Positions 1-64,000 of a DNA stretch of 64,000 nucleotides are shown here, one piece after another. Positions within the stretch are counted from its first letter, which is position 1. Each line of letters opens with the position of its first letter. The notes under the pieces were generated by a model. The model saw only the letters and a list, made by a program, of their open reading frames with translations. It ran no database searches and was not told the DNA's origin. Made by a program: the position numbers and the translations under genes. The stretch is from Sulfolobus sp. E5-1-F (GTDB taxonomy: Archaea > Thermoproteota > Thermoprotei_A > Sulfolobales > Sulfolobaceae): NCBI RefSeq assembly GCF_009601705.1, contig NZ_CP045687.1, forward strand, positions 966,630 to 1,030,629, read 5' to 3'.

Positions 1-642
1 AATTTATGGGGACCAATAGTACTTTACTCCAACATCACTTACGTCTACAACTACCTAAAAAATAAATTCTTCCTACTATCCAACGGTACAATAGACAAAA
101 CAAAATCCATAGAGACTAAAGCAACAACCAGAATAGGAATAGCCCTCGACGAAAAGCAAAGAGTAACAAAAGAAGGATATATATACTCAGTAACATTCAG
201 GGATTTTGAAAACATGGAGTTTTGTTATAGATATGAAGGTAAAACGGAAATTATAGGGGAGAAAGTGGTAAAGTTTGGAGGAGAAGAAAGAGCTGCTAAA
301 ATGTACAAAAAAGAAGTTCAAATAAATTGTGAAAAGTCTAGAAAAGCGTATGTCATATCACCCCTATTAATAGAAGGAGAAGAGAAAGACAATTTCGAAA
401 TAACAGTAAACAATACAAATATAAAAATAGAACAAGGAGTAATATATTCCGTAGGATTAGGATTCAATGTGAGACTAAAAAAGAGAAAGCCAATATATAG
501 GGCTATAATGCCGGGGTCAATTATAGAACTAGATAGGGAAGCACAGTGTGAAAGCATTGGCCTATACTCCCAGATCGGCTATGGAAGTATAGTACCATTA
601 AAATCAATTGAGCCAAAACAAGAGTCAAATGAACTTCAATGA
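1..642 (+). CDS. cmr3: Type III-B Cmr3 (Cas5-like RAMP), C-terminal part
   Basis: The reading frame is open from base 1, so the gene starts left of the window; about 213 C-terminal residues are visible. Cmr3 is the Cas5-like subunit at the base of the Cmr complex, where it contacts Cas10 (Cmr2) and the crRNA 5' handle. Family signatures seen: RIGIALDEKQRVTKEGYIYS, which matches the Cmr3 'RxGI...KEG.LYS' block, then GGEERAA, and the C-terminal IMPGSII and IGYGSIVP turns. It would be the last gene of an operon coming from the left: it ends in TGA and a small palindrome follows. The first ATG in frame is at 214, but the upstream residues clearly belong to the same protein, so that is not the start. 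A different Cas5-family RAMP is possible but less likely. Confidence 0.8.
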   Translation, partial: NLWGPIVLYSNITYVYNYLKNKFFLLSNGTIDKTKSIETKATTRIGIALDEKQRVTKEGYIYSVTFRDFENMEFCYRYEGKTEIIGEKVVKFGGEERAAKMYKKEVQINCEKSRKAYVISPLLIEGEEKDNFEITVNNTNIKIEQGVIYSVGLGFNVRLKKRKPIYRAIMPGSIIELDREAQCESIGLYSQIGYGSIVPLKSIEPKQESNELQ

Positions 643-674
643 TATTTCACAGTCTCATCTTTTAGATTACGAAA

Positions 675-689
675 GGAAAAGCTTTTTCC
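675..689. terminator. Palindrome downstream of cmr3, possible terminator
   Basis: GGAAAAGCTTTTTCC lies about 35 bases after the cmr3 stop codon. It is a near-perfect palindrome with a T-run in the right arm, which could stop transcription. The rest of 643-885 shows no open frame or repeat. Confidence 0.3.
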
Positions 690-885
690 TAAATTCCATA
701 AAAATAGATAAAAGTGACGTTCGTGAAATAACTCTGACGTGAACTGAATTTTTGTAGGTCTCGTTATAAAGCATAAAATTGTCTCAATATCTTCTAGCCC
801 TTAAAGATTTAAAACCTCCTCTTTTCTCTATTACCATTATCATCTCAATTATCCAGGGGAATCATATAATAACTGATACCTTGTA

Positions 886-1054
886 TAGTAGTTTCCTGAA
901 AACGACGCATAGTATGTAACGTTTAGTTTTTTCAATGTAGAATTTAAGGTGTATTTATACTGTATACCCTTAAACTATTTACGATTACTTAAATCTTCTT
1001 GAAGAGAATCTATGTTAATATTTAAGGTTTAAGGTAAATTTACGTAAAGTACTA
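886..1054 (+). mobile_element. MITE copy 1 (about 160-bp dispersed element), in the A1 leader
   Basis: First of about ten copies of a short non-coding element. One end begins TAGTAGTTTCCTGAAAA; the other end, read inward, begins TAGTACTTTACGTAAATTTAC. These ends form an imperfect terminal inverted repeat. CTTGTA is present on both sides (880-885 and 1055-1060), an exact 6-bp target-site duplication, which supports transposition. It sits 35 bp before the first A1 repeat, where the leader should be. No protein is encoded, so a full-length partner element elsewhere would supply the transposase. Confidence 0.75.
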
Positions 1055-1089
1055 CTTGTAGATCATCACCCTTAACCACTTGTTGTTAT

Positions 1090-4000
1090 GTTTTAGTTTC
1101 TTTTCGTTGTTACAATCGCTAGAGAAGTCGTGGGGAGAGTGTTATGATGTTTTAGTTTCTTTTCGTTGTTACCACTTAATGGCAACAATAATACCAAAAG
1201 CCCAAGGTGTTTTAGTTTCTTTTCGTTGTTACCTAATTTATGGGTACCATCACTTTCAATATACGCTTGTTTTAGTTTCTTTTCGTTGTTACATTGTTAG
1301 CGGACTAGAGGCCTTTGCGAATGCCATTTGTTTTAGTTTCTTTTCGTTGTTACATGGAGAGGAAGAGATCATTCATCTATGAGGAGTGTGGTTTTAGTTT
1401 CTTTTCGTTGTTACATTGAAGAACAGCTATAATAAAGAAGAACTAATAGAGTTTTAGTTTCTTTTCGTTGTTACCACAAAGCCATAATTATGTCTAAAGG
1501 CATTGGTAAAAGCACAACAGTTTTAGTTTCTTTTCGTTGTTACACAACAGTATCAGGGCGAATTACCACAAGCACCACGTTTTAGTTTCTTTTCGTTGTT
1601 ACCATTCCTTCATCAACAACAATAAATGTAACAATACATATGTTTTAGTTTCTTTTCGTTGTTACTTGTCGATAGATTTGCCCGTGCTCAGAGTTATCAA
1701 GTTTTAGTTTCTTTTCGTTGTTACGAATATGCCTTCTGGCGAAGACTGCTGATTGTTGAGTTTCCAGTTTTAGTTTCTTTTCTTTGTTACCCAGTTCGTT
1801 GTTTTTAGTAATGGCTAGTAATATCTGTTTTAGTTTCTTTTCGTTGTTACATGGTGTGTTTGTATCTACAACTTTAGATAGACAGTTTTAGTTTCTTTTC
1901 GTTGTTACTGCTTGCTCTAGCGTCTGCAGATATTGTTGATATGCGGTTTTAGTTTCTTTTCGTTGTTACTCGATAATCTTCGCATCCCAAAGCCTGTTAA
2001 CCTGTTTTAGTTTCTTTTCGTTGTTACAAATAATCCCCCTCTTCCCGCGAACGAAAAACAAGGTTTTAGTTTCTTTTCGTTGTTACAAGGCTAGTGAAGA
2101 AAAAGAGAAGAATCCATACGGTTTTAGTTTCTTTTCGTTGTTACTGGGGCTCCGACATTCCAGCTTCGTGGAGCTGTTGTTGTGTTTTAGTTTCTTTTCG
2201 TTGTTACAGAAGGAGGGGGAGAAAAACGTGGACAGCTCTAACACTGTTTTAGTTTCTTTTCGTTGTTACACGTATTTTGACATTACATTAGTTGTATCAA
2301 TTGTGTTTTAGTTTCTTTTCGTTGTTACGCTAACTGAAGCTAAGGAACAGAAATGTGCTCCATGTTTTAGTTTCTTTTCGTTGTTACCACAAGATAACAT
2401 AAACAGGATGGTGAATTTCGTGTTTTAGTTTCTTTTCGTTGTTACCTGTATCTTCTACTACCGTATCAAGTACGTGTAATATGTTTTAGTTTCTTTTCGT
2501 TGTTACACATAAATGACTGTGAATGCCGTGTTGATAAATGTTTTAGTTTCTTTTCGTTGTTACAATTCAGTCTGAAAATGACTAACAGCCTGTCTCTAAG
2601 TTTTAGTTTCTTTTCGTTGTTACTTGAAAGCGAACAACAGAGCCTACAAATCTCAAAAGTTTTAGTTTCTTTTCGTTGTTACACATTTTTATACATTTGA
2701 TTCTATGTAAAGATATGGGTTTTAGTTTCTTTTCGTTGTTACCGGAAAAGAAACCATTCTTGAGAAAGAAAAAGAAAGTTTTAGTTTCTTTTCGTTGTTA
2801 CCTATTACTAGGTTTCCTATTTGGCAATAGAGACTAGTGTTTTAGTTTCTTTTCGTTGTTACCACTTCCTCCTAATGCAAAACAGCAAACCTATATGTTT
2901 TAGTTTCTTTTCGTTGTTACAATAGAAACGTTTACATGGGACATTAAAAAGATAGGTTTTAGTTTCTTTTCGTTGTTACTGTGTATAACCAAAAATAAAG
3001 AAAACGACAAAAATTCGTTTTAGTTTCTTTTCGTTGTTACGATGTTGTGGTTGAGGAAAGCGTAGCTGGCGGTGGGTTTTAGTTTCTTTTCGTTGTTACT
3101 GAATGCAGGGCAAACTAACGATGGACAAGGGAGTGTTTTAGTTTCTTTTCGTTGTTACTATAGTGAGTGGGAATTACGTTGAAAGTTCCCAAAGGTTTTA
3201 GTTTCTTTTCGTTGTTACTAATATTACCGCTTTCATCTTTGCCAATTGTCACAGTTTTAGTTTCTTTTCGTTGTTACTGTAAGTGACTCAGTTTGGACTT
3301 GACTTTCGCCATTATGTTTTAGTTTCTTTTCGTTGTTACTCCAGCCAGATGGTACCGTAGTTCCAGCAAAATTCCAATGTTTTAGTTTCTTTTCGTTGTT
3401 ACTGAATACAAAATATGCAGACGAAACGAAAGATATTGTTTTAGTTTCTTTTCGTTGTTACGTCTACCGCGTCGTTTACGTTCACTCAAAAAAAATGTTT
3501 TAGTTTCTTTTCGTTGTTACGAGACAAAAGATATGGTAGTATATGTGCCATTGGGTTTTAGTTTCTTTTCGTTGTTACTACAACACTAAACTCGGGCATA
3601 TACAAACTCAAAAGTTTTAGTTTCTTTTCGTTGTTACTATAGAACAGAACAGTACGGTACGGAGAACGGAACGGGTTTTAGTTTCTTTTCGTTGTTACAC
3701 GTTTGGTTTAGCAGTTATGGTAACAAGTGGGAGTTTTAGTTTCTTTTCGTTGTTACACTTATCTTTTAATGCCATATTACAAGCACAAAAGGTTTTAGTT
3801 TCTTTTCGTTGTTACTTATTATTGCATTTGGTGATGATGACCAATTAGGTTTTAGTTTCTTTTCGTTGTTACTTTTACGTGTTTTCTCGATGAAGGGAAT
3901 TGACAAAGTTTTAGTTTCTTTTCGTTGTTACTTGAGTAAACTGCTTTTGCTCTGATTTCTGGACTGTTGTTTTAGTTTCTTTTCGTTGTTACAAGCGTTA

Positions 4001-4770
4001 AATCCGCCAATTTATTTTCGTCTTCAGTTTTAGTTTCTTTTCGTTGTTACTATGCTAACAAGATAGGGGTACATCATTTCACCCTGTTTTAGTTTCTTTT
4101 CGTTGTTACCTCCGGTAATTGCTTTGCCTCCGCCTCTATCTTGTCAAGTTTTAGTTTCTTTTCGTTGTTACTCATACCGGCTGAATTATTCAATTTGCAT
4201 GCAAGCTGTTTTAGTTTCTTTTCGTTGTTACGAATTGAAAGTCCTTCATCAACAATTTCTGACGTGTTTTAGTTTCTTTTCGTTGTTACTACGTAGCCAG
4301 CTTCATACACATCAAGAATTTTGAGTTTTAGTTTCTTTTCGTTGTTACGGAAACGAAACAATTGACCTTGCAGGTTTCCGTTCTGAGTAACAACGAGTTT
4401 TAGTTTCTTTTCGTTGTTACAAACACTATATCTTGCAGCATAGTTTTCTAAAAGGTTTTAGTTTCTTTTCGTTGTTACTATCAGTTCTTGATATTCCTTG
4501 GACGTATAGAACTTTTTGTTTTAGTTTCTTTTCGTTGTTACTGCGTAAAAAGAGAGAGAAAGATTTTTAAACTTGGGTTTTAGTTTCTTTTCGTTGTTAC
4601 TCTCTCGTCTGTTGAACTGCTGTTACCTGAGGAGCCATCTCATTGTTTTAGTTTCTTTTCGTTGTTACAGATACCGCCAAATCAAAACCCAGGTGGATAT
4701 CAGTTTTAGTTTCTTTTCGTTGTTACTGGCTCTCGGCCTCCTCAAGATTTAGTTGAGTTTTCGTATTTAT
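1090..4770 (+). CRISPR. CRISPR array A1, 61 repeats, GTTTTAG...GTTGTTAC type
   Basis: Sixty-one 24-nt repeats (1090-1113 to 4703-4726) start GTTTTAGTTTC and end TTCGTTGTTAC, with spacers of about 35-42 nt (mean unit about 60). Repeat 12 at 1767 has one change (TTTG for TCG-T). After a 19-nt remnant spacer, a diverged copy at 4746-4770 marks the leader-distal end, so transcription should run left to right. This repeat type is unrelated to the five other arrays. From memory it resembles the Sulfolobus acidocaldarius repeat, which should be checked. Only 35 bp separate the first repeat from a MITE, so the leader is interrupted. Nearby cas genes are cmr3 (left) and a Cas2-Cas4 pair (right). Confidence 0.98.
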
Positions 4771-5068
4771 AAATATTTCTGTTCCTTCCACAACCTAAAC
4801 TGGTATCTTTTGTGTGGAAGGGGATTTTACGTAGTTTTAGGGTTAACCTAATACCCCGTATGTTGAGGGTTTTGAAGGTGGATATTCCTTAAAAACAAGG
4901 GAAATTTCAACATTTATAAACCTTAAAGGGTAAGAGAACTTCTTGATAAAATCACCTTAGGCAGTCATCTAGAGAAACTTTCTTCTTTCTACTTAAGATA
5001 CAATATTTTAAAAAGGAAATAAAATAAATATTATGTCTAACTTCTGAGTAAATCTTTAAACTATTGAA

Positions 5069-5152
5069 GTTGAATAGGATAATATAATGATGTTGTTTTT
5101 AATGCTTTTAGTACATACCGAGAGTCAGTGAGGTTGAATAGGATAATATAAT
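5069..5152. repeat. Two-repeat CRISPR-like pair, 64-bp register
   Basis: GTTGAATAGGATAATATAAT occurs exactly at 5069-5088 and 5133-5152, separated by 44 bp of unrelated sequence. A few more bases match to the left (GAAG/GAGG). Repeat length and 64-bp period match the A2-A6 units, but the sequence matches none of their repeats. MITE copy 2 begins at the end of the second repeat. Confidence 0.5.
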
Positions 5153-5329
5153 TAGTAGTTTCATGAAAATGACGTATAGTATGTAACGTTTAATTTTTAC
5201 AATGCAAGATTTAAGGACATTTATACCATACATGCTTGGTATATTTACTATTATTTAAATCTCATTAAAGAGAATATATGTTAGTATTTAAGGTTTAAGG
5301 GATTTGAGGTAAATTTGCGTAAAGGGCTA
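5153..5329 (+). mobile_element. MITE copy 2
   Basis: Same element as at 886-1054, same orientation. It begins TAGTAGTTTCATGAAAATGA, and its right end is diverged (AAAGGGCTA instead of AAAGTACTA). No target duplication is recognisable. Confidence 0.65.
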
Positions 5330-5558
5330 ATCAACCGTAACTCCATCAATAGGATATATTTCTTACCTAGACAATTCCAATCTAATTTTTTGTCTTAGCG
5401 TTAGGAGGATATTTCTTACTTAGACTGTTCCTCTGGTACTAATTAACCATTCCATCTGGAAATGGATTATTGCCCAATTAAGCATACTTCATGACTGACA
5501 AGTTTACTATTGAGATATGTATATGTGTTTACACATTGTATTTTAATAATAAAAAATA
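5330..5558. other. Intergenic gap with a diverged direct repeat
   Basis: No credible reading frame. A diverged direct repeat is present: AGGATATATTTCTTACC near 5351 and AGGATATTTCTTACTTAGAC near 5406, 53-55 bp apart. This may be an older relic like the 5069-5152 pair, but the match is weak. No cas1 remnant was recognised, although a cas1 might be expected next to cas2-cas4. Confidence 0.3.
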
Positions 5559-6053
5559 TTAATATTGAGCGTATTGACATTGCCTTTTGTATAGGCAAGA
5601 AGGGCAGAATTTGTTTCTGTAGGCCTTAAAATTCTCTTCAATGACTTTTTCTAACTCCTCAGCTAGATAATCTAATACCATAGCGTTAGGAATTAATAAG
5701 TATCCAATATCTTCGCCTATTGTTGTAGGTAACAATAGAGTGGCACAAGCTTGACCATATTTCATGCACATGTATGCATAAATTACTGCTCTTCCTATTA
5801 AATGTCTTATCATTCCTCTCGTTATGGTCATTTCAATAACAAGGTAATTATCGTATACATAGTCTGGAATTCCCACTATTTTGTACCAATCTTTTCCAAC
5901 TTTAAATAGGATATCCATTGGTTTGCTTTCGAAGTTAATGTCGTTTTTCCTTTCATATTCTAATCTTATATCGTGGATAGCTTTGTGTTTGTATATAGTG
6001 AAATACGCTCTCTGTTTGCATATTAATAAGTCATCAAATATCCTCGCCGGCAA
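5559..6053 (-). CDS. cas4: Cas4-family protein, degenerate nuclease site
   Basis: Cas4 proteins are Fe-S PD-(D/E)XK nucleases that trim prespacers and select PAM and orientation with Cas1-Cas2. I start it at the TTG at 6053, overlapping the end of cas2 by about 20 bases. The open frame runs up to 6314, but that part is the shadow of cas2. The resulting 164 aa fits a small Cas4. Seen: an N-terminal Cys in LLICKQRAYF and a C-terminal cluster CPSCLYKRQC, together four Fe-S cysteines. The nuclease core GIPDYVYDNYLVIEMT keeps the Asp, but the usual E-x-K reads E-M-T, and the usual Q-x3-Y motif is not evident. It may be structural or inactive. It lies directly downstream of cas2 with no cas1 beside it. 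Confidence 0.7.
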   Translation of the reverse strand: MPARIFDDLLICKQRAYFTIYKHKAIHDIRLEYERKNDINFESKPMDILFKVGKDWYKIVGIPDYVYDNYLVIEMTITRGMIRHLIGRAVIYAYMCMKYGQACATLLLPTTIGEDIGYLLIPNAMVLDYLAEELEKVIEENFKAYRNKFCPSCLYKRQCQYAQY

Positions 6054-6324
6054 AGTTAACTTGTAAGTGGTGTCTTGATACCTTATCCTTGGAGATGATA
6101 AGAGTTCTTCCGAAATCAGCGTTTTGAACTGGGATGATAGCTGCGGTATCTCTTTCTTCAAGAAGTTTAGCAATCTTTTCCGATAGGAAGAGGGATCTAT
6201 TCCAAGATAATCTTCCTCCATATACTGATCTTGAAATATACGATAAACCGTAACGGCGTAGGAGCCTCCTAACCTTACCTCTAACCTTCTCATCTGATAT
6301 GTCATATGCGACAACCACGTACAT
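6034..6324 (-). CDS. cas2: CRISPR-associated Cas2, first copy
   Basis: Cas2 dimers bridge two Cas1 dimers in the spacer integrase. The 96-aa protein begins MYVVVAYDISDEKVRGKVRR, with the conserved N-terminal beta strand and Asp (YDIS), then RRLLRRYGLSYISRSVYGG and a central IIPVQNADFGRTLII strand. Length is normal for the family. It is clearly different from the second Cas2 at 39843-40136, so two adaptation lineages are present. Its start is an ATG preceded by an AT-rich region with possible TATA elements near 6345-6360. It is first of a two-gene unit with cas4; no cas1 is seen on either side within the window, so its partner may be the remote Cas1 at 40144-41046 or lie outside. Confidence 0.9.
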   Translation of the reverse strand: MYVVVAYDISDEKVRGKVRRLLRRYGLSYISRSVYGGRLSWNRSLFLSEKIAKLLEERDTAAIIPVQNADFGRTLIISKDKVSRHHLQVNFAGEDI

Positions 6325-6414
6325 ATAATTAGTAACTACTTTTAAGTATTTATAAATTTAGATAAAATAGTGATGACTATTAAGAGTATGGTTAACAATT
6401 TAATTAATTTAAAA

Positions 6415-7137
6415 TTAATTGTGTAAGTTGCTTTTATTGTAGAAATAAATACTTTTTGTTTAGTGTAATTTTGGTGAACATGGGATTTTCGTTGGTGAGG
6501 ACTTGATAATCAAGTAGAGTATTTCGGTTTTAACCCAAGTTATTTTAATGTTTAGAGCATATTAACCTTAAGCCTAGGTTTCACATTAGGGAGGAGATAG
6601 CGTTAGGCCTAGTTATCTAGCTGGCTTATCCTCTTGGAGGACTACGTTACCACATTCCACCTTACTCTATTATTACAAGAGGCTTGGCAGGGTTAAGTAT
6701 GTAGTATCCTTGAGTCTTTACACCATTGACGAGACTTTTACGTTAAGGGGAATTATTATTACGTTTGGATCGTTAGGGATGTTATAACTATTCCTTTCTT
6801 CATGGCTTGAGGAGTGGTCTTCGCGTGTTAACATGAGGGGGATTGATAGTTAGGAGGATTGATCGAGTGATTTACTTGCACGATTACCAGCCTATAATCC
6901 CTTTGACTGGTCTAATGTTGGGCATAATATGGTTTGGTAGGAGGGATTACGCTGAACAAGAACATTAAAGGATAGACTCTCCTCTATGGACTTTCACTTG
7001 GAGTTCCAATATGTTAGCGAGTTGGCTCTTGATCTTCTTCCTAATCTACAACATTCTTTATATTCAAATTTAGTGGATAAGGAAGTGATAATTATAAATG
7101 CAAATGTTTTAAATGCATAAAATCGTTGACCACACTC
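6415..7137 (+). mobile_element. Decayed insertion sequence, remnant 1
   Basis: The DNA matches the remnants at 10717-11178 (same strand) and 58309-58992 (opposite strand). The transposase frame is broken by stops and frameshifts. Readable peptides include an IALGLV-WL segment followed by WIVRDV and, later, FDWSNVGHNM and LVDKEVIII. The right end is TTGACCACACTC. The left part carries a damaged form of the TGGGTGAGCA inverted repeat seen at 56427. I cannot assign an IS family by eye. Confidence 0.6.
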
Positions 7138-7297
7138 CGTAAATTTACCTTAAATCTCTTGAACACCAACCTGGATTCTCTATAAGAAGATTTAGATAGT
7201 CTAAAATAGTTGAAGTGCACATAGTATAAATACACCTTCCCTTGCATTTGAGAATTATACGTCATATATACTACACGTAATTTTCAGAAAACTACTA
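7138..7297 (-). mobile_element. MITE copy 3, truncated, abutting the IS end
   Basis: Inverted copy of the MITE. The TAGTACTTTA end is cut off exactly where the IS right end stops, and the opposite end (CAGAAAACTACTA) is intact. Either the IS inserted into the MITE, or recombination joined the two. Confidence 0.6.
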
Positions 7298-7502
7298 TTC
7301 GTGAAGTTTCTAACCCTTCCCTTACTTGTTATCAAATGTTCTTTCTTTTGATACATCTATCAAATTATCCCTACACTTACGTCACACTCATATTCGAGAA
7401 TATTTTCACAATCTTCAGTTGAATGATATGTTCTACCATTTTCTTACATAAAGCTCCTCAGAACGTTTTACGAGTTTTTGGTTACCTCTAGATAAAGATG
7501 AG

Positions 7503-7573
7503 CAATTATAAAAATTTCTAGCCTAATATAATTTTACTATGTGTCAATTAGATGACTGCGTGAGAAAACTCCT
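7503..7573 (+). repeat. Solo end of a second insertion sequence
   Basis: A roughly 70-bp motif (AATTTCTAGCCTAATATAAT, then a GATGACTGCGTGAGAA block). It recurs at 47240-47313 (inverted), 48197-48264, near 49740-49790 and 59085-59139. At 49570 and 59021 it directly follows a transposase C-terminus, so it is probably the 3' end of that element. Confidence 0.45.
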
Positions 7574-7693
7574 AAAAAGAGGGTAGAGTACTTTTCAAAT
7601 CCTTATGTGGATTTATCCTCAGAGTAATAACCCATCTTTACACTGGCTTCTTTCAATTCGTTTAGTGACTTACCATATACTGTTATTTCTTTA

Positions 7694-8129
7694 ATTTTAA
7701 ATAATTTTTAGTGTTAGGTTGTGGAATTAAACGTGAAATTTACGTGCTTATAAATCTCTTTAAAAAGATAACTGTTCGTTAAAATGAAAAGTAATCAAAA
7801 AAATTAGGGTTAGAATGAAACAATTATTTACGACATGTAACGAATTTAGATGGAATCTCTCCAATAGACGTAACTATAAAAGTTCGAGTTGATTAAGGAG
7901 TTTAAAAGTGTAAGAATTCGAGTCTAGATGCGACCAAAACGAATCATTATAAAATAATTGAACGTATATAAATGATAACCCATGTTTCAATTAAACAAAA
8001 AATCCTTGCGACCACAATTTGTTAAATTAATTACAACTAAAATTGGTCGCAAGGTAGAAAGACGAGAGAAATGAAAAACTTATAAGCAAGAAACGAGAAA
8101 TAACAATATAGAAGTATAAAAATACACCA
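7694..8129 (+). promoter_or_regulatory. Leader of CRISPR array A2
   Basis: About 436 bp, highly similar to the regions beside A3, A4 and A5 and partly to A6. It contains a perfect 10-bp inverted repeat, CCTTGCGACC (8004-8013) and GGTCGCAAGG (8045-8054), enclosing 31 bp, with an extra GATGCGACC half-site upstream. The last 45 bp before the first repeat are nearly invariant. Leaders hold the crRNA precursor promoter and the signals that direct Cas1-Cas2 to the first repeat. Confidence 0.85.
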
Positions 8130-10705
8130 GATAAATCCTACAAGGAATTGAAAGACTAGAATCATTTCTATTGATATTGGAAATATTTATGTTCGATAAA
8201 TCCTACAAGGAATTGAAAGATAAAATTACGAAAATAATAAAGTTCCCGAAAAGCAGATAAATCCTACAAGGAATTGAAAGATAACTGTGTTTATGTGTTA
8301 GCGTTTTGGAATGAGGGGTATGATAAATCCTACAAGGAATTGAAAGCATTCAAATCCATTTAACTTCAACACTTCCTCAACAGCATGATAAATCCTACAA
8401 GGAATTGAAAGAAGCTTCTCACCGCAATCCAGCTTCTGATATCGGCAAACGATAAATCCTACAAGGAATTGAAAGGTATCAGTAACATCTAGTGGTATGG
8501 TGACGTTAACGGTATGATAAATCCTACAAGGAATTGAAAGTTTCAACACAAACGCTATCGCTTTATCGTTAACTTGATAAATCCTACAAGGAATTGAAAG
8601 TTTTCTTATTCTATTTAATATTTAATATCTTTTTCTAAGATAAATCCTACAAGGAATTGAAAGAGAGCATAAACCGCATCATCTAAAATTTTTTGCTTTG
8701 AAGATAAATCCTACAAGGAATTGAAAGAACACATTGGCAGTGTTATGCTATCACCCACGTTGTCACTGATAAATCCTACAAGGAATTGAAAGAAATAAGA
8801 AGTTATCCATTTGTTATTTGTATCGGACGATAAATCCTACAAGGAATTGAAAGACAATATACTCAATTTCAATTTCATGTTTTTGACTTATAGATAAATC
8901 CTACAAGGAATTGAAAGGCTCTTTCTCTAGCTGTTTATCTTTGCGCTTTTCAATTTTGATAAATCCTACAAGGAATTGAAAGCACAGTAACTGTAGCAGC
9001 AGCGCCAACTTGAATGTTTACCGATAAATCCTACAAGGAATTGAAAGTAGCGTTACAGATGTTGTACCTCCAGCATTTCCACTTGTCGATAAATCCTACA
9101 AGGAATTGAAAGTATAACTTTAGAACTTTTTCAGAATATGTCTGAGCACTCGATAAATCCTACAAGGAATTGAAAGTTTAAAATAATAATATGTCATTAG
9201 ATAATTATTTAGGATAAATCCTACAAGGAATTGAAAGTACAAAAAAACTACTCTATCTTTGAGCTGAACTGCGAGAGATAAATCCTACAAGGAATTGAAA
9301 GTTAATTATTTCTACCGAGTCTGTTGACAAGTCCCTAGGATAAATCCTACAAGGAATTGAAAGGTTGAGGAGATTAACGCGTTGCCTCCTATAGCGTCCC
9401 TAGATAAATCCTACAAGGAATTGAAAGTATGCCAGCTCTTCTCAGACTAACATTTGGAATTACTATTGATAAATCCTACAAGGAATTGAAAGAGTTTGAA
9501 TTTTTCACAAAGTGTATCTATATTCATTTTTATGATAAATCCTACAAGGAATTGAAAGTCCACTTCACTTACGATTAAATCTTCATTTAAAAAACGTTGA
9601 TAAATCCTACAAGGAATTGAAAGGATGACATAATAAATATTGTCAGAAGAACTGAATACCCAGATAAATCCTACAAGGAATTGAAAGTTTCTTTAGCTCT
9701 TCTACGGGTATGGATACTCGCTTAGACAGATAAATCCTACAAGGAATTGAAAGAAAACATCGTCCTCATCCAGATAGAAATGATTTGTAATGGATAAATC
9801 CTACAAGGAATTGAAAGTCCCATACTTTCCATGACCACTGCCCAAGATTAATGATAAATCCTACAAGGAATTGAAAGTAAATGTGTCATTCCCAACGCTT
9901 ACTGTAACAGATAAATCCGCAAAGGAATTGAAAGAAGGCCTACGGTCTGAAGGGAGCGCTTTAAGCCCCATTTTGATAAATCCGCAAAGGAATTGAAAGG
10001 AAATGACACAGGGATTGATGCGAATAAATACGCACTACGATAAATCCCGAAACGAATTGAAAGCGTATCACTGTTGAGTTCGATGATGCGACATTCAGCA
10101 TGATAAATCCACAAAGGAATTGAAAGTTTAACGTTTCAGTGCAACACATATTTCAGTCAGCCCTCAATAAATCCACAAAGGAATTGAAAGATTGCATTGG
10201 CAAAACTTGTGCTAGGTGTTATTCTCAACTGATAAATCCACAAAGGAATTGAAAGGACTTTTTTGCCATCACATTCTTTTGTTGGGTACAGCATGATAAA
10301 TCCACAAAGGAATTGAAAGATACTTCTGTTCATGCTGGAAAGACAGTAGAAATACAGGGTAAATCCTAAAAGGAATTGAAAGTTAGCGCTTGTCTGATGA
10401 CTTCGCTTGTCGTCATATCGTGCGATAAATCCTAGAAGAAATTGAAAGACAAAATATACGGCAGTGCGCGCTGGGTACATCACAAGTGATAAATCCTAGA
10501 AGAAATTGAAAGACATCATCCCATTTTGCTCTAGGAGATGGCATCAACCATGATAAATCCTAGAAGAAATTGAAAGACGAATTTGCTATCCTATTTATTG
10601 TTGGCTTATTCTATTGATCAATCCCGAAACGAATTGAAAGAAAAACATAGTATTGCCTCCGCTTCAAGCTGCAGTCTCAAGATAAATCCACAAAGAAATT
10701 GAAAG
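8130..10705 (+). CRISPR. CRISPR array A2, 41 repeats with changing repeat versions
   Basis: Forty-one 25-nt repeats with spacers of about 36-41 nt. The first 28, next to the leader, start GATAAATCCTACAAGG and end AATTGAAAG. From repeat 29 (9910) on, the middle changes in blocks: CGCAAAGG twice, CGAAACG, ACAAAGG (as in A3/A5), TAAAAGG (as in A4, at 10358), TAGAAGAA three times (10424, 10488, 10552), CGAAACG again (10616), and ACAAAGAA last (10681). The 8-nt handle ATTGAAAG never changes. The leader is at 7694-8129. The array stops abruptly against an IS remnant at 10717. Confidence 0.98.
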
Positions 10706-10716
10706 ATTAGATTACC

Positions 10717-11178
10717 TTGTTATACTATTATAAGAGGCTTGGTAGCGTTAAGTACGTTGTATCCTTGAGATACTATTCACGAGACTCTTGCGTTAGGGTA
10801 ATTATTATTACATTTGGATCGTTAGGGATGTTGTATTGAGGAGTGGTCTTCACGTATTAATTGTTAACATGAGGGGGATTGATAGTTAGGAGGATCGATC
10901 GAGTGATTTACTTGCATAATGGTTTACCAGCTTATAGTACTTTTGACTGGTTTAATGTTGGGCATAAGATGGTTTTGTAGGAGGGATTACGCTGAACAAG
11001 AACATTAAAGGATAGACTCTCCTCTATGGACTTTCACTTGGAGTTCCAATATGTTAGCGAGTTGGCTCTCTACCTTCTTCCTAATCTACAACATTATTTA
11101 CACTCAAATTTAGTGGATAAGGAAGTGATAATTATATATGCACATATTTCAAATGCATAAAATTGTTGACCACGCTCG
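10717..11178 (+). mobile_element. Decayed insertion sequence, remnant 2
   Basis: Same element and orientation as 6415-7137, starting mid-transposase (TTATACTATTATAAGAGGC) 11 bp after the last A2 repeat and ending TTGACCACGCTC. Array A2 therefore lies between two direct copies of one IS relic. The element has several stops and is not coding now. Confidence 0.6.
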
Positions 11179-11306
11179 AAATGTAGAATCAATTACTCTA
11201 ATCTAGTCTATAGAAACAAATTGAAATCACAAAGGAGACCTGAATGGTCCTTTCTTTTTGAAAATCCTTATAAATTGGTCAGTTTAATATTAAATACGGT
11301 GAAATT

Positions 11307-11738
11307 GTGGATTTAGATTATAAGGTTAAGGGGGCTATGGATATTTGTGAGATCTTTATAAGTAGTAGAAAAAATTTTAAAGAGAGTGAAGAAGATGAGT
11401 CAAGTGAGAATAAGAGAAAGGGTTACTTATCTAAAACTTTGATTAGGAAGATCTATACTATTGTAACTTCTCATGAGAATCCTAAGGAGGCTATTCCGGA
11501 TCTGTTGTATCTAGTAGCTAGGAATGAGTCTAAAGAAAATGGGGGTACTGAATTGTGGAGTTTTGTAAGTAAGGTGATTGAGCTTATTAATAACAATACA
11601 CTAGAAAATGTTAAAAAGTACCTTGAGGGAGCTGTTATGGTCTTTTACGTATTAGAGGGATTCAGTGAGAAGGGAAGAGATATTGAAAATATTTGTAACC
11701 TTTTGAAAGGTGAGAGGAGTGTCGCAAAAGTTTCCTAA
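11307..11738 (+). CDS. Type III-D small subunit (Csm2/Cas11-like)
   Basis: A 143-aa, mostly helical, charged protein with a GTG start, first of a five-gene operon. No RAMP glycine-rich loop is present. Its size, helix content and position beside three Cas7-like genes suggest the small subunit (Cas11/Csm2 type) that forms the inner filament of type III complexes; the sequence itself carries no motif I can name. AT-rich elements (CTTATAAATTGG at 11268, TTTAATATTAAAT at 11283) provide a TATA box. It overlaps the next gene by a few codons. The eight-gene arrangement resembles the Sulfolobus solfataricus Csm (III-D) cluster as I remember it. Confidence 0.6.
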
Positions 11739-12504
11739 TTTACTTCACGCTTCTCTTAATTATAGACGAGTAGTGTCTTTTGAAATGCATACTATTGAAT
11801 TTCTACGAGTTGGAGAGAGTAAGGTGATAGATATTGGTTCTCCAGATTTGCCCATTCTTAAAATTAAGGAGCAAAAGGGAGGAAGTATTAGATATAAACC
11901 TATTATACCGGGTTCATCAATAAAGGGGGCGGTAAGGAGTGAGTATTCTAGGGTTTTAAGTGGTCTTCCCGAGGATACTCTTAAATCTCTCTTCGGTTAT
12001 AGTAAGCTTTTTACCGAGAAGGATTTAAAAAGTAATTATGACTCTTATGAAATTTTTAATATTATTGTTAATAGTATGACAAATAAGGAGAATAATGAGG
12101 TGGGATTACTTGATTTACTTTTCGGTAGTGATTTCTTCGCATCTCCCACTATTTTCACGGATGCAATTGTATCTAATGAAGCTGAAGAATACATAGGGGA
12201 AAGATATCATATTAGGATTGATGTGGATAGGGATGCTGTGATGGAAAATAGTTTGCTAAACGTTGAAGCTGTTTATCCTGGTACTAGGTTTACTTTCAAA
12301 ATTATCTATAATTCTCTGGACTTTGGTGTAAAAGATGAATCTCCAGTAGATAAGGCTTTCAACGTATTAGTATCATCATTTCTAGATAATAGGGAAATGT
12401 TTTTAGGCGGTTTTAAGAGTAGGGGTTATGGTTTAGTTCGATTGAAAAAAATCGATGATAGAAAGTTTACTCCAGAGGAATTGGTGGGTGTTAAAAATGG
12501 TTGA
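11719..12504 (+). CDS. Type III Cas7-like RAMP (Csm3-like) 1
   Basis: Cas7-family RAMP proteins form the crRNA-binding backbone of type III complexes and cleave target RNA with a conserved Asp. Seen: the N-terminal RAMP strand, then [19 protein letters not shown], the classical '[11 protein letters not shown]' motif, and the C-terminal glycine-rich loop [15 protein letters not shown] prefer the GTG at 11719, which follows GGTGAG by 5 nt; a GTG at 11710 also exists. About 261 aa. It overlaps the preceding small-subunit gene and the following RAMP gene, so translation is likely coupled. Which of the Csm3- or Csm5-like positions it fills cannot be told from sequence alone. Confidence 0.8.
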
Positions 12505-13306
12505 AGTGAATTTCAAGACTTATTATATTTTAACTAAAATATGGGGGAAGATAACTAATAAATCTCCCATTAGAGTGGGTGGAACAAGGGGGTATGGTAT
12601 TGGTGAGCCGGATTTACCGATTTTGAGAACTCCAGATAGGAGAGCTGTAATACCCGGCTCTACTCTTAAGGGCGTTTTTAGGAATAGTTTAGCTAGATAT
12701 TTGAAAAATGTTAATCCAGAAAGCGATTTGGCGTTTGCCTTTGGTGGGAATAGGGTGATCGGTGGTAGTAAGGGGAAAAATAACCTAGCCTTAGGATCTG
12801 CTGTTATTTTTTCTGATTTCACTACTAGGCAACCTATAGACGTTTATGAAAGAACTCACATAAAGATCGATTTGAGTAAAGGTTCAGGGCGTCCTTTTCA
12901 AGTTGAATATGTTCCAGAGAATAACGAATTTGAGGGCACTATTATAGGTAGAAATTTGCCATTAAGTGACATGAGTGGAATGATTTACGTAGTAAAGAAT
13001 TTAATGGATCTAGAAGTTGTGAGGATTGGCGGTTTTAAAAGTAGAGGGTATGGAATTGTTAGATTTGATGTTGCAAAAGTTGAAGTTTATTTACCCTCTA
13101 ATAGCGTTGAGTTTGAAACAAGATTGGGGATTTTGAGTAGGGGTATAACAAGGAAGATCTCCATTAAGGTGGAAAATAATAGTCTTAAAGAAAATGAAAA
13201 AAGTTTCACTATTATTAGCTCATCTTCTAATGAACTTTTCAATAAATACGAAATAAATGTAGATTCATTCTATAACGTAGGAAAAACTATGTTAGAAGGT
13301 GGCTAA
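12497..13306 (+). CDS. Type III Cas7-like RAMP (Csm3-like) 2
   Basis: A 269-aa protein starting at the ATG at 12497, preceded by GGTGGGTG; the longer open frame from 12455 overlaps the previous gene and is not needed. Motifs: [20 protein letters not shown] followed by TLKGVFR (RAMP motif), and [13 protein letters not shown] (glycine-rich loop). The middle contains [18 protein letters not shown], the region that in Csm3-like proteins forms the thumb and active-site loop. Paralogous to the genes on either side, which suggests a backbone built from different Cas7 subunits, as described for Sulfolobus III-D, instead of one repeated subunit. Overlaps its upstream neighbour by 8 bp and the next gene's region at its end. 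Confidence 0.8.
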
Positions 13307-13307
13307 A

Positions 13308-14054
13308 GTGGGGTATAAATGCGTTAACTATAATACAAATGAACATGATTTTCAGAAAAGAGACAAGTATGATGAAATATATAAAATATATGCAACTTTT
13401 AAAACTGTAACACCAGTTTGTACATGTAGCGGAAATGTTAAGATCGAGTATGATAGAAATAGTCATAATGTTAAAGTGACATACCTTGGGTATAGAGTGA
13501 ATGGTAAGCCAGCTATTATGGGATCCTCATTAAAAGGTGCCCTTAGAACTTACGCGTTAATGTTGTCAGATGAGGCTACAGTTAAAAATCTCTTCGGCAC
13601 TAATGGATTTGAAAGTCTACTCTACTTTAAAGATATAGTTCTTACAGAAAATTACGTGGCATTGCCTTTAGGGGAGGAATGGACTCCCAAAAAGAGTTGT
13701 GATAAGCACGCTGTTAAGGTTTATATTTATAGATATCCTAAGGTTAAATCAACTAATATTTACTTTGAAGCGATACCAAAAAATAAGAAGTTTAGTGCGG
13801 AAATTATCGCAATTAATGTAAGTATAGAAGATTTGAAATTACTTTTAGCCAGCATGGGGGCTAAAAAGTATGGGATAAAGATTGGAAGAGGAAAAGAAAA
13901 AGGATATGGGATAATAAAATTAGATGAAATTAAGATAGAAAGTTTAAGAAAGTTTCAGGCAATAAAGGTAAATGAGTTAATTAATGATGCTCAAAAAATT
14001 ATTGATAATAGGGTGGAAGAAAATGAAAATCTCCGATATGCTTTCTTTGATTAA
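13308..14054 (+). CDS. Type III Cas7-like RAMP 3
   Basis: About 248 aa from the GTG at 13308, which sits 5 nt after GGTGG; a GTG at 13299 is an alternative. RAMP signatures: KPAIMGSSLKGALRTYALML near residue 70 and a C-terminal GRGKEKGYGIIKL loop. Two cysteines (VCTCSGN) lie near the N-terminus. More diverged than RAMPs 1 and 2, possibly a capping Csm5-like subunit. Fourth in the operon, overlapping the next small gene by about 30 bp, which argues for translational coupling. Confidence 0.75.
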   Translation: MGYKCVNYNTNEHDFQKRDKYDEIYKIYATFKTVTPVCTCSGNVKIEYDRNSHNVKVTYLGYRVNGKPAIMGSSLKGALRTYALMLSDEATVKNLFGTNGFESLLYFKDIVLTENYVALPLGEEWTPKKSCDKHAVKVYIYRYPKVKSTNIYFEAIPKNKKFSAEIIAINVSIEDLKLLLASMGAKKYGIKIGRGKEKGYGIIKLDEIKIESLRKFQAIKVNELINDAQKIIDNRVEENENLRYAFFD

Positions 14055-14448
14055 TGATAAAGAATATGGTGAATTATACAAAATATTAAAAGAAAATACA
14101 CCACTCGATGACGAGACGATCAACAAAATTATAGAGAACGTTTCAAGAGAAGTACTAGTTAAGACCAAGATTAAAAAGGATGAGTTTAACGAAATTATTA
14201 ATAGAAGCTTAATAAGGATAAGACATCTTAAGAAATTTAAAGATGAACAGAAAGACGACCATTTTATAAATACAAAGTGGAGGGATCTATTGTTTGAGAA
14301 AATAGAAAAAATAGATAAAAAAACTTTAAAAAACGTTTTCGTATATTCCTATTTGATAGCAAGGGAAAAGGAGAAAGAAAGGAAAAAGAAGAGAAAAGAA
14401 GAGAGGAGGAAAGGATATAAGTGGAAAAAAAGGTACAGATCAAGATAA
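14023..14448 (+). CDS. Small basic helical protein of the III-D operon
   Basis: A 141-aa protein starting at the ATG at 14023 after a GGGTGGAAGA ribosome site; upstream in-frame ATGs lie inside the previous gene. It is almost entirely helical by composition, and its last 30 residues are extremely Lys/Arg rich ([18 protein letters not shown]), suggesting RNA or DNA contact. Not recognised by name. With the 11307 gene it makes two small helical proteins in one operon, so one may be the Cas11 filament subunit and the other an accessory or second small subunit. It converges with the opposite-strand RAMP gene, overlapping it by 9 bp. Confidence 0.6.
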
Positions 14449-15363
14449 ATTGTGAATGGGATGATTAACGATTACTACACCCCCATTCTCTTGTTCAAGG
14501 TTTAATTTGCAATTTCGCACAACCATGATTGAACCGCTCCTTACTACAATGTCGATTTTCCAAGTATCGTAGTCGAACCTTTTTCTCTTGTCAAAGGTAA
14601 CGTTTTCGTAAATTATTTTTCCTTTGCACTCATTCTTAATTTTCTCATAAGTCTCATAGCTGACATTCCCGTAAAAGTCCAGAACGCAAATTTCATCATC
14701 ACATTGGTTTAACGTAAATTCCTTTTTATTAACTAGTTTGATTAGCCCATATCCCTTGGTTTTGAATGAACCTACGTAAATTCCCTCTTTTAAAGATTCC
14801 TCAAGCACCTCAATTTTTCCACTGGCAATAAATGAGAAAATTTGACCAGGGTATATAGCCTCAACGTGAGCTATGTAGCCCTCCCTTTCGTTTTTCCCTC
14901 GTATAAGCGGATTTTTGGTATACTCATCAAGCTTAAGTATAGTAGTTTCTATTCTCTCTATAGGGATTGAATAAGCTTTATCCCTTAAGTAGATCCAGTG
15001 CTGTGGTCCCTTCTTTAACCTAATTGTCTTTTCTCCCCACTTAGATTTCCCCATAATAGTATTTAGAATATGTGACAAACCATCAACGTAATAGTTATCT
15101 CTTTCATTATCCTTGTAAAGAGTTACTAACCCAGCAGGGTTTAATGTAGTTTGGTCAATAGAAGAAGGATACGCATCGGAAACTTTGATACCTAGATCAA
15201 AATCCTCTTTTGGACCTCCCCAATTCTTAATAGAACGCGACTTAACAGCACCAATTATGCTAGATGCAGGTATATAGTCAAGGGATTTAAAGTAATTTCC
15301 CGATGCGTAATTTACAACCAATGGTGTCTCATTTCTTATGAAGAAGAGATAATAGTCTGTCAT
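14440..15363 (-). CDS. Csx10/Cas5-like RAMP of the III-D complex
   Basis: A 307-aa RAMP protein, last gene of the leftward cas10 unit. It starts [18 protein letters not shown] and has [16 protein letters not shown] near residue 32, a Csx10-like form of the RAMP motif, plus [15 protein letters not shown] as the glycine-rich loop near residue 200. The C-terminal third ([14 protein letters not shown]) looks like a second RAMP-fold half. In III-D systems a Csx10-type Cas5 binds the crRNA handle next to Cas10, matching its place beside cas10. Its ATG at 15363 lies inside the preceding gene's end. Confidence 0.7.
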
Positions 15364-15879
15364 CCAATTTCACCTCCTCAACAACTCCAATTCCCCTACT
15401 TCCACCCCAACCTATGGTTGAGTACTTCATTAAGAGAATTGCCTTAGCCAAACATTTTTTCTCCTCCTCATTTAAGGGTGAAAGTTCGACAATATCAAAG
15501 TTAACATTGATCTTCCCTTGGAGAATTTCATAAGAATAGAGTGAGTGATTCTCTACGATCCCTAGTTGCCTATTCACCCTTATGCCATACTTGACCTTTT
15601 TCTCTGCCTTTTCACGAATGTAACCCCATCCTACGATAACTTTACTCATTTTCGATCTTCCTTCATCAAATTCTGAGCCAAGAAATCCAGTATCACACTT
15701 TAAAATTTTCAAATTCCTTCTAATAATTCCCTTTAATGAAGATCCGGGTATGACGTAAATTCTCTTCTCATCTCCATTCTTCAATTCAATATACATTGCA
15801 CTCAAATCTACATTTTTCTCCCCAGATTCAATGTGGCCTCTTAGATTATTTACCGTAACCGTATTCGTATAAATTACTC

Positions 15880-15889
<10 letters not shown>
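15329..15889 (-). CDS. Short Cas7-like RAMP of the III-D complex
   Basis: A 186-aa RAMP-fold protein between cas10 and the Csx10-like gene, overlapping both (10 and 35 bp). Motifs: [17 protein letters not shown] near residue 48 and a C-terminal [13 protein letters not shown] loop. It is shorter than the plus-strand Cas7 paralogs but complete at both ends, with ATG at 15889. It probably occupies one backbone position. In total the III-D-like cluster has three Cas7-like genes on the plus strand, this one, one Cas5-like, two small helical proteins and Cas10. Confidence 0.75.
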
Positions 15890-18438
<2,549 letters not shown>

Positions 18439-18452
18439 AGATAATAAACATT

Positions 18453-18539
18453 ATTCCACTATATAGGAGATATACATAATAGAAAAGTTGACCAACTAAT
18501 GGACTTCCCTTGGGAATATTCCACTCTATAGGAGATATA
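18453..18539 (-). promoter_or_regulatory. Duplicated cas10 promoter element, 65-bp register
   Basis: ATTCCACTATATAGGAGATA at 18453 and ATTCCACTCTATAGGAGATA at 18518 are near-identical (22 bp, one change) and 65 bp apart. On the minus strand they contain CTATATAG, a plausible TATA box for cas10. The repeat length and spacing equal one CRISPR unit, so this may be an off-target spacer insertion that duplicated the promoter. Confidence 0.5.
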
Positions 18540-18632
18540 GCGAGAGGATTAAAAGATAAGAGAAACACCTTCAACTTTCTCAAGAATTTATCAAGAATAT
18601 AGGTTCAGTTTATATAATTAAAAGTTCTCATT

Positions 18633-21533
<2,901 letters not shown>

Positions 21534-21993
21534 TGGTGTATTTTTATACTTCTATTTCCTTATCTCTCGTTTCTTGCTTATAAGTTTTTCATTTCTCTCG
21601 TCTTTCTACCATGCGACCAATTTTAGTTGTAATTAATTTAACAAATTGTGGTCGCAAGGATTTTCTGTTTAATTGAAACATGGGTTAACATTTATATACG
21701 TTCAATTATTTCATAACGATTCGTTTCGGTCGCATCTAGACTCGAACTATTACACTTTTAAACTCCTTAATCAACTCGAACTTCAATAGTTATATTTATT
21801 GGACGAACTTTAACTAGATTCGTTACATATCGTAAATTATTGTTTTATTCTAACCCTACCTTTTTTGATTACTTTTCATTTTAAGGAACAGTTATCTTTT
21901 TAAAGAGATTTATAAGCACATAAATTTTACATTTAATCCCACGACGTAATACTAAAAATTATTTAAAATGATAAAAACACATAATAGTATAGG
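21534..21993 (-). promoter_or_regulatory. Leader of CRISPR array A3
   Basis: Minus-strand copy of the shared leader, nearly identical to the A5 leader. Palindrome arms are TGCGACC (21612-21618) and GGTCGCA (21650-21656). The 40 bp adjoining the first repeat match those at A2, A4, A5 and A6. Confidence 0.85.
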
Positions 21994-22384
21994 ATAACTC
22001 TCAAATAGTAGAAATATATCTTCTATTGATGAAGTAGAAAATGCAGACGTAATATTATTTTTTTAATTGATCTTATTTTGGCTAAAACCGCATATATTAT
22101 TTTTTAAGCAAAAAAGAAAAATGATACCTTTTATGATCAATACTTACTCTGAATCCTTAACATTTCCCTTATTCTGTTCAGGGACTCTTTTTGAATATTT
22201 ACCCTTTGATTGCTATTCATTTGATATATGTGAAAACTTCATCATCACATTACGCAAGGAATAGTTATTATTGTGGTATACGAGTTATCATTTAGTGAAA
22301 ACGACTATCAGATTATATTCTTCTCTCTTCCATAAGTTAAATGCCTCTTTTTCCCCTTCTCATTTATTGGGAGTTTTGTGAGCG
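21994..22384. other. AT-rich gap without a recognised gene
   Basis: A 65-codon frame at 22067 has no family features or promoter and is probably chance. No repeat, MITE or IS end was found here. Confidence 0.4.
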
Positions 22385-22401
22385 TTTTTTTTAAAAAAAA
22401 A
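22385..22401. terminator. T8A9 palindrome downstream of the MFS gene
   Basis: Eight T then nine A, 78 bases beyond the stop codon of the minus-strand transporter gene. Similar T/A palindromes occur at 23904-23920 and 49830-49843. On either strand this gives a U-rich run able to end transcription in Sulfolobales. Confidence 0.4.
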
Positions 22402-22478
22402 GGTAAACAGATAGAATAAAAAGAGGGGAAAAAGTCATATTAATAAAAAAACTAAGTAAGAAGCAAGGGGAAAGTTAG

Positions 22479-23750
22479 TCACTTTCTTCTCACAAGTAAT
22501 GTTACTATACCGGCTAAGATCGAGAATAGTGCCATGGCGTATATTCCATCTACGAACGATCCTGTGAATGATTTTAGAAATCCCACAGTTATAGGACCAG
22601 CAATTCCACCAAGATTTCCAACAGCGTTTATTAAACCTATAGCTGCTGCAGCCGCATCTCCATATAAATAGCCTTGAGGTATAGCCCAAAACGTTGCTAT
22701 GAAACTATAAATCCCTATGGCAGCTATTGCGAAGAGTATGAATGATACTATAAATATGCTTTGAGTTACTGCACTTAAAATTAAACCTATCCCCGCAACT
22801 AAGAATACTAAAAATGTCACGAACTTGTGATTTTGCCTTCTATCAGCGTAGCGAGCTATGAGAATTAAGGATATCGATGCAATGACATATGGTATTACCG
22901 ATAGGAAACTAGCTATCGTAGCGTTAACTTTACCAATAAAACTTATAATTGATGGTAACCAGATCGAATAGCCGTAAAAACTTGTAACTCCTAAAAAGTA
23001 CACTATAGCTAACAATATTACGTTTAAGTCAGCTAACGCTCTAGTCCAACTAACCTTAACCTTATCCACCTCTTCCTCTTTAAAGGCTTGTTCTAATGCA
23101 GTCTTTTCGTCTGTGCTTAACCACTTAGCATCCCTTGGAAAGTCTGTTAAAATGAAATATGCAAGTAACCCACCGAATATTGCCAATATCCCTTCATACC
23201 AGAACAGATATCTCCATCCAGGGTAGTCGCCATATACTGAAAATATTGCTCCAGCAATTAGACTACCGAATATTCCAGATATCGGAATCGCAGCTGTAAA
23301 GAAACTGTTTGCTGTAGCCCTCTCTGTTTTTAAGAACCACAAACTCAGATAGAACATGACACCTGCGAAGAATGGAGCTTCCGCCATTCCTAGTATAAAT
23401 CTTAATACGTAGACTTCCGCAACTGAAGTTACGAAACCAGTTGCGATAGTGATTACACCCCACGCTGTAAACGCTATAAGAAATATTTTTCTAACGCCGT
23501 ATCTGTTAATACCTAAGTTTGAGAATATTTGTGGGATGAAATAGCCAACAAAGAACAAGGATGAAGCTAGGGATGCTATTATACCAACTTGCTTTGCGGG
23601 AACTCCTAGATATTGAAACATTCCAGCGTCTATTGCATAGGAAATATTCACTCTATCAAGAAAGTTGACAATATATAAGAAGAAAAGTATTGGGAGTAAT
23701 CTAACATACCTTTTTCTCCTAGAGATTTCAATGAGGGAACGATAACTCAT
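22479..23750 (-). CDS. MFS transporter, anion:cation symporter-like
   Basis: A 423-aa integral membrane protein with about 12 hydrophobic segments. The first loop carries [11 protein letters not shown], typical of the anion:cation symporter (phthalate/hexuronate/4-hydroxyphenylacetate permease) family of the major facilitator superfamily, and the loop after TM2-TM3 has [10 protein letters not shown]. It probably imports an organic anion with H+ or Na+. It stands alone between A3 and the 24-kb intergenic region, is not part of a cas operon, and is followed by a T/A palindrome. The ATG at 23750 has the AT-rich TTTTTTATAGTAG just upstream as a TATA candidate. The substrate cannot be predicted. 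Confidence 0.85.
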
Positions 23751-24156
23751 AAATTAATTTTTTATAGTAGTAATTAATAAGCTTTTTTAATGCTACAAAA
23801 TAGTCTATTAATAAATTTCATATTTCTTTCTAGATGTGAAATAAATTAGGGATATGGTACGTATATATCAATTGAAGATAATGATAAAGTACTCGATTGT
23901 TCCTTTTTTTTTAAAAAAAATAAAGGATGATTGACATTATTGCACTAATAATGTCGAAACAAATGCCTTAACAAGTTGATATAACTGTATCTTCATAGAG
24001 AGAATTTTCTCTAACTCTTGATCGATATGGGGTTTTTGAGTTTCACAATATATCATAATATTTTATTTAATATTAACCTCAGCCCTTGGGCTTTACTAAG
24101 GTCATGAGTATTCATCTTTGTATGCCCTAGAGAAGTAAACCCTCATTGTGAGATAC
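23751..24156. other. Gap before the mini-array, with a T9A8 palindrome
   Basis: Contains TCCTTTTTTTTT / AAAAAAAATAAAGGA at 23902-23926, a hairpin-forming palindrome of the kind seen after genes. No reading frame or mobile element was recognised. Confidence 0.4.
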
Positions 24157-24427
24157 TTTGCTATGTGAAGAGGGGTAATACAACACATAATATAATGGGT
24201 TATAACAAAAGTTGCTCAGTGAATTAGGGTAGTACGTGCTGGTTCTGCGGTAGATCTCTGGGTCCATAATTATAGTTGCTCAGTGAATTAGGGTAGTACA
24301 TATGAAATTGATTTTGTAGTTGTTTCTAACACCTATTCTGTTGCTCAGTGAATTAGGGTAATACAACAGTTTGGCAAAAATATTTATGAAAGAGCATGAG
24401 TCCGTTGCTTAGTGAATTAGGGTATAC
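24157..24427. CRISPR. Small CRISPR-like array with a novel repeat
   Basis: Repeats of 24-25 nt that start GTTGCTCAGTGAATTAGG and end GTAGTAC or variants: 24211-24235, 24275-24299, 24340-24364 and 24404-24427, plus a diverged one at 24157-24181. Spacers are 29, 39, 40 and 39 nt and unrelated to each other. Unit size equals that of A2-A6, but the repeat resembles neither repeat family of the big arrays. No leader like theirs adjoins it. The repeat nearest the coiled-coil gene abuts that gene's TATA box (24435-24445). Confidence 0.75.
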
Positions 24428-24465
24428 ACAAATCTTTATATATTTCCTTTTTCTGAGTGGTACTT

Positions 24466-25005
24466 ATGGCAGATGTTTTCATTCAGACTATTGGCGATAT
24501 TGTGACAGCCTATGCCAAAAGCTTAGTGGAGAAGTCAAAGCAAGGTAAGAAGTTGAGTGAACAAGACTACCTCTTTCTCATGATATACTTAAACAGGAAA
24601 AGGATAGATGACCTTAGAAGTGACATGAATAAAAAACTTGACGAGTTAAATGAAAATTTGGATAAGAGGTTTAGTGACCTAAAGGGTTATGTTGACAAGA
24701 GGTTTGATGACGTTCAAGCTAATATTAGGAGCGTTAGAGAGGAGGTAAAGGGTTTAAGAGAATATACCGAAAAGAAGTTTGAGGAAGCTAGGGGTTATAC
24801 TGATAAGAGGTTTGACGAATTAAAGGCTGATTTGAATGCCAATATGCAATCCCAGTTCACTAACTTTAGGGAATATGTTGATAAACAATTCGAAGGAGTT
24901 GATAAGAGATTTAACGATTTACGTTCAGATATGAACTCAAGGTTCAACGATTTGAAGAACGATTTAAACTTAATCATCAAACTACTAATGGAGAAAAGCT
25001 CATGA
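24466..25005 (+). CDS. Coiled-coil protein of unknown function
   Basis: A 179-aa protein starting at the ATG at 24466, 24-30 bases after TTTATATATT, which fits a leaderless archaeal transcript; a GTG at 24457 is less likely. After an N-terminal domain of about 50 residues (FIQTIGDIVTAYAKSLVE), the rest is a long heptad coiled coil built from repeated VDKRFDELK / RSDMNSRFNDLK units. Such proteins are common in Sulfolobales; I cannot name a function. It has no signal peptide or membrane segment. Its promoter lies directly after the novel-repeat mini-array (24157-24427), and it is the only gene in a 2-kb zone of CRISPR-like relics. Confidence 0.75.
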   Translation: MADVFIQTIGDIVTAYAKSLVEKSKQGKKLSEQDYLFLMIYLNRKRIDDLRSDMNKKLDELNENLDKRFSDLKGYVDKRFDDVQANIRSVREEVKGLREYTEKKFEEARGYTDKRFDELKADLNANMQSQFTNFREYVDKQFEGVDKRFNDLRSDMNSRFNDLKNDLNLIIKLLMEKSS

Positions 25006-25449
25006 TTGACCTTGAAAAATGAACTTTTCGCATTTGTACTAAATCGTTTTCTACAGTTTTAGGCCACTTGCTACTTTCCTCTATAATACCTTATTTCTCC
25101 TTTTCTGTTTGTTTTATCTATAAAAATTATATAAATTTCTTCATAAATTTTCATATACATTATTCATTCTCTTCTTCTATTGGATAGCAGGTTAACCAAT
25201 TCTCACTAGCTCTTCACATTTTTTGTTCTATAGGATGTAGAGCATAAAGCAACTTCACTTGTTTGCATTATTCCTCGGATATGAGGAAGAGCGTTGGTCT
25301 TCATATATATTATCTTGCAATTGAAGGTTGGGGATATTAAGGTAAAAAATCTGCCAGAATACTTGGCCACTTTGAGGCGTAATCTGTTGATTTGAATATT
25401 AAGGAAAATCCTATACCACTTAACGTTAGAAGAAGAATTAATTACCCTA
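25006..25449. other. Intergenic gap after the coiled-coil gene
   Basis: AT-rich, with no credible frame. TTCTATTGGAT near 25176 and TTCTATAGGAT near 25226 are similar but too short to call a repeat. Confidence 0.35.
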
Positions 25450-25687
25450 TAGTAGTATCCTGGAAATGACGTATACTATATTAACGTTTAATTTTTCCTA
25501 GATAAGATAAGGTGTATTTATCAATGTATGATTAAAGATTGAAATGGCAATGGTTTGGTTTTGTTGGTCTCTTTAGTATTTATCAATGTATGATTGAACC
25601 ACTTACGATTACTTAAATCTCCTTGACGAGAAGTTATTTTGTTATTTAAGGTTTAAGTGATTTCAAGTAAATTTACGTAAAGTACTA
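25450..25687 (+). mobile_element. MITE copy 4 with a 6-bp target duplication and an internal insertion
   Basis: Ends TAGTAGTATCCTGGAAATGA and AATTTACGTAAAGTACTA. ACCCTA flanks it on both sides (25444-25449 and 25688-25693), an exact 6-bp target-site duplication. It is about 238 bp instead of about 160 because 62 bp with a 20-bp duplication lie inside at 25514-25595. Confidence 0.75.
25514..25595. repeat. Direct repeat flanking a 42-bp insert inside MITE 4
   Basis: GTATTTATCAATGTATGATT is present at 25514-25533 and 25576-25595, with 42 unrelated bases between. Other MITE copies have this region once, so the 62 bp were gained here. A 20-bp duplication around a spacer-sized insert is what Cas1-Cas2 integration produces. 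Confidence 0.65.
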
Positions 25688-25770
25688 ACCCTATTAGATT
25701 TCAGCTAGAGTCAAACCCTTAGCAATGGTAAATAAATTAATGATTTGAATGAAAACCTCCAATCCATGAG

Positions 25771-25859
25771 CGTTTCAGAAGAGAAGTGAATTGCGTGAGA
25801 TGGATATTTTTGCCCATTTATGGGATACAGTAACCTTTCTCAAAGAGAAGTGAATTGCA
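25771..25859. repeat. Two-repeat CRISPR-like pair
   Basis: The 25-mers at 25771 and 25835 share AGAGAAGTGAATTGC at their right ends and partial matches on the left, 64 bp apart. A weaker third trace (GAGGAAAAGAAGTGCG) lies near 25892. The sequence is unlike any array repeat here. Confidence 0.45.
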
Positions 25860-25939
25860 AAAGGCTGTGTATATCCTTTTTATTTTTAAGAGAGGAAAAG
25901 AAGTGCGTAAAGGGAACATCAGTGTAATGTAAGTGATCA

Positions 25940-26226
25940 AAAGAACCTCTTATAGAACTAAAAGTGTAATGATGTAATTTTGGGGAAAATTTTTGAAAAG
26001 TTGAAGAACATGCCATTGAACTAAAAGAAGTATTAGCTGGCCAATTTTCCTAAATTTGAGAGAAGAGTGTGTACATATATGCTATAGAACTAAAAGGCCC
26101 ATGGGGCTGGCGAATGCTAACAGACGCTAGGACGCTGTATAAATGATATAGAACTAAAAGTTGAAGTTTTCCTTTTCTTGGTTAGGATTTCAGACGTTTC
26201 ACGTATACATGCTATAGAACTAAAAG
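25940..26226 (+). CRISPR. Degenerate CRISPR-like array, repeats ending ATAGAACTAAAAG
   Basis: Five repeat ends at 25964, 26027, 26096, 26160 and 26226 (spacing 63, 69, 64, 66). The best copies read ATGCTATAGAACTAAAAG and the others differ by a few bases. The inter-repeat sequences are unrelated. From memory, Sulfolobus solfataricus arrays use repeats ending TATAGAATTGAAAG, so this may be a decayed array of that family, or an independent one. No leader like that of A2-A6 is attached. Confidence 0.65.
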
Positions 26227-26469
26227 AAGACTGGAGTTTTTATGAGTACATCGTGCAATGCGATCAACAGTATTTGATTTAAGATAAAGAATAGGAGAAG
26301 GAAAGATTACTTTACGTTTGATTTATGTTAACTCCATATTCTTAGGCAAATGTTTGTAGAAATTGAAAAAAGTGGTTTACTAGTTGGGCCGTTAAATTCG
26401 GATAAATCAGCGTAAGAAAGAACACCAAAGGAAAGTGAACTTCCGAGTGTTGTAATGCAAATTTAGATA

Positions 26470-26646
26470 TAAATTACTATTATATATATATATAGACATA
26501 ATACCAGTAGCTTATTATATAATGTGAGGACGCTTAACTTGAGTTGTTCTAATACATCCTAAATAGACGCGTTTAGACTATTATATATAACAATGTAAAG
26601 ACGTCAGAAAACTATCATGATAAATTACTATAGACATAATACCAGT
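26470..26646. repeat. Diverged direct repeats upstream of crn1
   Basis: TAGACATAATACCAGT occurs at 26493-26508 and 26631-26646 (138 bp apart). TTATTATAT...GAGGACG near 26512 resembles TATTATATATAAC...AAGACG near 26579. This may be a decayed array with two units, or a promoter-region duplication. Confidence 0.35.
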
Positions 26647-26678
26647 TTATTTATAAGTTACTTCGATTTATTTCACTT

Positions 26679-27212
26679 ATGGCAAGATTAGTAGCAACTT
26701 TAGGGAAATCTCCAGGTGGAATAGCTGAGACTTTAGCAAACTTAAGTTCCGGCAATTACTTAGCCCCTTTTGAGACTAAGGAAGTTAAGATAAACGAACT
26801 TATCGTGATAAGGACTGCAGAGGTTATGGAGAGTTATTATTTCCTGAAAACCATACTTTTGTGTTGTCTAGATTTCACAAACATTAGGGAAGTAGGGCTT
26901 CCATTTGATGATATTTCATCCCCTCAAGATTTCCTAACTGTTAGGGAAACTGTTAGAAAAGTTTTAAGCACTGGGGATTATTTAGACTTCTCTGGAGGAA
27001 GAAAGGCAATTACTGCAGCTGCTGTATTAGCTGCGAGGGATGTTGGTGCGCATTTAGTTACAACAATTATTGACCAAAGCGATTACATCAGAATGAATAA
27101 GAGATATGAGGAATTGAAGGAGAGGGCTTTATCAGTTTACAATAAGGGAGAGTGTCTTAGTTACTTCTGCGATTTAATGTCATCTAAAGCTAAGACCATT
27201 ATATTCTTCTAG
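26679..27212 (+). CDS. crn1: CRISPR ring nuclease Crn1
   Basis: Crn1 enzymes are CARF-domain dimers that cut cyclic tetra-adenylate (cA4), ending the type III antiviral signal. The 177-aa protein begins MARLVATLGKSPGGIAETL, matching the Crn1 nucleotide-binding start as I recall it from Sso2081 (ATLGTSPGG), with the Ser of SPGG in the known active-site position. It has DFSGGRKAITAAAVLAAR in place of the family's D-TGGRK block. No effector domain follows. It has its own promoter: TTTATAAG at about 26648-26655, 24-31 bases before the ATG, so a leaderless transcript is expected. It stands apart from both type III operons and may serve all Cas10 proteins in the cell. Confidence 0.88.
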   Translation: MARLVATLGKSPGGIAETLANLSSGNYLAPFETKEVKINELIVIRTAEVMESYYFLKTILLCCLDFTNIREVGLPFDDISSPQDFLTVRETVRKVLSTGDYLDFSGGRKAITAAAVLAARDVGAHLVTTIIDQSDYIRMNKRYEELKERALSVYNKGECLSYFCDLMSSKAKTIIFF

Positions 27213-27557
27213 GAATGGGGAAAAGTTCAGACCTTGACGTTAGCTATTCTCATTTTTAAAAATAATGAATGCAGACCTTAAAGAGAAGCATGGATGAAGT
27301 GATTAAAAATTACGTGGATAATTTAAACAAAAATTGTTGATTTTTGATCATCATCTTCCCTAGTCTAAAAATCTCCTTACATACGAACTTTTCTTCTATT
27401 TTACATTTTGAAATTTAGTCTTATTGTATTTTATTTATTACATAATTTTCTCCAAAGGTAATATATATACTAATGTCCTCTCAACCTATACTAACAAACT
27501 TCTTCTTATTATTATTATTTGTTTACTATTTCTCCTTTTTCCCCGTCATATACTCTA
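27213..27557. other. Convergent gap, nothing recognised
   Basis: AT-rich sequence between the convergent crn1 and cas4 genes. T-rich runs near 27520-27540 could terminate either transcript. No repeat or mobile element was seen. Confidence 0.4.
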
Positions 27558-28115
27558 TTAATCCACATAAGCCAAATTTCCCTTTATCTTAGGTCTACAG
27601 AAAGTGTAAAACCCACAATTATAACACTTCCTCGCATCTTGAACAACTTTCACTCTACCATTCATAGCCTCCCTTATCTTACTTAAAACACCCTCAACAT
27701 ATCTTCTCTCAGCGTAATTGTAATTTAACCTAACGATTTCCTTCAGACTCACATAATATATCAACCCTTCCTTTACATTAATCCCATTCATATCCATTAG
27801 GTAAAGGTAATATTTCATTTGCAACTTATGATCATACCTCTTCCTCCCACTCTTAACGTCAAGGGGAACCCAATAATTAGGGTAAGTCAGTACGTAATCC
27901 GGAGAGCCGATCAAATCCTTATACCTAAAAATAGGTTTCCCAATAATATTTAATGGCCTTAAAGTAGCGTATAGAAAGTTCATAACCTTATCCTTTTCAA
28001 CTCTCTCCCCCTCGATCATAGCCTCACTAACCCTCTCAGCAAACCCCATGCTCTCAAGTCTCACTATTTGAGGACAATACGCAAAGTGCTTTATTGTAAT
28101 ACCACTTATCGTCAT
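27558..28115 (-). CDS. cas4: Cas4 nuclease of the I-A adaptation module
   Basis: A 185-aa Fe-S nuclease that trims prespacer ends before Cas1-Cas2 integration. Seen: an N-terminal Cys in FAYCPQIVRLE; the nuclease core GSPDYV...WVPLDVKSG with Asp and the D-x-K pair; QMKYYLYLM as the Q-x3-Y motif; and a C-terminal CYNCGFYTFC cluster completing the Fe-S site. Unlike the Cas4 at 5559-6053, the catalytic set is intact. It lies 13 bp downstream of csa1 in the same unit. cas1-cas2 are not adjacent but 11 kb away, so the usual csa1-cas1-cas2-cas4 cluster is split by array A4 and the interference genes. Confidence 0.92.
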   Translation of the reverse strand: MTISGITIKHFAYCPQIVRLESMGFAERVSEAMIEGERVEKDKVMNFLYATLRPLNIIGKPIFRYKDLIGSPDYVLTYPNYWVPLDVKSGRKRYDHKLQMKYYLYLMDMNGINVKEGLIYYVSLKEIVRLNYNYAERRYVEGVLSKIREAMNGRVKVVQDARKCYNCGFYTFCRPKIKGNLAYVD

Positions 28116-28128
28116 TACCCATCACAAA

Positions 28129-29004
28129 TTAGGGATGACAAACACGGTAAAACATACAATCCCTTTCACAATCCTTAGCTATTCCAGGGTCAATCCCCTT
28201 ATCCATTATGTCTTGAGCCTTATCCCTCATATCTAAAAACTCACTCCTAATGGCATCAGAAATGGGAACCAACTTACAATTACTCCTCACATCCCTATCT
28301 GTCACATTAACGTAACACAGATACCCGTAATCTATCGGTATCTCATACTGACTCTCGATCGCTAAAGCGTATCCAGCTAGAGACAACTCATGAGCATACC
28401 TATACTTACCAGTCTTCATCTCAGCTATTAATGGAAGATGAGGAACAAAGGCGTCAACCCTCAAATTGGTTAAACCCAAAAACGAACCATCTACTGGGAA
28501 CTCAACGTAAAAAGGAACAACTTGTGAAACTAAGGAATCCCTAGTCAAGTTAGTAAACCTACTCCTAACCCTATCCAATTCGGCAGAGTAAATATTAGTA
28601 ATGTGATCCCACAAAACCTTAGCGTATTTAGCATCCTCATCCTTCAAGTCCTTAAGTAAAGAGTAAAACTCATCACCCATCAACGTCCTCAGAGTACTCC
28701 CATCAATACCATCCTTAGAGTAAATCAACCGCTTAACAGTTTCCACACCAAAAGCGTAAACCATGTGAATAAGCGAACCTTGAAGAATTTGCTTACCTAT
28801 ATCCCCCTTAAATCCCTTCACTTTAAGGTAAATATTCCTCAAAGTACTGCAGTAATTTAGGTCAGAAACAGAAACCTGAGAAAGAGACCTAGTGTAAACC
28901 GGTGGTTCATTCCAATTCCATCCCCTTAACTCCTCATCCACATTCTTCGGCAACTTCTTAAGTCTCTTCGACAGCAACAATATATCCGAATAAGTAAAGA
29001 ACAC
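28129..29004 (-). CDS. csa1: Csa1, Cas4-like adaptation protein of type I-A
   Basis: Csa1 is an archaeal Cas4-related Fe-S nuclease needed, with Cas1, Cas2 and Cas4, for spacer acquisition in Sulfolobales. The 291-aa protein starts MFFTYSDILLLSKRLKKL at a GTG (29004), followed by GWNWNEPPVYTRS, a family hallmark. Nuclease residues: LRVDAFVPHLPLIAEMKTGK (Asp and E-M-K). Cysteines: one in LNYCSTLR, and CERDCMFYRVC at the C-terminus. On the minus strand TTTATAAATAG (29034-29046) provides a TATA box about 30-40 bases before the GTG. In related hosts this promoter is controlled by Csa3a, which is not in the window. Confidence 0.93.
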   Translation of the reverse strand: MFFTYSDILLLSKRLKKLPKNVDEELRGWNWNEPPVYTRSLSQVSVSDLNYCSTLRNIYLKVKGFKGDIGKQILQGSLIHMVYAFGVETVKRLIYSKDGIDGSTLRTLMGDEFYSLLKDLKDEDAKYAKVLWDHITNIYSAELDRVRSRFTNLTRDSLVSQVVPFYVEFPVDGSFLGLTNLRVDAFVPHLPLIAEMKTGKYRYAHELSLAGYALAIESQYEIPIDYGYLCYVNVTDRDVRSNCKLVPISDAIRSEFLDMRDKAQDIMDKGIDPGIAKDCERDCMFYRVCHP

Positions 29005-29197
29005 AATATAGTATGATAATACAACAATTAATAACTATTTATAAAAAGAAGTACGATAGGGTTGAGTATATACTATCAAAGCAAATTTTTGCAATTAATA
29101 ATTATAAAAACTACTACACTACCCTCTTGCAATTAACGCTTATGAGATTATGATTAAGCGACTCCAAACCCTTTGGGGACTCGAAAACAATTATGAT

Positions 29198-29373
29198 TAA
29201 TAATTTCATTAATATGACGTACAGTATGTGAAGTTTAATTTTTCCAATATATGACAAGGTATATTTACACTATACACACTTGACGTATTTACGATTATTT
29301 AAATCTTCTTTAAGAGAATTTACGTTAATATTTAAGGTTTAAGGGATTTAGGGCAAATTTGTGTAGAGTAGTA
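29198..29373 (+). mobile_element. MITE copy 5
   Basis: Recognised by TAATAATTTCATTAATATGA at the left end and GTGTAGAGTAGTA at the right, with the conserved interior (TTATTTAAATCTTCTTTAAG). Both ends are diverged and no target duplication remains. It lies 76 bp upstream of the A4 leader. Confidence 0.65.
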
Positions 29374-29449
29374 GTATATTATATAAACCCTTTTGACTTT
29401 CAATTAGTTAAAAGATTTAGCATAATATTATAATATATTGTTATTTTTG

Positions 29450-29885
29450 ATTTTAAATAATTTTTAGTGTTACGTCGTGGGATTAAACGTAAGATTTACG
29501 TGCTTATAGATCTCTTTAAAAAGATAACTGTTCGTTAAAATGAAAATCAATCAAAAATAATAGGGTTAGAATGAAACAATTATTTATGATATGTGACGAA
29601 TTTAGATGAAATCTCTCCAATAAATATAACTATTAAAGTTCGATTTGATTAAGGGGTTTAAAAGTGTAATAATTCGAGTCTAGATGCGACCGAAACGAAT
29701 CATTATGAAATAATTGAACGTATATAAATGTTAACCCATGTTTCAATTAAACAAAAAATCCTTGCGACCACAATTTGTTAAATTAATTACAACTAAAATT
29801 GGTCGCATGATGACTAACCTAAAATAATGAAAAACTTATAAGCAAGAAACGAGAGATAACGATATAGAAGTATAAAAATACACCA
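29450..29885 (+). promoter_or_regulatory. Leader of CRISPR array A4
   Basis: Same leader as A2 over about 436 bp with scattered differences. Palindrome arms are TGCGACC (29763-29769) and GGTCGCA (29801-29807). It diverges from A2 for about 20 bp just after the palindrome, then matches again up to the first repeat. Confidence 0.85.
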
Positions 29886-32800
29886 GATAAATCCTAAAAG
29901 GAATTGAAAGTAAATGATGAGTGCCCAGAACAAATTATACCAATTATTAGTTGGATAAATCCTAAAAGGAATTGAAAGTCATTGTAATAAACAACCGCCG
30001 GATAAACTATTATATAGGATAAATCCTAAAAGGAATTGAAAGTTGTATTCATCGTACTAATATACTTCATCGTAGGTATCAGATAAATCCTAAAAGGAAT
30101 TGAAAGCCTTCGGAATTACAGTTATATACACAAACGCCTACACTATTATCGGATAAATCCTAAAAGGAATTGAAAGAAGTTGTCAAAAAGGTTGCCAAAC
30201 CGCAATCATTATTACGATAAATCCTAAAAGGAATTGAAAGAGAATTAAAAAGACAGCAGGTGGATTTATTAAGAAGAACGATAAATCCTAAAAGGAATTG
30301 AAAGATAAAATTAGGAGGTGTGTGTGAGTCTGTCTTTATTTTGTGATAAATCCTAAAAGGAATTGAAAGGTAATAAAACACTCCTACCCATAATTTATGG
30401 GTACCATCCTTGATAAATCCTAAAAGGAATTGAAAGATACTTATATGCGAAAAGAGTGGTTCTCGGAGAGTAAGGGTGATAAATCCTAAAAGGAATTGAA
30501 AGTTAAGTTGGTGGACCAGCTCGTTCCTCTGATAAAACCTATGATAAATCCTAAAAGGAATTGAAAGGCTATTCAGTCCAGTTTCAATTAGAGATGTGAT
30601 TATAGCGATAAATCCTAAAAGGAATTGAAAGATATACTCTGTTCTCTGTATATTCATTTTTGAACGACATCGATAAATCCTAAAAGGAATTGAAAGAATT
30701 ATTATAAGCATATTGAGAAATTGCAGAAGGATCCAAGATAAATCCTAAAAGGAATTGAAAGCTGACTTGTAATGGTACCATAACGCCAACAGTTTTTCAA
30801 TGATAAATCCTAAAAGGAATTGAAAGAGAACGATTGTTTGACGGCCGAGTTTAACCTAACGACGATTGATAAATCCTAAAAGGAATTGAAAGAGAAAATC
30901 AATGTTCAAAATCACAAAGAAAATATTTGTTGGATAAATCCTAAAAGGAATTGAAAGTATAACTTCCTCGATACTAATCATTCTCTTTCACCTCTTGGAT
31001 AAATCCTAAAAGGAATTGAAAGCTTAACGCATTTAGAGGCAATGCATTAAGTAAAATTAATCGATAAATCCTAAAAGGAATTGAAAGATATTGCCGAATT
31101 AGCCTTAAATATCTCATCTAGGAAGGATAAATCCTAAAAGGAATTGAAAGTTTGCTACCAGTTTCATCAAATTCACATAATAGTCTAGGATAAATCCTAA
31201 AAGGAATTGAAAGTCATACATCCTCACTTTCTTGCCGTTCAAATATATTTTCGATAAATCCTAAAAGGAATTGAAAGTTTGTTAGCTCTAAGTGAAGTCG
31301 CAACTTTTTAGTTTCGGGATAAATCCTAAAAGGAATTGAAAGGGTCTTGCACCCGATGGGAATGCTATTATTCGCCTGATTCTGATAAATCCTAAAAGGA
31401 ATTGAAAGAATCCTTATAATTATTATATTAATTATTGCCTTCGTGATAAATCCTAAAAGGAATTGAAAGAGATAAAAACAACATCTCATTTTTTACAAAA
31501 CTATTATGGATAAATCCTAAAAGGAATTGAAAGAAGTTGATGCTAACATTGCCAAATCCATCATCACCAGATGATAAATCCTAAAAGGAATTGAAAGGAG
31601 GTACCTAACACATTTGAGGGAGTGTTCATGTTCAGATAGGGTGATAAATCCTAAAAGGAATTGAAAGAAGATTGAAAGGAATTGCGACAGTGAAACTAAG
31701 GGATAGGATAAATCCTAAAAGGAATTGAAAGTAAATTTTTGCATAAATATTATAGTTTCTATCCATCACATGATAAATCCTAAAAGGAATTGAAAGCTTA
31801 TGTTCATAATCTCAATATCTAATTCTGTCAAATCGATAAATCCTAAAAGGAATTGAAAGCTTACGGGGTAACCCCCGTTATATGCCCTATGGCTAGCTGA
31901 AGGGATAAATCCTAAAAGGAATTGAAAGTTATATATTCTAACCCTTCTTGATAAAACCCTTGGATTGCGATAAATCCTAAAAGGAATTGAAAGGTACTTG
32001 TTCCCTTCAACACCCATCCGTGGGGGACCACCCATGATAAATCCTAAAAGGAATTGAAAGACATATGTCTCTACGATTGTTGATCCAAGAGTTGTGATAG
32101 GATAAATCCTAAAAGGAATTGAAAGTGGACTTCCTTATGCCAATATGCCCACTGTAATTAAGAAGATAAATTCTAAAAGGAATTGAAAGTACGTCTACTT
32201 CAACTAAAGATATAAAAGCTTTTCGCTTGATAAATCCTAAAAGGAATTGAAAGGCAATAATCTCAGTGTATACTCTTTCGCAAACTAAGTACGCATGATA
32301 AATCCTAAAAGGAATTGAAAGTAAGAATTGCCTAACAATTCGTTGCACAGCATAATCATGATAAATCCTAAAAGGAATTGAAAGCACAAAATATAGCGAT
32401 ATATTACACACCTGTAACACTATCGATAAATCCTAAAAGGAATTGAAAGGATTATCATTCATCTAACGCCGTCAACACCAAGCCCACCACGATAAATCCT
32501 AAAAGGAATTGAAAGAAATAGATGCTTACTATCTCCAATGCTCTGGGGGAGATGTTGATAAATCCTAAAAGGAATTGAAAGTCAAACGGTGGCATCAGTT
32601 GGTGGATAACGGGTGTACCCAGATAAATCCTAAAAGGAATTGAAAGGGCCACCACTCCTCTCGCAAATTCAGTTATAGTTAATCCGATAAATCCTAAAAG
32701 GAATTGAAAGTTTTTCCACAACTACCGTATTTTCTTCGATTATAATGATAAATCCTAAAAGGAATTGAAAGTCGTCATACACATGGAGCCTTGCATACTC

Positions 32801-33159
32801 TGTGTAGTTAGGATAAATCCTAAAAGGAATTGAAAGCTATCTCCCTCAGCAGTAACAATGTAAAAATAGCGATAGGATAAATCCTAAAAGGAATTGAAAG
32901 CTAGCCATCTGAATTACTCGCATTATTTTGTCCGATAGCACGATAAACCCATAAAGGAATTGAAAGACAATAGTTCTGTATCTGCATCCAATACTGCTTA
33001 ACACCAAGATAATTCCACAAAGGAATTGAAAGGAGAAAACTAGTGGAGGAGAGACTACATTATATTGTTATGCTAAATCCTAGAGGGAATTGAAAGAAAT
33101 ATTGGAATAAAGATAGAGGGAATACTGTTTCTAGGATAAATCCTAGAGGGAATTGAAGG
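29886..33159 (+). CRISPR. CRISPR array A4, 51 repeats
   Basis: Fifty-one 25-nt repeats starting GATAAATCCTAAAAGG and ending AATTGAAAG; mean unit 65 bp. Repeats 1-47 are uniform apart from one T at 32165 (AAATTC). The leader-distal four differ: CCATAAAGG (32942), TTCCACAAAGG (33008), and TAGAGGG with two different starts (33072, 33135); the last ends TTGAAGG. A further diverged copy, GATAGATCCTATAACTAATT, lies in register at 33201. The array lies just upstream of, and in the same direction as, the interference operon. Confidence 0.98.
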
Positions 33160-33415
33160 CTTATGGATTAGATTACAAAGCGGCCTCTAATGATAATTTA
33201 GATAGATCCTATAACTAATTAATAGTTGAAATAAATATTCAAGTAACCTAATATTAACCATAGTTAGTAGTCTTGTAATCGAGAATTCGAAAGTGACTAG
33301 CATAAATATATTCGATCATGATGCTTACACGATCATTCTCTTTTTTATCTATACGCAAGGGAATTGAAATTTGAGGAGATGTGAAAAGGTTTATGTGTAA
33401 AAGTAGTGAGTTTTT

Positions 33416-33707
33416 CATAAGAGTGATCATTCTAAGCCTGTTAATCCATATGGGTTCGCATTTAGAACAATTAACTCTATGCTTAAAATTCAGCCTGCTT
33501 ACTGAAAAGTCCAATACATTGCTATTTCTGGCTTTAAGAAATTTAGGCAATTGAGAAACTACAAGTTAAAGAGGATTGCTAATGATAGCAGCTTACTCCT
33601 TGGTTTGATGACGAGATCGGTGATCAACACTAAAGGAGGAAGAAGTGAATATTTTCATACTCCAGTATATAAGCACTTAATTTTGTCAAGGATTGGATCT
33701 AACTAAC
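33416..33707 (+). pseudogene. Short broken gene of unknown family
   Basis: A frame with one internal stop reads FHKSDHSKPVNPYGFAFR ... KIQPAY-stop-KVQYIAISGFKKFRQLRN ... NTKGGRSEYFHTPVYKH and ends in TAA at about 33707. The composition is protein-like over about 95 codons, so it is probably the remnant of a real gene, perhaps from a mobile element. I do not recognise the family. Its 3' end contains the first repeat of the 33652-33740 pair. Confidence 0.4.
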
Positions 33708-33740
33708 TATTCTCGTCTTTCATACTCCAGTGTATACGCA
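33652..33740. repeat. Two-repeat CRISPR-like pair, 66-bp register
   Basis: TTTCATACTCCAGTATATAA (33652) and TTTCATACTCCAGTGTATAC (33718) form 23-bp repeats with two changes, 66 bp apart, around a spacer-sized insert. The first copy is coding sequence of the remnant gene (FHTPVYKH); the second lies after its stop. Confidence 0.5.
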
Positions 33741-33780
33741 GTGAAGAATTATTCACTGACTATCTGATATACTTTGAATC

Positions 33781-33869
33781 ACTTTACCTAGAGTCACTTA
33801 AACCTTAAATACCTAGACGGATCACCCTGAAAAAGATTTGAATAAGATGAATAATTTACGCGTGTACTA
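33781..33869 (-). mobile_element. Strongly diverged MITE fragment (copy 6)
   Basis: Only the interior is recognisable: CACTTAAACCTTAAATAC, GAAAAAGATTTGAATAA and AATTTACGCGTGTA occur in the order of an inverted MITE. Confidence 0.35.
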
Positions 33870-34082
33870 TTAATTAATATTCTCGCATTAGCGGAAAGAT
33901 TAGACACTAGTATACACTCCATATTGTTATTATTTTCATGACAACTAAATGTTTTGTTTACACTATTTCACACTTAGGAAAAATTAACGTAACGTATTAT
34001 TACAACGTGTGAAATTACTTTTCATAATACGGAGCGTTTATTTTGGAAGTAACATTTAAATTATTGAAAACACTGATGTTGT

Positions 34083-34574
34083 ATGATGCAAGTATCAGAA
34101 CAAATGGCGGAAATGGTATCAAAAAAGTTTTGGGCTTTGATAAAGATGTTGAGGTTTTATGTTGTCCTTAGGAGATTCAGTTACATTGATCCTTTAATAT
34201 ATTCTATTGATCCGAAACAGATCAAGGATGTTATATCGGAGGCAATGAGGGAGTTCGTTTCTTATACCTCATCTTCATCTAGTAGAAATATCATTATTAA
34301 TGACGATCCTAAAAATCCAACGATCGTACAAGCTCCGTGTCTAGTTGTAGCTAAAAAGGATGAGGTTCCCCAAAATTTCCCCTACATTTATAGGTATACT
34401 ATTTACAGGGTTCAGAATTCTAACGAGTACTGTATTTCGCCTCTTATTGTGAATGAGAATCGGGTTACTTTGATCTCGCCTAATGAATCAATTATAAAAG
34501 AATTTTTTGATAAGTTAGATTCAGATATTCAATACGCTCGAATTCTCGCATCTCTTGCAGTTGGAGGTGAATAA
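34083..34574 (+). CDS. csa5: Csa5, small subunit of the I-A interference complex
   Basis: Csa5 (Cas11-type) is the small helical subunit of the archaeal type I-A Cascade, helping R-loop formation. The 163-aa protein opens the six-gene operon csa5-cas7-cas5-cas8a2-cas3'-cas3''. Its N-terminal half is helical ([20 protein letters not shown]) and contains an SSSSS linker; the C-terminal region is mixed. The assignment rests on size, helical start and strict position before cas7. Two ATGs (34083, 34086) are adjacent. The upstream 34020-34080 region is AT-rich but has no obvious strong TATA. cas7 follows after one base beyond the stop. Confidence 0.88.
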
Positions 34575-34575
34575 T

Positions 34576-35514
34576 ATGTGGATATCCTTTTCCGTAAGGT
34601 ATTTGGTAAATGTAGAAGATTTAAATAATGTAGAATCTGCAGGTAACTACGTAAGGCATAGAAGGGCTCCAATAGTTTTTAAGGAAAAGGACGTGTATAC
34701 GGTATCATATGTTCCAGCAGTGAGTGGGGAAATGATCGCTCACGGATATCAAATGAATTTGGTAGAATTGGCATTGCAAAGGAATTTACCAGTGGACGAT
34801 TTAGCTAAACAAGGTATACTGATAAAGAGGGGTGCTGATGATAAGGTGCATGAAAATACTAAGTGTAAAGACATAGATGATGCGAGTGAATACGAAATGT
34901 GTGTTATTAGTGAGGATGTAGTTGAGGATGTTGCTGGGTTCATGAATCCCAATAAGCTAGTCAAGAGGGTATCAAATATAGCCTTTAGTTACATGGTTCC
35001 TGCAATAGATGCAGTGAAAGCATCAACAATATCTTCGCAATTTCACGTTAGGTATGCTAATAAGGAATTAATGGATAAATACAAGAATGAGAATCTTCAA
35101 TCTTTATATAATATCGAAACTGCTAGTGCCTCATATGTGTTAACTGGTTACCTAAACATAAGTGGTGTGGGAAGAACACAAAACTATCCGATAAAAGAGG
35201 TTAATGACAAGAAGAATAGAGAAAGGACAGCACTGGACGCTCTAATGATAACTATAACTCAATTCTTATTTGGTGCGAAATTGACTAGATTTAAGCCAAT
35301 AGTTGATATAGAGGCGATATTTGTTAGCTCCTCAGAGAAACCTTTCAATTTACCGCCAGTAACTGGAGATATAAAGAAATATATTGAACTAGTAAATTCC
35401 ACTGCGGAATCATTCGCTAATATGTTGAAAGTAAATAAGCCGGTTATAAAATACTATCTAAAGGAGGAGAAAGGTAACGTTAATACACCAGTAGATGCGT
35501 TTATGGTAATGTGA
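34576..35514 (+). CDS. cas7: Cas7 (Csa2), crRNA backbone of type I-A
   Basis: Cas7 molecules polymerise along the crRNA spacer to form the Cascade backbone. I start it at the ATG at 34576 (MWISFSVRYLVNVEDLNNVE), preceded by GGAGGTG six bases upstream. 312 aa, normal for Csa2. Typical features: NYVRHRRAPIV near the N-terminus, YVPAVSGEMIAHGYQ, SSQFHVRYA and TGYLNISGVGRTQNYPI. It abuts cas5, whose ATG follows the TGA directly, so the two are probably translated together. Confidence 0.95.
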   Translation: MWISFSVRYLVNVEDLNNVESAGNYVRHRRAPIVFKEKDVYTVSYVPAVSGEMIAHGYQMNLVELALQRNLPVDDLAKQGILIKRGADDKVHENTKCKDIDDASEYEMCVISEDVVEDVAGFMNPNKLVKRVSNIAFSYMVPAIDAVKASTISSQFHVRYANKELMDKYKNENLQSLYNIETASASYVLTGYLNISGVGRTQNYPIKEVNDKKNRERTALDALMITITQFLFGAKLTRFKPIVDIEAIFVSSSEKPFNLPPVTGDIKKYIELVNSTAESFANMLKVNKPVIKYYLKEEKGNVNTPVDAFMVM

Positions 35515-36312
35515 ATGATAAATAAGGGTATAGTTATTTCTGGTATTCATCATTGGGGTTTTTCTATCAGGGTTCCTAGAACTTCTGCTGGTGGAGATTC
35601 GTATATAGTTCCACCTATTACGACTATTTTAGGTGCGTTAAGTAGGGGTTATTGTAGCGATTACGCTGTTAGGTCCAACGTTTCGTGCACTAAGGAGTTT
35701 ATAGATAAATTCTCTTCTGAACTATTCTGGATCACTTACGGTGCTGAGGATCGTACTCTGATCCCTTATTCAGATCTCCTAAGAGAGGAGAGAGTACCGT
35801 ACAGGCAGTCTAAGAATAGAGATATAAAAGAGATGGCGAATTGGTTTGGAGTTTCAGCCTTTGGGAAGGTTTATGGTGCTAGTGCTAGTTTTAGTATAGC
35901 AGTACTTCTGAACAAGGAAAACGTAGAATTTTGGAGTAAACTGGGTTGGCAAATAGTGTCACTGGGTACGAAGGAATCGTTAGTTACAGTAACTGATGTT
36001 AGGGTAGTTGATGTGGTGGAGAGTAATGAAGAGGAGTTTTATACCATATATTATACTCCAGAGGAATGCCTTAAGAATAAAGAGGAATTTGAGACGGTGA
36101 ATATGCCAGTAAAGAACGTTTACGAACTTTCTAATAGGCCGAATATTGGAGTTTTCTCAAACTTCCTTGTTCCAAGGAAGACACCTTTTATTGGTGGAAG
36201 GGTAAAAGTTAATAGGAGAAATGTAAATGAGGAGAAATGTAAAGTTCTCAAACTTTTAGGAAGTGATAAATACGTGATAACGTTAAAAGAGGGGTTAAGG
36301 AAATGGTATTAA
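35515..36312 (+). CDS. cas5: Cas5 of type I-A
   Basis: Cas5 caps the Cascade backbone and grips the 8-nt crRNA 5' handle (AUUGAAAG for arrays A2-A5). The 265-aa RAMP-fold protein starts MINKGIVISGIHHWGFSIRV at the base after the cas7 stop. PPITTILGALSRGY near residue 35 is the Cas5 form of the RAMP helix motif, and the C-terminal NFLVPRKTPFIGG is family-typical. It overlaps cas8a2 by 10 bp. Since A6 crRNAs would carry ACUGAAAG, this subunit is the one that would sense that change. Confidence 0.93.
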   Translation: MINKGIVISGIHHWGFSIRVPRTSAGGDSYIVPPITTILGALSRGYCSDYAVRSNVSCTKEFIDKFSSELFWITYGAEDRTLIPYSDLLREERVPYRQSKNRDIKEMANWFGVSAFGKVYGASASFSIAVLLNKENVEFWSKLGWQIVSLGTKESLVTVTDVRVVDVVESNEEEFYTIYYTPEECLKNKEEFETVNMPVKNVYELSNRPNIGVFSNFLVPRKTPFIGGRVKVNRRNVNEEKCKVLKLLGSDKYVITLKEGLRKWY

Positions 36313-37283
36313 AGATAACTCTTCCACCTGAGGGATATTTTGTTAGGAGTCTTGTAATAAGTGAATTGTTAGGTTTAAACGAAGTTGGGATCAATATAGA
36401 GGGAGATATAGCAACTATAGAGAAGACGGAGGAATTTAAGGAGAAATTAAAGTATGAGTTAGAACAATTTAAATTTGTACTGAATAAGCTAAAGAGGTAT
36501 GTAAAGAACTACGGAAATCAGGTTAAGCTTGCAGAGAAAGTCTTTAGTGGGGATATTGAGGAGTTTTTCAAGAAAGATAATAATAACGCCAATGAGTACT
36601 TTTTACCATTAATCTTTCCAGAGATCATGGAGGCTGAAAAGTGGTTTGGTGGATGGAGTGGTAGTGGAAAGGGTAGTAAGAGAACTATTGGAATTAGCAA
36701 ACAATCCTTTATCTTGTCCTTATTGGGTTTAGGGAAGTATCAATTAGTTAATTATAGGGTTGGGAAAGAACAAGTTACTGTTTTGGCTACGGTTGATACT
36801 ACGATAATGTCAGATATGTGTAAGCCCTCAAAGAGAAAAGAGATCAAAATTAAAAATAATATAATAGACAAGCTCTCTCACATTAGTAGATTACTTATTT
36901 TCTCTATAGCATTAGACGAGCAGGGTTGTCAAGAAATTCTCTTACTAAAGGAAGGAGAACACAGAGCTGAAATATACGAGAAAAATCCTCACGCGTCCCT
37001 AAGGCCTTTAATTCGTTTCTGGGCTCTGGTAAATGATGGGCAAGTTGAGGATAGAGTAACTAATTTGGCAAATGATTCTCCAGATTCGTTTAACAAAGTA
37101 TCGAATTACATTTTTGATGGAATTAGAGGGACATTGTCATCAGCAGAAGTGAGTTTCATGATAGCAAAGGAAACCTATTTGAAGGAGGAAAATTCACCTC
37201 TCACCTCATGGGATATTTTCAAAATAAGAGAGGCATTAAGAGCGTTAAGAGAGGAGATGAAAGAGGTCTATTCATCGACATGA
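36303..37283 (+). CDS. cas8a2: Cas8a2 (Csa4), large subunit of type I-A
   Basis: Cas8 recognises the PAM and recruits Cas3. The 326-aa protein lies between cas5 and cas3', the expected position for the Csa4-type large subunit; its length fits. The sequence is diverged, as usual for the family. Visible landmarks are KWFGGWSGSGKGSKRTIGIS, a basic glycine-rich stretch near residue 120 that could contact DNA, and a helical C-terminus (WDIFKIREALRALREEMKEV). It shares ATGA with the start of cas3', so translation is coupled. Function is inferred mainly from operon position. Confidence 0.8.
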   Translation: MVLKITLPPEGYFVRSLVISELLGLNEVGINIEGDIATIEKTEEFKEKLKYELEQFKFVLNKLKRYVKNYGNQVKLAEKVFSGDIEEFFKKDNNNANEYFLPLIFPEIMEAEKWFGGWSGSGKGSKRTIGISKQSFILSLLGLGKYQLVNYRVGKEQVTVLATVDTTIMSDMCKPSKRKEIKIKNNIIDKLSHISRLLIFSIALDEQGCQEILLLKEGEHRAEIYEKNPHASLRPLIRFWALVNDGQVEDRVTNLANDSPDSFNKVSNYIFDGIRGTLSSAEVSFMIAKETYLKEENSPLTSWDIFKIREALRALREEMKEVYSST

Positions 37284-38926
37284 GGAAAGGGATACAGAAA
37301 GTTTTGGATATTCTTAACTGTCGTAATGGAAATGAAATTTATGAATGTGAAGATGTAAATTTCATTCTAACATTCCCAACTGGTTATGGAAAAACTACAC
37401 TATCCTTAGAAATTGCCGAAATGCTTGAGTCGAAACCGGCTAGAAACTTCAGCAGATTAATTCACGTTGTACCTACAAGGTCTTTAGCCAAGGATATTAA
37501 GAGAGGAGCTGAGGAAAGGAAATTAAAATACGCAGTTCAATACTCGTTTTCTCCTTCTGAAGTAAAATCCCCTCTTTTCTTAGCCAAATTCATAATAACG
37601 ACTTACGACTCCTTTTTGCTAAATCTTTACAAGGCTTCTATAGGAGAGCCCTTCTCATACCATGGCCATTACGATTTGCCGAGATTTGGAATATACACGT
37701 CATTAGCACACTTCGATGAATTCCACTTAATGAATGAGGGAAATTCTTGGTCATCTCTGTTAAGCGCTGTTGGGCATTTGTCTAAAGTTGGAGTAAATAT
37801 GATACTTTCATCAGCCACACCTAATAAGAACATAGAAGAGGAATTAATTAGAAAGATGGAGAATAGAAAAATAGTGAGGCTAGCGGTAGTAAGCAATTAC
37901 GGTGAATCAGTAAAAAATAGGAACTGTAAAGAGGTGAGTGAAGGTTATTACGAATGTAGAGTGGGAGATGTTAAATACACTAGCCTGGAAGTGAAGGATG
38001 ATATAAAGACGCCTAAGATAGATATTGAATTTCTAGATAATAAAGATAAATTATTGGAAGTAGTTAGAGGAAATAAGGATAAAAAGATAATAGTTATAGT
38101 AAACACTGTTGAAGGGGCAATTGAACTTTATGAAAAATTAAAGGACTTGTCCCCTTGCCTAATACACTCGAGATTTAAGATAGGTGATAGAGATCAAAAG
38201 CTAAGGAATGATTGTAATATTATAATAGCGACGCAAGTGATTGAGGTTGGTGTAAATATCTCCTCTGAGATAATGATAACTGAACAAGCTCCAATAACTT
38301 CTATCGTACAGAGGGTTGGTAGGCTATTAAGATATAACGAGAAAAATGAGGGAAAACTTTACATATGGAAGAGTGGAAACTATTATCCTTACGATAAGGA
38401 TGAAGTTGAAAACACAATTAAGGAGTTGGAAAATAGGAAAGACAACATATCCCTAAAATTGCCTTCAAGTTATGGTGAAGTTGTAGATAAAGTCATAAAG
38501 ATGCCAATTAAGGATATTGAACTACTTAATGAACTAGAAAGGATAGCTGAAAACATATTCGCAACTAAGGAGGATCTGGAAAAATTACTCGAAGATTACT
38601 GTACTTTAACTACATCATATGTGATAAACGTTGCATACGATATGCCTAATTCTGAAAACGATCTAATTCCATTAGATGGTAACTTAGCGTTCAAAATAGC
38701 TCTAAAAAATAACGACTGTGTTTACGCATATGTGGAGGAATATACGCCAAATAAGAACTCGGAAGTGGACAAGGTAACTCTAAAAGAAACGTGTGTTAAG
38801 ATCAAAGATCCATGCAGAGACTATCGAAAACCTATTTACGATAATGGGAAACACTATATAATATATGCACTAAAGATCGATAAAAACCTCTATGATGAGA
38901 AAACTGGATTGAGGTTGACGAAATGA
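37280..38926 (+). CDS. cas3': Cas3' helicase of type I-A
   Basis: The SF2 helicase half of the split Cas3 unwinds target DNA after Cascade binding. I start it at the ATG at 37280 (MRKGIQKVLDIL), overlapping the cas8a2 stop as ATGA; the frame extends upstream but only within cas8a2. 548 aa. Motifs: Walker A TFPTGYGKTTLS, DEAH-like HFDEFHL, LSSATP (motif III), ATQVIEVGVNIS and IVQRVGRLLRY (motif VI). All helicase motifs are intact and there is no HD domain; the nuclease is the next gene. It overlaps cas3'' by ATGA. Confidence 0.96.
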   Translation: MRKGIQKVLDILNCRNGNEIYECEDVNFILTFPTGYGKTTLSLEIAEMLESKPARNFSRLIHVVPTRSLAKDIKRGAEERKLKYAVQYSFSPSEVKSPLFLAKFIITTYDSFLLNLYKASIGEPFSYHGHYDLPRFGIYTSLAHFDEFHLMNEGNSWSSLLSAVGHLSKVGVNMILSSATPNKNIEEELIRKMENRKIVRLAVVSNYGESVKNRNCKEVSEGYYECRVGDVKYTSLEVKDDIKTPKIDIEFLDNKDKLLEVVRGNKDKKIIVIVNTVEGAIELYEKLKDLSPCLIHSRFKIGDRDQKLRNDCNIIIATQVIEVGVNISSEIMITEQAPITSIVQRVGRLLRYNEKNEGKLYIWKSGNYYPYDKDEVENTIKELENRKDNISLKLPSSYGEVVDKVIKMPIKDIELLNELERIAENIFATKEDLEKLLEDYCTLTTSYVINVAYDMPNSENDLIPLDGNLAFKIALKNNDCVYAYVEEYTPNKNSEVDKVTLKETCVKIKDPCRDYRKPIYDNGKHYIIYALKIDKNLYDEKTGLRLTK

Positions 38927-39564
38927 CTTGTTGGGCCTTTTACGGAGTGGAAACGTTTAAGCAACACAGTTTAGGAATACTTAGATTCTTTAGGAATAAC
39001 TTCTCCTATATTATTCCAATCATATCACATAGAACTGGAATTAATGAAGAAACGGTTAAGAAAAGCGTTGAAATCGGCGTTTCTCTTCACGATATAGGTA
39101 AAACATCTAAAGGTTACACTAAAAGCTATTTCGGTCATGAATTTTACAGTGGTTATCTTATTTACAAGATCCTCCAAGAATGTTGTGATTCTGAACTAAA
39201 GCCTTTAGTTGCATTAGCTGCAATGAACCATCATCAAGCAATGAAAGGGAGAACCTTAAGGGAAATGGTAATAAAGGGAAATTACACAAGAATCCCTTCA
39301 GTATATGAATTAAGGGATGAGTGTAGGGACGATATTAGGGAAGTATTTAAAGAAATTGGCGTGGAAATAAAGGGTTTTCCCGAAAAGGTCACTAGAAGTG
39401 ATGTTATTGAATGGTTTAAGAGATTAAACCTAAAATGGAAAAACTTATACGTTATAATCCTAGGACCATTAATGGTATCTGACACAGTTATAGCTAACAT
39501 GAATAGGGGAGAAAACCAATACAATAAAATTATAGAGGAATATGAGAAGTGGATAACTAAGTGA
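38923..39564 (+). CDS. cas3'': Cas3'' HD nuclease of type I-A
   Basis: The stand-alone HD nuclease degrades the DNA strand displaced and unwound by Cas3'. 213 aa, with the metal-binding HD set: GVSLHDIGKTSKGY, YFGHEFYSG and AAMNHHQAM. Last gene of the operon, starting inside the cas3' stop (ATGA). The end at 39564 is followed within 40 bp by a MITE. No Cas6 is in this operon; the only Cas6 candidate in the window is at 57470-58252. Confidence 0.95.
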   Translation: MTCWAFYGVETFKQHSLGILRFFRNNFSYIIPIISHRTGINEETVKKSVEIGVSLHDIGKTSKGYTKSYFGHEFYSGYLIYKILQECCDSELKPLVALAAMNHHQAMKGRTLREMVIKGNYTRIPSVYELRDECRDDIREVFKEIGVEIKGFPEKVTRSDVIEWFKRLNLKWKNLYVIILGPLMVSDTVIANMNRGENQYNKIIEEYEKWITK

Positions 39565-39598
39565 ATTTTTTCTCTCGCAAATTTGAAAGATGAAAAGA

Positions 39599-39753
39599 TG
39601 GTACTTACGTAAATTTGCCTAAAATCCCTTAAATCTTAAGCACTAACATAGATTCTCTTTGAAAAGATTTAAACTAGTGGAAGCGTACACGGTATAATCT
39701 TGAATTAGAAAATTAGACGCTATACATTATGTGTAATTTTCAGGGATCTACTA
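39599..39753 (-). mobile_element. MITE copy 7, with a partial second copy beside it
   Basis: Inverted copy from TGGTACTTACGTAAATTTG to CAGGGATCTACTA. An extra fragment of the element interior (ATTCTCTTCAAAAAGTAGTC and following) lies at 39761-39813, so there was either a tandem insertion or a partial duplication. No clear target duplication. Confidence 0.65.
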
Positions 39754-39842
39754 ACTGAGTATTCTCTTCAAAAAGTAGTCGTAAATAGTTCAATCGTATG
39801 TGTAGATAGTATACCCGGAAAAGTTTTCGGGAAACCGCTAAT

Positions 39843-41046
<1,204 letters not shown>

Positions 41047-41067
41047 AGGTAAATTTGTTATCACCAA

Positions 41068-41726
41068 CTTAAAAATAATCTGACGAATTCTAAACTACCA
41101 AACTGAGATATGCTCGTCAAGTTCTGAAACAATTTAAAGATTCTCATCAGTCTGTAAAATTGACAGAATGTGTGACAACTTGAGTTAAAATGTAATGTTT
41201 TCATGAGGATTTGCTAGTAGTAGCAGATATATATAATTATAAATGATAGTCGACTTCAGTCTAAATTCCTCCAATGTGCATCTTTTAAAGCTCGTGTTAA
41301 TTTGCGTGATTAGCAGTACGCATTATATCATGACATGAGGAATAGTTTGAGAAAAATTTGAAAAGTGATAGGATCGGGCTTAAGACCCAGCCCGCGTTTG
41401 AGAAAAAGACAACTCGTTTAATTTTTCACTATTAGCCTATACAGTTTTATTGTCAAAAAATTGATCCCTTGAATATCTTTCCACTTTATTATTTAAATTA
41501 ACGATCCGATGTAATGTTCACGTATAAGAATACGTCTGAGAATAATAATGTAGTAACGTATAGAGACGGAATATATGTGTATAAAAAATAAAAAGAAAAT
41601 TATATAATATATGTGTATAATACTTATGTTTAAAAATGCCGTTAAAAGGTCAAAAGGGAAATTTTCAATAAGTCAACAAACTATCACTGAATACCCTAAC
41701 GTGAATATTAATTTTGATGAATTATT
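41068..41726. other. Gap between cas1 and array A5, with one GC-rich hairpin
   Basis: AT-rich sequence with a conspicuous CGGGCT-taagaccc-AGCCCG hairpin at 41375-41394. In an AT-rich hyperthermophile such a patch can mark a structured RNA, but no family is recognised. ATATATGTGTATAA is repeated at 41571 and 41607. No gene seen. Confidence 0.35.
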
Positions 41727-44700
41727 CTTTCAATTCCTTTGTGGATTTATCTAAGATAACATTAGATATATACCAACAAAATGTAAATATCTTTCAATTC
41801 CTTTGTGGATTTATCATTGATAAAAAAGAGATTGTCTTTATAGTTTAAGATATTCCTTTCAATTCCTTTGTGGATTTATCGGCATTAATGAGCTTCCAAG
41901 GTTGTTAGCAACATTTTGTGCACTTTCAATTCCTTTGTGGATTTATCGTTTTTATGATGCTGTGGCGCTTGACACAACAGTAACAAGAGCTTTCAATTCC
42001 TTTGTGGATTTATCAGGGATAACAGCCACAACAAAAGACAGCAATAATGAGACACTTTCAATTCCTTTGTGGATTTATCGCTATTGATGCTAGCGGACCT
42101 AAAAATAAAAAGTTAATCTTTCAATTCCTTTGTGGATTTATCACCATTAACGTATCTGTCACTGGAAGATTGGAATAACTTTGTCAACCTTTCAATTCCT
42201 TTGTGGATTTATCACCGAGGCACCCAGTTATGCCAATTTAGTATATGACGCTCTTTCAATTCCTTTGTGGATTTATCGTAACTTGATGGAAAAAATCCAG
42301 GTGATAGACAATGAGCTTTCAATTCCTTTGTGGATTTATCACGTGTTGTTGCCAATAATAAGGGAAGAATATAAAAAGTCTTTCAATTCCTTTGTGGATT
42401 TATCCGAAACATATATTTCAAACTATGAATTATACTATAGAATTACTTTCAATTCCTTTGTGGATTTATCAAAATCCGAAAATCGAGATAGAACTAGACC
42501 CGAAAGAGACTTTCAATTCCTTTGTGGATTTATCTCTTTTGGAAACTTGTTCAGAGATAAGCCTGTATCTCTTAAACTTTCAATTCCTTTGTGGATTTAT
42601 CATGACGTTTTGTATGATGGTGTGAATGTTGTAAAGCGTTCTTTCAATTCCTTTGTGGATTTATCAGTATCTTAGAGCTGGAGTTGCCGAATTTCTACGC
42701 AAACTTTCAATTCCTTTGTGGATTTATCCTATAAAGGGTAGAATAAGGTTTAAAAGGAATGAAGACCCCTTTCAATTCCTTTGTGGATTTATCCGTCACT
42801 TTCGCTGTAATGTCTGCACTTCCCGTCATTTCTTTCAATTCCTTTGTGGATTTATCTGTTGAATTTTTAGCTAGTGAGTTAAATGCTGAGATTGTAGTCT
42901 TTCAATTCCTTTGTGGATTTATCAGCAATATTGAATAATCGCCTAAGGCTTATCTTGAAGTTCTTTCAATTCCTTTGTGGATTTATCCGGCTAGACTGAA
43001 AGTAAAAAAAAAATTGGACCGCAAAAACGCTTTCAATTCCTTTGTGGATTTATCCGAATATATTCTAGCAAAAAAACTTACGCAAATATATTCGCTTTCA
43101 ATTCCTTTGTGGATTTATCAGAAAATCGTTATGATGGAGGATGGTGTGCATGAAGACCTTTCAATTCCTTTGTGGATTTATCATACATATTTAAATATTT
43201 CTAAAAAACCAAGAAAGATCTTTCAATTCCTTTGTGGATTTATCATACTAAATTGGCATACGATGGTGCCTCAGTGTAATATCCTTTCAATTCCTTTGTG
43301 GATTTATCTATTTGTCAGGTAAGTCATTATAATCAACAAGATTATCTCTTTCAATTCCTTTGTGGATTTATCTTGTACTTGAACTTAGTATCAACTGATG
43401 TAAAAGTCTTTCAATTCCTTTGTGGATTTATCAACGGTTGTCTCACTGGCGTAAACATATAGAAGTTTAAGATTCTTTCAATTCCTTTGTGGATTTATCA
43501 AAAAATTAAAGTTTGGAACTTGCTTTTTGCGTAAAAAGCTTTCAATTCCTTTGTGGATTTATCAAAAAATTAAAGTTTGGAACTTGCTTTTTGCGTAAAA
43601 AGCTTTCAATTCCTTTGTGGATTTATCAGTACCCAAATTTTAACTGAAGATAAGTCAGAGGTATACTTTCAATTCCTTTGTGGATTTATCAAAGCCGTTG
43701 TAGGCTCAGTACCCTCGGCTACAGCGTCATCTTTCAATTCCTTTGTGGATTTATCTTTGGTTGCCGTATTTGAAATCTGTTATTGTAAGTTACTTTCAAT
43801 TCCTTTGTGGATTTATCGAAATGGGGTGGGTTTGCGAAACAAGCCTCAACAGTATCGCTTTCAATTCCTTTGTGGATTTATCTTGATAATAAAAGTTTTA
43901 CAGCAAGAGTAGAAACGATAACTTTCAATTCCTTTGTGGATTTATCAGTCTTGACGTTTGCTAATGGATTTGGAGGAGGTAGTGGTTTCTCTTTCAATTC
44001 CTTTGTGGATTTATCTTAACTCACCATACTCCCGCTAGCTTTTGCCCTACATTATATCTTTCAATTCCTTTGTGGATTTATCTAAAAAACGCTAACTAGC
44101 ACTGACGCTAAGCCAAACTTTCAATTCCTTTGTGGATTTATCTTTACGCTCCGCAGAATTTCCAACAAGTCCTAGCTGAGATCTTTCAATTCCTTTGTGG
44201 ATTTATCACAAACCACCCTTGATTTGGTGATGGTGGGAATGATGTACTTTCAATTCCTTTGTGGATTTATCCAAAGGATGGGAAACTGAGTGCCGTGGGG
44301 GGCCTTTTCTTGGCTTTCAATTCCTTTGTGGATTTATCCGACATAATAGTACAAGCCACTGGTATTCCTAAAGGCTTCTTTCAATTCCTTTGTGGATTTA
44401 TCGTACCACCCAAGTAAACACTGTCTCCGCTAAAACTACTCTTTCAATTCCTTTGTGGATTTATCGTATTTGGGCGATAAAGTAGTAATTTTAGGTCAGT
44501 CTTCTTTCAATTCCTTTGTGGATTTATCCAAAGGCTATTCCTTTCTTCATGATTAAGAGGATTGATAACTTTCAATTCCTTTGTGGATTTATCTTGCGAT
44601 TTTATGAAACTGATGAGGAAATAGAACTGTATCTTTCAATTCCTTTGTGGATTTATCAATATTCATGGAAGAAAGTCTACGCTATATAACCATAACTTTC

Positions 44701-46772
44701 AATTCCTTTGTGGATTTATCCTAAACGATCTACAGACGATAATTGATGCCGTTATGGCTCTTTCAATTCCTTTGTGGATTTATCAAGACATCGTTAAGAT
44801 TCTGGAAGTTACCATTTTGATAATATCTTTCAATTCCTTTGTGGATTTATCCATAGAAGGTACGATGGAGGACTATGCGGGTGAGTAATACTTTCAATTC
44901 CTTTGTGGATTTATCCTAAATCCAGACCAAACAGAATTAATTACACAATATGAGCTTTCAATTCCTTTGTGGATTTATCAATGTCATTTCCTGCGGTAGT
45001 AAATGCACTGATTATCGCCTTTCAATTCCTTTGTGGATTTATCAATCTCATGTCTTTTCTTTATCTTATCTGGCGTTATTTCCTTTCAATTCCTTTGTGG
45101 ATTTATCGTAATACTCCGCTTTACGCTTGGATAGAATCATATTCATACTTTCAATTCCTTTGTGGATTTATCAAGGATTATACATATATGCATGTTTGAT
45201 AACGTGATACACTTTCAATTCCTTTGTGGATTTATCTTTGGAGAAGAGTTTTCTGGGAAAGAAAACAGAAGAGAACTTTCAATTCCTTTGTGGATTTATC
45301 GGGACGATGTCATCAGTGCAGTAGATGCAAAGTACAAACCTTTCAATTCCTTTGTGGATTTATCTTAAGAAGAGAAACAATAAGCTGATATTAGAGTTCT
45401 ACAACTTTCAATTCCTTTGTGGATTTATCATAGCCAGCACCAAAACCAGCCGCGGCAAACCCTAGTGCTTTCAATTCCTTTGTGGATTTATCCTTGCTTA
45501 AGAACGAGAATCTCTATCCAAATGCTGCTGACTTTCAATTCCTTTGTGGATTTATCGACGACACCCCAAGGGATAAATCGTACTATCGTGGAAATTCTTT
45601 CAATTCCTTTGTGGATTTATCTCAGTTTTCATCCAAGTAGTAACAACGGTGCTAATAATTTCTTTCAATTCCTTTGTGGATTTATCCTGAAAACTTTGTA
45701 TTTTTTCTATACGCAAAAGATGGACTTTCAATTCCTTTGTGGATTTATCATCTAGTCTCAAATGAATATTTGGAATTATATGTGGTCTCTTTCAATTCCT
45801 TTGTGGATTTATCCTTTAACAAGTTGGTTGAGATTCTTAATAACGCACAACAACTTTCAATTCCTTTGTGGATTTATCAAAATTGAACAACTCTTACTTA
45901 AGCACAAACCATATAAGTTCTTTCAATTCCTTTGTGGATTTATCAGTAGTATGTTATTTCTCAATGGTGCTGGGTATGGTGGGCTTTCAATTCCTTTGTG
46001 GATTTATCTCTATGGTCTTCACAAAGTGTTCCCGCTTCGGGAAGTTCTTTCAATTCCTTTGTGGATTTATCGAAGAAAATACATTATTACAATCACAACA
46101 ACTCACAACTTTCTTTCAATTCCTTTGTGGATTTATCGAATGTAACCGTAACAAATAGTTCCCCTATTCCAGCTTTCAATTCCTTTGTGGATTTATCGAT
46201 TTGTTCGAACACAGTACGACTCAAGACGTAAAAAACTTTCAATTCCTTTGTGGATTTATCAGAGGAATAAACTGAAATGTTTGGGTTTGTCCATTACTAG
46301 CTTTCAATTCCTTTGTGGATTTATCTAGGTGTTTTTACCGCAATCTCAATCCTAGATTATATCTTTCAATTCCTTTGTGGATTTATCGGAAGTGGCCGAC
46401 ACTGATAAACTTTCAAATAAATATATCTTTCAATTCCTTTGTGGATTTATCTTAATCTACAATACTTTGCACAAACGTTTGGGATGATTCTCTTTCAATT
46501 CCTTTGTGGATTTATCAAATATTCTACCCATGCACCGCCTTTAGTTGCAATAACTCTTTCAATTCCTTTGTGGATTTATCAAAAAAGAAGAAGAACAACT
46601 AAACGAAAATCAGAAAATACTTTCAATTCCTTTGTGGATTTATCCTGACCTTGTTTTTGGTGGTGTTGTAGTAGACAAATTTGCTTTCAATTCCTTTGTG
46701 GATTTATCTTGTTTTTATCGCAACGGCAAGCTAGTAAAGCGTATTGACTTTCAATTCCTTTGTGGATTTATC
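41727..46772 (-). CRISPR. CRISPR array A5, 79 repeats
   Basis: The largest array: seventy-nine 25-nt repeats identical to those of A3 (plus strand CTTTCAATTCC...GTGGATTTATC), mean unit 64.4 bp, transcribed leftward from the leader at 46773-47233. The repeats are uniform from end to end, unlike A2 and A4. One repeat-spacer unit is duplicated: the same spacer occurs at 43500-43538 and 43564-43602. The spacer at 44529-44568 shares 17 bases with IS remnant 1. Confidence 0.98.
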
Positions 46773-47233
46773 TGGTGTATTTTTATACTTCTATATCGTT
46801 ATCTCTCGTTTCTTGCTTATAAGTTTTTCATTTCTCTCATCTTTCCACCATGCGACCAATTTTAGTTGTAATTAATTTAACAAATTGTGGTCGCAAGGAT
46901 TTTCTGTTTAATTGAAACATGGGTTAACATTTATATACGTTCAATTATTTCATAACGATTCGTTTCGGTCGCATCTAGACTCGAACTATTACACTTTTAA
47001 ACCCCTTAATCAACTCGAACTTTAATAGTTATATTTATTGGAGAGATTCCATCTAAATTCGTTACATATCGAAAATAACTGTTTCATTCTTACCCTATTA
47101 TTTTTGATTGTCTTTCATTTTTACGCACAGTTATCTTTTTAAAAAGACTTATAATCACGTAAATTTCACGTTTAATCCTACGACGTAACACTAAAAATTA
47201 TTTAAAATGATAAAAATACATAATAGTATAGGA
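46773..47233 (-). promoter_or_regulatory. Leader of CRISPR array A5
   Basis: Nearly identical to the A3 leader over its whole length, so one locus probably arose by duplication or exchange with the other. Palindrome arms are TGCGACC (46851-46857) and GGTCGCA (46889-46895). Confidence 0.85.
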
Positions 47234-47239
47234 CGACTG

Positions 47240-47313
47240 GGAGTGTTCTCATGCAGTCATCTTATTCGAGAACTGTTAGTAAAATTATATCAGACTAGAA
47301 ATTTTTATAATTA
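47240..47313 (-). repeat. Solo IS end, inverted copy
   Basis: GAGTGTTCTCATGCAGTCAT followed by the CTTATTCGAGAACT block, inverse of the motif at 59085-59139. It adjoins the far end of the A5 leader. Confidence 0.45.
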
Positions 47314-47398
47314 CTAATCTTAACCTATAGGTTAAGGAATTAGAACACTAAGGAAATAGGTTAAACTCTGACGAAGTATCGAGAGGAACTTTTACGAT

Positions 47399-47578
47399 TA
47401 GTACTTTACGTAAATTTACCTTAAATCACTGAAATCTTAAATATTGACATAGATTCTCCTCAATGAGATTTAAGTAACTATGAATAGTTAAGGCGTACAT
47501 AGTATAAATATACCTTAAATCTTACATAGGAAAGATTAAACATTATACACTCTATACCTAATTTTCGGGGAACTGTTA
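47399..47578 (-). mobile_element. MITE copy 8
   Basis: Well-conserved inverted copy from TAGTACTTTACGTAAATTTA to TTCGGGGAACTGTTA. The flanks TACGAT and TACGCT differ by one base and could be a decayed 6-bp target duplication. Confidence 0.7.
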
Positions 47579-47699
47579 TACGCTGTATTGTTATAACCTC
47601 CATTGGGCCAGCTTAGTGTTAATGGTTTACTCTGAGTGGAATTACTAAAATGATTAGATAGTAACTAGAAACTCAGAAAACTCTCATTGTAACTCTTGT

Positions 47700-48022
47700 T
47701 AATTTACTAAATAGAAAGCATACACCCAATAAGATTTAGGTTTACTGCTGTAACTATTGCTGTCTTGTATTGTGAATGAGACATTTAACACGTTGTATGC
47801 TATTACGGCATAAGCAACAAAACCTTATATGAATACTGCTAATGCTAGTAGCGCTGCAATATGGTTGTCTTCATCAAGTCTATACTTGCTAAAAGTTTTT
47901 AATAAGAGTTTCATAGGTCTTAGAAACGATTTATATAAACTTCTCTCTTGAAACTTGGACTCTTTAAACGCACCTAGAGATGTAGTTTCAAGGGCAAATA
48001 TCATAGAAGCCAGACTCTTCAC
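47700..48022 (-). pseudogene. Possible broken membrane-anchored protein gene
   Basis: From ATG 48022 the frame reads to HIAALLALAVFI-stop at 47825. A +1 shift just after continues a protein-like sequence (GFVAYAVIAYNVLNVSFTIQ...PKSYWVYAFYLVN). A hydrophobic segment followed by a beta-like extracellular part would fit a small anchored surface protein. Only the composition supports it; no family is recognised. Confidence 0.3.
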
Positions 48023-48196
48023 ATTGAGACCTAATATTTTATAATAACTTTTTAATGAAGATCTTTCATGAGAATTCTATTGGACGGAAAAGTTTTGTTA
48101 CCCTTACGATATTAAGAGATCGTAATATACCATAGTAAAACCAGGATAATCTCTCTAGGCTGAAACTAAAGAAATAGTTAAGAACTATTACTTGCG

Positions 48197-48264
48197 AAAA
48201 TTTCTAGTCTGATATGATTATAAGACTAAATATCGAAGAATAAGATGATTGCATGGAACTCCCC
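48197..48264 (+). repeat. Solo IS end
   Basis: Copy of the end motif (AATTTCTAGTCTGATATGAT, then an AATAAGATGATTGCATG block), same family as at 7503, 47240 and 59085. Confidence 0.4.
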
Positions 48265-48296
48265 CTCTCTCTACTGTAAACACTCGACCTTAAAAC

Positions 48297-49409
48297 CTAG
48301 ACAAATCTACTTAATATCCCTATTATAGGGACTATTATTAAGATATATATGACTGTTCCCAATAAAAATCCAAACCTTAATATAGTCAAATAGTATATCA
48401 TAATACCAACCAAATCTAACCACAGACCATCTGCAAGACCTACTCCACCTAGTATACCTTCTACCTCCACCCCAAGGCTTTTATTAATGTTGTTAAGTTG
48501 TCTTCCCTTTAGGTAATCCACTATGATATTATCAGCAACAGCAGGCAGAAAAATAACGGGAAAAGTGTTTAAAGTTAGTGGAGAAAAGTATTCGTTAGCT
48601 AATAATCTCGCAGTATACCATATGACGATAATCAATATTGGGAAAAACAATGATAATCTAATTGGCGATACTACACCTATGGGGGTAACTTTTGCAGTGG
48701 ACTTATCTAAGAGAACCAAAGGCTTCATCGATACCCAAAATATAAGGAAGGAGGAAGCAATTACAAGTAGGAGTGTAAAAGGTGTTACTTGGAAGAATGA
48801 ATTCTCTGAGTATTTTAACGCAATTATAACCATGGGAATTAAGGATAAGTTGAGTTTGTTTCTCTTAGTACCAATTGCTATAAATGAGAGTAACAAACCT
48901 ACAACGGAACCATAGAGAAAGGGAGTTATTGAAATCTTAGTGTAGAATGAGAGAAGAATTAGGACTGAGAACATTACGGACCCAAACCACAACTGTACTG
49001 TGGATAACGAAACTATGTCTGCGTTCCTATTCTTTAACCTAATCAAATACATTACTAGAGTTGGTGGAATTGAGTAAAGCAGAGAGACAATAATCCCAGT
49101 GAATATTCCTAAATTAAAGGGAAAATATAATTCAACGCCAAAGAAGTAGTAGTTAATAAAGATAGACCAGTACCAGATAATGTAATATTTGCCAGGTTCA
49201 TTACCTTTAAAGAGTTTATAGGTCAATAGAGAAACGATAACAGAGTAGAATATCAAATTTACTAGAGTGGTGAGTAATTCGTGGTAGTGAGTTAAACTTT
49301 GAATTTCGGGCAAAGGAAGATAGAACTTTTTTAAATAATGTAAGATTAGAAAGGACAAGATACCGGTCGCAAATAACCTAAATTCATGAGAATAGAACCT
49401 TATAGCCAT
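48297..49409 (-). CDS. Multi-pass membrane protein of unknown function
   Basis: A 370-aa protein with about nine or ten hydrophobic segments spread along its length and no soluble domain. A conserved-looking stretch near the C-terminus, PAVADNIIVDYLKGR, followed by EGILGGVGLADGLWLDLVG, recalls DUF1614-type archaeal membrane proteins; I offer this only as a hint. There is no signal of CRISPR involvement. It stands alone, flanked by IS ends and MITE remnants on both sides, with its ATG at 49409. It could be a permease-like or sensor protein. Confidence 0.65.
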   Translation of the reverse strand: MAIRFYSHEFRLFATGILSFLILHYLKKFYLPLPEIQSLTHYHELLTTLVNLIFYSVIVSLLTYKLFKGNEPGKYYIIWYWSIFINYYFFGVELYFPFNLGIFTGIIVSLLYSIPPTLVMYLIRLKNRNADIVSLSTVQLWFGSVMFSVLILLSFYTKISITPFLYGSVVGLLLSFIAIGTKRNKLNLSLIPMVIIALKYSENSFFQVTPFTLLLVIASSFLIFWVSMKPLVLLDKSTAKVTPIGVVSPIRLSLFFPILIIVIWYTARLLANEYFSPLTLNTFPVIFLPAVADNIIVDYLKGRQLNNINKSLGVEVEGILGGVGLADGLWLDLVGIMIYYLTILRFGFLLGTVIYILIIVPIIGILSRFV

Positions 49410-49569
49410 CGCATGATTCTTTACCCCTCAATTATAAACTTTTTGCTCGTTAAATTTTCATAAAGAGTTAAGAGACACTACTAGGGTAAACTATACTGAT
49501 CATTACTGTGTTTATCAAGTCCTTGATAAAAGGGTAGTAAGAGGTACACTGTGGAGAGTCATAATTCTT

Positions 49570-49742
49570 GGTGTAGATCTTGCTAGGTTAGGTAGGGATA
49601 CTAAGGTTAATAGGAGTGGGAGGATGGTAGATTACGGCTTGGCCTTATTGAGCATTATGTATCCTCACATGTTCTCAAGAGGGATAAGTTGAACGAAACC
49701 TACTTGAAGGCAGTACAGTATATTAGAGATAATCTGATATAA
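49570..49742 (+). pseudogene. Transposase C-terminal remnant
   Basis: Reads VDLARLGRDTKVNRSGRMVD, then YGLALLSIMYPHMF, a frameshift, then RDKLNETYLKAVQYIRDNLI-stop. The related fragment at 59021 ends RQDLLEWNTVYFRDSLI-stop. The same end motif (see 7503) follows both stops. It is the C-terminus of an IS transposase whose family I cannot name. Confidence 0.5.
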
Positions 49743-49824
49743 TTTTACAGCTAAATATCGAATAAGATGATCATATGAGAACACTCCAGTAAAAATTATA
49801 TTCATAAAAAACATTTTTTATTAC

Positions 49825-49850
49825 TCTTCTTTTTTTAAAAAAAGGGAAGA
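49825..49850 (-). terminator. T7A7 hairpin after the 1075-aa gene
   Basis: TCTTC, seven T, seven A and GGGAAGA form a hairpin starting 2 bases beyond the stop codon of the minus-strand gene. Probable transcription end. Confidence 0.5.
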
Positions 49851-49851
49851 C

Positions 49852-52800
49852 TTACTTCCTTCTTCCCATGAACATAGCTACAATAATAACAGCTATAACT
49901 ACTATTACTATGATAACGCCTATCATAAGCTCCACATTACTAGATGAAGCAATTGAATTTGAATTCGTAACCTGAGTTGTTATATTAGACGTAGTGCTAA
50001 CTACCGGTTTGAACTCTAGTGAAATTATCTCAGCTTTATTTAACGTCAACTTTCCCTCTGTAACGTTGGGGACATAGTTATTATTAATGAAGAATATTCT
50101 ATACTCGTATGTACCATAAGGTAAAGTTATATTTAACAATGACGACGCAGTAGTGTAGTTCTTACCATCTATGCATATTGACCATTTAGTTCCGTTAGGT
50201 AAACCACTTTCCTCAAAAGTCAAAGTAAAGTTTTCTGGAAAGAATGTGAGCTTCAACTCAGTATTTTCACTTAGGTTCACGATGTTCACTTCAGAATTTG
50301 CTACATAATACTGAGAATATGCTCTAACTTCGTACTCTCCATAGGGCAACGTTATATTTATCTCACTAGCTGTGGTAGTATAATTGCTACCATTAATATC
50401 TACTATCCACTCATAACCAATAGGTAAGCCACTTTCAACCACTATCAAGGTGTAGTTGATGGGACTAAATTTGACGTAAATTATTTCGTTAGATGTTAAG
50501 TTTACAAGGCCTTGGCTAACGTTATTTAAGTAGTGAGCTGAGAATATCTTATAATCGTAAACTCCCTCTTGCAACGTTATTGTAATGGAATCTGACGTAG
50601 TAGTGTAGTTCTCATTATTAATGTAGACTGTCCAGGCTTCACCATGGGGTAGCCCTTCCTCTTTAAACGTAATTTCATAGAATATGGCATAGAAGCTAAC
50701 TTTTATGGTTATATTATGAGTTAAATTAACGTAGCCCGAAGATAATGTCTTATAGCCACTCACATTAAGTACTTTATACTCGTAATAACCATGGGGCAAT
50801 AGGATAGAGATACTGCTTGTAGTTGAAGTATGTACAGTTCCATTAATCCATACTGACCATTTAGTTCCATTAGGTAAACCGGACTCAATGAAGGTGATAT
50901 TATATAGCGTTGGAACTGGAGTGAAAATAACACTTATTTGAACGTTGGAATCGGTTACGGTAACTTCCCCAGCGGAGTGTGAGACAGTATATCCTGGGAC
51001 GCTACTTATGCTATATGAATACGTCCCTGGAGTAATACTGAACGTTATAGTGTTAGATGTTGACGATTTTGTAATGCCATTGAGTGTGACTGACCATTTT
51101 GTTCCGTTAGGTAAACCAGACTCAACAAAGATAACTTGATGCGGTAGTACGTTATCAAGTGATATTTCCTCCACATAATTTCCAAAATTTCCGGTTAAAT
51201 TAAAATTATATATCCCTTGTTTGCTTGAGGCAGATATCGCTAGCCTACTGGCATTTTGTGGTAAAGGCAAATAATAAACTCCTTGATTAAATAGATAGCT
51301 CTTAAATGAGGTTAACGTTCCTAGGGAGTTCAATGAGAAGAGAGATACTATTGTCTGATTCTGATTTACAGTAATTTTTAGCTCTCCTTGTGAAACTGTG
51401 GCGTTAAAGTAATCAAGCCCCGTATTAAATGTGGCGTCTGGATAGCTGAAAGTACCATATACTGGATAGATAGTATAACCGTTCATAGAAGTAGGAATGT
51501 CAAGGATTGAGCTATTATAATTGCCAAATATTAGTTCCCCTGGTGGTATACTATTGTTTTGAATATTACCTTGAACACTGAATAAGGTAGTCCCGGGAGA
51601 ATTAGAAGTTCCTATAGAAAACCAATTCTCTCCTACAACACCTAATCCTAGATTTGGAACTTTCACCCACTGATTTCCTATTTTCATCTCCATTCCTTGA
51701 ATTACTGTAACAGGATTTGGAATAAAGGAAGTTGCGTTCTCAGACCATATCCTCGCCTCTGTTAAAACCTCAAATCCCAAGGTGAATCCTCCGTTAGAGT
51801 AAGTAGTTTTAGTGTTTATGTAACCGTTTAATCCGGGTTCTACAATGGGAGTACCATTTACAAAAAATCCCCATGTGGTATTGGAAATAAGTGCCATGGT
51901 AAAATTATAAATATCTCCAGGTATGAGAGGGTAGTTGGAATCTGTTCCCCCTACAGTTTGAAACATATTTGAAAATATTCCCCATCCTGCATATGATGTG
52001 TAGAAAGAACCTTGAGAGCCATTAACCCAGTTGTTGAATCCCACTTGGGCCCACCAGAAACTGCCATTGGGTGCATAGTAGCCCTCCCCTATCCAAATCG
52101 CTAGAGGATAGGCAGAAGTGTAATTTGGAGCTTTCAATAAGAATGATAATCCTGTATTATTTTCATAGAAGTTAACTGGTACGAAGTTTAGTGCGAATTG
52201 TGGAGGTATAGTTATAAGGGAGGCTATGTAATTATCGATGTAATAGTCCCAAAGGCTATAAGCATAATATCCCGTTGAAGGACCTAAATTTTTAACAACT
52301 AGCGTTAGTCCTTGTCCAGAGTAATTGAAATTCACATATCCATAAGCGTTATTGGGTTCTATCGATATGAGGGAGAACGGATTACCCACTATCACTTTTG
52401 AGTAGATTTTGGTTGAGCCTAAGTATACGCAGAACTCTATGGTTGAATTCATGGCACCGAAGCTTAGGCCTTCTGGTCCTTCAGTTGGATATAGGCTTAG
52501 CGTAATAGTTTGATATCCATTTATTGGCTTATATGGATGGTATCCGTTGGGCCCTCCAGCCCACGGTGCAGGAACAAAATGGATTGACACATTTGCACTT
52601 CCCTGCACATTTAAAACGTTAACAGAGTTGCTAGTAACATACAAAGGATCACATGAGCTCACTACGTAAATGTATTTACCATTGGGAAGGTTAAATGAAA
52701 GTTGATTAGAGTAACTGGAATATCTAGCTATACAATCATTTCCTTGGGAGAATATTCTAACTACCCACTCATTCCCGCTTGGTATTCCAGTTTGAGTAAA

Positions 52801-53079
52801 AACTACGTTCCCTGAAGAAGAATAAGCGCTTTGTTCAGTGACTTGGGGTGTATAACTAGTGTGTGATGACCAATATTGAAGATCGAGTTGCATGTATTTC
52901 AGAAGCTGTTGATTAAACTGAGTCAGGTTACCTTGGGGGGAAGTGAATGTAGAATTACTGTAAAAGTAAGAAAAACTTAACGAAGATTGAGGCAATACCA
53001 GAAACGTTAACAGTAGAGAAACTATTAATCTTATCTTTTTGTGCTCAAACTTCGTTTTTATTACCTCTTTGATATACAA
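49852..53079 (-). CDS. Large secreted, membrane-anchored surface protein with thermopsin-type repeats
   Basis: 1075 aa. A signal segment (KKIRLIVSLLLTFLVLPQSS, near residues 14-33) and a C-terminal anchor (LMIGVIIVIVVIAVIIVAMF) followed by GRRK place it outside the cell. After one N-terminal repeat-like unit (GIPSGNEWVVRIF) comes a large beta-rich domain (about residues 150-640) with many N-glycosylation sequons. Five tandem units of about 75-80 aa follow (ESGLPNGTKWSVTLNG ... PHGYYEYKV), the type found in thermopsin-family proteins of Sulfolobales. A Ser/Thr/Asn-rich stalk precedes the anchor. I see no convincing protease motif. It could be an adhesin, binding protein or S-layer-associated enzyme. 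Confidence 0.8.
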   Translation of the reverse strand: MYIKEVIKTKFEHKKIRLIVSLLLTFLVLPQSSLSFSYFYSNSTFTSPQGNLTQFNQQLLKYMQLDLQYWSSHTSYTPQVTEQSAYSSSGNVVFTQTGIPSGNEWVVRIFSQGNDCIARYSSYSNQLSFNLPNGKYIYVVSSCDPLYVTSNSVNVLNVQGSANVSIHFVPAPWAGGPNGYHPYKPINGYQTITLSLYPTEGPEGLSFGAMNSTIEFCVYLGSTKIYSKVIVGNPFSLISIEPNNAYGYVNFNYSGQGLTLVVKNLGPSTGYYAYSLWDYYIDNYIASLITIPPQFALNFVPVNFYENNTGLSFLLKAPNYTSAYPLAIWIGEGYYAPNGSFWWAQVGFNNWVNGSQGSFYTSYAGWGIFSNMFQTVGGTDSNYPLIPGDIYNFTMALISNTTWGFFVNGTPIVEPGLNGYINTKTTYSNGGFTLGFEVLTEARIWSENATSFIPNPVTVIQGMEMKIGNQWVKVPNLGLGVVGENWFSIGTSNSPGTTLFSVQGNIQNNSIPPGELIFGNYNSSILDIPTSMNGYTIYPVYGTFSYPDATFNTGLDYFNATVSQGELKITVNQNQTIVSLFSLNSLGTLTSFKSYLFNQGVYYLPLPQNASRLAISASSKQGIYNFNLTGNFGNYVEEISLDNVLPHQVIFVESGLPNGTKWSVTLNGITKSSTSNTITFSITPGTYSYSISSVPGYTVSHSAGEVTVTDSNVQISVIFTPVPTLYNITFIESGLPNGTKWSVWINGTVHTSTTSSISILLPHGYYEYKVLNVSGYKTLSSGYVNLTHNITIKVSFYAIFYEITFKEEGLPHGEAWTVYINNENYTTTSDSITITLQEGVYDYKIFSAHYLNNVSQGLVNLTSNEIIYVKFSPINYTLIVVESGLPIGYEWIVDINGSNYTTTASEINITLPYGEYEVRAYSQYYVANSEVNIVNLSENTELKLTFFPENFTLTFEESGLPNGTKWSICIDGKNYTTASSLLNITLPYGTYEYRIFFINNNYVPNVTEGKLTLNKAEIISLEFKPVVSTTSNITTQVTNSNSIASSSNVELMIGVIIVIVVIAVIIVAMFMGRRK

Positions 53080-53246
53080 TTAAATAATACTAATATAAAA
53101 GGATTATCTTCTATTAGGGGGCATATACGACAAATGTGGGTACAAAGCTTCACTATTTAGAAGGAGATGAATTCACTGCTTGGTTGAACTCTTGAATATT
53201 TCTCAATAATCATTATTACCTTTATTTCAATAAATCCTAATATATG

Positions 53247-53417
53247 TAGGAGTCTTCAGAAAATGACGTACAGTATATAACATTTAATTTTTTCCGATGT
53301 AAGATTTAAGGAGTATTTATACTATACGCGCTTAAACTATTTTATAATTATTGAAATCTCCATGAAGAGAATTTACGTTAGTGTTTAAGGTTCAAGGTAA
53401 ATTTACGTAAAGCTCTA
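53247..53417 (+). mobile_element. MITE copy 9
   Basis: TAGGAGTCTTCAGAAAATGA to AATTTACGTAAAGCTCTA, interior well conserved. No target duplication. It lies between the divergent surface-protein and cyclase genes. Confidence 0.7.
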
Positions 53418-53577
53418 ATTAAGGTATCTTGAGTCACCCTTATATGTATTTAAGTGCCCTTTCAACATAAATTCAAATTTGTTAAAGTAGATTTTAAGTT
53501 TATAATTAAAATCGTTTATTTCTATAAAAAGGGAATGTTAATTAAAAGTTAAATATAAGATATTAATAATTATAAAC

Positions 53578-54519
53578 ATGGAAGAAAAAGTAACTACTTT
53601 AGAAGAATTACTTAAGGACTCTCCGACTAACTGGAGAAGATGGGGTAATGATGATGAAGTAGGTGCACTAAACTTTAATGAAGTATTAAGAGGTATTAAG
53701 GCTGTAAGGCAAGGTAAGGTCTTTACACTTCAGGTGATTGTGGGTTCACCTAAAGGTGATCCAGTATGGCCCGGTAGAACATCTGCTATTAGAATTAACG
53801 TTAACGATAAAGGGTATTACATGTCGGGTAAAAATAAGCTACTTTATGGCGGGTTAGAATACGCTGATGATATTATAATAATGTTCTTACAAGGAACTAC
53901 TCAGATAGATGCGCTAGGACATACTTGGTATGGTGATAAAATATGGAACGGTTATAGTGCAATGGAGACGATAGGAGGTCTTAGTAAAGCTAGTGTTCTT
54001 CCTATAGCTCAAAGAGGTATTGTAGGACACGGAGTGCTAATAGATGTGGCTCGATGTAAAGGTGTAGAATCGTTATCTCCCGGGGAAGAAATAACTTTAA
54101 ATGATCTGCTTTCTTGTGCAAAGAAAGAAGGCATTGAGATACAAAAGCATGATATACTCTTAATTAGAACAGGCTGGATAGCACAGTATTTCAAAAAAGA
54201 TCCTGCAGAATTTTATAAAAACTTTGTAGAGCCTGGATTAACTTATAGAAAAGAATTGATAGAATGGTTCCACAATATGGAAATTCCTGTCCTTGGAACG
54301 GATACTATAGGAAATGAAAGAACAACTCATCCAGATACGGGAATAGTATTGCCACTTCACGCTGCACTTATGAGAAATTTAGGAGTAGTATTCAATGAGA
54401 TCTTATGGCTAGAGGATCTAGCAGAGGATTGTAGTAAGGATGGACAATGGGATTTCTTATATGTTGGTGCACCGCTTAAGGCTACTGGTGCTCCAATAAA
54501 CCCAGTAGTAATAAAATGA
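53578..54519 (+). CDS. Cyclase-family (kynurenine formamidase-like) hydrolase
   Basis: A 313-aa member of the 'cyclase' superfamily (PF04199), metal-dependent hydrolases acting on amides, lactones or formyl groups. The metal motif appears as FLQGTTQIDALGH, a variant of H-x-G-T-H-x-D-x4-H seen in larger family members. GHGVLIDVARCKGVE and HDILLIRTGW are also typical, and GTDTIGNERTTHPDTG supplies the distal active-site loop. It is followed by an acyl-CoA synthetase gene after a 15-bp gap with a strong AGGAGGTGA site, so the two form an operon, possibly for degrading an aromatic or cyclic acid. The substrate is not deducible. Confidence 0.85.
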   Translation: MEEKVTTLEELLKDSPTNWRRWGNDDEVGALNFNEVLRGIKAVRQGKVFTLQVIVGSPKGDPVWPGRTSAIRINVNDKGYYMSGKNKLLYGGLEYADDIIIMFLQGTTQIDALGHTWYGDKIWNGYSAMETIGGLSKASVLPIAQRGIVGHGVLIDVARCKGVESLSPGEEITLNDLLSCAKKEGIEIQKHDILLIRTGWIAQYFKKDPAEFYKNFVEPGLTYRKELIEWFHNMEIPVLGTDTIGNERTTHPDTGIVLPLHAALMRNLGVVFNEILWLEDLAEDCSKDGQWDFLYVGAPLKATGAPINPVVIK

Positions 54520-54534
54520 GGAGGTGACTTAGGT

Positions 54535-56151
54535 TTGAATTCGAGTTATGAAATAGATCTAAGAACGTTTAGAACTGACGACTATGATGTACTATATAGG
54601 GAATTCAAATGGACTATTCCAGAGTATTTCAATATGGGTGAAGCTATTTCTAGAAATAAAGATGGTATTGCAATAATTTATAGAGATGATGAAGGAAATA
54701 AATCAGAAACTACTTACAGTGAGTTGAATTCGTTCTCAAATCAGGTTGCTAATTTCTTATCAGAATTAGGTGTGAAAAGAGGTGAGCCAGTAGGAGTTAT
54801 GATAGGACCTAGGCCAGAGACCGCAGCCGTAATAGTTGGTATATATAAAATGGGAGCAATCGCACTATCGATGACTCCACTATTCGGAATCGATGCTGCA
54901 AATTATAGAATTCAGCATAGTGGGGCTAAAGTGTTATTTACAGATAGGGAGGATATAATTAAGGAACTGAAAGCTCAGACAGTAGTTAGTTTTAGTAAAG
55001 GTAATTATACTTTTAGCGATATAAAGAAGAGTTCTTCATCTTTCACTCCAGTAAAGACTAAGTCATCAGAACCCGCTCACATGTTATATACTTCTGGAAC
55101 TACGGGATTACCTAAAGGGGTTTTATTATCTCACGCAGCAGTTCTAGCCCATGTACCTTGGTATCAGTTCGTATTCGAAATGGCTCCGAGAGAAGATGAT
55201 ATATTCTCTCAGTTAGCGGATTGGGGTTGGATAGCTGGAATATTAGATGTGGTAGTTCCAAGCCTTTATTTCGGGAAACCAATGGTTGCATATAATAGAG
55301 GTGGAAGATTAGATCCTAGAAGGGTTATGGAAGTTCTAGAGGAAACTAAGGCTACATGCTTCTTTGCACCACCTACTGCGTTAAATATTATAATGAAATC
55401 TGTAAATCCTAAAGATTATGATCTAAAATTAAGGTCATTGGTAAGTGGTGGTAGTGTTGTTACTTTTGACTTGATAAAATGGAGCAGGGAGAAGTTAGGT
55501 GCTCCTTTAAATGTAGGGTATGGTCAGACTGAGGCTAATGTATTAACTGGAACTAATAGTAAGATAATGCCTATGAAGATATTGGAGGAGAAGGGAGGAG
55601 GCAACTTATTAGGTAAACCGATACCTGGACATGTTATTGAAATAGTTGATGAGAACCTAAATGTTTTACCTTATAATCAAGTAGGAGAAATTGCTGTAAA
55701 GTTACCAGATCCTATAGTTATGTTAGAATACTATAAGAACCCAGAAGCTACGGCTAAGAAGATAAGGGGTGGTTTCCTACTGACGGGAGACCTAGGATGG
55801 AAGGATGAGTACGGTTATATATGGTTTAAGAGTAGAAGTGATTTCTTAATAAAGAGTAGTGGATATAGGATAGGTCCAGAGGAAGTTGAATTCGTAATTA
55901 ATCAGCACCCTGCCGTCTTAGAATCTGCTGTAATAAGTAAGGAGGATCCAATTAGGGGTGAGATAATTAAGGCGTTTATAGTGTTAAAGCAAGGTTATGA
56001 GCCTAGTGAGAAATTAAAGGAGGAGATAGTGAGTTTGGTTAAGAACAGGTTAGCAGCTTATGCTTATCCTAGAGAGATCGAATTTGTTAATGAAATACCT
56101 AAAACTGAGTCAGGTAAGATCAAGAGAGCTGAATTAAAGAAGAGAGTGTAA
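54535..56151 (+). CDS. AMP-forming acyl-CoA synthetase
   Basis: Activates a carboxylic acid to its CoA thioester through an acyl-adenylate. 538 aa, starting at the TTG at 54535, placed by the AGGAGGTGA ribosome site 8 bases upstream. Motifs: YTSGTTGLPKGVLLSH (A3, P-loop), VGYGQTEAN (A5), LTGDLGWKDEYGYIWFKSRS (A7/A8 with the ribose-binding Asp) and PKTESGKIKR (A10, catalytic Lys). Length and motif spacing match acetyl/medium-chain acyl-CoA synthetases. Second gene of the cyclase operon; the likely substrate is the acid released by the cyclase-family hydrolase. Confidence 0.92.
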   Translation: MNSSYEIDLRTFRTDDYDVLYREFKWTIPEYFNMGEAISRNKDGIAIIYRDDEGNKSETTYSELNSFSNQVANFLSELGVKRGEPVGVMIGPRPETAAVIVGIYKMGAIALSMTPLFGIDAANYRIQHSGAKVLFTDREDIIKELKAQTVVSFSKGNYTFSDIKKSSSSFTPVKTKSSEPAHMLYTSGTTGLPKGVLLSHAAVLAHVPWYQFVFEMAPREDDIFSQLADWGWIAGILDVVVPSLYFGKPMVAYNRGGRLDPRRVMEVLEETKATCFFAPPTALNIIMKSVNPKDYDLKLRSLVSGGSVVTFDLIKWSREKLGAPLNVGYGQTEANVLTGTNSKIMPMKILEEKGGGNLLGKPIPGHVIEIVDENLNVLPYNQVGEIAVKLPDPIVMLEYYKNPEATAKKIRGGFLLTGDLGWKDEYGYIWFKSRSDFLIKSSGYRIGPEEVEFVINQHPAVLESAVISKEDPIRGEIIKAFIVLKQGYEPSEKLKEEIVSLVKNRLAAYAYPREIEFVNEIPKTESGKIKRAELKKRV

Positions 56152-56344
56152 CAGAAATTGATGAATCATATTTTTTAACCCTTTTCCAATTTTCTCTTGC
56201 TTTTCTTTTTTTTTTAATCCTAAAATAAGGGAAGTAATTATACTAAAAATATAGTGTGTGTCTTAACATACCCATGAAGAAGAAATGGAGATAGAAGGAT
56301 CTAAAAGAGTATAAAGTCTTACTACAAAAATCACAAGTATGGAA

Positions 56345-56516
56345 AGCAATTTACTTAATTTGAAATGAATCGTGTAGATTGTTTTTGAGCATGAAATAAA
56401 TACTTTTGTTTGGCGTGATACCTTTTTGGGTGAGCATGAGATTTTTGTTGGTATGCACATGTCTAATAGATAGAATATCCCAGTGCTCACCCAGGTTATA
56501 ATTATTGACCACACTC
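56345..56516 (-). mobile_element. Internally deleted IS derivative
   Basis: Contains the left part of the IS found at 6415 and 58309, including perfect 10-bp inverted repeats TGGGTGAGCA (56427-56436) and TGCTCACCCA (56484-56493), joined directly to the right end TTGACCACACTC. The whole transposase region is missing, so it is a short non-autonomous derivative. A similar hairpin block is at 58850-58945 in remnant 3. Confidence 0.6.
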
Positions 56517-56589
56517 AAAAGCGTTATAGAATAAATAGAAAATATACTACGATATGATACGAGTTTAGTTATACTTATTACCGATGAAT

Positions 56590-56850
56590 TCGATAAGTAA
56601 AGTTCGAGTTGATTAAGGAGTTTAAAAGTGTAATAGTTCGAGTCTAGATGCGACTAAAACGAATCGTTATGAAATAATTGAACGTATATAAATGATAACC
56701 CATGTTTCAATTAAACAGAAAAATCCTTGCTACCACAATTTGTTAAATTAATTACAACTAAAATTGGTCGCATGGTGGAAAGACGAGAGAAATGAAAAAC
56801 TTATAAGCAAGAAACGAGAGATAACGATATAGAAGTATAAAAATACACCA
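56590..56850 (+). promoter_or_regulatory. Shortened leader of array A6 with a broken palindrome
   Basis: The proximal 260 bp match the other leaders; the distal 170 bp are absent or strongly diverged. The left palindrome arm reads TGCTACC (56728-56734) instead of TGCGACC, while the right arm GGTCGCA (56766-56772) is intact. The 45 bp next to the first repeat are fully conserved. Confidence 0.8.
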
Positions 56851-57188
56851 GATAAATCCTAAAAGGAACTGAAAGGTGAAAGCTGGATATCGTCTATAGA
56901 CGTAGTCCAATAGATAAATCCACAAAGGAACTGAAAGCTAAGGATTTTGAAATAAGAGAATTTGACGCACTATGATAAATCCTAAAAGGAACTGAAAGGC
57001 TACAATAAACTGAAGATTCTGTCTCACCCTGTTCTTCGATAAATCTTAGAAAGAACTGAAAGGGTTTAGTGATGATAGGCCAGTCCCGCTGAACTATGAT
57101 GATAAATCACAGAAGGAACTGAAAGGATGAAATTTAGAGTTGTATAAAATCTTATTCTACATATGGCAAATCTCCCAAAAATTGAAAG
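56851..57188 (+). CRISPR. Mini-array A6, five repeats with an altered handle plus a terminal relic
   Basis: Repeats at 56851, 56913, 56974, 57038 and 57101. All end AACTGAAAG instead of AATTGAAAG, so crRNAs would carry ACUGAAAG. Their middles differ (TAAAAGG, ACAAAGG, TAAAAGG, TTAGAAAG, ACAGAAGG). A decayed terminal repeat in register (57164-57188) keeps AATTGAAAG. Spacers are 36-39 nt. cas6 lies 280 bp downstream on the opposite strand. Confidence 0.92.
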
Positions 57189-57469
57189 ATGTTCTTATTG
57201 TCGCTTAAAAATCAAGAAAACCTCGCCTTTTATGATAGACCCAAAATCACCTCCTTAAAAAATAAATCTACAGTATTACTAAGCGTTTTCTATAATTTAA
57301 CTAAAAATCCTCTACATTGAATATATTATCAATAAGTGATAGAATGAATAAAAGTCTGAAATCCTCCCTCTTCACGTTATTCTTGAACAAGGTGAAGAGG
57401 GAATAGAGGAGCATTGGCAAAAAGAAGCCTAACTGTTAGGGCAAGGTTGTTCACGGAAAATTACTACAT
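57189..57469. other. Gap between A6 and cas6, with a strong hairpin
   Basis: CCCTCTTCAC (57366-57375) and GTGAAGAGGG (57392-57401) form a perfect 10-bp stem with a 16-nt loop. It could terminate cas6 transcription or be part of a small RNA. No gene is recognised. Confidence 0.4.
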
Positions 57470-58252
57470 CTATTCAAGGAATGTGACTTCTACTTCTCCA
57501 AAACCTATATTTCTGCTCTTTCCTATACCGAAGTAGTTTGCGTAATCTAAGAGCCTTCTGATGTTTTCCCTTAATTTACTTCCCTTCTTAGCTTTTAATT
57601 CAAATAAAACCCATCCCACAAACCCCTTATTAGGTATGTTCCCATAATATGCAGTTAAAGGCCTTATCCTATAATTTACTTCTCTAAAATAATATAGGGT
57701 CTTTGTACCAGTTACTCCAACGATCTTGCTATTCATATATCTGTTCCAATGGGAGACTATGGAGTAAAAGAGGAGTGGAACGTAAGGGAACAAGACATAT
57801 CTATTGGCTTTTCTTTTTATGCTTGGTCTTGGTGGTTGTAGGAGTGTTGGTGTCTTAAAGTGAATTTTATAAAATCTGGCATCTTTAACCTTAAACTCTT
57901 CCTTCACTATTATATTTTCCAACTCAACGTGAAATTTCGTATTGTAAATTTCCTTATCAACGCTTTCTGTCTTTACCACTTCCTTTACGACATCCTCTAA
58001 TAAGGTGTTTACGGTAAATGTGTATGTGTTTTCAGCCTTTAGCACTATTTTACTTTTACCCGTGGAGTATAGGGGTTTACCTTGATCTTTTATTACGGTT
58101 ATTCTTAAGGGTTTGTGTGGTTCCTTGCTTTCAATGATCTTTGAGTAGGTTGGGGAGAAGGATAAGAATAAGGTCCTACTGAGTTTGGATGTAAAAGGGG
58201 GAACGATCACGTCATTAGAGGTTTTTAGTTGAAATTGTAAAGTATAAATCAC
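57470..58252 (-). CDS. cas6: Cas6 crRNA endoribonuclease
   Basis: Cas6 cuts the repeat of the array transcript, leaving the 8-nt handle on each crRNA for both I-A and type III complexes. I start it at the GTG at 58252 ([20 protein letters not shown]), because the 26 residues upstream come from the IS-derived flank. About 260 aa. RAMP-fold signs: a beta-rich start, [12 protein letters not shown], and the C-terminal glycine-rich loop [18 protein letters not shown]. No clear catalytic His is evident, as in other Sulfolobales Cas6. It stands alone, between mini-array A6 and an IS remnant whose right end lies 57 bp upstream. Confidence 0.85.
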
Positions 58253-58308
58253 AGTATTAAAAAGTATATAACATAACTTTAAACTTAACTCGAGCAATTG
58301 GACAGTAG

Positions 58309-58992
58309 CGAGTGTGGTCAACAATTTCATACATTTGAAATATTTACATTTATATAATTATTACTCTTTATCCACTAAATACACTTGAGAGTAAAGAAGG
58401 TTGTAGAGTAGGAAGAAGATTGAGAGCCAACTCTTTAACCATTAAAATAGGGGAAAGTTCATGGGGGGAGCCTATCCTTTAATGTCATTGCTCGGCGTAA
58501 TTCCTCCTACCAAACCCTCTTATGCCCAACATTAAACCAGTCAAGGGACTGATATCCCGTCATGTAAGTAAACTACCCTATTAACCCTCCTAACTAATAA
58601 TTCCCCTAACGTTAACGATCAACACGTGAAAACTCCTCAACACAACATCCCTAATAATCCAAGCGTAGTAATAATTACCCCTAACGCAAACAACCTTAGT
58701 CCCGTAAATACCACTCAAGAATACACATACTTAACCCTACCAAGCCTCTTATAATAGTAGAGCAAAGGGATAAGTCAGCTAAATAACTAGGCTTAACGCT
58801 ATCTCCTCCATAACGTGAAATCTTGGCTTAAGATTAATATAAGGATTAAGATAACTTGGGTGAGCACAGAGATATTCCATCTATTACACATGTGTATGCC
58901 AACAAAAATCCCATGCTCACCCAAAAAGGTATTACGCCAAACAAAAGTATTTATTTTGTTCATGAAAACACTTTACACACTTTATTTCAAAT
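58309..58992 (-). mobile_element. Decayed insertion sequence, remnant 3 (most complete)
   Basis: Reverse-strand copy of the elements at 6415 and 10717. It reaches from the CGAGTGTGGTCAA end at 58309 to a left end near GAAAGCAATTTACTTAATTT at 58992. It keeps the TGGGTGAGCA / TGCTCACCCA inverted repeat and a transposase frame with several stops. The short ORF-like stretch ITWVST-IF-LL-MC is shared with 56345-56516 because the DNA is shared. Confidence 0.6.
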
Positions 58993-59020
58993 TAAGTAAA
59001 TTGCTTTCCACATTCTTTTC

Positions 59021-59139
59021 GAGAGAGATTACGCCCTTAGACAAGACCTACTTGAATGGAATACAGTATATTTTAGAGATAGTCTGATATAATTTTACTA
59101 ATAGTTCTCGAATAAGATGACTGTATGAGAACACTCCTC
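59021..59139 (+). mobile_element. Transposase C-terminus and IS end
   Basis: RDYALRQDLLEWNTVYFRDS and a stop, followed by the end motif ending in ACTGTATGAGAACACTCCTC. Same element as at 49570-49790. Only this end remains, abutting the vap region. Confidence 0.45.
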
Positions 59140-59187
59140 TATATTTCAACTAACGTTTTAAGTTATTATGGTTTAATTTAATATTAT

Positions 59188-59418
59188 ATGATAGATGAGA
59201 AGGCTTTGAAGGAGTGGATTGAGAGATTTAATGAAGCTAAGGAAATTAGGAGAAAATATGCAGACTGGGACTTCATAAGATCACAACCAACAAAAATAAG
59301 AATAGCACTAGAATACTACGTAGAGACCGGCGATTTATATAATGCATCAAAGATATCTGGAATGAGTATGGAAGAATTTAACGAATTGAGAATAAGGGCG
59401 AGGATTCCCAGTATATGA
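59188..59418 (+). CDS. vapB: VapB-like antitoxin (UPF0175-type)
   Basis: A 76-aa protein whose C-terminal half (ALEYYVETGDLYNASKISGM ... MEEFNELR) resembles the UPF0175/HTH antitoxins that pair with PIN toxins in archaea. The N-terminal half (ALKEWIERFNEAKEIRRKYA) is helical and may bind the toxin. It overlaps vapC by ATGA, so the two are co-translated. The first 45 codons and 31 bp upstream are identical to the copy at 59934. Confidence 0.8.
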   Translation: MIDEKALKEWIERFNEAKEIRRKYADWDFIRSQPTKIRIALEYYVETGDLYNASKISGMSMEEFNELRIRARIPSI

Positions 59419-59927
59419 TTGCTATTGCAGATACATCGTTTTTGATAGATTGGGTTAGATACTCAAAACGGGATCTAATTTTTCATATTTTCGACCTTGT
59501 TTATGTTCCAGAATCTGTATTTAATGAGGTTAGAAGTGAAAGAACGCTCTTATGGATTGCTCAGGGACTAGAGAGTAATAAACTTGCAATATTCCCAGAA
59601 CTACCCCAAATTAGAGATGAGGCATTGAGATTAGTTTATGAGACCAGAAGACTTCCACTAAGACCCGTTGATTATCCAGAAGCTTATTGTGTAGTTGTCG
59701 GTAAGGTCTTGAGATATACTGTATTAACGGAAAATGGAGGTGCTGTAGCGCTAGTAAATTACTACAAGGAATATATGGACGTAAAGGTTATGAGAGCATT
59801 GGAAGTCTTAGTTGAACTTCACAGAAATGGATTAGTAACAGACATAAGAAACGAAATTAAGGAGTATTCTAGGGAGACTGGGCACATGTTTTCTAATAAA
59901 GATTTAAGTTATTATGGTTTAATTTAA
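59415..59927 (+). CDS. vapC: VapC-like PIN-domain toxin
   Basis: A 170-aa PIN-domain protein, expected to be a metal-dependent ribonuclease toxin. Conserved acids: Asp in IADTSFLIDW at the N-terminus, Glu in VPESVFNEVRSE, Asp/Glu in PVDYPEAYCVV, and TENGGAVALV at the fourth position. The C-terminal extension (MRALEVLVELHRNGL onward, about 45 aa) is longer than in minimal VapC. It is framed by vapB upstream and a partial duplicate of vapB downstream. Confidence 0.85.
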   Translation: MIAIADTSFLIDWVRYSKRDLIFHIFDLVYVPESVFNEVRSERTLLWIAQGLESNKLAIFPELPQIRDEALRLVYETRRLPLRPVDYPEAYCVVVGKVLRYTVLTENGGAVALVNYYKEYMDVKVMRALEVLVELHRNGLVTDIRNEIKEYSRETGHMFSNKDLSYYGLI

Positions 59928-59933
59928 TATTAT

Positions 59934-60170
59934 ATGATAGATGAGAAGGCTTTGAAGGAGTGGATTGAGAGATTTAATGAAGCTAAGGAAATTAGGAGAA
60001 AATATGCAGACTGGGACTTCATAAGATCACAACCAACAAAAATAAGAATAGCACTAGAATACTACGTAGAAACAGGGGACTATAGAGGTGCTTCAGAAAT
60101 GGCTGGAATGGCAATAGATGAGTTTGTGGACTTCGCTAAAGATAAAGCTAAGATTCCTACAGTTCTTTAA
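59934..60170 (+). CDS. Second, orphan VapB-like antitoxin
   Basis: A 78-aa protein beginning exactly like the 59188 antitoxin (168 bp identical at DNA level, 59157-59324 and 59903-60070), then diverging to GDYRGASEMAGMAIDEFVDF ... KIPTVL. No vapC follows; the next bases are intergenic and then a MITE. It may neutralise the upstream toxin, or be the remnant of a tandem module that lost its toxin. Confidence 0.75.
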   Translation: MIDEKALKEWIERFNEAKEIRRKYADWDFIRSQPTKIRIALEYYVETGDYRGASEMAGMAIDEFVDFAKDKAKIPTVL

Positions 60171-60279
60171 CAAACGAAACAAGGCAATTTACAGAGCACT
60201 AATCTGCTAAGTTATTAAGGAAAATGAGTATTAATGTTGCGTTTACATAATGATTTTTGAGTTCACTGAAAGGGCTTTC

Positions 60280-60441
60280 TAGTACTTTACGTAAATTTAC
60301 CTCAAATACTAACACAGATTCTCTTCAAGGAGATTTCAATAATCGTAAATACACCAAGCGTGTATAGTATAAATACACCTTAAATCCTACATTGGAAAAA
60401 TTAAACGTTATATACTATAGGTAATTTTCAGCAAACTACTA
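60280..60441 (-). mobile_element. MITE copy 10
   Basis: Inverted, well-conserved copy from TAGTACTTTACGTAAATTTA to CAGCAAACTACTA, between vap and the type III operon. No target duplication. Confidence 0.7.
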
Positions 60442-60535
60442 TTGATGAACCTTCTTCACTGATAGAGTTACATGATAAACACTTCTTCTAAGTATGCTTA
60501 AAAAAGACTTGCTATTTTTCAAACTTCCTCATTTG

Positions 60536-61294
60536 TTAACTCAGATATTCCCTAAGTTCGGTGAATTTGGGAGTCTCAATAACGTTATTTATAACTGCAT
60601 ACTCGCTTTCCTTTTCGTCTAGTACAATGTAACCAATACCCCTAGACTTACTTCCTCCAATGAAGTAGCCAATCTCTTTCAAGAACTTTAAAGTATTTTT
60701 CCATAATTCAAACTCATTTCTAACTATGACTCTAACCTCAATCTTTTCAGTATCAACTATCTCCTCACCAAACAAATGTCCTTCAGAACCCTTTTTACTC
60801 TTCCTTTCAATAGTAACGTGTATTCTCTCCATGATCCTTGAATCGCGAATAACGCTATCCGAAATAGTTATACCTCCTGCGAAATAATTACTTCCATATA
60901 ACCTCTCTATTGGACAGTTGTATTCGTTGTAAAGTTTCATCAGATCAGTCAAACTTCCACTATCCAGTTTATCAACATTTATACCATTTTGTGTAATAAC
61001 ATCCTTACCAATTTCGCTTATGGCTATCCTTCTGAACTTCTCATCGCTCTTCAGTAAGGTATTTATCGTTTTAACGTCTACCTCTTTTTTACTGTGCCCC
61101 TCAAAATGTTCTTCACTGTTGAAAATGATCTCACTAACCCTTCTAAACATTCCCTTCCAACTACTGGCAGGGATCATTACTTCATCTGCACCTATCCTCA
61201 ATTGACGTAACACGTTGTCACCTACCTCTTGACCTCCACCTACCCTGAAACCAGTCCTTAATCTGAAATTCAGCCTGAAAACCTGAATAGACAT
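60536..61294 (-). CDS. Type III Cas7-like RAMP (Csm3-like), right operon
   Basis: A 252-aa RAMP protein, last gene of the leftward operon that starts beyond the right edge. Motifs: LRTGFRVGGGQEVGDNVLRQ, a Csm3-like start; EVMIPASSWKGMFRRVSEII, the RAMP helix motif; ISDSVIRDSRIMERIHVTI; and the glycine-rich IGGSKSRGIGYIVL. It probably forms part of the crRNA-binding backbone and may carry the target-RNA cleavage Asp (ITISDS). It begins 2 bases from the stop of the Csx10-like gene. Confidence 0.8.
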   Translation of the reverse strand: MSIQVFRLNFRLRTGFRVGGGQEVGDNVLRQLRIGADEVMIPASSWKGMFRRVSEIIFNSEEHFEGHSKKEVDVKTINTLLKSDEKFRRIAISEIGKDVITQNGINVDKLDSGSLTDLMKLYNEYNCPIERLYGSNYFAGGITISDSVIRDSRIMERIHVTIERKSKKGSEGHLFGEEIVDTEKIEVRVIVRNEFELWKNTLKFLKEIGYFIGGSKSRGIGYIVLDEKESEYAVINNVIETPKFTELREYLS

Positions 61295-61295
61295 T

Positions 61296-62210
61296 CTAAC
61301 TCACCTTATCAAGTAGTGACTTTAAGTCTGATATTCTGAACATGAAATTTAGACCAGCGGGCATCAAACTCTTCTCACTACTAAAGCTCTCAACGTAAAC
61401 TAGCGAACCTTCCTTAAGCGTCTCAAAAACTGGCTTTTGACCGCTAAAACTATCAACAGTAAACCAGCCGGAGTAAATTGATTTATCCCCTATGATGTAT
61501 TTAGCTTTAAAGAACGTTTTACCAAATAGCGATGTTACACAAGGCGATAGACAGTATAACAACCCTTTAGACTGGTCCAATGAAACTTCCCTAACCTTTT
61601 CAACGTCGACAATCTTATTGCCCCTATTCTTTCCCCTACCAATCTTTATTCTCTTAATAGTATCAATAATTTCAGAGTCTGAGGCAATAGCCCACATTTC
61701 ATCAAATTGCTTGTACTCATAGGCGAACAACATTCCCTTATATGACGATATTGATGTTTTATCAATAGCTACGTGCATTTGAATAATTGATTTACTCGAG
61801 AATCCTTTGTACTTGTTCTCCTTATCAGTCTCCCCCTCATATGTTATTAAAGATCCGATCTTTGGCTTGGGGTATTTACCCTCTATGTTCAATTTCATTA
61901 TTTCCTCAATTGGCTTATTAGCGTCAAACTCCTTTTCCTTTCTCTCAAGTATCTTTTTAGCCTCAATGAACTCATCACCCTTCCTCTCAGTAGCAGGGCT
62001 AAAGTAATGGGCTGGCGCAGTCCTAATTGGATAAGCTGGGGATACGTAAAAGTTCTCGTCAATCTTCCCGGTTTGGTTATAGTATTCAGCTAGTATAGCT
62101 CCCCTAAGAGTTGTTGAAGGAATGTAGTTCGTTATTGAGAAGTAGTAATTCCTAATTCTCCTCATTTGAGTAGTTATGTAGCCTTTAACCTTTAACCTTA
62201 TTAACATCAT
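61296..62210 (-). CDS. Csx10/Cas5-like RAMP, right type III operon
   Basis: A 304-aa protein with YIPSTTLRGAILAEYYNQTG near residue 30, the Csx10-like RAMP motif, followed by VSPAYPIRTAPAHYF. The basic glycine-rich GRGKNRGNKIVDVEKV lies near residue 195. The C-terminal half ends without a classic G-loop. In III-D-like systems Csx10 is the Cas5-type subunit that holds the crRNA handle near Cas10, consistent with a place in this operon. It overlaps the gene on its right by 4 bp (ATGA). A Cmr3-like role is an alternative. Confidence 0.7.
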   Translation of the reverse strand: MMLIRLKVKGYITTQMRRIRNYYFSITNYIPSTTLRGAILAEYYNQTGKIDENFYVSPAYPIRTAPAHYFSPATERKGDEFIEAKKILERKEKEFDANKPIEEIMKLNIEGKYPKPKIGSLITYEGETDKENKYKGFSSKSIIQMHVAIDKTSISSYKGMLFAYEYKQFDEMWAIASDSEIIDTIKRIKIGRGKNRGNKIVDVEKVREVSLDQSKGLLYCLSPCVTSLFGKTFFKAKYIIGDKSIYSGWFTVDSFSGQKPVFETLKEGSLVYVESFSSEKSLMPAGLNFMFRISDLKSLLDKVS

Positions 62211-62827
62211 TTGCCCTCAACCTCCCACAAATATTTGGAAAGTTGGTTTAATATTCCCTTAATTTCATCATCGCACCTAACGGTCTTACAAATCTCCTCA
62301 ACGTTATTTACCTTTACGTCAACCATAGTATTCCTTCCCAATCTCCAATACCTTAAACCCAGAATAGAGTAAAGTAAAAGTTTAAACAACCTCTCATCAT
62401 TGCAATTGTAGTGAATTGTAAAGGAAATGTCACTATTTGGCAATATGATTTGTTGAGTAAAAAGGGAACCCTCCTTAGCCTTTTGCGTTTTATCATCAAT
62501 TGAAACTCTAGTTATATGTGATACACGGTAATTAGCTTGGGAAACCTCTATAGTGAAACACGACGTAAGGGAATCTGGATAACCGAAAAGCTTACAAACG
62601 TCACAAATCCCATTTTTGTGAGCTTCCTTAATGCTTTCAGGCTCTATTTCCCCACATGACGTAAACCCTTTAGGTAATAAATTATGTACTGCAGTCCTCA
62701 TTGCGCCCTTTATTGTTGATGGTGGAACTCCTAATGGGTTTAGAGGTATATCAATAGAGCTTATAGTACTTCCTCCAGCTATTGTGAGTGAACCCAAATT
62801 CTTCATGCTAACCTTAATCGATATCAT
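62207..62827 (-). CDS. Type III Cas7-like RAMP next to cas10
   Basis: A 206-aa Cas7-family protein. PLNPLGVPPSTIKGAMRTAV near residue 28 is the RAMP motif. Cysteines in FTSCGEIE and GICDVCKLFGYPD form the zinc-binding 'CxxCxLFG' block found in Csm3/Cmr4-type proteins. GLRYWRLGRNTMVDVKV near the C-terminus is the G-loop in a diverged form. It overlaps the cas10 stop by 4 bp. It differs from all three RAMPs of the 11-15 kb cluster, so this is a separate type III system. Confidence 0.78.
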   Translation of the reverse strand: MISIKVSMKNLGSLTIAGGSTISSIDIPLNPLGVPPSTIKGAMRTAVHNLLPKGFTSCGEIEPESIKEAHKNGICDVCKLFGYPDSLTSCFTIEVSQANYRVSHITRVSIDDKTQKAKEGSLFTQQIILPNSDISFTIHYNCNDERLFKLLLYSILGLRYWRLGRNTMVDVKVNNVEEICKTVRCDDEIKGILNQLSKYLWEVEGK

Positions 62828-64000
62828 ATTCCCACCCTAATTGACTTTAAGATGAAATAGTAATCGTAAAGTGGAAACACGAAATTATCCCTATCCTTTA
62901 AAGTGAAATTAATTATCTTCCTAGTCAAATCGTTTTCCTCGCTCTTAGCCTTAGCCCTTATCAAGTAGGCTAAAGTATTGTAAAACTCGTGAGTATCAGC
63001 GTAATTGACGAAATTCTCTAAAGGTCTAATCTTATCCCTAATTACCTTCCTTCCCTCTTCCGGATTCCCATACAACTCAATGAGCTTTCCAAAGTCATTC
63101 AATTCCATCATTCTTAGGAAATTCTCTACATCATCAATGTCATTGGAAACCATTAACAAACTCTCCTTCTTTTTCCTATAACTTTCCAAATCACTCTTAA
63201 CAACACCCTCACTTGCCAAAGTCGAAGAAAACACCAAAACCCCTATTGAGGACTTCTCACCCGTATGGATCTTGCTCTCTTCCATAAGCGCATTTACAGC
63301 ATTATAAGCGAATTGTACTGGGTGGTCTGGCTTAACAGATATAACACCCACCTTGAACGTAAACCCCGTATAATTTACACTATTCTTAAACATTTTAACA
63401 GCAAATGGCACTGCAATCGCTGAGGGCGACAATAACATTATATCATCACCACCTAAGTAAAGCACACCTAGTAAAATCCTTGAGACCAGATCCTTCTTAA
63501 TTGACTCATCATTAGAAGCCCTCATAATTTCCAGTAACGTATCGTAGAACATCTTCTTCACTCCAAAATCTAACCTAAAACTCTTATCTACATACTCTGA
63601 AAACGTAACAGTATTTCCAAAGATCTTTCCAGCGTTATTCCCATCAGCCTTAATTAAGGCAACATATCTACTATCAGAAATATTACGATAACCCGCAATA
63701 ATCTCCATGGCGTATTTACTAGCGTACTCATCACTCTTACGCTCAAATTTTATATCGTTCCTAGGACAAATCTTAATAAGTTTTTGTCCCTCATCAACTA
63801 GAGTATATGTAGATTTATACTTGGCCATAAAACCTCTATCCTTAGATAGGTTCCTAACTAGTTTACAAGTCTCACATAAGTACTCGCCATCCTCACTCTC
63901 ATCAACAGCCGGCCTTATCCCACAATTATCACAAACTCTATGCAAACCATAGGAGTAAACTCTCCCATCTCCATTAATCAAATACCTCTCATAACTCTTA
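62824..64000 (-). CDS. cas10: Cas10 of a second type III system, C-terminal part
   Basis: The frame stays open to the right edge, so the N-terminus (and any HD domain) is outside the window; about 390 residues are visible. Seen in order: a zinc finger (CDNC ... CETC), YVALIKADGNNAGKIFG as the first palm motif, and VLYLGGDDIMLLSP with the catalytic GGDD. The latter makes cyclic oligoadenylate when target RNA is bound. A helical C-terminal domain follows. A TTG at 63981 could be mistaken for the start, but the residues upstream (KSYERYL) continue the same frame. It leads the operon of Cas7-like, Csx10-like and Cas7-like genes to its left. Confidence 0.92.
   Translation of the reverse strand, partial: KSYERYLINGDGRVYSYGLHRVCDNCGIRPAVDESEDGEYLCETCKLVRNLSKDRGFMAKYKSTYTLVDEGQKLIKICPRNDIKFERKSDEYASKYAMEIIAGYRNISDSRYVALIKADGNNAGKIFGNTVTFSEYVDKSFRLDFGVKKMFYDTLLEIMRASNDESIKKDLVSRILLGVLYLGGDDIMLLSPSAIAVPFAVKMFKNSVNYTGFTFKVGVISVKPDHPVQFAYNAVNALMEESKIHTGEKSSIGVLVFSSTLASEGVVKSDLESYRKKKESLLMVSNDIDDVENFLRMMELNDFGKLIELYGNPEEGRKVIRDKIRPLENFVNYADTHEFYNTLAYLIRAKAKSEENDLTRKIINFTLKDRDNFVFPLYDYYFILKSIRVGI

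Follow-up and report, generated by a model that had tools for sequence, protein, structure and literature searches.

Spacer-sized inserts between short target duplications near the CRISPR loci of Sulfolobus and its relatives: a probable trail of off-target integration by Cas1-Cas2

The enzymes with which CRISPR systems capture DNA appear to have pasted snippets, some of them taken from the host itself, near the CRISPR loci of a Sulfolobus genome and of its relatives, and these insertions appear to have left new or failed CRISPR-like arrays. The sites are read here as products of off-target spacer integration by the resident Cas1-Cas2, a reading that is strongly supported and to which we give a probability of about 0.92. 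Off-target integration itself is already known, to our knowledge mainly from overexpression of Cas1-Cas2 in E. coli and from a few candidate natural cases; what is new is the scale, the self-derived inserts and the runs in which the repeat changes.

The window, a stretch of 64,000 nucleotides (G000:C1:966630-1030629) of a 2.54-Mb genome (G000), has 34% G+C and 66% A+T and carries type III RAMP, Cas10-like, cas4, csa1 and cas1 genes together with a I-A effector operon. One of the three cas1 genes of the genome lies at 40144-41067 and cas4 with csa1 (I-A cas4-like) at 27558-29004, all on the minus strand; a further cas1 is located at 951470-952306 of the chromosome. Ordinary CRISPR arrays number six within the window and four upstream of it. 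Comparison of the array-masked window with itself gave five copies of a I-A leader family (~450 bp), none of which adjoined any of the sites described below, and no leader was found beside the first repeat at these sites.

The initial annotation had listed seven sites in the window at which unrelated short direct repeats recur at the spacing of one CRISPR unit. All seven were recovered, with duplications of 16-28 bp lying 62-69 bp apart around inserts of ~40 bp, and the coding fraction was 0 at each (mask: ORFs of at least 90 aa). Site A (duplication 5065-5088 / 5129-5152, 24 bp, 96% identical, spacing 64; insert 5089-5128, 40 bp) is located 339-426 bp upstream on the leader side of the array at 1090-4726, away from the leader-array junction. 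The repeat pair 5356/5409 has a spacing of 53 and is outside this spacing class. Site B (duplication 18452-18474 / 18517-18539, 23 bp, 96%, spacing 65; insert 18475-18516, 42 bp) lies ~94 bp past the leader-distal end of the array at 18633-21533 and has a partial likeness to GCTAATCTCCTATAGAATTGAAAG. Site D (duplication 25514-25533 / 25576-25595, 20 bp, 100%, spacing 62; insert 25534-25575, 42 bp) interrupts a plus-strand copy of a 172-bp dispersed element (25448-25687). Site E consists of a duplication of ~22-23 bp with one gap (25773-25794 / 25836-25858, insert 25795-25835) around a core at 25779/25843 that is exact over 16 bp at a spacing of 64; the listed site at 25771 is thus real, with its start better set at 25773-25794. 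Site G (duplication 33653-33680 / 33718-33745, 28 bp, 86%, spacing 65; insert ~33681-33717) is ~430 bp beyond the leader-distal end of the array at 29886-33225, next to a degenerate copy of the 172-bp element. Sites A, B, D, E and G are given without a strand.

The remaining two sites hold five units each, and single-insert events predominate overall. Site C (24157-24427) is a five-unit neo-array with the repeat GTTGCTCAGTGAATTAGGGTAGTAC, whose copies start at 24157 (degenerate), 24211, 24275, 24340 and 24404; the last four are spaced by 64, 65 and 64 bp, and the inserts measure ~29, 39, 40 and 39-40 bp. Its minus orientation is suggested by the PAM-like end of the insert at 24300-24339. Site F (25944-26226, plus strand) comprises five degenerate repeats ending AACTAAAAG, with starts at ~25944, 26008, 26077, 26141 and 26207 and ends 63, 69, 64 and 66 bp apart, and may represent a neo-array or, alternatively, an array related to GCTAATCTATTATAGAATTGAAAG that has decayed.

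The spacing of such repeats is sharply peaked. In the array-masked window, 10 repeat matches of score at least 13 fall at distances of 60-69 bp (not all independent, since three come from site C and two from site F), whereas the remaining 10-bp classes between 20 and 499 bp hold 0-3 each. A uniform scan was then applied to intergenic DNA (score at least 15, arrays and ordinary repeats masked, low complexity removed, matches merged to independent loci). The scan also drops matches longer than 46 bp and runs satisfying its criterion for arrays, which could hide a neo-array built of several uniform units. Across 880-1111 kb of G000, a contiguous region that yielded six more loci to the left of the window, the scan found 13 independent loci at 56-70 bp. 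Shorter spacings gave one locus each (26-40 and 41-55 bp), the three classes covering 71-115 bp gave none, and there were two at 116-130 bp, which is twice the unit, and one at 131-145 bp.

The same peak recurs in the neighbourhoods of cas genes across the family. Together these hold 41 loci at 56-70 bp in 220 kb of intergenic DNA, comprising the 13 of G000, 12 from six congeneric genomes and 16 from seven Sulfolobaceae genomes of other genera; 13 of the 14 Sulfolobaceae genomes examined have at least one, and G002 has none. Other spacings near cas genes are sparsely populated, with three loci at 26-40 bp, six at 41-55 bp (partly short units in G005), then 0, 1 and 2 across 71-115 bp, five at 116-130 bp (twice the unit) and two at 131-145 bp. 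The mean over the four classes of 26-40 and 71-115 bp is 1.5 loci, against 41 at 56-70 bp. Two order-level cas1 neighbourhoods (36 kb), counted outside this total, contained no loci.

The loci are also nearly restricted to the surroundings of cas genes. Distant or cas1-free DNA gave two loci at 56-70 bp in 225 kb of intergenic sequence, one in 31 20-kb stretches of G000 and one in 20 taken from genomes of the genus, and at matched intergenic length the difference from 41 is significant (Fisher p 9e-11). These controls were drawn from G000, the genus genomes and two genomes without a cas1 match, and none from the seven other-genus genomes. The two cas1-free genomes had no loci at this spacing in the 20 stretches sampled (387 kb), which is a correlation with cas1. 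The initial annotation had proposed to abandon its reading if such pairs were equally frequent at other spacings or in genomes lacking cas1, and neither was borne out, the other near-cas classes of 15 bp holding 0-6 loci where that of 56-70 bp holds 41, and no locus appearing in the cas1-free genomes sampled. A repeat-pattern scan of the genome contigs gave no match. When 17 sites were checked against the ORF mask, 15 were wholly or mostly non-coding; the weak matches at 1078511 and 1096044 were half or fully coding and were discarded as chance.

These counts bear directly on whether the pairs could be chance repeats in AT-rich intergenic DNA. At 66% A+T the window does contain low-complexity repeats, and the smaller single-site regions show no excess over their own shuffles, but chance does not account for 41 loci where other near-cas spacings hold 0-6 and distant DNA two, nor for up to 17 matches in a single region where shuffles (100 per region) average 0.1-0.8, with maxima of 2-4. 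Chance is accordingly a negligible contender.

The largest of these excesses belongs to a run of 1.8 kb in the related genome G005, between a 255-aa ORF (no NCBIfam match) and cas1. It contains 17 matches of at least 14/20 identity at spacings of 55-68 bp (not all independent; shuffle mean 0.5, maximum 3), together with raised classes at 41-54 bp (6) and 103-116 bp (7), and its repeat changes along its length. A similar run in G000 (~952424-953100), upstream of the cas1 gene at 951470-952306, has 5 matches (shuffle mean 0.6, maximum 3). Neighbouring duplications in both sometimes share a few bases, as between 952424/952485 and 952497/952555 in G000 and at 4938-5085 of stretch L114 in G005. It is as if the target creeps, each new integration using the edge of the previous one.

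Insert lengths mostly track the resident arrays, at ~40 or ~35 bp. Canonical spacers have mean lengths of 38.8-40.1 bp in the six long arrays with GATAAATCC and GCTAATCT repeats; the three arrays with GTAACAACG repeats have means of 34.9-36.2 bp, and a five-repeat array at 1023480 has one of 37.5 bp. The off-target inserts of G000 fall into a long class of 37-42 bp at spacings of 62-66 bp and a short class of 35 bp at 58-59 bp (908158, 908987 and 952497). When boundaries are drawn simply, the inserts outside both classes are that of 915316, which is 47 bp long and contains part of an ordinary repeat, that of 952424 at 44 bp, and the first of site C at 29 bp. The 35-bp class of G000 probably belongs to a I-D system: a cas3 near these sites fits I-D at a score below the cut-off. 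I-D genes also adjoin the sites of G005, where csc2 scores above its cut-off and csc1 and cas3 below theirs.

Six inserts have a source elsewhere in their own genome (three in G000, two in the G005 run and one in a G014 stretch), with the edges of the match 0-8 bp from those of the insert in every case. The second insert of site C (24300-24339, minus strand) is identical over 40/40 bp to G000:C1:120668-120708 (minus strand), part of a 376-aa, thiolase-like gene ~870 kb away, with the flank TCC; stretch L053 was chosen for holding this source, and the independent evidence for it is a separate genome-wide search. The insert of site 933900 (933926-933963) is 93% identical across 40 bp (E 2.1e-10, flank CCA) to a 163-aa gene resembling the iron-sulfur subunit of CO/xanthine dehydrogenase. 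The weakest of the six, the insert at site 908158 (908182-908216), has its match in a permease-like gene, with 88% identity across 32 bp in its own genome (E 1e-4) and 90-92% across 26-30 bp in three relatives. Of the two G005 inserts, one is 93% identical to its source across 44 bp and the other 97% across 33 bp; the genes that they match resemble a threonyl-tRNA synthetase and an amino-acid permease. The G014 insert matches at 100% (42/42 bp), with GTC flanking both ends. The gene names for the thiolase, dehydrogenase and G005 sources were assigned by eye.

A PAM-compatible flank was present beside all six sources; the assignment permits either end and three motifs, and by our estimate six of six would arise by chance with a probability of ~0.0015. 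TCC and CCA belong to two ~64-bp units of G000, and GTA to the 59-bp unit at 908158 and to the two units of G005, one of them ambiguous by a single base. CCN is a Sulfolobus PAM motif. Two further motifs also fit the flanks observed, namely TCN, given for S. solfataricus loci A/B (PMC5815122), and GTN, given for cyanobacterial I-D (PMC10212523). Sourced inserts, their flanks and the agreement in length with resident arrays all uphold the original proposal of off-target integration.

The sources also bear on transposable-element target-site duplication and replication slippage. Transposition usually leaves direct repeats on either side of an insert, and transposable elements are common in these genomes. 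The inserts, however, are only ~29-48 bp long, differ from one another and in some cases are found elsewhere in the chromosome; no recurrent mobile insert with its own ends (insertion sequence or MITE) was seen among them. Slippage is unable to import distant sequence, and the spacing peak at 56-70 bp near cas loci speaks against both processes, which we regard as highly improbable.

Most inserts have no recognisable origin. Among 15 G000 inserts searched genome-wide (A, B, four of C, D, E, four of F, G, 933900 and 908158; six further G000 sites were outside this search), 12 had no source in their own genome, and the three with one are a lower bound because only 40 of 120 candidates were scored in one search. 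None of 462 ordinary spacers matched their own chromosome (at least 25 bases, E 0.01), and since they were compared with 821 kb, about one third of it, the contrast of 3/15 with 0/462 is only suggestive and not exact. No convincing virus or plasmid source was present among the matches listed (30 weak records out of 70 in one search, 20 out of 52 in another), an IMG/VR search for identical 20-mers from inserts A, B, G and the first of site C gave no convincing viral source, and one further virus search returned unrelated phages only. Ordinary spacers seldom match viruses or plasmids either (one region of ~66 units in one set, at least 4 of 78 in another), so the missing viral match is little informative. 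Because ordinary spacers are likewise mostly sourceless and the enrichment stands, these inserts leave our confidence unmoved. Off-target inserts may sample what Cas1-Cas2 captures before any filtering by selection.

The targets are largely unrelated to the repeats of ordinary arrays. Site D offers a paralogous empty site, since all nine other aligned copies of the 172-bp element lack the insert. The element has at least 40 matches across G000 (24 stretches in the neighbourhood, 14 within 31 far stretches) and adjoins array 1 and several sites. By eye, 7 of 17 sites lie in a copy or within 100 bp of one. The element was considered as a leader and rejected, its copies being scattered across the whole genome. 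Duplication sequences were compared with local intergenic background using 35 hand-picked examples (32 of the 41 loci and three extra matches, with nine weaker loci omitted). Of the 70 end bases, 41 were G or C where the background would give 26.0 (0 of 2000 draws), and AAA[GC] lay near an end in 12 of 35 against 3.9 expected (p 0.0005, the motif having been picked after seeing the list). The bias suggests that the integrase itself favours certain ends, at targets that otherwise have nothing in common.

It could be argued that the sites are instead worn-out ordinary arrays whose repeats have mutated past recognition. They do sit among ten ordinary arrays, degenerate repeats do exist at leader-distal ends, site F ends CTTATAGAACTAAAAG, near CTTATAGAATTGAAAG, and TCTATAGGAGAT is common to site B and a repeat variant. 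Against this, the paired copies at the single-insert sites A, B, D and G are still 86-100% alike, site D is inside a dispersed element that is elsewhere uninterrupted, and the six insert sources still match at 88-100%. Ten G000 duplications were no nearer to the repeats of the genome than random local 24-mers (mean likeness 7.4 and 7.1, respectively), nine of them with p >0.1; the tenth, site B, does come close to a canonical repeat (p 0.04), and site F was outside the test. Decay is thus very unlikely as a general account, and the proposal of integration at all seven sites holds with the qualification that those at 18452 and 25940 could also descend from repeat-like sequence.

Under off-target integration, Cas1-Cas2 would capture fragments of ~40 bp (I-A type) or ~35 bp (probably I-D type), some of them taken from the host chromosome beside PAM motifs and then PAM-trimmed, and would join them at two staggered positions in intergenic DNA of the CRISPR region. 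Gap filling would then duplicate a target of ~20-28 bp, which is the normal reaction in an abnormal place. Most events would remain single; some would be followed by integration at or overlapping the new duplication, and repetition of this step would produce neo-arrays such as that at 24157-24427 and longer runs with a changing repeat. We infer that Cas1-Cas2 is the agent and that locally concentrated enzyme makes the CRISPR region a hotspot. The sites cluster across this region as a whole, and the clustering could come from local enzyme supply, leader recruitment or tolerance in long intergenic stretches. Self-derived inserts presumably survive since the sites make no working guide RNA.

The nearest known counterpart is the non-canonical integration that Nivala, Shipman and Church reportedly described in 2018 (said to be in Nat Microbiol 3:310), in which a spacer-sized insert lies between target duplications outside arrays; a few natural cases, Sulfolobus islandicus among them, are said to have been proposed there. 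The sites described here share that geometry with these neo-CRISPRs but differ in comprising 41 loci in 13 of the 14 genomes examined, with insert lengths in two classes that mirror the resident arrays, six self-sourced inserts with PAM-compatible flanks, multi-unit neo-arrays and runs of changing repeat. The gist of that work is also given where PMC9456107 and PMC11788318 cite it. Ectopic spacer acquisition in Streptococcus thermophilus CRISPR3 (PMC7999890) likewise takes place away from the leader end, but within arrays, whereas the present sites are in unrelated intergenic DNA. For S. islandicus, the authors of PMC9456107 state that I-A Cas1 binds stem-loop DNA in vitro with no sequence specificity and propose that Csa3a restrains atypical integration outside arrays; this is laboratory evidence, and the sites here would be a natural genomic trace of such events. 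S. solfataricus Cas1 and Cas2 integrate in vitro with a specificity that needs host factors (PMC5815122). Within the open-licence literature, mostly without subscription papers, we found no report of integration on such a scale or in two length classes, nor of host-derived inserts or wandering repeats at such sites.

The origin of new CRISPR arrays and of their repeat sequences is an open question that these sites address. It is possible, and we suggest it tentatively rather than as the probable outcome, that the CRISPR regions of Sulfolobaceae are nurseries in which stray Cas1-Cas2 integration keeps founding repeat units and so gives birth to new repeat families. Each integration might share a few bases with the duplication before it, and the repeat would wander along the run until a form favoured by Cas1 or a leader became fixed, while self-derived inserts would be kept as units yielding no working guides. 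With a family-wide trail whose stages range from single inserts to long runs of wandering repeats, the birth of arrays can be tested on genome sequences alone.

A 172-bp AT-rich element, with one copy at window positions 886-1057, is scattered across the whole genome, where at least 39 other places carry it (at least 40 matches), and its copies lie at a higher density near the CRISPR region than elsewhere. Several of the off-target sites, the intergenic duplications read as stray Cas1-Cas2 integrations, adjoin copies of this element or fall inside them. To the left of the window, a partial GTTTTAGTTTCTTTTCGTT repeat, single and outside any array, is located within duplicated DNA at the terminus of another copy (G000:C1 915286-915400; L061 ~8657-8770).

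At G000:C1 929032-940408 (L062 2400-13780) lies a pair of divergent arrays whose repeats, GCTAATCTATTATAGAATTGAAAG and its variants, are of a further type; the two arrays share an identical 226-bp leader end, present as inverted copies. Within the window, the array at 18633-21533 contains an unbroken 63-bp T run (18911-18973), about one CRISPR unit in length and possibly a sequence or assembly artefact, and in the array at 41727-46772 one repeat-spacer unit is in exact tandem duplication (43475-43628; 64 bp, 2.4 copies). A Crn1-type ring nuclease gene (26679-27212) lies ~450 bp downstream of site F, the set of five degenerate repeats at 25944-26226.

In another Sulfolobaceae genome, a long run of units at CRISPR spacing, flanked by a 255-aa ORF on one side and cas1 on the other, has repeats that change along its length (G005 L114 15160-16990); it illustrates a wandering array more clearly than any other example.

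Follow-up and report, generated by a model that had tools for sequence, protein, structure and literature searches.

Off-target spacer integration as the probable origin of a spacer-sized insertion in a Sulfolobus MITE, with similar scars around the CRISPR loci

What placed 62 additional base pairs inside one MITE copy of the hot-spring archaeon Sulfolobus sp. E5-1-F, and has the same process left traces elsewhere in this genome? The element, MITE copy 4, lies in the 64-kb stretch of DNA analyzed here in full (referred to as the window), which also contains CRISPR arrays and cas genes (Table 1). The original prediction attributed the extra DNA to an off-target integration event by Cas1-Cas2 and regarded it as the cleanest case in the window of a single such event.

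Table 1. Coordinates of the MITE insertion, other scars, arrays and cas genes in the window; genome positions are given for scars at the CRISPR period
Feature	Position in window	Genome position	Strand	Description
Scar	5065-5152	971694		24-bp duplication with 1 mismatch, spacing 64, insert 40 bp; abuts left end of another MITE copy
Scar	18452-18539	985081		23-bp duplication with 1 mismatch, spacing 65, insert 42 bp; adjoins array at 18632
Mini-array	24210-24428	990839		four 25-bp repeats GTTGCTCAGTGAATTAGGGTAGTAC (last degenerate) and three spacers
MITE copy 4	25450-25687			238 bp (176 bp plus 62-bp event); target duplication ACCCTA at 25444-25449 and 25688-25693
Left copy of duplicated target	25514-25533	992143 (MITE scar)	+	20 bp exact; 23 bp, to 25536, with one mismatch
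Spacer-sized insert in MITE	25534-25575			42 bp (39 bp if the duplication is 23 bp)
Right copy of duplicated target	25576-25595		+	
Weaker candidate scar	25779-25858	992408		16-bp exact duplication, spacing 64
Decayed five-repeat array	25941-26226			repeats related to 24-bp GCTAATC class
cas4	27561-28115		-	PF01930
csa1	28132-29004		-	PF06023; Cas4-type exonuclease, type I-A adaptation modules
Scar	33653-33740	1000282		23-bp duplication with 2 mismatches, spacing 65, insert 42 bp
cas2	39846-40136		-	PF09827
cas1	40147-41067		-	PF01867, TIGR00287

The insertion within MITE copy 4

Examination of the element revealed that its ends and the 6-bp target duplication around it are intact, as originally predicted, and that the 20-mer GTATTTATCAATGTATGATT is present in two exact copies flanking the 42-bp sequence AAAGATTGAAATGGCAATGGTTTGGTTTTGTTGGTCTCTTTA. 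No third site for this 20-mer was found in the 64-kb window at up to 3 mismatches, where 0.04 sites are expected by chance. The predicted duplication length of 20 bp holds for exact identity, but the duplication may span 23 bp if one G/A mismatch is allowed (the left copy reads GATTAAA and the right copy GATTGAA). Both letters are found at this position among the aligned MITE copies.

A genome-wide search with the MITE as the query returned 68 matching pieces. In a multiple alignment of copies from inside and outside the window, 28 other MITE copies cross the insertion site with a single target and without the insert, which bears out the prediction that the remaining copies lack the duplication and confirms the empty site on the scale of the genome. 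Therefore, the 62 bp (the 42-bp insert plus the duplicated 20 bp) represent a later insertion into the MITE. One of the 28 aligned copies (at 1,400,370) hosts a different insertion of CRISPR type elsewhere in the element (22 bp with one mismatch, spacing 58). The MITE family thus contains more than one such structure, but site and insert differ from case to case. The orthologous site of MITE copy 4 in relatives was not found among 30 genomes.

The dimensions of the event (spacing 62, insert 39 to 42 bp) lie inside the range of the canonical arrays, in which the spacers are mostly 33 to 44 bp and the repeats 24 or 25 bp in length; the exact target duplication, at 20 bp (23 bp with one mismatch), is shorter than these repeats. 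Viruses, plasmids and the host had been named as possible sources of the insert, and searches of the own genome, the genus, phages and plasmids, together with two 19-mer scans of viral contigs, gave no match to the 42 bp. As a control, a native array of 45 repeats was likewise found to have no match in the phage collection; hence the missing foreign match is expected and carries no weight.

Scars around the native CRISPR loci

The native repeats measure 24 or 25 bp; the spacer modes are 39 to 41 bp in two classes and 34 to 36 bp in the third, which adjoins type I-D genes (csc1 and csc2) together with a cas1 gene at 951605. Native arrays that share the repeat end GAATTGAAAG all fall between 929 and 1,024 kb. 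Three cas1 genes are found in the same zone as the arrays and the scars described below, one of them accompanied by cas2 and cas4 in the window. Two irregularities were observed within the arrays of the window: a run of ~60 T at 18911-18973, either an assembly artefact or real, replaces a repeat end and a spacer, and at 43474-43627 two adjacent spacers share one sequence (AAAAAATTAAAGTTTGGAACTTGCTTTTTGCGTAAAAAG), which marks a duplicated unit of the array. A lone near-intact CRISPR repeat (2 mismatches, no partner) was seen at genome position 884522, ~45 kb from the closest array.

Direct-repeat pairs were sought in non-array DNA, in 863 kb at first and then in 1.24 Mb (about half of the genome), to which the counts given here refer. 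In the window, most direct-repeat pairs have a spacing of 62 to 66. Pairs at the CRISPR period (58 to 65) sit at 908 to 1,001 kb, no more than ~100 kb from native arrays, with hardly any elsewhere in the 1.24 Mb; the only scar accepted outside this zone is that in the MITE copy at 1,400,370. Specifically, ~12 to 15 scars of the same kind as the MITE insertion surround the CRISPR loci, and scars at the CRISPR period were recorded at genome positions 908158, 908987, 915316, 920065, 933900, 934506 and 952424/952497 outside the window, in addition to those listed with a genome position in Table 1. Thus, the predicted insertion structure is real, but it has counterparts of the same kind in this genome and is no isolated case.

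With a strict threshold (20/22 matches), the zone, comprising ~80 kb of non-array DNA, contained 9 non-array pairs or clusters with a spacing of 56 to 67 and 1 with another spacing (a harmonic of the mini-array), in comparison with 2 and 11, respectively, in the 1,120 kb outside; one of these 2 (1168769) lies inside a longer coding-type repeat. The difference between zone and outside (Fisher test, P = 6e-4) is descriptive, since the threshold and the zone were fixed after the first results were known. Markov simulations of the zone sequence yielded 0 pairs in 20 runs. The duplications are mostly 22 to 26 bp long, several of them exact (23, 24 and 26 bp), and mutually unrelated in sequence, while the periods fall into two groups, 58 to 61 and 62 to 65. 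Likeness of the target sites to the canonical repeats was not above chance, either for the MITE site (P = 0.89) or for all sites together (z = 1.25).

Individual scars differ in their setting. The scar at 933900 is found at the 3′ end of a gene for a regulator, which on inspection looks csa3-like and whose homologue in the congener G002 carries the sequence as a single copy. At 952424-952577, beside the type I-D cas1 gene, two scars overlap with shifted duplications (spacings 61 and 58), as if the site had been hit twice. A candidate at 1078511 (a 16-bp pair with spacing 64) was dropped, because the sequence between its two copies is shared with a sister genome and is hence ancestral. Many further direct-repeat pairs of coding type, with spacings that are multiples of three, were also set aside.

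The CRISPR zones of six congeners were scanned for scars as well. Two single scars were detected in G002 (24 bp exact and 25 bp exact, both with spacing 62), three in G004 and at least two in G003; none was found in the CRISPR zones of G001 and G006 or in a 100-kb control stretch of G002. The first G002 scar, an exact 24-bp duplication around 38 bp, is located in a multicopy element, and two other copies of this element in the same genome, nearly identical there, carry the site once. This scar, rather than that of MITE copy 4, is the cleanest demonstration of the event.

Sources of the inserts and the mini-array

The repeat of the mini-array has no exact match elsewhere in the species-level genome collection. 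Its spacer 2 (24300-24339) is a 40/40 copy of part of a thiolase-like host gene (120,669-120,708) with both borders exact and the flank TCC, and its spacer 3 matches a membrane-protein gene at 1,181,290 over the full length (~34/39) with the flank TCT. Thus, two of the three spacers derive from the host, and the TCN flanks of both have the same orientation. Sources were also traced for two single scars: the 933900 insert matches a gene resembling that of the CO-dehydrogenase small subunit (171,479) from end to end (35/38; flank CCA), and the 908158 insert matches a permease gene at 1,202,462 (~29/35 with one gap; flank GTG) and also has matches in three congeners. The names of these source genes were read from their translations.

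The PAMs expected here, which we take to be TCN for the 25-bp class, CCN for the 24-bp GCTAATC class and GTN for the third class, are carried over from S. solfataricus and S. islandicus. At all four traced sources (mini-array spacers 2 and 3, 933900 and 908158), the flank fits the PAM of the class, as far as class PAMs inferred from other species apply. The probability of four such fits by chance is 8.6e-5 with the classes fixed beforehand and 0.005 if any of the three PAMs is accepted at either end. PAMs of the types CCN, TCN or GTN have been reported for Sulfolobales adaptation modules (PMC4390879, PMC3839810).

The inserts at 908987 and 915316 (35 to 36 bp) contain 24 and ~19 bases of CRISPR repeat, respectively, and part of a spacer in addition; array DNA would seem to have served as the prespacer in these cases. 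The 908987 scar overlaps the start of a ParA-like gene. For the 952497 insert, a 19-mer common to four viral contigs was considered as a sign of a viral source and rejected as a chance match, since identity collapses beyond it (22-23/35). As for the canonical arrays, none of 458 spacers matches the non-zone host sample over 75% of its length, and a comparison of one array of 79 repeats with the whole chromosome gave matches in CRISPR regions only.

Origin of the scars and relation to known systems

The best explanation of the MITE scar is, with high probability, off-target spacer integration, and we infer that Cas1-Cas2 itself was its maker. Points against this reading are the short exact duplication (20 bp), the absence of a source match for the insert and the lack of likeness between the target and the canonical repeats, a likeness that has been reported as a tendency of off-target sites and is no defining trait. 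Cas1-Cas2 loaded with a processed prespacer of ~40 bp would attack the MITE in place of a CRISPR array, the two prespacer ends would be joined to opposite strands about one repeat length apart, and gap filling would duplicate the target, giving the order target-insert-target. Non-specific integration in vitro has been reported for the Cas1 of S. islandicus, on which Csa3a acts as a restraint (PMC9456107), and in other systems the position of the second site is set by a ruler (PMC6895254), which would explain a constant duplication length without sequence similarity. Beyond the insertion itself, the originally proposed mechanism is supported by ~12 similar scars, by the scars of sister species, by the PAMs at four sources and by the three cas1 genes.

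Some inserts copy distant host DNA, as templated filler can, and the scars could on this account stem from repair, either of a staggered break with long overhangs, filled in with fragment capture, or of strand slippage with templated filler. Repair should produce broad lengths and no clustering, whereas the lengths observed are narrowly at CRISPR values, the scars cluster at CRISPR loci and PAMs accompany 4/4 traced sources; we consider a repair origin of the MITE scar very unlikely.

The MITE scar is positioned among arrays, and the decayed five-repeat array, which is an ordinary remnant and not an off-target event, begins only ~250 bp away. This location would suit a remnant of a canonical array, reduced by recombination or decay to a single spacer between two repeats. 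Such a reading is possible for the scars at 18452 and 25779, the former of which is partly repeat-like (P = 0.05) and could be a decayed repeat pair, and part of the scar class (these two and perhaps others) may indeed be decayed arrays. At the MITE scar it is contradicted by the empty site: the supposed repeats are MITE sequence, found once in each of the 28 other copies and unlike any repeat class, so that descent from an array is scarcely credible there. It is similarly hard to believe that a tiny mobile element inserted itself and made a target duplication of unusual length: the two ends of the insert do form, on an ambiguous reading, a 6-bp inverted pair (TAAAGA/TCTTTA, one base being borrowed from the target), but no second copy of the 42 bp exists in the genome or genus, and the inserts of other scars are mutually unrelated, several of them being pieces of ordinary genes.

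If off-target integration is accepted, the scars provide natural and precise before/after pairs for spacer integration outside arrays, with multicopy elements serving as neutral landing pads. The inserts are seemingly not purged in the way that self-targeting spacers are, and they may therefore offer a view of captures before selection. The scars suggest that the machinery of immune memory also writes at wrong places and can start new arrays, and they bear on how arrays with new repeats may begin; the mini-array seems to have grown from an off-target site. Their clustering at native loci raises the question of whether the integrase is active near where it is made or loaded. As a tentative synthesis, it is quite possible that Cas1-Cas2 in this genus mis-integrates often and locally (within ~100 kb of arrays), using host genes and CRISPR DNA, that the scars form an unfiltered record of capture, not selected against like self-targeting spacers, and that some of them develop into new arrays whose repeat is private, in which case the mini-array would be CRISPR genesis in progress.

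Off-target spacer integration by Cas1-Cas2 in vivo was reportedly described in 2018 by Nivala, Shipman and Church, who are said to have listed putative natural examples from Yersinia pestis and Sulfolobus islandicus. Those cases are reportedly, like the scars described here, single spacer-sized inserts with a duplication of about repeat length outside arrays; they differ from the present set in that we find empty sites in multicopy elements, many scars in one genome, clustering near native loci, inserts derived from host genes and CRISPR DNA, and a mini-array with three spacers. Casposons resemble the scars in their Cas1-family integrase chemistry and in duplicating the target, but they have terminal inverted repeats and a large cargo, neither of which is present at the MITE scar, and their target duplications are shorter (about 14 to 15 bp). 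A further article cites Nivala et al. 2018 on off-target integration in vivo (PMC11687729). In vitro work on the type II-A Cas1-Cas2 (PMC6895254) and the S. islandicus Cas1 (PMC9456107) agrees with our observations in that off-array integration is intrinsic to the integrase. Those were test-tube reactions, many of them probably half-site, whereas the events described here were completed in a genome; furthermore, the sites used by the type II-A enzyme were similar to the leader-repeat junction (PMC6895254), whereas the sites found here are unlike the repeat. Off-target integration as such is therefore already known, and what seems newer is the number and clustering of the scars, the empty sites in multicopy elements, the origin of inserts from host and CRISPR DNA, and the mini-array.
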